Part shown: positions 1-64,000 of the stretch, in pieces | How positions within the stretch are numbered: the stretch's first letter is position 1 | Layout of the letters: each line of letters begins with the position of its first letter | Assembly: GCA_017506865.1 (NCBI GenBank) | Contig: JAFCMP010000053.1 | Coordinates: forward strand, 124,001 to 188,000 | Length of the DNA stretch: 64,000 nt | Source of the DNA: Tribonema minus | Taxonomy: Eukaryota > Sar > Xanthophyceae > Tribonematales > Tribonemataceae | Direction: 5' to 3' | Program-made: the position numbers and the translations under genes | The notes under the pieces: generated by a model | Told to the model about the DNA's origin: nothing | Databases searched by the model: none | The model's input: only the letters and a program-made list of their open reading frames with translations

Positions 1-1073
1 GCCAGCAGCAGCGGCAGCAGCGGCGCCGGTGGCAGAAGCTGCTGGGCTAGCGATACTGTCCATGTACGCATCGACGAGCCATGGCACTGAGATGGTGCTG
101 CCGTCGGCGCCTTCGGTGGGGACGCGCGCGGCGCCCGCCGCGCGCAGCGCCGCACAGTCGGCGAGCTCCTGAGCGTTGTCGCGCAGCGCCGCCAGGAGGT
201 ACACGGTGGTGTAGCCCGCGCCCACCTCGAGCGCCGCTCGCGGCTTCACGAAGCGGCAGAGCGTGTACAGCATGGGGCCCATGTTTTCGACGCCTGTGTG
301 TGTCGCAGAGGAGCGTGTGTTTGCGAGAGCGCCTTGTCAGAACGCGCCGCTCCGTGAGGACGGGGTGAAGATTACGCAAAGCCGCTGCGGCGGTCGCCAT
401 GGATAGGATAGAGAGGGCGCCTGATCGCTTCAGCAGCTTCAAGCTGATGGGGCTGGGAGACCAGACGCGTCATATCAACTCAAACAATGCGCATCTGTTT
501 GGTTGTCCGCACGTCCGTTGTAAGACATCCATCTTGCATAGCTAATGACAGCAATGCGGTTCGCGTACAGTACAGAAAGGCAATCACCAGCTGCTCTGCT
601 CCAGCGCCCATATACATGTGTAGACACGTACCCATATGCAGGTCATAGAGGGGCTCGATGGCCTGCAGAAATCGCGAATCGTAGATGCTCCCGCATGTGC
701 CAGTTGGGAGGCTTGGCTGCTGCCGCGCCTGCGCTTCGCTTTGCCGTATCAATTCGTCGACCGCTGCCTCGAAGGCAAGCCTTTGAGAAACAGTGGCCAA
801 GCCAAGCGTGTCGACCATCTCTCGCGTGGAGTTCTTCAGGGCGAGCAGGGTGGCGCCACACAGGCTCACATCTTCGCTGATCGATTGCGGCTCGGCGCCA
901 ATATCAGGTGCCAGCAATTGGAGCCATTTCAAGCACTCCTGTCGACCCCACGACTGCACGTGAGCTAGACGTGTTGGAGTTGGTACCGCTTCCTGACTGT
1001 GTGCCTCCTCAGCAGCATCAAAGTCTATCGCATCACCATCGTCCAGGTGGATGCCAAGATCCGCAAGATCCAT
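1..1073 (-). CDS. SAM-domain plus SAM-dependent methyltransferase (partial, continues past left edge)
   Basis: Two exons are visible: 1073-632 and 293-1. Splicing uses a donor GTACGTG and an acceptor ending CACAG, and joins phase 1 to phase 1 to give ...YDLHMGVENMGPMLYTL. The first exon starts at an ATG at 1073. After an acidic N-terminus it carries a helical region (residues about 37-105, starting SWGRQECLKWLQLL) resembling a sterile alpha motif domain. The second exon holds the class I methyltransferase motif I, ALEVGAGYTT, inside a block (ENMGPMLYTL..FVKPRAALEVGAGYTT) that I recognise from algal and cyanobacterial methyltransferases. The frame stays open to base 1, where the gene is cut. 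The substrate is unknown. The splice is well supported by phase and by the continuity of the conserved block; the SAM-domain call is moderate. Confidence 0.72.
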
Positions 1074-1633
1074 CAGCACAGTACACTTAAACACAAACAC
1101 CACATCTTCTGCGATGCCAAGTTCAACCTGGATGAATGGCAAGTTCAACTGCCAAGTTCAACTGGACCCAGAAGTGGCATCACCTGTCTGCGTAGCTGTT
1201 CGACAATCGCAACACAGCGTGGCATATCAGGGAGGTGATGTGCTCAGCACAGGGTGGTAAACGTGAGGTTGCTTCTGTAACACAAAATGTCACATGTACG
1301 ACCTTTGTCAACCCAGGGCACGCACTTGCTGCTGGATCTGGTAGCATACCACCTGTCGGACACGGCCTCGAGCAACACACCTTAGGGTGAACATGTGGCA
1401 ACACTGCTATACTTTACGGTGGCAAATGCAGTTGGAATGTGTATTAGTGCGTACATGGTTTTCTGATAGCACCACCTTCACGTCAAGCAAGATCACAATG
1501 GTACCAAAGCACACACTTGCCTTTTGCGATGCATGTCCATTCCTGGCGAACACGCAGTATATATCAGCCACCAACAGGCCCTGAGCGCCATATCGTATAG
1601 TTGCATCTTGCCGTGATGTGTGGCACAAGCTCA
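1074..1633. other. Intergenic or intronic, no recognised gene
   Basis: It holds the presumed upstream region of the minus-strand methyltransferase (start at 1073) and the intron or 5' region before the plus-strand exon at 1634. Near 1120-1170 the element AAGTTCAACT occurs three times in a row; the same sequence recurs near splice sites across the window. No coding signal was seen. Confidence 0.4.
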
Positions 1634-1820
1634 TGATGGTTTCTTTCTTTGCATGGCGTTGCTCCTTGCAGGGAAAAAGCCGAAAAACTTCACGCCCAAG
1701 CAGCTGGTGAAGGCGAACAAGAGAGTGCCACTGACGGGGGAAGCAAAACCAAGAAGTGAATACAAGTTCGACCACGCCAAGCAGGTGGCAAGGTTGGAAG
1801 GCCGCAAGAAGCTAGCGTGA
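1634..1820 (+). CDS. C-terminal exon of an unrecognised small basic protein
   Basis: An acceptor-like CTCCTTGCAG ends near 1670 and opens a short, very basic frame (GKKPKNFTPKQLVKANKR...) that ends at a TGA at 1818-1820 after LEGRKKLA. The composition (Lys/Arg about one third, no hydrophobic stretch) suits a nucleolar or ribosome-associated protein, but I do not recognise the family. The frame is also open upstream of the acceptor to about 1634. No upstream exon could be joined with confidence, so the gene is incomplete. Confidence 0.4.
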
Positions 1821-2583
1821 CGGGTATAATGGTTTGATGTGCAATCATGGGGCCTGTCGCGCATTGGTGTGGCGACCAGTGCATGGCAAAAAACAGAGGG
1901 GCACAGGCGAGCGTGGTGACCATTAGTCATGGATCACAGCGAGTTGCAGCGTGCGTGTAGACCAACGTTCACTCCATGAGTTCTACCGGGAGCTGTCGGC
2001 ACTTTAGCTTTGCGGCGTCTACAATGCACATCGCATTTGCCTCGTTTACCATGCGCTAGTTGTGGTTTGGCAATTCAGGAGTGATGTGCATAATGGTGGT
2101 GAAACAAATGGTGGCGTGTTTTGTGCTGCTGTTGGATACTCATGTGCTGGCTGCTGCTGCTGCATTCTTGCGTGATGGACTGCTTATTTCCATGCATATG
2201 TGTGTGCTGTGCTGGAAGGATTCAGTGTTTCTATTCAAATAAGTGAGCCTTACACTGACAAGCTTTTGCACGCACTTATGCAAGGTGAGTGTGCACACAG
2301 TCGGCTGGTCAGAGGCATTGCATCAGCCGTACATCTTCTGTCGTCCTCATTGCCCACGCCATGATGCCGATGCCAAGCCTTTATCTATGCAAGCGTTTTT
2401 TACCTGCTGCACAAGCATGCACTGAGTGTCGCCCCGCTCATGAAACGCACCAACTTGTATGCCCCTGCTCGACAGAGACAGCGGTGGAATCTGGCTCGGT
2501 CCACAGCTGCTGTGCCACTGCTGCACCTATCACTGCATGAACAAACTGCAACGGTGGTCTTGATTTGTACAATGCCGTCATTT
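1821..2583. other. Intergenic, nothing recognised
   Basis: Only short open frames occur here, with no motif, no convincing exon edges and no repeat copies. It separates the convergent 3' ends of the plus exon at 1820 and the minus gene at 2584. Confidence 0.4.
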
Positions 2584-3285
2584 CTAGGCAAAGATCCACT
2601 TGCATATGATGCCAGTTGTGGCGGCTCCCATGAATCGCACCAGCTCTTGATTGACAGTTTCTGGACTGGGAGTGGGCCCAGCGTGCAAGACGCTCCGAAT
2701 GCGCAGCGAAGGCCATGTGAAGTCGCCATGGTAGTGTTCGTCGTACATGTCCCAGTATAAGTCAGCCTCGTAGTTGCCTCTCCAGACTTGCGCCAATTGC
2801 ATCAAAGGCCGGCCCCGCAGCGGTCGCGGTACATAACCGTTGACTGGAAAGGAGATGGCATCACAGGGCGTCGGTGCTAGTCTGTGCAGTTCAACCACGA
2901 CGCCTTGATGGCCCAGCATAGTGTACGCGGGGCCACGTTGGCACCCAGCACGTTGGCACCCAGCACGCACGCGTTCCGCTCTTGCGACGACTGCTGTTGC
3001 CAGCTGAATGGGGCAAGCTCGGCGATCGTCGAATCTGACAATTTGCATTATCAGTGATGGATATAACATGCCATCGTGGTCGCTGAACTGGCCAGCACGC
3101 AGCTCGAATGCATTCAGCTCCACTTGGCACATCACCAACCTGAACCTCAGCCAGTGCTGATGAGAGTCGTAAAAAGCCAAGATCTCGCTGACCACTTCAT
3201 CCGGCAGCAAAGGGAGTGATGTATCCCTGTGCTGCCTCTTGCTCTTGCTACTGCTGCTGCTGCTGCTTCTGGGTGCGATGGTCAT
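2584..3285 (-). CDS. Intronless F-box-like protein, 233 aa
   Basis: Single open frame from ATG at 3285 to a stop at 2584-2586. The N-terminus has a Ser run followed by a Lys/Arg patch. Residues about 24-40 read SLPLLPDEVVSEILAFY, which resembles the start of an F-box (LPDEVxxEIL), so a substrate-adaptor role in a ubiquitin ligase is possible. The rest (WRGNYEADLYWDMYDEHYHG) is not recognised. A 15-bp tandem duplication near 2935-2965 encodes RAGCQRAGCQR. It is the only clearly intronless host gene of this size in a window of intron-dense genes, which suggests a retrocopy or a young gene. The frame length supports coding; the F-box call rests on one short motif. Confidence 0.55.
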   Translation of the reverse strand: MTIAPRSSSSSSSKSKRQHRDTSLPLLPDEVVSEILAFYDSHQHWLRFRLVMCQVELNAFELRAGQFSDHDGMLYPSLIMQIVRFDDRRACPIQLATAVVARAERVRAGCQRAGCQRGPAYTMLGHQGVVVELHRLAPTPCDAISFPVNGYVPRPLRGRPLMQLAQVWRGNYEADLYWDMYDEHYHGDFTWPSLRIRSVLHAGPTPSPETVNQELVRFMGAATTGIICKWIFA

Positions 3286-3536
3286 CTCGCCACTCTGTTT
3301 GTGCCTTCCGATTCTTCAGGGCTGAGAAAATGAATGGCCGGACTTACACACATGTCCGACCTCTCAGATTCATGTAGCCGTCAAGTGTTCCAGAACACCC
3401 AGCCATGCCACCATGCTGAATCAAAGGCACGCGAGTGGCCGTTTCGGCGGTTAGGGTTAGGGCTTGCCCTAGGCAAAACCCTGGTGGCAGATTTGGCCTC
3501 TTGAAAGCCAGGCCCTTAGCGAGGGCGAAAAACGTC

Positions 3537-3985
3537 ACCCAGAACTCACTTTCTGGTTGCTGAACCTCCGGAAAAATGGCTCTGCGCTGCTTGTCGAGGC
3601 GCAGCCAGCGCCTCAGAAGAGGTTGGCGACTTGATGACGAACCTGCCACTGTTCTCGAGATCAAGCCTGCAGTGGGGCGCCCTCGAAGAAGTCGATTTAG
3701 CGGCCGTGGGCCGTGTGCACTGTTGGCCTTCTGCTCGCCGACCTACCTTCCTCTCGTTAGTATCGCGCAGATGATCGCGCGCCGCATGCACACCAACAAC
3801 GTCCGCTATATCGGCGCGTTCGAGGGCGCACGCCACGCAGCAGCCCTGATCGTCATAACTGTGGCAGGTTCGTCATTCACGCGCAACCTCTTCTGAAGGC
3901 GCTGGCTGCGCCTTCGCCAGCAACAGGCAACAAGCACCGCGAAGCCAAATTTCCGGAGGTGCAGCAATCAAGAAGGGTGATCTGA
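3537..3985. repeat. Imperfect inverted repeat (fold-back) of about 130-bp arms
   Basis: The left arm (about 3537-3660) and the reverse complement of the right arm (about 3850-3985) match closely. Shared blocks include GGCGCTGGCTGCGCCT, TTTCCGGAGGT and GACGAACCTGCCAC. About 190 bp separate the arms. Read outward, both arms encode similar Arg/Leu-rich peptides (RRWLRL...), so an exon fragment may have been duplicated in inverse orientation, or this is a fold-back element. Confidence 0.6.
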
Positions 3986-4766
3986 AAAGAATCTGGGATA
4001 TGGACGCTTTGTAGGTGCGGCTGCCTCATAGCCCCCGCCCCTCACGCGCCCGGAGGATGGTGTCCCAGCGCCGACCTCACGTCCCTCGGAGGTCGGATGC
4101 CACTGGATCATCCCGTAGGCATCAGCGCCCGCCAATGTGTGCTCTCGCAGCTTGTGTGCGCGAGGCACCAACGAACAATTGCTGCGTAAGCATGTCTTGT
4201 CCAGTCGCTGCTTGCAGTCGCTGAATGCGAAGGAGGTGCAGTCGCCCTGCACGATGAGTAGCGGCAGGCAATCGCCGCCACAGCGGCGCCAGCAGCGGCA
4301 GCGGCAGCCACTGGCGCAACGCACAGTATTTACAGCGGCGGCTAGCTTTCTGACGCAAAAGCGGGACACCCACAACGCACCTGCCGCTGCCCGTGGGCCG
4401 CGCGGCACTTGCGCACGTCCTCGCTGAATGGAAGTCAAATGAGGTGACTATGTACTGCGGACCATGTATATATCTGCGATACGAACAGCTGTCGTGTAGC
4501 TCAATCATGCCTTGATTGTTTTGGCGAGGTATGGCGCCAGAGATGCGCAGACCTGTCAATCATTGAAGTCATGCACGTGCAGTTGTGAAATGCCAAGCAT
4601 GTGTGACATGCTCCTGAAGGCCACACTCCGCCTATGTATACCGGTCAAGTGGTGCTTTACGCATTTGCGACGCCCTATGATGCAGGCTATGCCGGAGAGC
4701 CCATCTTTGAGTTTGCATGAAAAAATGCAGATTGTCGGAGAGCTGGTTCTAGCATAAAGCCGAGAT

Positions 4767-5573
4767 TCAGATGCGCGGGAAACAACATTTGAGCACTGTG
4801 ACATGCTGCAAGCGAAACATTGCACCATACGCATCTGGGCGCTTCAACATCTTACCATGACTTGAAGAACCGCCGCCCAAGCTGCAACCCTGCTCACAGA
4901 ATACATACTGCTGCTGATCAAGCATCGCCGATGGCGCCCAGTGTTGTTGCATGATCATTTCAAGACCCACAAAACTGGTTTGAAAAAGCAGGATGCGGGC
5001 ACTTGCGTCATACAGGTGCCAAGATGCATTGAATCGACAACACCTGTGCGCACAGACACACAGAATGACTCCCAAGGGCCATGACATGTGTATGCTTGTG
5101 CACAATACCTCTGTGCACGATCGCAACAACAATTCAAAGCATTGCACTGCTTGCCAAGCAACAGCAGCTCTCAAAGGTTCCTGATGATCAAGGAACGGCC
5201 GAAACCACAGGCCGAACTGAATTGTCAAGTTTGCTGGCCTGACAAGGATACATAGACTATAGGTTGGTGCTGTGGTGAACTTGGCAGCATGTTGCAGCAC
5301 ATGGCAGCTGCACAGCATGCACAGACCGGATGCAACACTAGCCATGGTGCAAAAACACCAGATGGCTGTTGAGTACAAGTATGTATGTACATGTACATCA
5401 ACTGCCAGCAAAATGGGCCACACATGACACATCAGGTATAGCAGTGGCTGGACCGTAGACCAAGCTGTCATGACAGCGAAGCTGCCGTTGCACAGTCCAG
5501 TCAGGGATGGCAAGGCACAGTTCGCAACGTACGCAAGCAGGGCGTCGAGATTGCAAGCCCTTTCCCACTGCAC
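4767..5573 (-). CDS. Weak 268-codon open frame, possible membrane protein
   Basis: This frame has no ATG at its upstream end (it begins with GTG). The first ATG is about 35 codons in, near a hydrophobic stretch (VQPLLYLMCHVWPILLAV) followed by a Cys-rich segment. No family is recognised. Its length is unlikely by chance alone, but codon use does not stand out and no splice signals were found. Confidence 0.2.
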   Translation of the reverse strand: MQWERACNLDALLAYVANCALPSLTGLCNGSFAVMTAWSTVQPLLYLMCHVWPILLAVDVHVHTYLYSTAIWCFCTMASVASGLCMLCSCHVLQHAAKFTTAPTYSLCILVRPANLTIQFGLWFRPFLDHQEPLRAAVAWQAVQCFELLLRSCTEVLCTSIHMSWPLGVILCVCAHRCCRFNASWHLYDASARILLFQTSFVGLEMIMQQHWAPSAMLDQQQYVFCEQGCSLGGGSSSHGKMLKRPDAYGAMFRLQHVTVLKCCFPRI

Positions 5574-6188
5574 GCGCGCAGCAAAGTGTACATGCTCACA
5601 ACAGCTATAGATCGCTGCACAGGCACGTCATCGCGCGTATGCAAGCGCGCGCTGCGCGTATGTGTTTGGATGTTGCACAAAGCGATTTGCAACTGCTGTA
5701 GGAATACCCAAAACGAGTTGGCAGCCTGCGAGGGGAATATTCCCACCTGGTGCATCCAGAGATGGCCATCAAGTACAGGGCTTGAAGCCTCTCAAGCGAA
5801 ATAAACAGAAGTACAGAGGAAACAGAGAGAGAAGAGCAAGAGCGTCTGCCTGCAGAACTGCAGAACTGAATGACTCGCAGTGCAATCGAGTTCGTTATTA
5901 CTGGCTCAGGCTTAGTGGTGGAGGCAGCATGCAGTGGAAGACTGCAGAGCCAGTCACACCACGCCTCATACGCTGCCTGCGATGAGTTCTCAGCAAAATT
6001 GGGGGCAGACCGCCGGCCCACGCACTGAAACAAGGGGTTCCACGACGCTGCGCCGCGGTGCGCGTGCACGAGGCAATGGAATTCTTTGTGTGCTACGAGC
6101 TAACGAGATACATGGAGGCACTAGTTGACAAGTCCCACTCTATAGGAATTACGGGGGCCAGGTGTGATGCAGCCGAGCCAAGCATACC

Positions 6189-6548
6189 TCACGATGATTC
6201 GGATCTGAGGCGCTCGTGCTCTCTGACGAAGAAATCTCGGACGGGGCCTTCGCGGAGGCTGTCAATCTTGCCCTTCAGGGCTTCCAGCGCCTTTTGCACC
6301 TCCAGCAGCTCATCGCTGCTGCTGCTGCTGCCGCTGCCGCTCCTGCTTGGCGATGACGTCCGTTTCACGAGCGGTGTGGTGGCTCGGCCAGTGGTAGAGC
6401 TACGTCGCTCCGGGGACAGGGGAGCCGTAGCGGTTCTGCAGGACCGCACGCTGTCGCGCCTGAGTGGGCTGAGGCTATCTGTGGGCAGCGTGAATGGGTT
6501 GGCTTTCCTTGCCTTGGCACGCAGCACCAGAGGCAAGTGAGTGTGCAT
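6189..6548 (-). CDS. Small Ser/Thr-rich protein with C-terminal coiled coil, 119 aa
   Basis: Open frame from ATG at 6548 to a stop at 6189. Residues 20-60 are rich in SP and TP sites (DSLSPLRRDS, LSPERRSS), typical of a disordered, proline-directed kinase substrate. A Ser run follows, and then a short amphipathic helix (DELLEVQKALEALKGKIDSL) likely to form a coiled coil. It may be the last exon of a longer gene, because a donor-like GTATGC lies just after the stop codon. The function is not recognised. Confidence 0.4.
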   Translation of the reverse strand: MHTHLPLVLRAKARKANPFTLPTDSLSPLRRDSVRSCRTATAPLSPERRSSTTGRATTPLVKRTSSPSRSGSGSSSSSDELLEVQKALEALKGKIDSLREGPVRDFFVREHERLRSESS

Positions 6549-7808
6549 CGTCGCTGCCTCCACTGAATGCCGCCCGTGCAGGAGCTAGCTCGTCCTTCTC
6601 CACTGTGGTGTATGTCCTGCACAGCACGTGTTGCATGCGTGTGGCTCGGCTCTCTGTTTCTCCCCCCCACCGCGCAGCGCGCTTGTGGCAGCAGGAGATA
6701 TTGAGGGAACGTGAGCTGTTACCAGTCGTCCTTTGCCGTGATGCCACTAATCTACGGAACGCAGCTACTGTGCGCTATCTCCACTGTGCACACCACTAAA
6801 CACTACTACTATGTACTACTACTACTACTGGCTACACACCGTCACAGGGCGTGCGAAACTGACTCAAGCAGGCTGCTTCCAGCCAGACATTTGCGCGTGG
6901 CAATTGCAAGCTCGCTTCAACTTTCGGTACGGCGTATCTCCGACAGTATCTTTGCGAAGGAGGTACCATGTAGACATTTTGTGCCATTTGCTGACGGCAT
7001 CATCCATTAGCATGTTCGTGCTATGTACTCCGGCGCAGAGGGACCGACATCACGCAGTATCTTTCTCCGGCGACATGATCTGCGGATACATACACACCAT
7101 GGGCAGTTGCCTCTCCTGCCACACACACATCATGTCTTACCAAGATCATGTGCATCTTCTGTAGTATCAATGTGCATCTCCTGTAGTTGACTTGGCACTG
7201 TCCTAGCAACATCACGAAGGCAGAATCTGGTTGCAACAATTGACATCAGACACAGGAAGCTCAAGACTGATAATTTGAACACACAAGGGCACAGCATACA
7301 ACACACACCCACAGTGTACCGCAGTCCTAAGTCGCTATTTATGGAAGTCCAAGCATGCGCTGTACATGTTTTTAGATGACCCATTACAGTGGTCAGAGGC
7401 ACACCTCGCATCACTGGTGCTGCTGCATCAGCAGTGAGCGATCCTCATTGACTCCTCAGGTGCCTCAAAACACACACCACATTCTCCAGCCAAGTAAAGC
7501 CCATCACGTGGCAATAGATGAACGCCATTACTTTGTGTGCCCATCCGCCCAACTTCCATCAGTGCTGTGCGCTGCGCGGCTCTAACGGCACCGTCATCCA
7601 ACTCTCCCCCATGAAACCTCGCAAACAAGTTTGGCAACATCGCTCAGCCTTTGTAAGCTCAGCAGGGCCTGGCAAGGCCCATGACGTCCGACAACGCCGC
7701 GGCTGCTGCAGCAGCAGCTCCTCACCACTGGCGCTGGCTGGCACTATATACTGCCGTTTCAGCGCCGCCACAGCCGCAGCTGCGGCAGCTTCACCCGCGC
7801 ACACGCAG
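6549..7808. other. Intergenic, downstream of the alpha/beta hydrolase
   Basis: No recognised gene. The part nearest 7808 is the 3' flank of the minus-strand hydrolase gene; a polyA signal was not identified. A short (TAC)n tract lies near 6800-6830. Confidence 0.4.
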
Positions 7809-10800
7809 TCATTGTTCAAGTCCATCCATGAACTTCAACACTGCCGCGTTGCACTCCTCCGGGCGTTCATCGTGGGGGCAGTGCGCCGTCTTGGGCAGCA
7901 CGAGCAGCTGCAGCGACGAGCAGTACTCACTGAACTTGATGCCGGGGTGTAGGCCTGTGGCCAGCGGAGTCCATGGGTCCGAGTCTCCCCATATCGCCAG
8001 GATCTGGGCAGGGGGGCAGGAACATGACGAGTATGGGGGCGGTGAACGGCACTGTTAGCGTTGAAAATGTGTCCATGAAAGTGGCAGTAGCAAAGCGGCT
8101 TACCAAGGCTACCATTTGACAGTCACACGGTGGCGCCTTACCGGTACACTGTCACAGAATGGAGTCAGCGCTGTGCCGCTGCTGTGGTGGAAAAGTGCAG
8201 CATGCAGACGACTCAATGACAGAAGTACGCCCTGGCAGCAGTGCGATGTATTTTGAACTTGAAAGCTGGTACTTCAAGTACTTTAAGTTCTGGTTCCAGT
8301 TCTCACACCTTTGCGGTGCTCGACATTTCCGAAGCACTGCCAGGGAGCACGACTCTGAAGGTGCGATCTGTCACCTAACCGCAAGTGCAAGCCCCGCCCC
8401 CCTTGCACCTCAGGCGACAGCATCGGCAATGACCCAGCGCTGCTGCACATTGAGCGCTGCTGCTGCTGCTGCTGCAACTGCTGTCGCGACGCAGTGAGGC
8501 AGCGCTCATCCAGGACTGAGCGCTGCAGCACTGATGTGCCTGAGCACTGCTGCTGCTGGCTGAACTCGGGCAGCGCTCATACAACGACGTCGTTGCTACG
8601 AACAAGCTCATACTGTAGGAACGTGGGGACATTCCCGGTAGCTCAGGGGGGGGCTGAGAATCTCTCGCAGGTTGCTCTTGACTGCGCTGGTTCAAATGAG
8701 CACTTGCCTTCGTCTTGATGTTGGGAAGGAGCTCTTCCGGCGAGGGTCCCGGCGGCCCCCGGAAGACCTTGAGGAAGACCTCGCACGCGCCGTCATCATC
8801 GCTCGGCGCCAGCAAACTGCAGCAGCAGTAGGGTTCGGGTAAGAGCCAGCGCTACCACCGTCGCAGCAGCAGTTGTGCAAGGATAGACAGTAGTGCCGCC
8901 AGGATCGTTTCACACGCGCCGTCGTCACCGCTCGGCGGAAGCGAACTGCAGCAGCCGTAGTATTAAAGTTGATAGGGTTACAGCAGTGCCATAGCGCCAC
9001 CATCATCAATTGGCGTGAGTCAAGTTGGAGGTCGGCGCCAGCAAACTGCAGCAGCGGTTGCGTAAGGATGAACAGAGTGACAGTGGTGCCACCATCATCG
9101 TTTCACACGCGCCGTCGTCATCGCTCAGCGCTAGCAAACTGCAGCAGCGGTTGCGTAAGGATGAACAGAGTGACAGTGGTACCACCATCATCGTTTTGCA
9201 CGCGCCGAGCGATGGCGATCATCGTTTGGCACGCGCCGTCGTCGTCATCGCTCGGCGCTAGCAAACTGCAGCAGCAGCAGAATGACAGTTGATAGGATTA
9301 CAATACTGCTGTGGCTGTATGATTCAAGACGAGACTCCTATCACTTCGGCAACATGCAAGGCGTTGCCCCACATGTCCAGGTGCGTTTCATTTCATGACG
9401 AACCGTGAACCCCCCCCCCCCCCCAAACTATGCTACCTCATAGTCTAGCAGATGTATATATATATATACGCGAGGTGCAACGAAGGGTACTTCTGAAGTA
9501 TATAGACTATATACGCAGGGTTGCATACTTGAAGTTTATTTCTGAGTTCAAGTGCCCCTTTTGTGGTGGACTGTATGCTCGGAGTCGAGCAGACTCGCCA
9601 CATGCCCCACAAATACGCCCTTCGCGCAGCGTGTTGAGGTTTGGTCAAGTCGTATTCCTGGTTGCCAAACGCGCCCCAGATACGCCATATTTGTGTGGCC
9701 ACATACGTTTTCGCGCAACCCCATGTATGAAAACGAATCAAAAGATCGTATACTATACATACTGCTCACATGTCCAGCAGCTCCTCGTCAACCACCTCCT
9801 TGCGCACGCACACCTGCTGCTTGAGGATCTGCTGTTCTTGTGTAAGATTTTCACATCATCTTGGTCACTTCTGAAGTACAACTATATTATGATAAACTTC
9901 AACCAGTATGCATAGCAAAATGCGAGGCGCAAGTACGCACATGGCCAGCAGCTCCTCGTCGACCACCTCTTTGCACACGTACACCCGCTGCTTGAGGATC
10001 TGCTGCTGTTGTAGAATTACTTCTTCACCATCACCCCTATATAAACTTCAACAAGTATACGCGCGCATGCAAACCGCTGCTCACATGTCCAGCAGCTCCT
10101 CGTCGACCACCTCCTTGCGCACGTACACCTGCTGCTTGAGGATCTGCGTTGTGGAGCACTTTTTTACTTACACCCTAACATAAACTTCAACAAGTATGCA
10201 TAGCAGTACATTGTGTAGAAACAAGGCGCTACATAGTACTCACATGTCCAGCAGCTCCGCGTCGACCACCTCCTTGCGCACGTACACCTGCTGCTTGAGG
10301 ATCTGCTCCACGTTCGCGCGCGTCTTGAAGTTTTTGAAGAACTGCGGACCGTAGAAGTCGCCGAATATCACATTGTTGAAGAACCACCACACTGGGAACA
10401 GGAACCACGGCACCTCCTCTCGCCGAAACGACACCATGCCCCCCGCGCTGTTGAAGAGGACGCTCCCCCGTACCCGCCCGCTCTCTTGCAGCGCCGCCGT
10501 GATCATCAGCGTGAGCAGCCCTGCGTGACAGCGATCAGCAGCGCAAGATGGAAGTTAAACTACTTTGATCATCAGCTGTTGAAGAGGACGCTCCCGCGCA
10601 CCCGCCCGGTCTCCTGTAGCACCGCCGTGATCATCAGCGTGAGCAGCCCTGTGCGACAGCAATCAGCGTCAGATGCAAGTTCAACTACTGTGGTGATCGG
10701 CTGTTGAAGTGGACGCTCCCCCGTACCCGCCCGCTCTCTTGCAGCGCCGCCGTGATCATCAGCGTGAGCAGCCCTGCGCGACGGCGGTCAGAACACGAGT

Positions 10801-13800
10801 GATGACCGGACTTGAAGGTTCGCGGGCTGAGGTACAGGTTTTTGCTTTGGTTTCAAGCGCTCCCCGCAGCATCAGATGCCAGATCAACTACTGTGATCAT
10901 CAGCTGTTGAAGAGGACACTCCCCCGCACCCTGCCGCTTTCTTGCAGTGCCGCCGTGATCATCAGCTTGAGCAGCCCTGCGCGACAGCATCAGCATCAGA
11001 TGCAAGTTCAACTACTGTGGTGATCAGCTGTTGAAGAAGACGCTCCCGCGCACCCGCCCGCTCTTCTGCAGCGCCGTTGTGATCGCCAGCGTGAGCAGCA
11101 CTGTGCGACAGCGATCGGGAGCGTGGTGAGCCGTGCGGGATGCAAGTTCAACTTCTGGCAAGTTCAGCTCATTGCCGACAGCCCCAGGCGGCAATCATTT
11201 GTATGAAAACGAATCAAAAGCTGGTAGAGCTCTAGGTGACAAGGGATGGTTAGCCGCAAGTGCCTTCCACCAATGACCGTGATCGCCGCTGTTGCAGCAC
11301 TCGGCCACGAGTCAAATGAAAAAGGAATCAAAAGATCGTAGAGCTCTAGGTGACAAGGGATGGTTAGCCGCAAGTGCCTTCGACCAATAATTAGGGTCGC
11401 CGCTGCTGCAGTCATTGGCCACGAGTCAAACAGTGTCACCATAACCACAGTAGGCAAAAGACTTCTGTGTGCAAGCTTTTTAGCGTTCGAGGCATGGGTG
11501 TTCAATGTTGGCCTGCGCATGTATGCACAAGAGTTTGGTATGCTTGCATATGTACCTCATAATTTGTGTCGCTCGACATGCGCTTGTGGTGCTGCCAATG
11601 TGCCTCAAGTGGCATTGCTGACCACGGTTGACCTTATGCTGCACCGCTCATCGGGCTGCTGATCACTGCCTGCTGTCACGCAGAGCTGGTGACGCTGATG
11701 GCCATGGTAACTGAAATTCGTTCGCACAGCTCATGGGGCTGGTGATGATAGCTGCCGCTGTCGCTCAGGCAGAGCTGCTCGCACTGATGACACAGTTGGT
11801 GAAGTTTCACATGGTTGTTGAAGTTTCAACTGCACTGCTCGCCACGCTGCTGACCACGGCTGTCGAACTGGGATAAGTGCACGCTCATGGTACTTGAGCA
11901 CCAGGTCCGACACATGTGCAAAGCTGTGGACCACTTGCAGCCGTCCCCGGACGATTGACGCCAATGGCCGCGCATCATGCAACACAACACTGTCGCTGAT
12001 GCGACCAGCGTTGGCAACCAAGTCATGACCCTCGCTCTGCTGGAGTGCACGCCATGACTGCCCTCAGTGCCGCGCATGCGCAGTCAACATGCTTCCTGTG
12101 TCCAGAATAACCTACCCTTTTGTGACTCACTGGAGTTGGCAGCAAGGTAACAGCTTCAGACCCTGATGTTAGAGTTGCGAGTAAAGTATCAGCTTCAGAC
12201 CCTAATGTGGCCTGATTTGTTTGTCATTCCCACGCCTGCCGCCCACCACAGCGATATCCACTGGAGCGCAAGCCAGTGCACTTAAAAGACCATTAGCAAG
12301 CAGATTTTCTACTGAGGTGCTAGCCATTGTATTTACAGAACCACCACCTAATGAAGGAAAATGCTACTGTGGTACACGCATTATGTTCGCATGAAATATG
12401 CGTCATGCATGCGCATTCTCACCCCCAACGCTGTTCCCCATCACCATATATGTACTACGAAGTACGTACGTATGTGTGTGCATGTGCGTGTATGTGAGCA
12501 TGTATGTATGTACATATGTATGTATGCATGTGTGCTATGATGTACTTCGAAGTATGTATGTATGCGTGTAGGCATGTACTTCGAAGTATGCATCTACTTC
12601 GAAGTGTGTATGTATGCGCATTCTCACCCCCAATGCTGTTCCCCATCACCACCCAGCGCTCCGAGGCATTCCGCGACATGCTCTCTATGAAGTCCAGCAT
12701 CAGGTCCAGCCACAGCTCCATGGAGTAGTTCGCCTGCAGAGCAGAGTGATGCGTCAGTTACATGGCAGTTACATGGCAGTTGCAAACGGCGCAGGCACAA
12801 GCATCAGGTCCAGCCACAGCTCCATGGAGTAGTTCGCCTGCGGCAGAGTTAGTTACGTGGCAGTTACATGGCAGTTGCGAAACGACAGGCATCAGGTCCA
12901 GCCACAGCTCCATGGAGTGGTTCGCCTGCGGCAGAGCCAGTTACGTGGCAGTTACATGGCAGTTGCAAGATGTAACGGCGCAGGCGCAACACCGCTCACT
13001 CACGGCGATAGTCCTGACGCACCACACAATGCGCTGTAGCATCGAAGGGCGCAACAGCTCACGATCAATCGGGCAACTGTAGGCAGCTTAGACAAGTACT
13101 CACATGGGGGGGGGGCACACGGAGGAGGACGTAGGGGAGGATCCCGAGATGCCATTTGGCGGCGGCCGCGTTTGAGTGGTTGTCGTTACCACACTTTCAG
13201 ACTGTCATACGACATGTAGATTCCGTACAGCTAGATGCCAATCATCTGGGCTTTTTCGCGCCCTGAGCGAGAATTAATAGACAAGTACTCACGTCCTTGG
13301 GCTTGTCGCTGCCGCCGAACCCCAGCAGGTCGATGGCGTACGTGCGGTAGCCCGCCTGCGCCAGCGCCGGTATATTGTTCCGATAGTGCCCCACGCTCGC
13401 GCCAAAGCCATGTATCAGCACCACCGGAGGGCCATCCTCAGGTCCTAAGGAGGTGGCACGTGGATGTGAAAAGTTGAATTTGCGGATACAGTATATATAT
13501 GTTGTTTCGATAGTGCCCCACGCTCGCACCGAAGCCGTGTATCAGCACCACCGGAGGGCCATCCTCCGGTCCTAAGGAGGTGGCACGAACGTGAGGAGTT
13601 GAATTGAATTGAATGAATTGAATTTATGATATTGTCCACATGCATATGCTCGCTCCAACCAATCGTGAGGAATGGGCACACACGTAAGAGATTGAACTGC
13701 GGCTGCCGTAGACTGTGTATACGTTCACTACAATGCCTCCACCAGTGCCACCGGAGGGCCATCCTCCGACCCTGAGGAAATGGCACCAATGTGAGAGGCT

Positions 13801-15133
13801 GAATTGTAGACACCGCACGCATAGGCTCGCTCCAACTGGCCGTGAGGAATGGGCACAGACGTGAGCGATTGAATTGTGAATCCGGGATGCATATGTTTGC
13901 TTCAAAGTCGTGTATCAGCACCACCGCAGGACTATCATTCGGTGCCAAGGAAACGGCGCAGCTGAAATACAATTCGTTGCGAAATCAGGTTGATGCGCAT
14001 GCACGGCTATGTTTTCTTTCAGGACGGTGAACGCCGAGGGATGTGCCATAAAAGAATCCGCCTGACATAGTCGTGAGCCTCAGGATGTACCCGCAAGCAT
14101 TATGAAGCGTCGCGGGCTCTCAGGTGACTGCGCACTGTTGTTGGAAAGCGCACTTTACTATGATGAACACTGTAGGTTACTGTTGCAGAACTCTGGAAAA
14201 AAGAAGCAAGAAAAATGCTGGTGTGTATTCTGCGCAGTCCAAGATGCTGTTTTTGAGTGGCAGCTGGCACTGGCGATTATGCGGGTTATGAAATTATGAT
14301 GATGCAGCCGAAGACATTGCATTATGATGCATGCCTCCATATCACTACAAATGCACTAGTTGGCCTGAAGCAGTTTCGCAGTTATGTCTGGCAGCCACCA
14401 AACGTTGACCACTGTTGCAAGTGCAAATACAATTACAAACATTGATGTATTGCGCAAGTGACTGTGCTCTGGGTCAGCAGTGCTAAGCACAGCACCAGCT
14501 GACACAACAGGGACATCAGAGATATTTACGGTAATTTCAACAGAGATACTAACGGTAATTTCAACTATCCAGTACGTTGCATCAATCATGAGCCAGCCCC
14601 CAATAAGTTCTGAACCAGATGGACTGGTATGCAGCTCAGAATGCTCTGATAACGCCAGCATGCAAGCAGGCAGCGAAGAACACTTGCGGAGAATATACTC
14701 ACCAGAAAGGCGCCACGTGTGGAAATCGGAAAACAGCTAGTCACGCAGTCAACGGCGCATTGAAAGCTTTGAGACTGAAGATCTCCTGTGTGTGTGATCT
14801 CTCAAAGCAGCAGCAAGCACACTTTTGCGAGCAGTTCAGTGACAACATACCTTCAACTCTGTAGTTGATGCTGTAGCCTCGCCACGGAAAGCTGTTGTGA
14901 TATCGTTGAGGTGGTGAGCGTGCCGTGACTGGAATCTCCAAAGCTGCAGTCATCGCCAGTGCACATGGCTTCCGCGCAGAAGCGCCGACAGCGCCTGTCC
15001 CGCTCCTGATATCTAGCGTTGCCGGTGGTGTCCGAGTGTTGCTTTTCAAGGCATTTCTAGAGTATCTGACGCTCGGTGATGGGACGAAAGAAAGCACGGG
15101 CAGCGCCAGGGCGGCGAGCAGAACGCATTTCAT
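7809..15133 (-). CDS. Plastid-type alpha/beta hydrolase, 6 exons, 373 aa
   Basis: Exons in transcript order: 15133-14851, 13444-13293, 12733-12628, 10520-10244, 8816-8708, 8003-7809. They sum to 374 codons with all phases matching. Residues 1-16 are a signal peptide (MKCVLLAALALPVLS), followed at once by FVPSPSVRYSRN, the Phe-headed transit-like segment of complex plastids. The fold is clear: WRGYSINYRVEG, oxyanion loop HGFGAS (106-111), nucleophile elbow GNSIGG with Ser178, Asp318 in WGDSDPW and His350 in AHCPHDE. It resembles chloroplast pheophytinase/epoxide-hydrolase-type hydrolases; the substrate is not known. Intron 5 has a GC donor (AAG then GCAAGT). Four of the six exons have extra exon-edge copies in the adjoining introns. 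The start was chosen for the signal peptide; upstream in-frame residues lack one. Confidence 0.9.
8820..9285 (-). repeat. Acceptor-edge copies of hydrolase exon 5
   Basis: Three to four decayed tandem copies of the start of exon 5 (LLAxSDDDGACE) with the preceding CTGCAG acceptor and upstream intron lie in the intron before the exon. The best unit is about 90 bp (9035-9210, two nearly identical copies). Confidence 0.85.
9430..9915 (+). other. Antisense open frame with CPFCGG motif inside a hydrolase intron
   Basis: A 161-codon frame opposite to the host gene, AT-richer than its surroundings, with YLKFISEFKCPFCGG and a later PYLCGHIRF. The Cys pairs recall zinc-finger proteins of the XS type, but no exon structure or upstream ATG context supports it. 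Its 3' part overlaps donor-edge copies of hydrolase exon 4, so at least that part is a shadow. Confidence 0.2.
9769..10150 (-). repeat. Donor-edge copies of hydrolase exon 4
   Basis: Three copies (about 9769-9838, 9940-10008, 10083-10147) of the last ~65 bp of exon 4 (QILKQQVYVRKEVVDEELLD), each ending at the same ACATG splice-site position. They lie in the intron just downstream of the real exon end at 10244. The copies agree on GAG (Glu) where the exon has GCG (Ala). Confidence 0.9.
10560..11110 (-). repeat. Acceptor-edge copies of hydrolase exon 4
   Basis: Four copies (about 10567-10655, 10705-10785, 10909-10980, 11035-11105) of the first ~75 bp of exon 4 (LLTLMITAALQESGRVRG) with the preceding GCGCAG-type acceptor lie upstream of the real exon start at 10520. 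Confidence 0.9.
11201..11440 (+). repeat. Dispersed repeat family A, two tandem copies
   Basis: Copies at about 11201-11316 and 11319-11440 share GAATCAAAAG, GAGCTCTAGGTGACAAGG, ATGGTTAGCCGCAAGTGCC, CCACCAATAACCGTG-like and GGCCACGAGTCAAA blocks. Further copies lie at 34144-34270, 36644-36722 and, inverted, 28700-28825; a 5' fragment lies at 9727-9755. No coding capacity and no clear terminal repeats; possibly SINE- or MITE-like. Confidence 0.8.
12412..12620. repeat. (GTAT)n microsatellite with embedded TACTTCGAAGTA palindromes
   Basis: A degenerate GTAT/GTGT array carries TACTTCGAAGTA or close variants at about 12453, 12541, 12573 and 12595. One donor-edge copy of hydrolase exon 3 (CACCCCCAACGCTGTTCCCC) lies at 12424-12445 on its left side. 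Confidence 0.75.
12790..12970 (-). repeat. Acceptor-edge copies of hydrolase exon 3
   Basis: Two copies (about 12795-12845 and 12890-12945) of the start of exon 3 (YSMELWLDLMLD region) with the CTGCCGCAG-type acceptor. They are separated by a repeated AGTTACATGGCAGTTGC unit. Confidence 0.85.
13190..13292 (-). repeat. Dispersed repeat family B, starting at a splice donor (introner-like)
   Basis: From the donor of hydrolase exon 2 the intron reads GTGAGTACTTGT and then a ~95-bp block containing ATTCTCGCTCAGGG, GCGCGAAAAAGCCCAGATGA and CTGTACGGAATC. A close copy lies at 19560-19680, also beginning at a GTACTT just after a possible exon end. Confidence 0.75.
13490..13955 (-). repeat. Acceptor-edge copies of hydrolase exon 2
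   Basis: Three decayed copies (about 13500-13590, 13735-13800, 13905-13955) of the exon 2 start (GPEDGPPVVLIHGFGAS) lie upstream of the real acceptor at 13445. The nearest copy is the least diverged. Confidence 0.85.
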
Positions 15134-15975
15134 CGCCGGCGTGGGTTCAAGCGCCAGGTTCACCTGCCAATGTCGCGCGTGAGTGAGTTCACGTTCTCCC
15201 CCAACTGCAAGTTGAAGCATTCTTCGAGTAGAAGTTGAAGTTCTGAGTCGACCTGTGTGTTCGGATGCAAGCCTCATCTTCATCTAGTGTGCCACCGGCA
15301 AAGACTCCGCGGTCATACACAAAAGCAGCGTAGCATACGACAATCGGCAAAACGGCAACACGCCAAAGCCAGTTTCATGCGGGTTTCAGAAAGCTGAAGT
15401 CAGCTCGGGGCCTCAGTAGTGCTTGAGCTGGTAGTAGCAGACATTTACATCATCAACTCGCGCTCTCTGATCTGATCACAACGGCCTTGCTGGAGAGCAT
15501 ACTTCCTGCTTACAGTGCACTGTTCTGTCGTGATTGCACTTGAACTAACTCGCATAGTGTGGGTGTTTTGATCGATAGAGGCAAATCCCACAGTAGCCGG
15601 AAGGTGTTGCTTTTGGCTCTGGTACATGACGACCAAAATCTCAGGCATTGCTTCTGACTCTGTTGCGTGACTTCAAGCGTGCTGCCGCCGTGCTGTGCAG
15701 GCATTAGAGCTCAGGATAGCACGCTTTCAGCAACCGTCCACACCTCACATGCAAGCGTCCAGTCTCCGCCACGCCGATGTAACATCACACTGTAGGCATA
15801 TGCATAATGCATAAAGTGACTAGGAGATGGCTCTGACAGTCCATCTAGCCTTCATCTTCATCATCACGACATCAGCAGCGGCTCCACCGCCGCTTTCACA
15901 ACAGCAGCGCACCACACGACAGCAAACGACACAAAGCCAAAACGCCAACTGCCAAGTTTTAGAGGGCTGAAGGTG
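15134..15975. other. Intergenic between two minus-strand genes
   Basis: 842 bp between the hydrolase start (15133) and the stop codon of the methyltransferase fusion (15976). It must hold the hydrolase promoter and the fusion gene's 3' end. The exact TATA box or polyA site is not evident. Confidence 0.4.
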
Positions 15976-18900
15976 TCATGTCTTCAATCTGGCGATGCTG
16001 ATGCCGTCGCGCATCGGCAGCACCACCACCTCCACGCGCGAGTCGCCCTGCACATGCAGGTTGTAAGCGTGCAGCGCGCGCGCAATGCGCAACCGCCGCC
16101 GCCGCTGCTTGTCCTCCGCACCCGCCGGCGCCGCCCCTTCCGACTCCGACTCTGAGCCAGAGTCGGCCGAGTCAGAGTCTGACTTGGAGTCGAGTTCGCT
16201 TTGGGACCACGCCGCAGGCACCATGCCCTTGAAGAGCACATTGTCAGCGAGTATGAGACCGCCGGGCGCGAGCAGACCGAGTTGAAGTATCGCTTCGTAG
16301 TAGTCCTGGTACTTGCGCTTGTCGTTGTCGATGAAGACGACATCGAAGGGGGGCTCCCCCACACCCGCGAGGGTGTGTAGGGTATCCATCGCGCGCCCCT
16401 CGATGATGGTCACCTGATCTCTATAGGGGCTGCAAGGTGCACAAACACGAGCGAGCCGGTATGGAAGATTAAGGATGGCACTGACGCATGCGTGCTCGGG
16501 TGCATCTGGCAGTACACGGTGAGCCGTGTCGCATGGGCTGGACGCACAGTTGATGTTCGCATCTGCATTCCTGTGGCGCATCATGCACGTAGTAGACCAG
16601 ACTCCCACGCACCACCTTCAGAATCACAGCAAGGTCGTTGAGCTTTTATGTTTGTCGCCAAGAGAACCATGCATGCATGACTAATCACATCTTCAATCGA
16701 CATTGAAGGTGAACAACGGGCTGCCCTGCGTGCTGCAGACTCTTTGGCGACTGCCGCTGCCCACAGGACAACGCCGCAGCTGACAAACCCTAGCCCTGAC
16801 CGTAACCCTACTAGTACCAAGCGCGTCCTTCTTTGCTTCTGTAGAGTCAGGCTTCAATGCAGGCTCTCTGCGCTCCATGTACTTGTCGGCCAGCGCCGCG
16901 GCATGACAATCAACAGACAGCGGCCGCAGTCGCCAAATTGCCAAGAATTGTTTCCCCAATACTCCCCCTCCGCCCTCCCCTCGCCCCCCCCCCAGCCAAG
17001 TTCAGCGCTAGTCAAACCCTGAGCGGCGCTCTGTGAGACCCCTCCCTTGAATCAAGACAGATTCACACAATCTCGCAGCCGAACTTCAACTGGTGGCTCA
17101 CCTGCGCCCCACAAAGTCCCTGGCCACCGCAGCTGCGCGCGGATCCAGCTCGCACGTGACGACCTGTGCGCCACCCTCAGCAAAGCACAGCGCGCTGTAG
17201 CCGGTGAACGTCCCCAGCTGACGTGGGAGGTGCGGTGGCACGGAGCAAGGGCACAGTGAGTGAGGCACTGCACGCAGGCTTTGAAACTTTGCACAGCGCG
17301 ACTGCGCTAGGCGCAAAATCGGGTGGTGACGTTGCACAGCTCAATTCGTGTCGAGGTCGGGTCCAGGGTTACAGTTAGGGTTAGGGGTAGGGTGAGGGTT
17401 AGCCGGGCGCACTTGCGGTTGTGTCACATCAGGCGCTGGCGCAGAGCCCGGCACGTGCCGCGGCTGTCCCTGCAGCTGCCCTACGCTCTCTCGCCGAGCC
17501 CTCGGCGGCGGGCGCTATTGCATCACGCAGGCACCGCAAGCAGGTGCCTCGGAAATGTATGCGGCGGCTTCTGAGTACGGATGATGGTAAGCATTACCGC
17601 GACAAACTTGAACTTTTGAAGTGCACAACCCACCTCCACCACTCCTTTCGCCCCCACGGCGGCGGTGATGGTCGCATTTACAGCCACCCCAGCAGGCTTG
17701 CTTTATGAGCACTGGTGATGACAACTATCATGTGCTATATGATTCAGTACAATGAAATAAAACTTCAAATCGCACAGCCCACCTCCAGCACGCGCTTTGA
17801 CCCCGCGGCGGCGGTTATGGTCTTCGGCAGCCGCCCCTGCAGGCTTGCCTGTTGAGCGCTGGTGACGACGAGCATCATATGCTACATGAATCAGAGCAAT
17901 GAACTTCAATTACAGCCCACCTCAAGCACCCTGTTTGCTCCCGCGGCGGCAGTGATGGTCTTCAGCAGCCGCCCCTGTTCAGATCAAAGACAACAAAGAC
18001 CATGGGCTACTTCTCAGCATGTATATCCATAGCGCTACTTCCAACTGCGAACTTCAATTACAGCCCACCTCAAGCACGCGCTTCACCCCCGCGGCGGCCG
18101 TCATGGTCTTGAGAAGGCGCCCTTGCAGGTGCCCCGACACCATGTGCCGCGCCTGCGGGAACGCTGCCGCGGTCTCCGCGCGCAGCTGCGTCAGCAGCGG
18201 CGGCTCCGCTTCGCTGCAGCGCGCCGTAAGGAAGAAAGGGCAGCACGCACACCCCCAAATCAGTTCACTTGAGGTGACACGGTGACGCAGCGCGGGATAT
18301 GCCCCCCCTTCTAGCTGTTGGAGGCGCAGCTGCGTCAGCAGCGCCGGCTCTGCTTTGCTGCAAGTGTGCCAAGGGGAGGGGGGGGGGGGGCAGCGCACCC
18401 ATACTTGAGGTCGCTGGAGGTAACACGGTCATGTTGTTTGCAGTGTGGGGATATGTCGATACATCGATGCCGGCATGCACCCGCCGCGTTCAGCAGCGGC
18501 GGCTCCGCTTCGCTGCGGCGCGCCGAAGGGGAAACAGGCAGCACGCACACCCCGCAGATTATTTCACATGAGGTGACATGGTGACGCAGCGCGAGACATG
18601 TCACTAGTCGTAGCCATCACAGCCCTGACTTGGGGTTAGGGTTAGGGTTAGGCGCAGTGGCGCTCCGAAAGGAAGAATGGGGGGCAGCGCACCCATACTT
18701 GAGATCGCTTGAGGTAACACGGTCATGTTGTTTGCAGCGCAGGGATGTATCGCGTACTTTAGGGGTCGCTTGAGGTGACACGGTCATGGTAATTGCAGCG
18801 CGGGGTGTATCGGTACCGACATTCACTCGCCGTGGTCGTCCGAAACCCCCGGTTTCGGGTGACGTGGCGCGGCGCAGCGCCGATCATTGCTGCGCGCATG

Positions 18901-21900
18901 AGCGTCGACACGCTGGCACATGACGCGCTGTGCGTCGCATGCTCCACCAGGTGGTCACTGGCGGCGGCGAGGTCAAGGGACTACCTGCTGAGGTGAGGCC
19001 CGAATAAACGACGCTTTCTTCAAATCGGTTTGCGTCCGCCCGCGGCACAATAGTGTACGGCAATACTAATTTAGCAACGCCGTGCAAGACAACCGGCCAG
19101 GGCTTGTTTGGGAGCCAAGCATCACGCAAAAGCAAGGCCACTTCTCCTACACTCATTCCGCCAGCGCTGATCATCAATTTACGGCCATGACAGGCCTTCA
19201 AATGCCACACGCTGCTGTTACGCTGACGCCATGGTGTGTATTCTGAGTGCAGACCACAAAATATGGGTGAGGAAATGCCGCTCTCACCCCTACGCCCAGG
19301 ACCGCCGCAAAGGAGGGCTTCGCATAGCCCCCGAACTCCGGCGTCGGCCGCTGGCACTGGTCATTGTGGTAGCACGAGGCACCATACACGCAGCCATAGG
19401 GGCTGCCCCTGGTGTGGCAGGTGGCGTCCTTGCAACCCCCCCCCCCCCTCCTTGTCCGAGCGTACTGAGGCGCGTTGGCCCCCAAAACTACATGCCAAAC
19501 AGTGCTGCGGACGTACCCTACAGGGGTGCAATGGCCCAGTGCTGCGGAAGTGCCTTGTCATTGAGACACTTTCAGACTGGCACACATGTCGATTCCGTAC
19601 AGCAGGCTTCAAGTTAGATGCCATTCATCTGGGCTTTTTCGCGCCCTGCCCTGAGCGAGAATCGATAAAAAGTACCTTACACAGGAAGGCCATGCCGCCG
19701 TGCAGGAAGGACAGCGACAGCACCAGCAACGCACTGTGGCTGCACTGTCCCGCGAGGTCTCGCGATGACCTTGTACAAGCGTCTGAGGTCTACAGTTCAG
19801 TGTGCTGCCATCTTACGTAAATGCTCTCAGCCCCTCCTGCTAGCCCAGGGATGCAGAACAGGGAAGGGCATGTGTGATAGGTCGAGAATTGGGTCGGCGC
19901 TCCACTGACTGTAGCGAGCAGCGACAACACCTGGGTACATATACAGGGGTTATGATAATTACACTTATATCTTTAAAGGGTGATGGCAAGCGAAAGTCCA
20001 TCAGAGCAGCATGGCGAATGCGACCAGCACGGCCAGAGCTATGTCGAGATGGTAAATGTTGTACAGGTACCGAGGTGCGTTGCATCGCATTGATGGCGCA
20101 CGGGTACCGCGATGTGTTGCATCGACAACACCTGGGTGCACAAAGGGTGTGCTGACATTTGATTGTGGTATATGTAGGGCTAGGGCTAGGGTTAGCGGGA
20201 GCGCCGCTCAACTGCGCACCGCATCGCACGCGACCGGACCGGCCCAGGCCGTGACAAAACGGTTCAAAGTCGGGTCAGGTCATGCCGGGATGTACAATTA
20301 GATTTGGTACGGATCAGCGATATGGCGCTGGGCCTTTGAGGTGATTAGGGCTAGTCACCTGTGCAGCGTGGCATACTCATCCAGCGCGGCCAGCTCGTCG
20401 GCGCCGGCGAGCTGCGCCGCGTGCGCCTCGCCATCGGGCCCCGCTGTCGCCGCCGCCGCAGCAGCGCTCTGCACAGGCGCGCAGAGGTGTACCCGGAGAG
20501 TACAGGTTGAGTTCATGGGAGTTCACGAGGCGAACGTGACACATAAGAGCTGGGGAACATTGGCCGGTGCCTGGAAGGCCATGCCTGATGTGCGCAGGCG
20601 ATGACCCGATGTTGGTACAGCGCTCTGTACAGGCGTGCGGACATGTACCCGGGGAGTACAGGTTGAGTACATGGGACGAGAGCTGGGGAAAGAAAGCTGG
20701 ACGGTGACTGAAGGCCGTTCTTGCTGCGCTTGAGTGTACCCATCGAGCATATGTTGAGTTTCCGGGGCGAAGGTGACACATGAGAGGTGCCCGGGGACTG
20801 AAGGCTGTTTCTGCTGTGCGAGTACAGATTGAGTTCATGGGGCGAGGGTGACTTGAGAGAAGTGAGGAAAGCTGGCCGGTGACTAAAGGTTGTTCTTGCT
20901 GCGCTGGCGATACGGCAGCGCTTTTGTGCAATCGATGGTGCGGTCCGGAAGCGTGTTGAGGCACTGTGGTGTCGTGCTCCCACGCACACATGCAGACTGC
21001 GTGTTGAGCTGCGTGAACAACCCCAGACTGCGTACCAACAGTAGGTACCCAAGCTCTCAATGATCGCGGCCAAAGGCGCCATGCAATGCAGCAGAGGGCT
21101 CTGTTATTATGCACTGAAGCAAGTCAGTTTGACGTCATCAGATGGCTGCTCTTACGTAGATGTGAATGAAGGAGATAAAGTGCGTCATGTTTTAGGTGAG
21201 TACACAACCATGGGAGCTTCTTGCAGCCGCGCATGCATCACGCTCATGTCTCACGCATTAGCGGCACCGCCGCCGCAGGCAGCAAACCCTGTGTATGCCC
21301 TTAACTGCCACAGTGCAACGTACGTCGCCACTGCCCACATGGAAGTTGCAGTGAAAGTTAGACAAGCATTGCCACGCACTAGGTATGGTACTAAGGCGTG
21401 CGGGCTCTGCCAGCAGAGTCTCCAAGCCACCCAATCTTCACCCTTTGTGTCCCTAACCTCAGGTTCCGATCCCTGACCCTGATGCTGCTCCCACAACGGC
21501 TGCACGACGACAAGATCAGCGAGAAATCTCCAGTGCGCGCCGCACCCACGGCGCCGCCTGCGCTGCATCCGCGCCACCCTCGCCGCGCCGCATGTGCCTA
21601 ACCCTACTCCGGGTCTCAACTCCCCCCCCAACCCTAGCCCCAAGAGCAGCTGCACATGGACTCCATCAGCACACTCTCGGCAACAAGCAACTCTCATAAG
21701 CCGCACCTGCGACGCCGCTGCTGCCAAGGCCGGTGCCGACACTCCCGTCGCCATCGCCGCTGCCGGTGCTGGCGCCGCTGCCAGCCCCGCCGCCGGCGCG
21801 GCCGCCGCCGCCGCTGCTGCCGCCACCGCCGCCGCGGCGCCGCGCGCGTCGGCGGCCTTGAGCTGGCGCAGCGCCTCGTACAGCGCCGCGGTCGCCGCGC

Positions 21901-24900
21901 TGCACACGTTGAGGCTGTTCTTGATGCCGTACACGGGGAGCTCGACGACGCCGTCGCACTCGCGCAGGACGCTCACATCGACGCCCGTGACCTCGTGCCC
22001 GAGGACGAAGGCGAGGGGGCGGTACGCGCCGCTGTCGCCTGCGGGAAGGGGGGACGGGGGGGACGGGGGGGGGGGGGGGGGGGGTAAGGATAAATTCTTC
22101 CACCACTAAGTCCAGCCAGTTCAAGCCCTTTCAGGGCGGGTGTCAAAATGGCACGTCAGCGATTGCGGAAATGGAGTGATTGGGGGGGGGGGGGAAGGGG
22201 GGGGCACTGAGCGGAGCACTGACGTCTGATGCCTGTCACCTCATGCCCGAGAACAATCGCCACGGGGCGGTGCGCCGCAGCACTGCCTGCGCGGAGACAG
22301 ATGCGTTGTTGTTGATGGCATTGGTCGCCGCCCCTTGTCAGTAAGACCTGAACAACAGTTCAAAGTTGAAGGCTGCGTTCCAGGCACTGTGCGCCGGCAC
22401 ATATCCGCTGTAACCATGGTGCTTTTGATGCTTTGTGCGGGATTGCGGGTCTCACGGGAGCCAACAGCGTTTTTTTATTTATTTTTTTTGACGGCCCCAC
22501 CATTCCCATGCACCATGTGCAGTAAACAGATCCGCCGTGAAAATATTGGACGGCGCATATTATTGGCGGCATCTCTTGTCATCTTCCTTTCTGCCACCAC
22601 AACCTCGACAGCAACTGGGGACCGAACAGCTGTATTCGGGCGCTACGTGGACACGCTGCCTTGGACTGTGCTTGCGATTGCAAGTGACAGAGAACAGCAC
22701 GCACCGTGCGCGGGGAACAGATCTGTCGTGAACATGTTGGCGGCATCGCTCGTCGCCTCCAAGGCCAGGAAGCCGTTGGTAAACCGCAAAAAAAACTTGA
22801 GCTCGAAAGGCTGCATTCACGCACCTCGCAGGTGGACAGATCCGCCGTGGGGCACGGTGTTTGAACTGCATGCGCGGAACTGCGTGTGACGCGAGCGTCA
22901 ACAGCCGTGCGCACTCGGAAAGCTGCACAATTGGCATGCACCGTGCGCGGGAACAGATCCGCGGTGAACATGTTGGTGGCGTCGCTCGTCGTATCCATGG
23001 CCAAGACGCGTTGCCTTTCTGCACAACCTCAACAACAATTCCAGACCGAAAAGCTGCGTTCGTGTTGACATGTTGCTTAGGGCTGTGCTCAGCATTGCGA
23101 GTGACGGAGAACAGCACGCACCGTGCGCGGGGAACAGATCCTCGGTGAACATGTTGGTGGCGTCGCTCGTAGTATCCATGGCCAGGGCGTAGTGCCTTTT
23201 TGCCACCACAACCTCGACAACAACTTGAGACCACCACAACCTCGCGACAACAACTCATCAAAAAATTGCGTTCGTTCGTGCACTGTGTGGAAACATTGCT
23301 GTGGGCTGTACTTGCGATCGCGAGCGACAAAGACTGGCACGCACCGTGCGCGGGAAAGAGATCCGTGGTGAACATGTTGGTGGCGTCGCTCGTCGTCTCC
23401 ATGGCCAAGACGCATAGCTGTTTTTGCCACCACAACTTCAACAACACCTCGGGACCGAAAAGCTGCGTTCGTTCACCGTGTGCACATGTTGCTTGGGACT
23501 GCCCCCGCAATTGCGAGTGTCGTGAGCATCAACAGCTTGCACACTCGGACAGCTGCAAATGGCACGTACCATGTGCAGGAAAAAGATCTGTCGTGAACAT
23601 GTTGGTGGCGTCGCTCGTCGTCTCCATGGCCAGGACGCGGTAGCCCTCGGCGCGCAGCGCGCGCACCGCGCCCGCGGTGCTGTTGAAGTGGCGCGACGGC
23701 ACCGTGTCGAGGCTCGAGAAGGCCGTCTTGCGCAGCTTGTCCTCGCCTGGCGCAGTTTACGAGGGTTAAGGTTCGGCAGAGCTGGGATCAGGGGGGTTAT
23801 ATTGTTGAAGTGGGGTATATTATTGAAGTGGCGCGACGGCACCGTGTTGAGGCTCGAGAAGGCCGTCTTGCGCAGCTTGCCCTCGTCTGGCGCGGCGCAT
23901 TGCAACGTTTGAGGGTTAGGCTTCGGCTGAGGTAGGCTCAGCAGGGGTGCGTTTGGTCATAGGAGCGCGTTGCAACGTTCGAGGGTTAGAGTTTGGCTGA
24001 GGTGGGTGCGTTTGGTCAGAGGACGCGCCGTGCGAAGAGAGGACGTGGCGGTAGCGACACATGCAGCGCCTACAGGCCGTGTTGTGCAGCTTGTCCTTGC
24101 CTGGCGCGGCGCGTTGGAGTTTACAAGGGTTAGGGTTTGGCAGAACGACTCGTTGCGCTGACATGCGGCCTTGCTCTCACGTTGTCTGGCAGTGCGTGGT
24201 GTGAGGATTAGGGTTAACGCCAATCCCAACCCCTACAATCTAAACATGGCTCTAAGTGACAAGGCTCGAGAACGCCGTCTTGCGCAGCTTGTCCTCGCCT
24301 GGCACGGCGCTTCGCGGTGTACGAGGGTAGGGTTTTGGCAAAAGGCAGAATCTGGGGAATGGGGTTTGGTAGGAGGCTGAACTGACATTTGGCCTGCCGT
24401 TCAAAGAGAGGACCTGGCGGTTGCAATACATGCAGTGCCTGCAGGCCGCCTGTGCGCAGCTTGACCTCGCCCGGCGCGGCACGTCGTGAGGTGTGAGGAC
24501 ATTGAAATTGGCGGTTGAGGTTTGGCGGAGGGCGCCATTGGGTGAGGAGTTCAAGCAACCAACAAAGCGCTGGCTGCGCGTGCTGCCCTAGGCTTAGGGA
24601 GGGTCGTACCTTAGGGCTAACCCTTACCCTAACCCTAACCCTAACCCTAACCTTTTCACCAAACACCACTGGTGCACGGATGCGGTCGTGTGTGGGGTCG
24701 CTTGCGCGGCACAGCTGCGCCAGCTGACAAGCGGCGTGCTGCACGCGAGGCGACTGCGGGGTATTGTACATACACACCACGCGTGCATGCACATTCCACC
24801 AGTGCAGCGCCTTGCATGCGGTGACAAACTCTGGCAGGGTGAGGACATGAATATTGTTGTACGGCTCCTCCCGCGTGCCTGTTTACTGGAACAAAAGTGT

Positions 24901-27900
24901 CTCTCCAGCGTAGCAAAGACAGATGGTACAGCCCCCCCCCCCCCCCCCCCGCCGCCCCCCGGCTTCATGCCCACTGCTCACGCCGCGCATGCCCCTCTCG
25001 AGCGAGAGACACTGAGCCAAGGCAGACAGTGCAAGATGATTAGGGTTAGGGTTAGCCCTGACCCTAACCCTGACCTAACCCTTGCATGCTGCGGCCCAAA
25101 TCCGCGCTTCCGGATCGGATTTCATCACGAAATCGATGAAGCGACTAACCTGGTCCACTGGGGTGAGGCGTGAGGCCGCAGGTGACAATCTCAGCAGCGC
25201 TCGCCGTGTCAGCGCTCCGGAACATGCCACCCACGTTGAAGGCGCTGCAGATTGAAGTTCGCGAGGGGTGACACAGGGGTGAGTGTGGAGTGTGGCCAGA
25301 ATTGAATTCTGAGTGCGCATACATGAGTGACAATCTCAGCAACGCTCGCCATGTCAGCGCTACAGAACATGCCGCCGACGTGAAAGGCGCTGCAAATACA
25401 GGTTTGCGAGCGGTGACACAGGGGTGAGTGTGAAGCCTAGACCAGGTGTGAACTCTGAATGCGCATACACGAGTGAAAATCTGAGCATTGCCAAATTAAC
25501 GCTCCAGAAGATGCCGCCGACGTTGAAGGCGCTGCAAATTGAAGTTCGCGAGGGGTGACACAGGGGTGACTGTGAAGGCTACATCAGGTGTGAACTCTCA
25601 GTGCGCATACATGAGTGACAATCTCAGCAGCGCTCGCCGTGTCAGCGCTCTGGAGCAAGCTGCCAACATTGAACGCCTTCCCAGATCTCAGCAGAGGTCG
25701 TCACAGCAGCCATTCGCGCGTGATGTCAGATCTGCACGCGCTGCCAGCGGTGCTGTACGCACGCTGGGATTGGGAGGCGCGTGATCTGTACAAGTAACCG
25801 AGTCGGCGAGGCGAGTGCGTGCCGTTAGGATCCTTGGCAGCTCCAGTCGTGGTGTCAGCAAACTGGAGCATGCCGCCGGAACATGACCGCATTGAGCAGT
25901 AGGAACGTACTAGACACGTACGTACTGCTTGCACGACAGCCGCTGCACTGACACGACGTCATGGACTGCGCGCGTTGATGCGATGGGCGCACCGAACCGC
26001 AGCAAGTGCTCTCGCCTGTCCTGTGAAAGTTTCAACTCTCCCCTCATCCAGACCCCATTACTAACCCTAACCCTAACCCAAGTAACCCTAACACTAACCC
26101 TAATAATCGCGCGGGAAGCGGTGCTGCAGCCGCAGCGCGCTTGCACCTGCGTACCTCAGCGAGTATCTCATGGAGGGCATCGACCGGCAGCGGGCAGCTG
26201 CGAACGCTCCAACACATCAAGTCGACTACATGCATGCACACTAGGCGTACCAGCGGGTCGCAGATGCGCAACGAGCTGACGCTACGCATCGGAGCCAGCG
26301 CGGCAGCGCCGCAAAGACACGACTGACGACTGACCGATGTCATACATGACAAGCGCCTTTGACAAGGGGATTGGGTACGCTACCTCAAGCATGTGATGCG
26401 CCTGACACCGACACACAACATAACGTAAACCTGGGCATCGAAATGTTGAAGTACACTACTTCAAGCGTGAGACTTGCCTGTGCACATTGTTGAGGACGAG
26501 CACGACGGCATGCACTTGTGGAAAACGCTACTTCGAATTACTTCAAGCGCGTGACGTGCCTGCGCACATTGTCGAGGACGAGCGTAACGGCATGTTCTTC
26601 CGAAAGTACTACTCCAAGCGCGTGACGCTACTTCAAGCAAGTGACGTGCCTGCGCACATTGTCGAGGACGAGCGCGACGGGGTGCCGCACGATGCCGCGC
26701 TTGGAGAATTCCTCGAGCGCGGCGTCCCTGTTCCTCAGGAACTCGGCGCGGTCCGCGCGGTGCCTTCGGATGAGGTGGCCCACCTGAGACGGCAGCGCAA
26801 GCGTACAGCGAGTGCTAGTGACAGTTTGTTTGCGTGTGGTAGTGACAGGTCGTGTGTGCACGTGCAAGTTTGCGCACACAACCTCAGCTGGCATCTGTGG
26901 GAATGTGCCCAGTTGCATGACGTGACACGTGCTCAGAGCGACGAACACTTGTGGCCCAACGCGGCGCGCATGCATTGCAGGCTCCTCAAGGGCGCAGGCA
27001 CACGGGCACTGCACCCAAAGGAGTCAAGTCCGCAAAGCTTTTGTACAACGTCTCGGTGGATCCGTCCAAGCACATTCCGTTTTGCTGAGGCAGAAACGGT
27101 GCGTCCATGTGACGTTGCCAGACCATGCCCCATACATACATACAGTACTTCAGAACAAGGCGGCGCTAATGTGACGCAATGTAATTTGCACACTTCGAAG
27201 TACATGATTACATACCTGGTGTGCGGTTCACTCCGCGGCCTCGACAATGGGTTCCTGTGTATGTATGCGTGTAATGCAATGTACTTTGGAAAGTAAGTAC
27301 ATGCCTACTTACACACCTGGTATCCACTCCTATGTATGTATGTATGTATCGTGTGAATGCATGTATGTATGTATGTGTGTGTGTATGCATGTATGTATGT
27401 ATGTAAGTACGTAGAACATGTTTGTATGCATGCAAGTAGACTACGCATGTAATCTTGTGTGTAACGTAATGTACTCACAAGCCTACGCACATACCTGGTG
27501 TGCGGTGCGCTCTGCAGCCTTGCCGATGGGCTCCTGCACGACGTTGGCTGTTCTCATGTATGTGTGTATGTCATACTATACATACATGCCTACATACCTG
27601 GTGTGCGCTCCGCGGCCTTGACGATGGGCTCCTGCACGACGATGGCGGCCTATTTATGTATGTATGTATGTATGTATGTGTGTATGTATGTATGTATGCA
27701 ATGTGATGGACATACATGCCTACATACCTGGTGTGCGGTGCGCTCCGCGGCCTCGACGATGGGCTCCTGCACGACGTTGGCGTGTATGTATGTACATATT
27801 GATGTATGTATGTATGTTATGTTCGCAACATGCATACATGCCTACATACCTGGTGTGCGGTGCGCTCCGCGGCCTTGACAATGGGCTCCTGCACGACGTT

Positions 27901-30690
27901 GGCAGCCTTCGACGGCCGCGGTCGGATGTACGACTGGTACGCCTGTGACAGTTACAGAAAGTGAAACAGAAAGGACATGCTCTCATTCGCTGCGGTTCAA
28001 CGGCCTCAGGCGGATTTACGACTGGTACGCCTGTGACCGTTACAGAATGTGAAACCGACAACACAAGGGAAATGGTCTCATTTGCTGCAGTTACAAAACG
28101 AAAGACGGGGGAGCAGCAGCGCTTGATTGCCCCCTGATTGGACGTGTACTGCAGGCTGCGGCCAGTTCAACTTGCGGTGGTAGCTTCTGAGCCTGTCCAA
28201 CACCAACTGCCGATCACGCAAGCTATACATAGTCTACTGGAAGCGCTCAATACGCGCGTTTCTGGCGGCGCACGCGCTGCATTCATGAACTTCAAGCATG
28301 CGTGCGCTCCGTCCTGGAAAGGCGCCGCATTGAGGGTGAGGGCCAGGGCAGCGACTCCCTGCTCGCAAGTCAGCCAGCCGGCGGGCGGGACATTTACCGT
28401 CAGCATATGCATCGTCAGTTCCTCTGCGGAGCACGACTCGCTGGCTGAAGACGGCGAGACGGCGTTGCCAGGCGTGGAGCAGCGGCGCTGCTGTGTGCAG
28501 CTGGCGGCGATGGGCCGCGCAGACGGACGCGCACAAAAAATGGGTGCAGCAGCGCTCAGTTGCCCCTGTTTACCGCTGCGCATGCGCCTGCCGGGCCGTG
28601 CTCGCAGCCGACCAGTCAAACCCTAACCCAACGTTATATATGCCTCGCACACTGAAAGCTTGCACAGAAGTCTTTTAACGACTGTGGATGAGGTGGCACT
28701 GTTTGGCTTGCGGCCAATTGCCGCAGCAGCGGCGAACACGGTTGTTGGTGGAAGGCGTTCAATTTGATGGCTGACCGCACGTTGTCACCTCGAGCTCTAC
28801 GATCCTTTGATTCGTGCCCATCAACTGCAGCCGATGAAAACAAAACAACATGCATCGTGTCGCTGTGCTGTCATTGCGCCTCCGGCAGCCCCGACACCGG
28901 TCCTCATTTCGGCGCGAGTCGCTAGGCCGCAAAGCGAGCTGCGCCGCGGTGGCATCACGTGCTGCAGCGAGCGGCAACAGCGCTCAGCGCTGCGGTCCAC
29001 GCAGCAATGCCCCCTCAGTATCAACCCGCCCCAGCTACTTTTGCAGCGTGAGGGCAGCTATGTTGTGGCGAATAAAGATAAGGATATTGTGGCGTCGTTC
29101 CGATGTACCCTCGTGCTGAGCACAGCTGTAACAACACGGGCACGGCAGGCCCCCCTGCCATGTGTCGACGAGCACCAGTGATGGCATGACTCGTCTCAGA
29201 TCGTTGGTTACGTAGTACTCACCTGTGACACGAGCTCCCAGAGCATGCCCGCTAATGTCTCTCTGCATCAACTTGGTTTGAAGCGAGGGTGTAACCCCAA
29301 GGTGCAGATTTTAAGACCAATTTGCTGGTGGTGCGCATATGCTATACATATCGACTCCAGTCTCATGCGACAATGCACACCCATCTGCAGGGCCCGTGAC
29401 CACCAGGCGCGCAGCACAACACCTCACCTCGGCGACCGATGCTGCCGCCTCGAAACTGGCAGCGAGCCACGCGCCGCCAACACGCTCTACGCCGCACACC
29501 CAAAAACGCATGTCCTGCCCGAGTTGGCAGCCGTCGCACACCGAAGCGCGCACAACTTCAAGGTTGAAGTGAAGTTCTCACCTTGAGCGCCGACGAGCCC
29601 GAGAACTCCTCCGACGCCTTCAGCGCCTGTGCGTCGTGGCCGAGCGCTGCCAGCGCCGCATCCACCGCCGCCTCCCTGGCCGCGCTCCACTCGTCCGTAG
29701 CGCGCCAATCCCCCACAATGTGCCCCCCCCTGAGGGGGTCCATGCCCCCTTCGTCCCCCTCCCCCTCTCCCAGCTCCTCGTCCGCGGACGCTGCTGCGTG
29801 CGGCGCGCTGCGGGGTGCTTCGCCATTCGGTGCGAAGCTGCGGCTGGCGGGTGCTGCCTGCTCCATGCCTGACCACGTGCAGAGGAAGTCAATGCAGATC
29901 GACCCCCCTGGTGATGTCGCCGCCGCGGGAGGGGCGGAGGACTCGCTCGGTGCCAGAGTGGCGTGTAGGAGAAGATCCTGCCCGGGCCCCAGCTGCAGCC
30001 TGCCGTTTGTTATCGCGACTGGCACGCTCGCAGAGGCTGGTGCCGCTGCCGCCGCAGCGCCAGCGGATCCGATCGTGAGCGAGGCCCTGGGAGTGAGCGC
30101 CTGCAGCACCGCGACGCCTGCCTGTACGTGCTGTATCAGCAGTTCGATCCTGTTGTGCACCGCCGCTGTCAGGACGTGGCTTGTGCTGGCATCCACGTCG
30201 CGCTTCGGCACGGAGATGGCGAAGCGGCTCTGCTGCCAATCCAGGGGTGCAGCGCCCAACGGCGGCGGGATCGCCTGGCGCGACGCGCACGATGTCGAGG
30301 TCAGCAATTAGTGATGACGCAGTATCGGCGCTGGGTACGACGAAGAAGCGATTGCATTGATTTGGAAGGCGGCAGGTCGGCGCGCGTCGGCGCGTCTCGG
30401 ACGCACCTCAAAATTCAAATGGAAGACTTCAACCAGTTTGTTTAGACAGCGCGGAGCAGGCAGCAATTGACGCTAGATGTGGGAATACGCATGGCACTTT
30501 ACCAGGCAGTATGGCATCGTAGGCAACAGCGCTCCAGTTTTATCGGCAACAGGGAACACACCTTGTCGACTGCCTCTGTTGCCATCATGCGCCAGCCCTG
30601 ACGCCTCAGCAGCGGGTGCGATATTCTAAGCGCTCGCGAGTGTATCACGAGCTGCAGCAGTAGCATGCAAGCATGTACAGCGCAGCGCAT
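15976..30690 (-). CDS. TrmH/SpoU RNA methyltransferase fused to caffeoyl-CoA-type O-methyltransferase, 11 exons, 825 aa
   Basis: Exons: 30690-30562, 30274-29582, 27942-27850, 26783-26650, 25244-25150, 23746-23570, 22038-21707, 20468-20359, 18213-18069, 17217-17102, 16429-15976. They sum to 826 codons and every junction is in phase. Residues 1-20 look like a signal peptide (MRCAVHACMLLLQLVIHSRA), suggesting plastid or secretory targeting. Residues 44-274 are unrecognised and acidic/Ala-rich. Residues 306-490 form a SpoU domain: LVLDNVRSAFNVGGMFRSAD (Arg359), FVLGHEVTGV and VYGIKNSLNV. An Ala-rich linker (about 495-570) leads into an O-methyltransferase of the Methyltransf_3 type: LDEYATLHSEAEPPLLTQL, VLELGTFTGYSAL (motif I) and FIDNDKRKYQDYY, with an acidic Ser/Asp insert at about 754-775. 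Expected activities are ribose 2'-O-methylation of RNA and O-methylation of a small substrate. The exon ending at 26650 uses a GC donor. One transcript is inferred from phase and from the LDEY...HS block being split exactly across a junction. Confidence 0.82.
17366..17402 (+). repeat. Degenerate TTAGGG-type tract
   Basis: About six TTAGGG-like units with variants, inside an intron of the methyltransferase fusion. Confidence 0.8.
17625..18068 (-). repeat. Donor-edge copies of fusion exon 9 (motif I half)
   Basis: Three copies (about 17630-17700, 17774-17855, 17918-17980) of the last ~75 bp of the exon 18213-18069 (LKTMTAAAGxKxVLE) plus the donor GAG-GTGGGCTGT and following intron. The unit is about 145 bp. 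A TTGAAGTT element follows each better-preserved donor within about 20 nt. Confidence 0.9.
18230..18815 (-). repeat. Acceptor-edge copies of fusion exon 9 with upstream intron
   Basis: Four to five copies of a ~150-bp unit that contains the exon start (EAEPPLLTQLR), a CGGCGCGC..CAG acceptor and an upstream block with GAGGTGACACGGT. The copy nearest the exon is best preserved. A TTAGGG tract (18631-18653) sits within the array. Confidence 0.85.
18925..19741 (-). other. Possible cassette exons inside a fusion-gene intron
   Basis: Three segments have plausible splice sites and matching phase: about 19741-19687 (SALLVLSLSFLHGGMAFLCK), 19433-19286 (Cys-rich, SPYGCVYGASCYHNDQC) and 18980-18925 (DLAAASDHLVEHATHSA). 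If used together they would insert a hydrophobic/Cys-rich peptide between the linker and the O-methyltransferase. Skipping all three restores a better family match (LDEYATLHSEAEPPLL), so constitutive use is unlikely. The first is followed directly by repeat family B. Confidence 0.3.
19560..19680 (-). repeat. Dispersed repeat family B, second copy
   Basis: It matches 13190-13292 over about 100 bp (GCGCGAAAAAGCCCAGATGA, ATTCTCGCTCAGGG, ACGGAATC). It carries a short local insertion (GCCCTG duplicated). Confidence 0.8.
19915..20150. repeat. Dispersed repeat family C
   Basis: Short blocks around CGACAACACCTGGGT and GGTACCG(A/C)GATGTGTTGCATCG occur here two to three times. Related copies lie at 5011-5055 and 54515-54660 (partly inverted and in tandem), and a fragment at 63645-63670. 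Confidence 0.6.
20469..20900 (-). repeat. Acceptor-edge copies of fusion exon 8
   Basis: Three decayed copies of the region around the acceptor at 20469 (AGCGCTCTGxACAGGCG, TGTACCCGG, GTACAGGTTGAGT) lie upstream in the intron at about 20610-20700, 20730-20790 and 20800-20870. Confidence 0.75.
22039..22300 (-). repeat. Poly-C acceptor tract and an acceptor-edge copy of fusion exon 7
   Basis: Immediately upstream of the acceptor at 22039 the transcribed strand is almost pure C (22045-22083), acting as a polypyrimidine tract. A second C run (22180-22203) precedes a copy of the exon start at 22228-22300 (VLGHEVTG region, GCCCGAGAACAATCGCC on plus). Confidence 0.8.
22540..23565 (-). repeat. Donor-edge copies of fusion exon 6
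   Basis: About five copies (near 22500-22590, 22700-22760, 22940-23010, 23105-23185, 23340-23410) of the exon 6 end (AMETTSDATNMFT..LFPAHG) plus donor and intron. The unit is about 210 bp. The full exon ends at 23570 with donor GTACGTG. Confidence 0.9.
23760..24500 (-). repeat. Acceptor-edge copies of fusion exon 6
   Basis: About four copies (near 23825-23910, 24060-24125, 24260-24310, 24415-24490) of the exon 6 start (EDKLRKTAFSSLDTVPSRHF) with the CGCCAG acceptor. Several are preceded by GAGGGTTAGG-type telomere-like words. Confidence 0.88.
24617..24652 (-). repeat. (CCCTAA)n interstitial telomere-type tract
   Basis: Six consecutive CCCTAA-type units, nearly perfect, within an intron. Confidence 0.9.
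25040..25082. repeat. TTAGGG/CCCTAA tracts in opposing orientation
   Basis: Two to three TTAGGG units meet three CCCTAA units head to head around 25060, in an intron. Confidence 0.85.
25250..25700 (-). repeat. Acceptor-edge copies of fusion exon 5 (SpoU motif 1)
   Basis: Three copies (about 25320-25400, 25470-25545, 25610-25690) of the exon start (AFNVGGMFRSAD) with a CTGCAA/G acceptor. The unit is about 150 bp and also repeats GGGGTGACACAGGGGTGA. Confidence 0.9.
26061..26104 (-). repeat. (CCCTAA)n interstitial telomere-type tract
   Basis: About six CCCTAA-like units with variants, in an intron of the fusion gene. Confidence 0.85.
26440..26640 (-). repeat. Donor-edge copies of fusion exon 4 carrying a GC donor
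   Basis: Two copies (about 26465-26510 and 26560-26610) of the exon end (VLDNVR) followed by GCAAGT or GCACGT. Both retain the GC dinucleotide donor of the real exon end at 26650. Confidence 0.85.
27190..27840 (-). repeat. Donor-edge copies of fusion exon 3 mixed with a (GTAT)n microsatellite
   Basis: Four copies (about 27215-27260, 27490-27550, 27590-27650, 27720-27785) of the exon end (NVVQEPIVKAAERTAHQ) with donor GTATGT, separated by long GTAT/ATAC arrays. The donor GTATGT may itself have seeded the microsatellite. An acceptor-edge copy of the same exon lies at 28010-28045. Confidence 0.9.
28700..28825 (-). repeat. Dispersed repeat family A, inverted copy
   Basis: The reverse complement matches the copies at 11201 and 34144 from GAATCAAAGGATCGTAGAGC through ACCGTG to GCCAAACAGTGCCACC. 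Confidence 0.75.
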
Positions 30691-31317
30691 GTGTCATGTG
30701 TAGTGGGATCTCCGGGACCCGGGTGCCATGATCGTGAGGCGCGCCTATTATGGGGTGCGCCTTATTACGGATGTTGAGCAAGGCCGCGTTCGTAAAAATC
30801 GTGGAGAGGCAAGGGAGCGATGGCGAAGCAAGCCGAGGCGTAAAGGGCATCTACTTAGCTAGACATTACCGTCGCCAGCCACTCAGGCGCCGTAGCCCCC
30901 GGAGAGCGCCTTATACAAGTGTTTTCTTGCGATTGGAAGGTAAGGGGCTCTGCTCTATTGCAACATCACTACCACCGCACCTGAGAGGCTTGAGCTTCCC
31001 GTGGAGGCTTCCGTTATGGTCTTCAAATGTGTCGGCGATGGCTTGAGGCATGTTGGCGGTCCACACGGCGCCTTGTGCCTAGCCCTAACTCGTCCGAAAC
31101 CTAATTTTGTGATTCGGCATCCCCTGCTCGCTACAGGCCCTAACCGCCGCCGACAGCGGCAGGACTGGCGCTAGGCGTTGACAAAGTGATGACGGCATGT
31201 GTCGGCGCCGCCAGGACCGCTGGGCCACCGAGGTAAACGCGTGGTGTCCGTACCCAGCCGCATGTGATCGCCGGTAGTCGATCAAGAGCACGAGCGCGGG
31301 AGGCTGACCTCTGCCTT
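30691..31317. promoter_or_regulatory. Divergent intergenic region between the methyltransferase fusion and the DYRK kinase
   Basis: 627 bp separate two start codons pointing away from each other (30690 minus, 31318 plus), so both promoters must lie here unless there are non-coding first exons. No clear TATA box was seen. A plus-strand frame (30750-31046) runs through it but has no motif. Confidence 0.45.
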
Positions 31318-39207
<7,890 letters not shown>

Positions 39208-41940
39208 GGCGCGCACCTCAACTTGAAGTGTTACACTAAGTAATTCATAGGTGGCGCGGGGGAGGGGCGGGGGAGCGGGGGTCAACATGTGCTGTCGCGG
39301 CATGCGCTCCGCAGCGTGCGCATGTGATGGGCCGGCCTCAACGGCAGCATGCGCGCGTGGCCTCAGTGCTCAGTGGTAGCGTTGGCACAGCGCTCCGCAG
39401 CTGCAGGCCTCAGCAATCGCGGCGGCGGCAGCAGCAGCGGTGGCCAACAGTATGACAGGATCAGTTGCGTGTCTTGATGTGGGGGAGGTTAACTGCCAGG
39501 AACGGCGGGGGGGGCGGGGGAGGGGGGGAGCTGGGGGCTTCAGGGGGGTGTACACATAGCTCAGCCATGCACACGACGCATTTCCACTAAGGAAGGCACA
39601 ACTAGTTGTTACATGTGGGCGGCGATGCAGACGCTGGGGAGAGGAGGGGGCTGCCAGCTTTCAATGCCCGAGGTAGCAGTCTACGCATACTTAAAAGAGC
39701 GCCGGCGCGCGGTGCTTTGTGCACGGCGCGGTCGGCGCTGCGGCAGTTCCACGGGGCCTGTACAGTCATCTGCTTTATGTCGTCGTCATCAGAGTCTGTC
39801 GCGTCGCGGTTCACAAGTGGACGGTGCCGGGCGGAGGGCGGCAACACAGCTGCCTCGTCCCACGTCGAAACCACCCATTTCTCCACTCAAGCTGCCGCGG
39901 AATCGCCGCGTCGTGTTTGTGTAATGAATAGACACGCGCTCTTCACTGGGTATTGTCTGGTCGCGCGAGCGTGCTGTCTTGTTGCTGCTGCTCTGCCCTG
40001 CTGTCATCGCAAGTGCTTGTGTGCGCGCCAGCTAGGCGCGTTTCCTCCACGCAGCGTCGGCGGCGGCTGCAGCGTGAGCTGGAGCTTGGCTGCTGCGCGG
40101 CCGCGAGCAAATCAATCAATGAAGATGATCAATGTGATCACTCTTTCTGAGAGCATCCTCGGTGCAGGAACAGTTGCCTGCACGAAGCGGAAGTGGTCAG
40201 TATTAGGGTTAGCAGGGTGTACACTGCTGTAGTGCAGTCCAGCCACCGCGAGGGCTGGTTGTGCTGGGGGTGCTGCAGCTTACGGTTAGGGCCAGGAATG
40301 GGGTTATGGTTAGGGCCAACTGCCCCCTGGCGAACAACTGCATGCTGCTCACTTGAGCTACACACTTGCTTGCAGGTGACTTAACAACATTAAAGCAATG
40401 CGGTGCGTCATCATTTGAGTGGCAGAGGCAATGCGGCACACAGACTGCGCAGACATACAGCCATCGCACAGAGATTGCCGTGATGACCGGCGATTTTGTT
40501 GCCATGTAGATAAGGTCGCATGGAGGTGATTGGATTGGTGTGCATGTGTGCGCGATGTGTCTGCCATGCTGTCCTCAGACGCATGTCATGTACTTTGCGC
40601 AGTGATTCTGGCTTCAGGTATGAAACAGCCCAGGTGACTGATGCTATCAAGTTCTTAAACGTACTCTGCCCATGTCTTCAGCAAAGTGCCTCAGCGCTCA
40701 TTGACACTGCCACTTGACAACGTTGCCAACAACCATATGCCAATGAAGTGTGCGCCCTTAGCAAACACCAACAAACAATAAACACGATGTGACAACCATA
40801 TGCCAATGAAGTGTGCGCCCTCAGCAAACACCAACAAACAATAAACAAGATGTGAATGTGCCGGCTGACGCACCATGCATGCACCATGTTGCAGCGAGTT
40901 TCATGTACAGCACATGAGTTGCGTGTAGCAGATCCAAGTTTTTCTAAACCCTGCGTCTACGATGATGATGCTCAACTGCAGCAAAGTGAAGGTGTGCGAC
41001 CTCTGTGAATACTCACTTGTCTGCTGAGTGGGTGACGGTACATGCAAGCTTTGGATGAGTCCATGCATAGCCTGCATGATTGAGAATCCACAAGAGAGAC
41101 GCCACGAGGACGCAGCACAAAACCTCATGAGCATCTACACAACCCGGGGAACCTCAGCAGGGAAGTCCATCAGCACTTGTCTGCAGACAACATTCGTACA
41201 TATTTCATGCAGTGGACGCTGCTTTCCGCGGCCTGAGCGCTGATGTCCACAACTGTCTACTACTTACTTCTATACCACATGTCCTATGAGACCAGACCAG
41301 CCCTCTCCGTGATATATGCATCCTGTTCACATGTAGTGCCAGCCGTATACTGTTGCACAGCCGCTGCCAGTGTAGTTGACAGTGCCTATCTTTGGCGTAG
41401 CTACCTCTTGGAATGCCTACTGTACTTGCTACTGCTGTTACACACTTACCCCCCCCCTCCCCCCCCCCCATCCTCTCCCATCCCCAACCGCTGCTGTATG
41501 TTGTACTATTTTGCATCATTGACAGCAGGCAGCTGCGTCAATGACAGCAAAATGCTGTTTTTGTTAAACCCAGCCCCAGTTTTATCGACCGTGCTATGAG
41601 CCAATTTGTTGACTGTCGCTCCTCCCCCGCCCCCCCCCCTAGCCCCCTCTGGATGTAGACCCTGCGCTATTCGCCAAAAACCACCCTATTTGCACACAAA
41701 GTTTGCCCACAGGCTGGCGGGCACAAGCTGCAGCCAGCCCGCCACTGCTGATGGCACGCTGACTACGCAGCTCCCGCATGCACTCTGTATATCACACTGC
41801 TCCTGCAGCCGCGCTTCAACTGCTCCACTCAGACCGCAGCCGGACTTCAACTACAGCTGGACAACTACAGCCGCGGATCTCACAGCAGCAGTTTTCTGCA
41901 GCTGCGCAATGTGCACTGGGTGGCGTGCTTGCAGCGCTGC
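39208..41940. other. Intergenic between convergent DYRK (plus) and HIG1-like (minus) genes
   Basis: No recognised gene. On the minus strand 39602-39886 is a 94-codon frame with an acidic patch (RDATDSDDDDIKQ) but no ATG at its head, so it could be a stray exon. A 208-codon plus frame over 39606-40232 overlaps it and has no motif. A ~63-bp tandem duplication lies at 40732-40853. C-rich runs occur at 41450-41470 and 41626-41640. Confidence 0.4.
40732..40853. repeat. Two-copy tandem repeat, ~63 bp unit
   Basis: ACAACCATATGCCAATGAAG through ACAAACAATAAACA occurs twice with only a few differences; recent duplication. Confidence 0.9.
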
Positions 41941-44900
41941 TCAGTCCTTGTGCGTTGCTACGTCCTCGACGCGCGACCCGTGCCGCGGTCCCAGCGTCCG
42001 TGCGGTCATGTGCTTGCGAAGCGTCGCCTTGGCCTGCGCAATCGAGAAGAATGTGGGTAGGTGTATACATGCATGTATACGCACAAGTAGGTGTTCATGT
42101 ATGCTCCCGGCAGCTCAGGGAAAGGCGTGCACAAGCTCAACAGGAGCGTTTGCACTGTTACGGCGTGGTCATGTGCTTGCGGAGCGTCGCCTTGGGCTGC
42201 GCGTGGCGTCAGAGGCAATACATACATAGGAATACACATGTTGGTGTGTTTCTGTATGCTTCAAGCAGCGCGGAGGACAGACGTGCACGAGCTTGATGGG
42301 AGCATGTGCGTTGTATCGACGTGGTCATGTGCTTGCGGCGCAACGCCTTGGCCTGCGCATGACGTCCGCGGCGGTACATGTTGCGTTCATCATCAATGCG
42401 CGTTGTGAGACGCTTTTCCGGTTGTCGAGAGATATATACTGATCCTGCACGCCATGCCCGTCGACTGACAAACTCCCACGAAAAAGTATCAATGCTTCGC
42501 CGCATCTTGTCAAGTCATGATGGAGCAATGACTGCAAATCACCAGATCTTTTTCATGCAAGCGAGAGAGTGAGTTAGTGAGTGAGCGGCGCCAGGCTCTT
42601 CTCGCACATGGAGCCGGTTATGCATGCAAGCGAGTGAGTGAGTGAGTGTGTCGCACGCGTACCTGCGGCGGCAGGCTCTTCTCGTACATGGAGCCGAACG
42701 CGATGATGCCGCCCAGCGAGGCGAGCAGCGCCACCTGGCAATGACGCGGCGGCGCACAGATAGGTTTAGTGTTACTCATAGCGTTAGCATCAGAGTTAAA
42801 GGAGGGTAAGGTAAGTCACACATCTCACAGATATGCGTGACAAAGAGCGTGGCTTACAGCTGTTCAACCTGGTTGTGGGGGGGCGGATAGCATCAGTAGC
42901 CGGGAAGGATGCTGTCTGACATTTGAAAGCGATCCTGGACAAGCACAGACTGCTTCACTTTCAGGTTGGGCGGGGCGCTGACGTTGAGCGTGGTTTGGCG
43001 ACTGTGGTTGAGCACTGCGGTGTCAGCTTCCGACAAGCAGTGAACCCAACCAACCAGTGCTGGTATAAGTATCAGTCATGTGAGCAATGTCGCGCAAGAA
43101 ATGAGACCAACCGAAAAGCACACCATGTGCCGTGGGGGCCAGAGTATCGTAAACCATGTCCAAGGACTGCCTGGATATTGGTTAGGGGGGGGTGAGCGAG
43201 GCAGCAGTGACCTCGACCTGAATCTCGAGGCCAGTTAGCACGCTTGTAGTGGACTACAAGTCGCAAACATGTTTTGGATATACAAAAACATGCTTCTGTA
43301 AGCTAGCTGCTTCATCTATAATAAGGTGTATTTGAGGTTGAGGAGCAGTGCAGCTGGCCCAGGCTTCCGAGAAAAGTGAGTCTTTACCTACAGTGCTGAC
43401 ATTCAACATGTTGATCTCTTTGGTTTGTGTTGACGGCAAGAGTTGCATACTCATATCCTCAAGGCATCTGACAAGAGACCGGCCCCTTGCATGCGCAACC
43501 GTGCTCGTGCGCAGCACGCGCTGCGTGAGCGTCACTTCGGCAACTTGAAGTTGGCCAAGGCTTCTAGGAGGAGTGAATCATTACCACAAAGTATCTTGAA
43601 AGGCTGACATCCGACATGTTGGTCTAGTTGATGCGTGTGAGGGTGGCGTACGTACTCTATCTCTGTAGGCATCCAACTCAACTCCTAAAGGTACCTGACA
43701 AGCGAGCGCCACCTCACCTGCGCGACCGCGCTCGTGCGCAGCACGCGCTGCGTGAGCGTCAGGTTCGGCAGCTTGTAGTTGGCCCAGGCCGCGTAGCCGA
43801 TGATGGGTGCGCCTGCAACAACGGTGGCCTCCACAGGGTGGTCAGTCACCCACATGCCGGTGCGCTGGGGCAGGCTCAGGTCCATCTGGTCCTTCTGTAT
43901 CGGGAAAGGGTGGGGGAGTGGGGTGCGTGTGGGGGGGGGGAGGGGGGGGGGGCACGAGCCATGATCAGCTGCACGCTTGGAGTTGCACTTGAGGTTGCAA
44001 TTTCATGTGTCCTTACCTACGTACCAACAACCCATACCCAGTGTATGCGGAGCGCGTCGTGCAGGTGTGTGCTGGTCAGCGGCGAGGTTATGCACTGGCG
44101 GAACACGTATGAGCGAGTGCACTATCAGACCACCTGCGCGGATTGGAGGGGCTACCGGGTGCCGCCACTGACGTGTAATGAACAGATTCGAGCTCCAGCC
44201 AGTGGCGGAGATGATTCCCTTTTGTCATTAAGCGCCACATCTGTAGTCGCACCAGCATCACTGGATGATGGCTTCACTGGCGGCGGATCACTAAAGGCCT
44301 TGAGAGGCTCAATACACTTCAATATAAGTAACATCGTCAACATGCTTTGAAGAAGACTCGGCTATCGACCACATCGCAGCTCTGTGCTGGCCCACGTCGC
44401 TGATGCACCCACACCACTCCGCAGTGCACGAACAAAACCTACTCGCGTAGCAGCAGCAACTTCAAGCAGCCACGCACCTGGCGCGACACGTCCGCCGACT
44501 GCGAGAACAGCGGCGCGTCGTGCGGCGCCACCCTCTGCGCGCCCTTCTTGACGGACGTCGCGTTGCGATGGTGCTGTACAGTAGACATGGCTACTGGGCT
44601 ATCAACCATTCCAGTTCTGTGCTGGCCCACGTGATTGAAGAACCTGATGGCACACCGCTCCACAGAGTACGGAAAACACGCGCGTTTGCACAGGAGCAGC
44701 AACTTCAAGCGGCGACGCACCTGGCGCGACACGTCCGCCGACTGCGAGAACAGCGGCGCATCGTGCGGCGTCGGCTCCACCCTCTGCGCGCCCTTCTTGA
44801 CGGAAGTCGCAACGGTGCTGTACAGGTACCACAGCACCGGCGGGCCGGACACGAGGAGCGCCTTGAAGCTGTATGGCAGGGTGTTCACGTACGCGTTCTG

Positions 44901-46451
44901 CGACAGAAACATGCAGCAGTGCGCACGGCAATGCAGAAGAGGTAAGTCGGGGTTGAAGGAAATGCGCACGGCGATGCAGGAGAGAGAACTTGAGGGATGA
45001 GGGGCAATTCCGGGTAAGGAAGGTGTGTGGCGGGGGGGGGCAAAGGGGGACTGCGCGGCTGGCTGCTGTTGCCGTACGAATTGACGCTGTTGAATACGAT
45101 CGGTCGCAGGTGAGGACCATGAGGGGTACGCGGGCTGCTGGCGTAGTTGCTTTGTCGAATGTGTTGGGACAGTGCACCTGCGGTGTAAGTAGGCGCTTGA
45201 TGATGTTGTGCATGGTACGGCTTCAGCGCCGAGCATGGCGACGACTGGTGCAACATGTTGGCAAACCCTTTCACGCAAGGACTTTGCAGCAGTTGGCGAG
45301 GGTGTTGACAAAGGCTCTGGTATAGAATCATTGGCAACGGTAGCACATGGTATATCCACAAGTCACTGTCAGAAATAAAAGACCTGGTCAGTACCATTTT
45401 TAATTACTGTAAGAGTCGTTTTCATTGTGGTAGCAATGTTGTGAAGTAGAGCCTGTCTCATGTCATTAGCACAAGGGCAACACGGTCTGCAGACTTGAAT
45501 GTAAAGTAGCGTGCTACATCGACGTACTCCACGCTAGTGGCGTCGTAGTACTGAAAAGGGCCGTTCGTATGCATAACGGTCCCGTGAGACTGAGACGATA
45601 TTTAGCATAGTGCGCCACCAGCAAATTAGACTTGCTGTCTTCCACTTGGCGTTACAGTCTCGCTGATAACAAAAATCTTGAAGAAACAGGGGCAGGTGCA
45701 CTTTGAGAGCTCGTGTTACAGACAAGTTGTGCAAAAAACGATCTGAGAAGAGAGATGTCATGACTGCAGAAACCGAGGCAAGATTGAAACACTCGAAAGT
45801 CCAGAATATAATATCAGAATTCAGCACAAGTTGGCTGTAGCATAAAGAGGCTTTTCAGTGTCGCAGGACGTGCTGGCGGTCTGCAATACTGAAGGCACCT
45901 TGCCTCTGAAAAATCATGATGCAATGATCGAGAGCTCAGTTGAGCGTTGCGCTGCGTCTCAAATCCAGATGCGGCGATTCAAGCTGACAGGCAACGACCT
46001 GCTCAGACATTTCTTCATCTTCAAAGGTTAGTTGAGCATGCTGTACATGACGGATGGTGCACTTTTTTACGTATCGACATGTCCACGATATATGCACCAA
46101 ATGAGTCAGCTGTAGCATTAGAAGCTCAAGCAGCTTTGCTGGTTGCAAGTTCCTGCCGGCAGCGCGCTGATGAAACGCGCGTCCAGCTTCGACGATGCAG
46201 TAAGGAGGACTTACGTGCTTCGTGGCCCAGTGGAGGCCCGTATATGTCGCGACAGCCATGGCGCCGCTTTCAAGCGCAGCTATGTTGGCACCTTCAGTGA
46301 GATCTTCGGCGTCTCTGTGAGACTCTCGCCGCTGGTCTGGCGCCGCCGTCAGCGGGTCTGGCATGCGGCTGTCGCGCCGTATGGCTACCAGGTGGGCATC
46401 TTCGTGATGGCCCGAGGTCTGGATCTGGCCCTGGTGTGTAGCCTCCGTCAT
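41941..46451 (-). CDS. HIG1-like multi-pass membrane protein, 5 exons, 251 aa
   Basis: Exons: 46451-46215, 44897-44721, 43894-43718, 42734-42663, 42033-41941. All junctions are phase 0 and the sum is 252 codons. The N-terminal 50 residues are hydrophilic. Four hydrophobic segments follow: around 60-78 (SGAMAVATYTGLHWAT), 90-108 (ALLVSGPPVLWYLYSTVA), 158-178 (VEATVVAGAPIIGYAAW) and 198-215 (VALLASLGGIIAFGSMY). Residues 150-216 (WVTDHP...LTQRVLRTSAVAQVALL) resemble the HIG1 domain of plant hypoxia-responsive and yeast Rcf1-type proteins, which sit in the mitochondrial inner membrane and assist respiratory supercomplexes. The tail is basic. Exons 2-4 have donor-edge copies and the last exon has acceptor-edge copies. 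Gene structure is strong; the HIG1 assignment is moderate. Confidence 0.8.
42160..42365 (-). repeat. Acceptor-edge copies of HIG1-like last exon
   Basis: Two copies (about 42165-42205 and 42318-42360) of GTCATGTGCTTGCG..CGCCTTGG..TGCGC, the start of the exon at 42033 (AKATLRKHMT) with its acceptor. Confidence 0.88.
42566..42660 (-). repeat. Donor-edge copy of HIG1-like exon 4 within a (GTGA)n tract
   Basis: 42585-42615 repeats the exon end (GCCAGGCTCTTCTCGCACAT on plus). It is flanked on both sides by GAGTGAGTGAGTG arrays. Confidence 0.85.
43455..43570 (-). repeat. Donor-edge copy of HIG1-like exon 3
   Basis: It repeats about 75 bp of the exon end (AWANYKLPNLTLTQRVLRTS region; CGTGCTCGTGCGCAGCACGC on plus) downstream of the real donor at 43717. 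A second, shorter similarity lies in 43330-43400 (intron part). Confidence 0.85.
44440..44640 (-). repeat. Donor-edge copy of HIG1-like exon 2
   Basis: About 100 bp of the exon end (SVKKGAQRV..PHDAPLFSQSADVSRQ) and the donor plus CTTGAAGTTGCTGCT are repeated downstream of the real exon end at 44721. An additional intron block (GGGCTATCAACCATTCCAGT) occurs at about 44600 and, decayed, at 44360. Confidence 0.9.
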
Positions 46452-46760
46452 TGTCGCCGCCAGATTTGTTCTCGTCGACTCCTTTCAGCGCTTGTTGTCG
46501 GTGCTACAGTCAGCCGCTCTACACTGCTTTGAGTTGATCCTTGAGCGTCGTGAAAGCTTTTGTGTGTCGTCCTTTACGGCCGCTCAGTGTGTTGTCAGCT
46601 CGTCGCTATGTTCTATCTTTCGAGTGGGTCAGGATCACTCGGCATGGTTGAAGTTCAACTTTGAGCTCGGAGGAAAAAAAGAAAAAAGGTAGGTGTGCGC
46701 GTGTCGACGCCTCAGGCGTCAGGCAGTGCTAGGCAGGTCTTTGGACATTTGCACACAAGC
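46452..46760. promoter_or_regulatory. Divergent promoter region, HIG1-like / gamma-glutamyltransferase
   Basis: Only 309 bp separate the two divergent ATGs (46451 minus, 46761 plus), so a shared bidirectional promoter is likely. It contains GGTTGAAGTTCAACTTTGAG, a near-palindromic form of the element seen near many splice sites. A TATA box is not obvious. Confidence 0.55.
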
Positions 46761-49700
46761 ATGAGCGACTCAAAGGGCGCTGAGCTTCCGCCCAGGCCAT
46801 CGCCACCAGCAAGGCTAGCCTTCACAGCGCGGCGCAGTCCCGTGCTTGGCACGAAGGGAGCGGTGGCGTCCTCTCAAAGTCTCGCAACTCACATAGGAGC
46901 ACGGATCTTGAAACGGGGAGGCAATGCTGTGGACGCTGCTGTCGCGGTGGCGGCTGCATTGGCGGTGACAGAGCCGTGCTCATGCGGTTTAGGTACGTAC
47001 GTGCATGCTCTCTGCCTCAGTATGTAGTGAAGATGGCTGCAAAACGATGTTCTTTTGTATGGACAGGTCACCTTGAAATAAATGAAAAACAGCTTTCTGG
47101 TGGTGCTCGACTAGTCTCGTGTGTGATGCTCTAGACATAATTCAACTTCTGGACACACAAAAAATTATCAGTGCTTGGCCTTGCGATGCGACGCAGTTGT
47201 GTAAATGCCTGTGTTGGTGCAAAACTATGCATACAGCATCAGCAATGTACTCCTACGGCACCAGCACATTGCTGTGATGACATTGCCTCACCATGGCTCT
47301 CGTTTGGCACTCAATTTTGTTGTCCGTGCATCGTTGCAGGCGGCGACTGCTTCATGCTTTTCTACGACAGCAGCAGCAAAATCGTCAAAGGCCTCAACGG
47401 CAGCGGCCGGTGCCCTGCTGAGCTCACGCTCAATCGCGCTATGGCAGAAACTGGTGCGCTGCACTCACATTATGTCCAATATTTACAACACCGCCTGCTT
47501 AAAAATCGCGCCCTAGAGGAGGACGAAGCTGTTGCTCAAGTTCACTTAACCTGCAAGAGAATGCTGCATAGATCGCAACGCGTGCGATGCACCTGCGCGT
47601 ATGCGTGCGTCCTCGGTACGCCTACATAGCAGTACATCACTGTGTGGCGCGACCCTCTACTTAGCTTGACACTCAGCTGAAATGCTTGTGCGCAGTTGGC
47701 AAGGTAGCCCACATCACCACACCACCAAATCACCACATCACACGTGGCATTACATGGCGCGGGGCGTCTCGGTCCTTTGAGCGCGCGGGCGACACTCACT
47801 GAGACGTCCTGCTGCTTCTTAGGTCTCATGTTGGTTGAACCCTGTCACGGGCCATTGGACCCTGCACCATCACGCATGTGCGCCGGTCATGCAGCGGAGC
47901 TGTGGACCACTGATGCCAATTTGACCGATCTTGAAATTGTGAGCTTGTACGCATCACCAGGCCTCCGGTAGTGCGTCGCAGCCCATGTGCACTGCGAAAA
48001 CGCCGTTGCTTGCAGAGCGCGGCCCCTCCAAAACCCTGCCTAATGTTCGCCCGCACACGGTAACGGCGCCGCGGCCGCGTGGGACAGCACCATCGCGAAA
48101 CACGGCCGTGCAGCGCCGACACCAACAGTGTCGCGGACAGACCTCCAGCCTGCCACTGCTCACATGCGCCGCGAATCCGCCTCTCCCTCCCTCTCGATCG
48201 CAGGCCGCGGCCCCTCCGAGACGCTGCCCAACCGCCACCCCCACACGGTCACGGTGCCCGGCGCCGCGGCCGCGTGGGACGACGCCGTTAGTAAGTGGGG
48301 CTCCGGAGTGCTGACGCTGTCGCAGATCCTCGACCCCGCTGCGCGGCTGGCCGAGGAGGGGTTCCCCGTAGGGCCAGTGACGGCGTATCACTGGAACGAG
48401 GGGCTGGCAGCGCTCGACGGGAGCGCGGGGGGGGGGGAGCTGAGGGCGCCGGGGGAGCGGCGCGCGCCGCGCTGTGGAGAGGTGATCACAATTACACATT
48501 AAAAGAGGTGCTGCTCAGTAGCAGTTCAGTTGTGTCTGTTCGATCTTATATTCGGGCGCTGTAGTGATTGGCAGCGTCAATAGAGGACGAGGGGTTGAAG
48601 ATTACTGCCCACTTAAAGTTCAGCTGTGTCTGTTCAATCTTCCGATTCGCACGCTATAGTGATATAGTTGTTAGCAGCATTAATGGAGAAGAATGGGGGG
48701 CTGGCGGCGCTCGACGGCAGCGCGGGGGGGGGGGGGAGCTGAGGACGCCGGGGGGGCGGCGCGCGCCGCGCTGCGGAGAGGTAATAGGGTTAGGGTTAGA
48801 GGTTAAATCTACGCTGTGTGTCTTTGATCTTCCGATGCGCACGCTGTAGTGATCGGCAGCGTCAGTGGAGGCTGAAGGGGAAAAATGAGGAGTGCGGGGG
48901 GGGGGAGCTGAGGTCGCCGGGGGAGCGGCGCGCGCCACGCTGCGGAGAGGCAAGTAGCGTTAGAGTTGAAGGTTATTAGTGCCCACTTGAAGTTCAGTTG
49001 TATTGTTCTCGATCTCTCCGTGTGCATACATGTAATGCTGGCGGCAAGTGATTCACTGCTTTGATGGAAGCTGATACGGGGGACGAGGGGCTGGCACTGC
49101 TCGGCGGCAGTTCGACGGGGGTGGGAGCCGAGGGTACTGAGCGGGCGCCGCGCGCTGCGCCGAGAGACGACTTGCCAACTTGAACATCACTCATTGAAGT
49201 ACCCTCATTGATGTCCAGTATGCGCACCGTGCTACTGACGACGAGAGAGTTGCAGTCCGAGTGGCCCCTGTGAGTTGACGGAGTTGACGGGCTGCAGAAA
49301 TATGCAGAGCTGGCCATCGTTTGGCGCGGAGGTCGAAGTCGTTGCCAGCGTTCTCGCAACCAGTGCCGCTCCGTTCAAATCCCAACTTCAACTCTTATAG
49401 AGCATATAGTGCTACCGTATTGGGGGGCGATGTGTGCATGTTCTGCATGTGAATGTGCATACATTGTGCATACCATATACGGACTTTTGTGAGCGCCCAG
49501 CCCTGTCACCAACTGCCTGAATGACAGACCCTGGCGGTTGAGTGAAGTACACGAGCGCTGCCTACTGTAACTTACTCCTGCGGCGCACTCTGACTGAACC
49601 CTCACTCTGACCGTGCACTCGCGCTCTTGCAGCAGTGCGCGCATGATTGGCAACTTTATCAACTCAACAGAGGCTAGCACTATGTAAGCCTGTGAACTAC

Positions 49701-52700
49701 AAGCTGTGACGTGCGTGTTACCGAGGGCGCCTCTTATGAATGCACCCCCCTCCCCCCTTCCCCCCCCCATCACTCTTGCAGGTTTTCCGGAACCCTGGAA
49801 TGGCGTGCACACTCAGGGAGCTGGGGGAGGGTGGACAGCACGCTTTCTACGGGGGGAGGGTGGGGCGCGCCATAGTTGAAGTTCTGGCGCTGGCGGGAGG
49901 GGTCCTGAGCATGGACGATCTGGCCATGCATGAATCCACGTTCCCTGAGCCAATATCTGTGGATTACAAGGGGGTGAGTAAGGGGCCTGCCGCAATGGTT
50001 TTATGTTCTTGTGTAGTAGAAGCACATGTTTTGGAGCGCAGCATACGTCTGTCTCCATGCTCCTCTGTGAATCGGTTAGCGGGGGGGGCAAGTAGGTATG
50101 CGCGAGCAGGCAGACGCAGCAAAGCTTCAGCAGATCCTGACCTGTCGGCACCGCCAGGGTCTGAGGCGTGTGTTTGAGCACTGCCAGTTCCAGCGCGCCG
50201 ACGCGCGCAGCACCGCGGTTCATGCGCGCACCCCGGCACGTCGAGAGTCAGGGTTAGGGTTAGGGTTTGGGGCAAGGGGTTAGGGTTACGCGCGGCGCGC
50301 TGGCGCAGACTCGCCGCTGCATGGTCTGCTGCCGATGGTCAGCGCGCTGGGAAATACTCTGCGACGCTTCTGTCCTGCGCGCCCTTAAGTGGCACCGCTG
50401 CCCTGGCGTTGAGTCGTAATCACGAGTCTCAGTGGCGTAGAGGCGCGGACGTGCCGCACGTGACCGGTGGACCAAGGTCAGTCATTGACACGCAGCAGTT
50501 TCGCCAGTGCCATTACGCAGTAGTGGGCGCCTGGACATTTGCTACAGATTCAGGCAGTTGGCGGCACTGATGTTGCGTTGGGACAAGAGGGGAGAGGGGG
50601 GGGGAGCAGATCTGCAACACAATGTAACTGGCGCAGCAGACAGGAGAGCAGCTGCTGAATGTTGAGACGCTTTTTAAGAGTACAATTTCAATCTCCAGAG
50701 CAGCAGGACTGAGCAGGATTAGTGGCACGTGATGGATGCTGTGACCAAAGATCCAGCATGTTGACCAACCAGCGTTGACACTTTGATCAAATTTTTGCAT
50801 GAGCTCCCGCAGCATTGCTCATCGCCTGAGCGCTGACCTCATCCGTGCTTTAGCTACTTGCATAATCGCGCACCAATCGCCTATGGCATCTGTTGCAAAT
50901 GCAGAAGCAGCAGCTGGCGGGCTGCCTTTGCATCTTTGCGAGCGTGCTGCGTATTTCTCGTGTGTCACCGGTGACATCATGACCATTGACTTTTGTCTTG
51001 GCCATGAGGTTCGGGGTGCATTGCTGATTTGTTGCCAAGATGTGCTCTTCTCATTTGATCACCGAGACATTGCGCTTACAGCAATGCCTGCCACTTGGGG
51101 CAGCAATGTCATCTCTTGCTGAATGTCACAGCAGTCTTTGTCTTCGTCAAGCAGCATTTATGCACGTCTCAATGCCACTCTCAATTTGTCTCATGTATCT
51201 GACAACAGGTGCGCGTATTTGAGGTACCTCCAAATGGCCAAGGCATCACCGCCCTGCTGGCTCTGAACATACTAGCAGAGCTGGAGCAACAGTATGAGGA
51301 GGCAGCCGGGGATCCGCATGGGGCCGACGAGGGGCTGGCAAACCGCTTGCACGCGCAAATTGAGGTGACTCCTCACAATCACTTTTGTGGTACCACTGCA
51401 GGAAGCAAATCCTCTCTCAACTACAGTCGCTATGAGACTCTAATAAGAGTCTGCCTCTATCAATTGCTTGAACAACAGAATACACTTTGAACGAACGCCG
51501 ACCATGACAGTATGCTGATTGGGGAATGCACAGCAGAAGCCCCAGGCAGTGCTGCGGCGCTGAGGCTGTCCATAGTGTCTCCATCATAATGGTGCGTTTG
51601 TGTGTGCAATGGGGGAGGCGGGTCTGCGGGGGGCCTTGCAACAGTTTGCAGTGGGGCTTTGGTGGCCTAAGACACAAAAACCCATGTAGAAAGGCCCGTT
51701 ATCACCTGTTAGCAGACCTGCCTGGAGGATGGGGCGCTCACTCGTGTGTTAGCACAGTTCTAGTAGACGTACTGGTGATGCATGCAGCCAAGAACCAAGG
51801 CGTATCGGAACGCACTTTGAGGCCTCAGCACTGCATGCCACCCCCCCCCCCCCCTCTTCCCGCCCCCACGCACCCCTACATATAAGCGCATGTATGCCCC
51901 AATCACGCACCCCATATACACGCATGTATGCCCACGCACGTTTCACAAATACGAGCGCATGTACCCCCACGCACACGCACCACACTTGATAGGCACACAC
52001 GCTCACCAAAGCTACATGCACTTATTTGGCGCGCTCAGGCATTGCGGCTGGCATTTTCGGACACGCGCTACTACTGCGCGGACCCAGACGTGGTGGACGT
52101 GCCAGTGGTGCAGCTGCTCAGCAGAGAGTACGCGCGCGAGCTCAGTAAACTCTTTGACCCGCAGAGGTGAGTCTCGAGTCGTGGCTCCTGCAGGCATCAC
52201 TGATAGATAGCCTCGGTGATCGCCCATCAATGATTGCTGTCAGAATATCATCTAAGGGGCCATTTTACTGTGCTTGTTTAGTGTCGAATCAGTCAAACCT
52301 TGTGTCAAAAGCCTTTTTCGCGAGTCCTGACTGAAGTGGGTGCTGGTGTTGCTCAGCACAAATTGCACATGCAAGTGCAGCAGTCGTTGCGCATCGCGGG
52401 AGTGGGATGTTCTTCTGAGACTCAAAGTCTGACTCCACAGCAGCACTTTGAAGCGAATGGTCTTGCGCACAGGCCGCATTGTCATCGCTGATGCAGCGGC
52501 TTGGCACAGGCAGGCATCCTGCAGCGGATCGCTGCTGCAGAAGCTGACAGGATTACAACAGTGGCAGCGCAGCATGATCGCGTGTGATTCCACCCATGGA
52601 TGGACTGAAAGCGGTACACTGCGCAGTGTGTCGGTGTCTTCAACTTGTAATCCACCATCAGTACGTGCTACTTTGATAACTTCGATGTACACCACTCAGC

Positions 52701-55700
52701 ACCGCCTCATGCTCCACCTGTCGGTACATGTATCGATGACTGTTTCCATGTACGCTTTACATACACACAACTCAGCACCGCTGTACGCCGCCGCGCCGCG
52801 CGCAGCGCGTGTCGCCAGCTGCAGCACGGGCACCCCGCGGTGCAGTCCCGCACCGTCAGCTTCCAGGTCGTTGACGATGCGGGCAACGCCACGAGCTTGG
52901 ACCACTGCATGCTTATTCATTATCAACCAACGCTTGCCATGTTCACAACTCAGCACCGCCGTAACGCCGCCACGCCGCGCAGCGCGTGCCGCCAGCTGCA
53001 GCACGGGCACCCCGCGGCGCAGTCCTGCACCGTCAGCTTCCAGGTCGTCGACGATGCGGGCAACGCCGTCAGCATGGTCGTCTCCAACTATGAGGGCTTC
53101 GGCACGGGCCTCGTGCCAACGGGCTGCGGCTTCACGCTGCAGAACAGGGGGCTGAACTTCAGCCTCGACGCGGCGCACCCCAACTGCCTGGCGCCGGTGA
53201 GCTCACTGAATGCACCGCAGTGTGTATGGCGCGTGCGCGCGTTTGGGCCAGGGTCTTGATTTTTTTGTGCTGCCGAGGAGACGGAGTGACTCCGAGCCTG
53301 TGCTGCTGAGGAGAGTAAGTGACTCCGAGTTGGAATGCTCTGCAGGACGCTGACATTGCGAACTCATCGGCAGCCTGCGCCAAGAGTGTTCCAGTTGCGG
53401 GGCACAGATGAGCTCGAAGCGCTCTCTGGAGTAACCTAAGGGTGTTTCAGAGTACTGTGACAACTGAAATGTTGCGATTCAGAAGCAGGTGCAATGCACT
53501 GGAGTGGTGATGTCTTTTTTTTCAATGTGAAGCATGTTCAAGCCCGTTAAATGCTTTGTCGGCTGTGGGCCCACTGGGTGCGGTCTCTTGACGCAGAAGA
53601 AGTTGGAAGGTTGGAGAAGTTCAAAGGCATTGGCGCCCTGCCACCCGATGCGCCTGACTGTTGTGAGTCCATTGATGATTGCGCTTTTGGTCAGCTATGC
53701 CTGCACCTTGACAGTATGCTATGAATATTTGATAAGGCTGACACTGTCAGGCTGAATGTGTCTTATGGGCTAGCCAGTGGTTGTCACACAGAGTTGCATG
53801 TGACTTTTCGAGGACTGTTTCTGTGGGTTTGCTGATCATCACCACATAGAGGGAGACATCAACCCCCATCCACAAACCCTGCCTCTGACAGGCTGACTTA
53901 TCTGTATGCCTGCCTGTCGTGCTGTGTCCCAATGCGTGCTCCACGCTCACCCCTGTCGGCACGGTGGCCTCAACGATTTTCAGGGCAAGCGGTGAGTGTG
54001 GAGATGCTGATCAGTAGCCTAGCCAACCCTCCATCAAACCACATCTCGATTATGACTTCACTTGCTGCTGACCATTACCGCGTTCCAGTCAGTTGCCTGG
54101 ACTGATCTGGGGCAAAGGCTCAGAGTTGGAGTCTGACTCAATGGTGAGGGGTGAGCACAGGCCGCCGCTTGGTACACTGTGAATGGTGTTGTGTTCAGTG
54201 AAACTTGACGTCAAGATGATCTGATTCAACAAACTTGCAGTACAAGTCGCAAAGGAAATGTTTTGCTATGATACTATCGAGCTATCATTATTATGATAGT
54301 GTGTGTGTTGCAAAAAAAATACAGAAGGAAGTATTTATTCATGAATAAGGCTGGCTGCAGCAGCCAGACAACATTAAGCATTGTTGGTGGTTTTGGCTTA
54401 CTCATTGGCATGCCACGGCGGCTGACGTGTTTGACCGCCTTGCTCAAGCTTTTACAGAGCAACAGACGGGCTGGGATGCAGCGGGCTTAATCTTCAGCTT
54501 GCTGCGTGTCGTGCGCCCAGGTGTTGTCGATACAACACATCTCGATACCTGTGGCCTAGGTGTTGTCGACACAACGCATCTCGGTACCTGTTGTCAATAC
54601 AACGCGTCTCGTTCCCTGTACCAAAATGCATTGTATCGACACCACCTGGGCGCATGTGATCCACAAGACGTTGATGCAGCTGATGCATTCTTGGCACCTG
54701 CATGACGCTTGAGGCTTCGAGATGCATACAATTTGTAACCAGTTATACTGCCTACGCTCAGCTGACGAAGAGGTGCCGAGCTGCATGCAATTGTATGGAC
54801 ACATAGGGAAGCACAATGTATATCATAATGTGGGCACTTCCAAGCGCACGATGCTGCTGAAAATCCGCATGCTGGTAGCTAGGGCGTCTTGCTATGGTGT
54901 TGTCAAATGCATTGCATTACACAGCCAAAGACCCACAGGCCCTGCAGCATCGTAGCTGCAGCAGCGGCCCGCTCCAGCGCGTAGTCATCGCAGTCGAAAC
55001 TTCACGGCTTTGCAAAATTGTCAAAACCTCACGATACCATCAGGTACAGCCCGCAACGCAAGCGCAAGCCAGCCACCGCCGTGGTGGCTTCGTAACTGTG
55101 CGTTGCTCTGCATGAAGCTCATGCAAGCTGCCGCCAAGTGAGGAAGGGGGCGAACAACGGGGGCATGCCGGCAGCGTTTGCGAGTGTGAGCACACAGCCA
55201 GCAGCGCGGCAGCATTGCGTTGGCATGCTGCCGTTGGAAGCCACCGTGATGGCGCAGCGAGTACTGACTTCCACTGCAATCAGCAGCAATGACGGCATCG
55301 CTGCCGCTCTATCCGGAGGGTCTGCCGCGATCCCACCTGGAACAGCATTAAATTTTCGAGAAAGAAGCGCGCAAACACTCTACCTCCACCAGGGGCCCCG
55401 AAGAACGTCATCAGGCTGCTTAACAACACCTGCAGGGCATTCCACGTGCCAACACAGGTGCAGGCGACCTTTGCTATGGACAGCGCCGGCATGCCGCCGC
55501 TCCGCATCATTGAGTATACAACCAAAACCGTCGGCAATTTCCAGGAGCTCGCAGGCTTGTGGGTGCTGTTTGTAGTGCTATGTAATGGTTTACAAGTACG
55601 GCGCGGACGCACCGCCTGTCACCCCGGGGCGCGTCTACGTAAGCTACCTGGACTCGGTGCCGTTCATGCGGCTGTGCCATGCGCGCACTGCCCTTCTCCA

Positions 55701-58700
55701 AGGCACTCTGCACGCACACGTCGACTGGTTGAGGTGGCGCGGCTTCACCAAGGCGAACCTCTCTGGGTCTGTGCGCCAAATAGCCCACAGTTTTTGTTTC
55801 TGCAGCGCCCACCGCACCAGAAGACCCCGAATCAAGAGGGGCTGGAGGCGTGGTACCGCAACATGGCGGGAGGCGCGGTAACGGCAGGCATGATGATCGC
55901 CACTCATTTCACTGACTTCTTCAGTGACAAGGAAACACTGCGGGAGTCGAGAGCAGCTAACGGACGCCCACTACTGTTCCCCCTGTTTCAGGAGGACCTC
56001 GTGCCGAAGCTGCTGCAGCGCATGCTGACAGGGCGTGAGGGCGCCGCTGATGCCTCTACCACGCTGTTGGCCATGTGGAAGCAAGTCAAGGCGTTGCAGG
56101 AGCAGCTGCTGGTCATCCACGTCTTGCGCTCTGCTGCAAAGATTGCAGGCGCAGACGGACTGGCACCTGCTGCAGCTGCAACAGTGGCTGCAGCAGCGGC
56201 AGTTGGGGCAGCAGCAGAGCGCACAAGAGGTCGATGACCAGCAGCTGCGCTTTCGACGCCTGACTCGCTTCCAGGTGGCTGACACCATGGTGGAGGTTGG
56301 CAGCGTGGCGTCAGCGGCGCGCTCGGCCTCTGTTAGCACGCGCTGCAGCACTGCAGCTTTGGCACGATGTCCCCCTGAAACAGGGGGAACAGCAGCGGGC
56401 TCTGTCAGCACGCCCTGCAGCATTGCAGCTTCGGCACTAGGTCCCCCTGAAACAGGGGGAACAGCAGTGGGCGTCCGTTGGCTGCTCTCGACTCCCGCAG
56501 TGTTTCCTTGTCACTGAAGAAGTCAGTGAAATGAGTGGCGATGCCTGCCGTCACCGCGCCTCCCGCCATGTTGCGGTACCACGCCTCCAACCCCTTTTGG
56601 TTCGGGGTCTTCTGGTGCGGTGGGCGCTGCAGAAACAAGCACTGCGAGCCTTTGCCAGGCGCGCAGACCCAGAGGTGCGCCTTGGTGAAGCCGCGCCGCC
56701 GCGGCCAGTCCAGGGTCTCCGTGCAGCGCGCCTTGGAACAAGGCAGTGCGCGCATGGTTTGGCTGCATGAACGGCACCGAGTCCAGGTAGCTAATGTAGA
56801 CGCGCCCCCTGTTGGTGGGCGGTGTGTCCGCGCCGTACTCGTGCACCATCAGCACGAAGAACAGCACCCAGACGCCGTCCAGCTCCTGAAAGATGCCGAC
56901 GGTTTTTGCAGTGTAGGGGATGATGGAATCAGGGCGGCGTGCCAAAGGTGTCAGTTGCGAAGGTCGCCTGCATCTGTGCTGGCACGTGGAACGCCTCGCG
57001 GGTGTTGTCGAGAAGTTTGATGATGTCCTTTGGGGACCCTGGAGGGAGGAGCACGTTTGCCCGCTCCTCCAGATGCTGGTCCAGGTGGGAGCGCGGCAGA
57101 CTCTCGGCGCAGAGCGGCCGCGGTGCTGCTGTTGAAGTTGAAGTCGAGGCGGGAGACGTGCCACCAGCATAGCCCGCTGGAGAGGTTGCACGCCGCGATA
57201 CCTCCTCAGCAGGAGCGGCGGCGGCGGCGGCAGCGCTGCAAGCGGCGCGCGCCGCGCACTGCTGTGCTGCTGCGCAGCTGCCTGTGCGCTGTTACCGTGC
57301 CGCCCACGGACGCCCGCTGCTGCTGTGCGCGTGCCTACGCGACATCATGGCTGTGCGTTTGCACTGAACGCACGTGAATACGACACGCTCTATTTCATGC
57401 GCTGGATAGTACTCCATGCACATGCGTTGCATCCAGCAGTGCTCAGCCTGCACTCCACCACAGCTCAGCGTTGGCAAATGTAAAATGCGCGCTCCGTGAG
57501 CTGTTCCCTTCAGCCCGGCCGTGGCGTGTGCCCGATGTGCGGACGCTTGCACGCGCCGCACAGAGGCGGCTGCTGCTGCCGTAAGCACAAGAGCAGCGGC
57601 GCACTCACAGGCGAGTTTGCACTGAGCACTGAGCTAGTGACAGTTGCTGATGCCGATCAGGAGGAGATAGTGAAGAACGTAAAGGCGATCCGATAGTGCG
57701 CCATGCAAACTCCTACTTTGCTAGAGCGACCGATGGTACGCATTGCGTGCCAGCAGCGCCTGCACCCAGCCGCACTACCTTGCTCACAGCAGCAGACCCC
57801 CCTGGTGGCAGCATTTTTCAAGTGGTGCAACGCGTGCTACGAGAAGTTCCAGGAGTTTGTCCTCGATGACCACCCTGGCGCTTGTCCCACCATTCAGCCA
57901 CGGTACCGAGCGTCAGCAGCACCATCACCACCAGCAGCAGCGCTGGCTCCAACAGCAGCGGCAGTGCTGCTGCTGCTGCGCGCCGCTGGCACGGCTGCTT
58001 TTGTGCGCTGGCTCGTGGCTGTGGTGGTGCTGCTGCTGCTGCTGCTGCGGGAGCTGCTGTCTGGCCGTATGGTGCAATAAGTGTGGGGATCTTCCACAGC
58101 GGATGGGCATCACCGTCGGGGACATTTGTGTTTCTTCCTGTCGTCGTATGGGTAGCGCTTCCTGCGCATACCCTCCGGTGTGGCCCAGTACTGATGTGTT
58201 GCCATGCTTTGTGCTGGTGCACGAAAGCAACGGCGCCACCAGCGCATAGCAGCGCGTCCCACACGCGATGCACTGTTTGCTCTTGCATGACCGGCGCTGC
58301 ATCAACGCACTGGCAGGCCATGACTCAGCCTGCGGCAGAACGACTTTCCTTCTGCCATTGTGCTTGCTGTTACTGATCGTTGGCTTGTCCTTGCTGCATT
58401 TGTTTGTTGTGCTTACATAAGTAGAGCATATTGTTTTAATACGTTGTTTGTGAGAACACCAAGGGGTCCAGTCTGCTCACCCGCTGCCATTCTCCTTGAT
58501 GTCAAATAGGCCGTACCATACCATCATACCCTGCATGGCAACGGTGGCGGCCACGGGGGAGTTGTACGCCACGCTAACAAATATGGGCAGGTTCATGCAG
58601 CCGCAGGGACATCTGCAGGTGAGAGCAGCGCTCACTTTTTCACATGCATTCATTTTGGTGATGGAACATGCACAGTAGTTCATGTCCAGGTTGTAGGGAC

Positions 58701-60851
58701 ATGTGCAGGTGAGAGCAGCGCTCACTTTTACACATGCATTCATGGACTTTCTTGATGACAGCGCACAGCTCAGTTCATGTTGAGGTTGACAGTGCACAGC
58801 TAAGTTCATGTTTGTTGAAATTGGGTTTTGTTGGGTTGACGTGGCCGTTCATATTTGCCTCTTGGGTTCTCATTGTTCACTGCTTCTAGTAACAGATGCT
58901 CTAGCCGCAAGCCTTGTGTCTGCAACGGTCCTCCGATCGTCCATCTCTGGCTCGGTGGCGAGCTATACGCTCTCAGTTGCAGTCTACGGGGATGACAGGA
59001 ATGAATGCGCATCTTTCACCTGTGCACCAGGGTCGAATGATGCTGGGCGGCATGCTGCACAGAATTACAACAGAACTTAAGGACACGGAAAATGTGCACT
59101 CACTCAGCGCTAGCTGTGGATGACACTGCGCTCATGTAGCGTGGTTCAGATTGCCACCGACTCTGAGTGGCAATTGCGTGCATTAAGCAGGATTCATGAA
59201 ACCGTTTTGACCCGCCTCACTCCTTCAAACGCGCGACGAAGTGCCGCGTTGGGTCTCGTGCGTTGACAGATTTGAGGCGCACGCACGGGTACATCCCACA
59301 TGTACTCCATACACATGCGCGAATTTGCAACTCGGACTGCAGTGCTGCTGACCGATGAACTCACAGATGCTGCAGCTAGTGTCGCACTTCATATTTCAAA
59401 AGCAAACGCTACGTTATTTCACACAACTTGCGATCCGTGCAAGAGTCGCAGCCGCTTGCCGCCACCCCTAGCTGCGTGGGCTGAAGCCCCTGCCGGCGAC
59501 TTCGAGGGCCATCACATTCTTTGACGCTTCACCTCACCCACTACCGTGTTTGCCCTGCTGCTGTGCCGGCGCCGCCGCCGCCACGCCGCCACCTGCTGCT
59601 GCAGCTGCTGTGCCACCTGTTGCGAGGCGTGGACCCGCAGACCGCAGTTGACATGCCGCGCTTCTGCATCACCGACATTGACGGCGGGCGCAGAGTAGAC
59701 ATTGAGGACGGCACGCCAGACGAGGTATGTATGCATTGAATTTTGGCGTGCGGCGCAGTGTGGTCGCTGTATAGTCTACATAATATGGATAGTTGAAGTT
59801 ACAGTCATATTTGATGTTGACATGCCGCGCTTCTGCATCACCGACATCGATGGCGGGCGCAAAAAAGGCATAGAGGACGGCACGCCGGGCGAGGTATGTG
59901 TGCGTGTGGCCCCAAAAACACCTACTGCAGAGTCAAAATTGTGGCTGGGTCAAGCTCTGGCTCTGTGTGTTCAATGCTTCGCAGCCGGATCAATGACGGT
60001 CGCCGTGCCATGCAACACAGCGCAGACGGACAGACAGGACGGATCGCCTGCACTTGATTTCTACACAGCGCTTGCCTTCCATGAAGCACAACAAATACAA
60101 AAGGTGCTTGAGTGTACGTGTAATTTCTGCGTGAAAGCAATCATGTGCATCGTGCGCATGCGAAAGGTTAGGGTTAGTGTACGTGCTCAAATGATATGTT
60201 TTGACACTCAATGCCTTCGTGACCGCATCGTCTCACGTGCGCGTCAGATCGTGGAGAGCCTGCGGCGGCGCGGCCACGACGTGCGCGTGCTGTGCGGTGT
60301 TGTGCATTTTATAACTAATCATGTGCTCGTGACTGTGTCGTATAGCACGCGCGCCAGGTCGTTGAGAGCCTGCGGCGGCGCGAGCACGACCTGCACCCAC
60401 GCGCAGTGCCTGCCTTCCGTGCAGCACCATAAATTGAAGGGTGTTTGAACGTACGCGGTGAATTATGCATCAGAGTAGCTGTTTCTAAATTGTGCGCAAA
60501 AACGATTTACTGTCCTCGTGACCGCATCGTCTCGCGCGCGCGACAGGTCGTGGAGAGCCTGCAGCGGCGCGGGCACGATGTGCGCATGCTCTGCGGCAGC
60601 ACACAAAATTGACAGGTGTTTGGATGCACGCCGTACATTATGCGTGAAAATACTCATTTGCATTGTGCACCGTGTCGTGCGCGCGACAGGTCGTGGAGAG
60701 CCTGCGGCGCCGCGGGCACGACGTGCGCGTGCTCTCCGGCCACTCGCGAGCGCAGTTCGGCCGCGCGCAGATCATTCTGCGCGACGGCACTAGCGGCGTA
60801 CTGTGGTGCGGCAGCGACGGGCGCGCGGACGGCATGGCCATCGCCTTCTGA
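46761..60851 (+). CDS. Gamma-glutamyltransferase, 11 exons, 570 aa
   Basis: Exons: 46761-46992, 47340-47453, 48204-48481, 49782-49973, 51209-51364, 52039-52166, 52983-53196, 53984-53991, 58510-58618, 59605-59724, 60690-60851; 571 codons, all in phase. The enzyme cleaves or transfers gamma-glutamyl groups of glutathione and related substrates. Visible family blocks: [72 protein letters not shown], nucleophile Thr383 in [57 protein letters not shown] and [11 protein letters not shown]. The last exon ends [12 protein letters not shown]. No signal peptide is seen, and the VSFQVVD/QPQGH style resembles the YwrD-like bacterial branch. The GKR codons come from an 8-nt exon. Upstream in-frame residues exist to 46695, but the ATG at 46761 is the first Met. 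Confidence 0.93.
48005..48110 (+). repeat. Acceptor-edge copy of GGT exon 3
   Basis: It repeats GCGGCCCCTCC..CCCGCACACGGTAACGGC..GCCGCGTGGGAC, the start of the exon at 48204, with a TTGCAG-type site before it. It has diverged by substitutions. Confidence 0.88.
48640..49180 (+). repeat. Donor-edge copies of GGT exon 3
   Basis: Three copies (about 48695-48780, 48890-48952, 49080-49172) of the exon end ([23 protein letters not shown]), each followed by a GT or GC site and by CTTGAAGTTCAG-like sequence. The G runs vary in length (10-14), as slippage would give. Confidence 0.92.
50250..50288 (+). repeat. TTAGGG-type tract
   Basis: Several TTAGGG units interrupted by GTTTGGGGCAAGG, in GGT intron 4. 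Confidence 0.8.
52790..52910 (+). repeat. Acceptor-edge copy of GGT exon 7 (nucleophile exon)
   Basis: The first ~100 bp of the exon including the codon for the nucleophile (CACCGTCAGCTTCCAGGTCG) and the GCGCAG acceptor are repeated about 185 bp upstream with few changes. It is a strong decoy. Confidence 0.92.
53984..53991 (+). CDS. 8-nt micro-exon of gamma-glutamyltransferase
   Basis: GGCAAGCG lies between TTTTCAG and GTGAGTG. It supplies Gly-Lys and two bases of Arg of the conserved APGKRPYHT block. Without it, exon 7 (phase 0 end) cannot join exon 9 (needs two bases before its first G) in frame, and the family-conserved GKR would be missing. Confidence 0.85.
54515..54665. repeat. Dispersed repeat family C, tandem copies
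   Basis: AGGTGTTGTCGATACAACAC and CATCTCGGTACCTG blocks occur two to three times and once inverted. They are related to 19915-20150. Confidence 0.7.
55303..56137 (+). pseudogene. Intronless p300/CBP histone acetyltransferase domain fragment, plus arm
   Basis: Translated pieces match the KAT11 catalytic core of p300/[86 protein letters not shown] and a final [20 protein letters not shown]. The pieces lie in different frames with at least one shift, and the start of the domain is eroded, so this copy is not functional. It has no introns although all neighbouring genes are intron-rich, which suggests a retrocopy. It sits in the 4.5-kb intron of GGT, in the same orientation. Confidence 0.8.
56216..57118 (-). 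pseudogene. Intronless p300/CBP histone acetyltransferase domain fragment, minus arm
   Basis: An inverted partner of the plus arm, about 80-85% identical by eye over most of its length and better preserved at the N-terminal side: [68 protein letters not shown]-like [15 protein letters not shown] and [19 protein letters not shown]. It has a frame break near the start and a second near the middle of the domain. A ~75-bp tandem duplication lies at 56345-56475 (CCCCCTGTTTCAGGGGGAC twice). The arms are separated by about 78 bp. Confidence 0.8.
57119..58509 (+). other. Rest of GGT intron 8, Ala/Leu-coding CAG/CTG-rich DNA
   Basis: Downstream of the pseudogene pair the DNA is rich in CTG/CAG runs that give long open frames on both strands (poly-Leu, poly-Ala). 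A plus frame at 57703-58080 starts plausibly ([16 protein letters not shown]) but turns into low complexity. No exon is supported. Confidence 0.4.
58675..58755 (+). repeat. Donor-edge copy of GGT exon 9
   Basis: AGGGACATGTGCAGGTGAGA and TTTACACATGCATTCATG repeat the exon end at 58618 and the first ~45 bp of the intron; the unit is about 90 bp. Confidence 0.88.
59810..59905 (+). repeat. Donor-edge copy of GGT exon 10
   Basis: It repeats [20 protein letters not shown] and DGTPGE with donor GTATGTGTG, about 175 bp downstream of the real exon end at 59724. It is a nearly intact decoy. Confidence 0.93.
60230..60605 (+). repeat. Acceptor-edge copies of GGT exon 11
   Basis: Three copies (about 60235-60300, 60345-60410, 60535-60600) of the last exon's start ([15 protein letters not shown]) with GCGCGxCAG acceptors, upstream of the real start at 60690. 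The unit is about 110-190 bp. Confidence 0.92.
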
Positions 60852-62612
60852 GCGCTGCCACAGCGAGAGAATTTTGAGGAAAAATTTCTCGGGATTGAGC
60901 GCGACGGGACGTCACAGGCGCCTGGCGGCGCGCGCAACGACGCCACGGCACGAAGTGGCGTGCATCGCTGCGGCAGCGACGGAGGCATGCGCTGACGGTG
61001 TGAATAGTCGATCGTCATCTGCGAGCCACGCTCGAGACATGTCGTGTAAACGGCAGCGTCGATGCTGTGGCTTTGTGCCGCAGCACGGGGGAGCCCGCTG
61101 CAAACCTGCAGCAGTATTTCAGGACGCAGTTGTGCAGGCGTTGCCAGGGGAGTGGCCCGTCGGCAGCAGTGGTTGCGGCAGCGGCGTGGATTGCCCTGTG
61201 AGCACTGCCACAACATGCCGGCAGGGTGCCGGCAAACCACATGAATTCCGGCAAAGCGTGTTGTGCGGCTCAATGAAGCGAGGGCGGTGTGGCTATGGCA
61301 GCTAAGCCGAATGGCGGATTGCCCGTGCAGGTTGGCTGTGTCGCTTGCCCCCTCCCCCCCCCCCTCCCCAAATTGCGCGTCAAGCAGGACAAGGGGGGGG
61401 GTACCAGCGGATGTAGGGGAGCACACTCCTTGTGCGCAACGCAGAGTCCACTGCTGCCCAAGGTATTGGCGTTCTGCAGTTTGTCAAGACGAATCAAGCA
61501 GGGTCCCTTGTGCCTGCGTCCCAATCCTAGGTCCAAAGGTGTGAGCATCTGTCAATTTGCCTGCAACGGTATTGCTGCTTGGATGTTTTTGGACAGAAAA
61601 CGCAACATTATTGAGATGACCAAGGTGACATTATTCTCGATTGTCAGAAGCCGCAGCGGTGTGAGGTTAGTACCTCAATTCACCTGAACCTAGCAGGCGA
61701 TGCTCAACGTATAGAGGACATGTGTCTTCCTTCCGGGTGAGGAGTGAGGTTCAAATGAAACTCAATTCTACCGTCATGTCGCTACTTGACACATTTGCTG
61801 TTTATGAGCACTGCTTGCATTGCACAATTGCCATAAGCACTGCCTTTTTCCAAGACTGGTCACGCTACCTTGCTAGGTTCCTGAAGCGCAACTGTCTGCA
61901 CCTGCATTGCGTTGGTACATGCCATATTTGGCGGCGTTTCCATAAATGCATACCCACTCAGTGCACAAAGCGCACAGGGGCTGCTACAGCAGTTAAAGGT
62001 CAGCATTTGAAATCATAGATGCTGCATTGGCACCCTCATTGGTCTGCTGTATGGCAAGCTATGCTATGTTCCACTAAGTACTGCCACTCATCTTTTGAGG
62101 AAGCAGTCCGGCCAGCAATGCTCATCACTTCATGAGGGAGCAGCTGCGGCCACACCCCTACAAATCGGGCTGCGGTGAAGCATACGATTGCGATGAACGA
62201 TCTTCTAATCACGTACTACCGACGTGCTGCCCTCGCATGACCACAAACCTCCAACATGAAGGTCGACGTGGTCACAGTTTGGCAGAGGGGGGGGGGTTCA
62301 TACGAGCGGCAGCATGCGCTATCGCCCGTGCGACACGGCACTGCAATTAGGCGGGGGGGGGGGGCATACGCGCGGCAGAATTGTGCTACCGGCACAGGAC
62401 GTCGTCAACTATGACGACTCTGTCGCTTGCGGGCCTGCATCAGGCTGTGGAATAGCGAACGACGGCGACGGATGGCAATTTGTTCACGTACCACCGACGC
62501 ACCGCTGCTGTGTGACTGCAAACTCCATCACACAAATATAGACCATGGCAAGGGGGGGGGCACACAAAGGGGCAGCAATGTGCTACCGGCACCGCAAGTC
62601 GTCAATCACGAC
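60852..62612. other. Intergenic between convergent GGT (plus) and oligopeptidase (minus) genes
   Basis: No recognised gene. Long G or C runs occur at 61352-61364 and 61392-61400. From about 62270 a ~200-bp unit is repeated two to three times (G run, then GCGGCAG..GTGCTACCGGCAC and GACTCTGTCGCTTGCGGG), reaching the oligopeptidase stop codon. Confidence 0.45.
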
Positions 62613-62767
62613 TCATGACTCTGTTGCTTGCGGGTCCCAGCGTTCCGACCCCGTTCCTACCGCGTCTATAAGAAACGCGAGCTCCATCGCGACGTTGTCG
62701 ATGTGGCCGTCCATGTGCACGGCTCCCCTGTGCCCCCCCTCATGCGCCACCTTCAGCAGCACGCAAC

Positions 62768-62798
<31 letters not shown>

Positions 62799-63131
62799 AC
62801 GCTGCGCTCGCAATGTGCTTCTGTCGTCCGGCGCTGCCGAACTAGCATGCGAAATAATGGCAGCCCGGCCACGCGATTGGCCGGCATTAGCAGCAGTCGG
62901 GCGATTTGATTGGTCGGCAGCGGCTGCCGGGCGATCTGATTGGTGGGCATCAGCGGCCGCGCGATCTGATTGGTCGGCAGCAGCGTCTGCGGCGCGCACC
63001 AGGCGCGCCCACTTGAACGCCTCCCAATAGCCGACGCGCATATCGTCAAGCGCCGTGGTGACCAGCATCGCCGGGTAGCGCTGGCGCTGCACGTTGTCGC
63101 ACGGCGAGTACTCCTTGAGGTACCGCAGCAC
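62613..63131 (-). CDS. Oligopeptidase B-type serine peptidase, C-terminal exon (partial)
   Basis: An acceptor TTGCGCGCAG opens the exon at 63131; the frame runs to a TGA at 62613. VLRYLKEYSPCDNVQRQRYP, AMLVTTALDDMRVGYWEAFKW and LLKVAHEGGHRGA are the C-terminal signature of prolyl oligopeptidase family S9A, oligopeptidase B branch. They carry the catalytic Asp (ALDDMRV) and His (EGGH). The enzyme cleaves peptides after basic residues. Between KWARLVRA and LLKVAHEGGH there is a ~65-residue insertion: about four ADQSDRPAA-like repeats and a Gly run, absent from typical members. The catalytic Ser exon must lie upstream; none was found up to the right edge. Confidence 0.8.
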
Positions 63132-64000
63132 CTGCGCGCAAGGCGGCACGGGCATTTTTTTCAAAATACAGTTGTGAGCTTTTGAATGTCAAACAGCGTT
63201 CAGTGCAGGAAAGGTTAAATTGTAAGAATAGGGCGCACCGCGCGCGTGCAACAAGAAGTGCGGCAGCTGTTCGGAGACAGCACGAGACCGGTGGCGGGTG
63301 CGGAGCTTTCGCGGGGTGCTCGCGTGCTTGTAGTGCAAGGGATGCGATACGTTGGACGCCTGCGCGTTGTCGGTGCCAGCCCGGCTGAGTGGGATTGGAA
63401 ACCAGCATCGGCGTGTCGCGTTGGACCCTAACCCTAACCCTAACCCTAACCCTAACCATTGGCGTGCCGCGTCGGAGCTGTGCGGCGCCACGCTGTGTAC
63501 TACAAGCGCGATACGTTCCATGAGCGCATGGCGGAAGGCCATGATGCATCGCAACACACTGGTGCTGGCGCGCATCGCCGAGGCACATGCAGCGCGTTGG
63601 GTGAGCATGAGGGTGTCAGGCGGCCAAAGAGGTGTTGCCGAGGCTTTGCGACAACACCTGGGTGTGTTCAACAATGTGAAGCATGCCTTTTTGCTGATGT
63701 CATGCATGCCTAAGTTTACATAATACCTATCGAGCGCCACACACCGCTTCATAAACCTGCAGGTTTCCATGTGATCAGCAGATGTTTCATCGCACCTTTT
63801 GTGTCCTAGTTTTCTAGGGCGCACAACACATGACACCCAGCCTACCTTGGGGCAATTGTGAACACAAGCCCATGCGTACATGAAATGCGATACCCTGACT
63901 TCCCCATGACACGGGTCGTGGCATGATATATTCGGCAATCAATGAGTACATCAACAGCTTATTGCAGTCCCTGATGCCTACTGCATTCGACGTGGAACAT
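63132..64000. other. Probable oligopeptidase intron up to the right edge
   Basis: It should contain intron and perhaps earlier exons of the oligopeptidase, but no peptidase block could be read on the minus strand. It contains a (CCCTAA)n tract at 63425-63457 flanked by two similar words (GGCGTGTCGCGTTGGA and GGCGTGCCGCGTCGGA). Confidence 0.4.
63425..63457 (-). repeat. (CCCTAA)n interstitial telomere-type tract
   Basis: Five perfect CCCTAA units, the cleanest tract in the window together with 24617-24652. Confidence 0.9.

Follow-up and report, generated by a model that had tools for sequence, protein, structure and literature searches.

Tandem copies of exon edges in the introns of five genes within a 64-kb window of Tribonema minus DNA

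The introns of five genes in the window analysed here, i.e., the whole stretch of 64 kb, contain tandem arrays built on copies of their own exon edges, and 21 of the 23 arrays found in closed introns include a splice junction. Each copy joins the end of an exon, the splice site, and a part of the adjoining intron. It is considered fairly likely that these arrays derive from recurrent short duplications across exon borders, which are amplified and spliced out via the exon-proximal sites. Intron growth is usually ascribed to transposable elements and random insertions. If the pattern is general, introns would gain length by a route that follows gene structure, the decoy splice sites would offer a natural collection in which to study how the correct one is chosen, and gene prediction would face a trap, because the copies resemble exon ends.

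Gene models and copies of exon edges

Gene families were assigned by open reading frame scans and Pfam, and exon ends were placed by eye using protein similarity, GT and AG dinucleotides (with one GC donor), and phase. Three genes were modelled on the minus strand and two on the plus strand of the 64-kb window (Table 1). They contain 23 introns of 177-5275 bp, and all five models have reading frames that stay open after removal of these introns. The alpha/beta-hydrolase gene, whose last intron is GC-AG, is recognised by the Pfam profiles Abhydrolase_1 (5.1e-23) and Abhydrolase_6 (5.6e-22). An exon at 12347-12236, assumed initially for this gene, was discarded for want of a closing frame, and 10520 was taken as the start of the following exon. 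The Pkinase profile is covered completely in the kinase gene (1-263 of 263), and comparison with solved structures points to the DYRK1B chain 8c2z (1.5e-88).

The gamma-glutamyltranspeptidase (GGT) gene matches positions 2-512 of the 512 of its Pfam profile (E 1e-118), and residues 16-579 align with the solved structure 2nlz (E 1.6e-107). The latter, a bacterial enzyme, differs in length by no more than 6 residues at the joins that bear arrays, with no copy-sized insert. The join of exons 7 and 8, which has about 10 residues extra relative to this best solved homologue, is doubtful and may be misplaced. GGT is far less similar to GGT1 chains such as the human 4gg2 (1.5e-22) than to 2nlz. With nine introns and 2nlz as the closest solved structure, it is possibly a gene of bacterial origin with later intron gain.

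Copies were sought from sequence only at the 49 junctions of the five genes, by comparison of 60 bp of exon and up to 60 bp of intron with the intron to which the junction belongs. A copy was counted as strict when the similarity covered at least 8 nt on each side of the splice point. By this measure at least one intronic copy is present at 23/49 junctions (10/23 donors and 13/26 acceptors), with 46 copies overall, and no strict copy is present at 26/49. The looser search yields 63 copies at 25/49 junctions, from one to five at each. Mononucleotide shuffles gave copies in 0/920 cases (46 closed-intron junctions, 20 shuffles each). Test positions internal to the introns, searched in both directions, were positive in 143/942 cases, and in 37/408 at distances of over 500 bp from the junctions; some of these positives must fall within arrays beginning at a junction. 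The rebuilt models and the shuffles confirm what the initial annotation had described, namely one to five edge copies within introns of five genes on both strands, and its figure of more than 20 junctions is reached in the strict and in the looser search alike. Self-comparison of the window reveals 97 pairs of direct repeats that are 30 bp or longer and lie less than 3 kb apart, and a more sensitive version groups repeats into 37 clusters spanning 16.8 kb. No Rfam match was found at gathering score, and two exon proteins had no related contig in viral_contigs.

The copied exon part measures 14-104 bp and the recognisable intron part 1-200 bp. Neighbouring copies are 38-558 bp apart, with a median of 145 for acceptors and 159 for donors. 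Among 17 multi-copy arrays, 5 have exon-side ends that agree to within 3 bp throughout, another 5 have such agreement between two or more of their copies, and 7 have none. Where present, the agreement suggests a single founding duplication that was later amplified. On the intron side, the similarity ends within 20 bases in 30/62 pairs and runs through the whole unit in others. Young copies whose exon parts are almost identical show this early end as well, as at the kinase exon ending 37022 and the hydrolase exon ending 12628, and this early loss is not well explained by plain tandem duplication. Inspection of the aligned arrays by eye for microhomology at the breakpoints revealed no clear motif.

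Table 1. Genes, exons, and exon-edge arrays in the 64-kb window
Feature	Position	Strand	Remarks
alpha/beta-hydrolase gene	7809-13444	-	open spliced frame and Pfam; 5' end not located
alpha/beta-hydrolase exons	13444-13293, 12733-12628, 10520-10244, 8816-8708, 8003-7809	-	
O-methyltransferase gene	15976-18213	-	open frame and Pfam Methyltransf_3 3.9e-37; 5' end not located
O-methyltransferase exons	18213-18069, 17217-17102, 16429-15976	-	
SpoU-type methylase gene	21853-25244	-	open frame and Pfam SpoU_methylase 1.5e-20; open at both ends
SpoU-type methylase exons	25244-25150, 23746-23570, 22038-21853	-	
DYRK-like kinase gene	31390-38366	+	open frame; Pfam Pkinase 1.6e-45; start and end open
DYRK-like kinase exons	31390-31503, 31681-31881, 33201-33395, 34618-34698, 35512-35633, 36758-37022, 38166-38366	+	
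GGT gene	46761-60851	+	10 exons; 580-residue open frame from ATG to stop
GGT exons 1-5	46761-46992, 47340-47453, 48204-48481, 49782-49973, 51209-51364	+	
GGT exons 6-10	52039-52166, 52983-53196, 58472-58618, 59605-59724, 60690-60851	+	start of 58472-58618 doubtful
Acceptor-edge array, upstream of hydrolase exon 13444	13371-13951	-	
Acceptor-edge array, hydrolase exon 12733	12696-12989	-	2 copies
Donor-edge copy, hydrolase exon ending 12628	12405-12651	-	
Acceptor-edge array, hydrolase exon 10520	10447-11123	-	4 copies with ~74 exon bp each
Donor-edge array, hydrolase exon ending 10244	9756-10307	-	3 copies
Acceptor-edge array, hydrolase exon 8816	8781-9302	-	4 copies
Acceptor-edge array, methyltransferase exon 18213	18180-18832	-	
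Donor-edge array, methyltransferase exon ending 18069	17623-18129	-	3 copies
Acceptor-edge array, SpoU exon 25244	25182-25676	-	3 copies
Acceptor-edge array, SpoU exon 23746	23683-24484	-	4 copies
Donor-edge array, SpoU exon ending 23570	22586-23641	-	5 copies
Acceptor-edge copy, SpoU exon 22038	22228-22295	-	weak; score 48, 76% identity
Donor-edge array, kinase exon ending 31881	31861-32198	+	
Acceptor-edge copy, kinase exon 33201	33002-33235	+	
Donor-edge array, kinase exon ending 33395	33321-34423	+	3 strong and 2 weak copies
Acceptor-edge array, kinase exon 35512	35069-35546	+	
Donor-edge array, kinase exon ending 35633	35611-36113	+	
Donor-edge copy, kinase exon ending 37022	36999-37106	+	31 bp identical
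Acceptor-edge array, kinase exon 38166	37748-38234	+	
Acceptor-edge copy, GGT exon 48204	48012-48280	+	4 intron nt aligned; outside strict count
Donor-edge array, GGT exon ending 48481	48393-49160	+	3 copies; outside strict count
Acceptor-edge copy, GGT exon 52983	52752-53067	+	
Donor-edge copy, GGT exon ending 58618	58605-58788	+	14 exon bp
Donor-edge copy, GGT exon ending 59724	59647-59903	+	
Acceptor-edge array, GGT last exon 60690	60217-60740	+	3 copies

Anchoring of the arrays at splice junctions

The 23 closed introns hold 23 tandem arrays, a count that leaves out three arrays upstream of first modelled exons. The 21 arrays that include the junction contain at least 15 bp of exon in 20 cases and 14 bp in the last (58605-58788). 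In a sliding control based on the best pair of each array, 17 junction arrays compare with 3.97 expected, and this number was reached in 0/200,000 simulations. When each intron was shortened to one unit per array, which mimics its earlier length, 5.42 of the 23 arrays were expected at junctions against the 21 present (0/300,000). Rotation of the gene structures against the arrays in 5,000 trials placed on average 9.8 and at most 17 clusters at junctions, compared with 23/27 observed; by best pair, 20 compare with a mean of 7.8 and a maximum of 15.

A real edge is constrained, so that copies of it stay recognisable for longer, and masking was used to remove this detection bias. Exons and all exon-similar stretches were masked, and arrays were sought from intron-derived sequence alone. 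Of the 23 arrays 16 are still detected, and 14 of these are junction arrays against 3.0 expected, where the 14 counts any pair of an array and the expectation refers to the best pair; like for like, 10/16 lie at junctions by best pair (P 7e-5). The excess at junctions survives masking and hence is not solely a matter of slow decay of exon sequence. The two non-junction arrays that remain after masking lie in a dispersed repeat (11206-11430) and in an inverted-repeat element (56324-56472), and the masked search of the 23 introns found no further intronic repeat pairs beyond the 23 arrays. Duplications wholly inside the introns are nearly absent. Neither the position of the arrays nor the rotation test fits plain tandem repeats placed regardless of gene structure, and an enrichment at exon edges over random positions is present in the self-comparison of these 23 introns (21/23 arrays).

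Other repeats are also present in the window. The dispersed repeat is about 110 bp long and occurs in five copies, including one tandem pair (11206-11430, 28640-28815, 34147-34268, 36643-36723); two patterns derived from it have no exact match in viral_contigs. Inside GGT intron 7 lies an inverted repeat (55295-57126, 751 bp, 80% identity), one arm of which is overlain by a minus-strand open reading frame (56526-57344) that matches Pfam HAT_KAT11 of p300/CBP type (5.5e-7), and the long plus-strand frame of the other arm has no Pfam match; the whole may be an intron-borne element that is mobile or duplicated. Interstitial telomere-like tracts of TTAGGG or its complement occur at 24617-24652, 26061-26103, 34056-34076, and 63425-63457. 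Exon-edge-like arrays are seen by eye outside the five genes at 20462-20905, 26453-26680, 27201-28092, 42004-42696, 43449-43789, and 44356-44825. In six stretches near such arrays, five open reading frames match nothing in Pfam at E 0.1 or lower, a joined gene guess gives only DUF2568 (E 0.015, below its cut-off), and a HIG1-like reading of a minus-strand gene near 43.7 kb is unsupported by Pfam. Given this lack of Pfam support, the counts do not include the ten repeat clusters that lie beyond the five genes.

Junction arrays make up 9,117 of 27,400 intron bases (33%), and 16 introns contain one. Since the other 7 of the 23 introns have none, the introns are padded with copies; the initial claim that they are built from them proved too broad. 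Profiles of 61 copies, searched with nhmmer, give 3 hits in all other introns and 85 in the intron of origin; the 85 include self-matches of the real edges, and therefore no clear hidden layer of older copies in intron interiors is read from this search of the introns.

According to the preferred explanation, a segment straddling the exon-intron border would be duplicated next to itself, with a spacing mostly of 80-300 bp, and the unit would then often be amplified, leaving one to five extra edges within the intron. Splicing would take the exon-proximal, outermost site, as is expected of exon definition. Duplications would be tolerated because the outer sites are used; the mRNA would stay unchanged, each duplication would be close to neutral, and the intron would grow. 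With less certainty, the anchoring may arise from the mutational process itself, if breaks or template switches occur preferentially at exon borders, and the link to the border may perhaps be provided by nucleosome edges or by co-transcriptional splicing. A mutational process tied to exon borders is favoured because duplications wholly inside introns, which ought to do no more harm, are scarcely seen, and geometry with purifying selection leaves this unexplained. The near-nucleosome-size spacing and the step in GC content between exons (66%) and introns (57%) are leads only. A wider proposal, in which a duplication process is directed to splice junctions and chromatin or co-transcriptional splicing prompts repeated local DNA copying across the lineage, can be advanced only tentatively. 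If it were true, introns would extend inward from their edges and splicing would have to pick the exon-proximal site among near-perfect decoys.

The arrays could instead reflect random tandem duplication combined with selection and history, whereby exonic duplications were removed and most of the others date from very short introns, in which a unit could hardly fit without reaching across an exon edge. Each step of this account is a known mutation type, and the median spacing of 145-159 bp is close to the length of the shortest intron (177 bp, without an array). However, the collapsed introns predict 5.42/23 arrays at junctions and not 21, even if introns may once have been shorter still. Moreover, highly similar copies (best intron-only identity 94-98% at 8781-9302, 10447-11123, and 12696-12989) lie at the edges of introns of 559-2107 bp. 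This account is regarded as rather unlikely; it and a selected role in splicing are the chief alternatives to the preferred explanation.

It was also noted initially that donor copies lie only downstream and acceptor copies only upstream, with the full exon as the outermost copy. Both statements hold as patterns and lose their weight as evidence. A duplication crossing a donor can only place its copy downstream, and one crossing an acceptor only upstream, so that the polarity is largely geometry; the outermost position of the full exon holds by construction.

Divergence of the copies and decoy splice sites

Copies diverge from the real edge by 0.132 in their exon parts and by 0.188 in their intron parts. 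Among themselves they diverge by 0.189 in exon-derived parts, which equals the edge-to-copy value for intron parts, and by 0.223 in intron parts. This is the pattern expected of one constrained exon and unconstrained copies. At exon bases covered by two or more copies, the changes seen in one copy alone are spread over codon positions 1, 2, and 3 as 69, 68, and 64, whereas those seen in the real exon alone number 4, 3, and 11 (Fisher p 0.018). The copies thus look, from their sequence, non-coding and roughly neutral. The decay with distance from the exon proposed in the initial annotation is seen as a weak trend, the nearer copy being more similar in 44/67 unequal pairs; strong decay was not found, as the nearest copy is the best in 9/17 arrays.

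The copies retain features of splice sites. GT or AG is kept in 54/61 copies of the looser set that are aligned at both bases. Scored with a matrix of the 23 real sites, donor copies (n=26) reach 7.66, real donors 8.98, and other intronic GT -1.69, and the values for acceptors are 6.80 for copies (n=28), 7.28 for real sites, and 0.93 for other intronic AG; copies and real sites are related, so these scores reflect retention and not independent strength. The use of a copy in place of the real site, evaluated in 54 cases, leads to a stop in 45, to a frameshift in 6, and to an open frame in 3. The claim that the frame closes only with the full exons is thereby upheld for 51/54 copies and fails for 3. 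Repeated local duplication at junctions, which lengthens introns and fills them with decoys, is supported by the anchoring, by site scores near those of real sites, and by these 51 copies whose use would wreck the protein, and the statement is confined to the 64 kb of the window. As a separate observation, TTGAAGTT is the intron 8-mer most over-represented by number of introns (10/23), with 20 sense and 4 antisense occurrences against 0.2 expected from base composition, counts that are inflated by array copies; by eye it often lies shortly after a donor or a donor copy.

A selected function, by which the copies aid or regulate splicing through extra U1/U2AF sites or through unproductive or recursive splicing, is unlikely. 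It would be suited by the near-consensus splice scores and by the retention of splice dinucleotides in 46/51 copies. Indeed, splice bases in copies are retained in 97/102 cases and neighbouring exon bases in 372/431 (one-sided p 0.007; neighbours counted at donor positions -8 to -1 and acceptor positions 0 to 8, copies within an array not being independent), and a weak function of the copies is possible on this basis. No selection against decoy sites is seen, the splice dinucleotides being kept and not lost. On the other hand, divergence in the exon-derived parts of the copies matches that in intron parts and shows no preference among codon positions, and about half of the junctions have no copies. 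Recursive splicing sites require a pyrimidine tract before AG|GT, whereas exon sequence, judged by eye, precedes AG in the donor copies.

Intron birth from a tandem-duplicated exonic AGGT segment (the Rogers model), with the arrays as multiple copies of the founding segment, appears highly improbable. Some exon joins do read AG|GT, and multi-copy versions are reported in fission yeasts in the available part of PMC4974935. Nevertheless, intron starts compared with the next exon start have a mean score of 11.8 (cross-pairs 12.0), and intron ends compared with the previous exon end one of 13.0 (cross-pairs 12.2, standard deviation 2.4). With their own scores so near those of cross-pairs, this model was rejected for the 23 introns at the score sensitivity used; moreover, the copies consist of an exon with its own intron edge and not of two joined exons. 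An artefact, i.e., assembly error, pseudogenes, or copies that are alternative coding exons, is scarcely credible in view of the approximately 13% divergence of the copies from the real edge in exon parts, the five open proteins matching their families, and copies that lack codon-position bias and break the frame in 51/54 cases.

Relation to known systems

A search of the open-licence PMC literature, a scope with subscription papers and preprints largely outside it, returned no match for systematic exon-edge copying. The initial view that no described system corresponds stands for the systematic pattern, which did not show up there, and has to be narrowed for single boundary duplications, which are already known. 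The nearest case is the RdRp gene of potato, in which one tandem duplication spanning an intron-exon boundary created a new intron, as described in the accessible part of PMC4974935. There as here (23/49 junctions, strict), the stretch that was duplicated takes in exon sequence, the splice site, and intron sequence. The potato case, so far as that part of the source describes it, is one event in one gene, whereas the 21 arrays found here in closed introns are spread over five genes, lie at both donors and acceptors, and are often amplified. Furthermore, a new intron was made in potato RdRp, whereas the protein is apparently unchanged here, with phases that close with the outer exons in the predicted models.

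In the intron gain of Rogers and Hellsten, an AGGT segment is duplicated (PMC4974935), and cases are given for Drosophila (PMC2891723). As far as the available portions of these sources extend, the likeness is a local tandem duplication that ends within an intron and leaves the protein unaltered. The difference is that an exonic segment with a proto-splice site there gives rise to a new intron, whereas here an existing junction is duplicated and an existing intron lengthened.

Introners, in the excerpted text of PMC9860276, likewise involve a mass change of protist intron content tied to splice sites; however, they are dispersed elements common to many introns, unlike the copies described here, which are specific to their own intron (85 vs 3 hits). 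Direct repeats near intron-exon borders are also the subject of PMC11782384. In the part of that source available, these repeats measure 4-30 bp (mean 11.4) and lie at or near both borders of an intron, whereas each array described here belongs to one border and consists of copies of tens to hundreds of bp.
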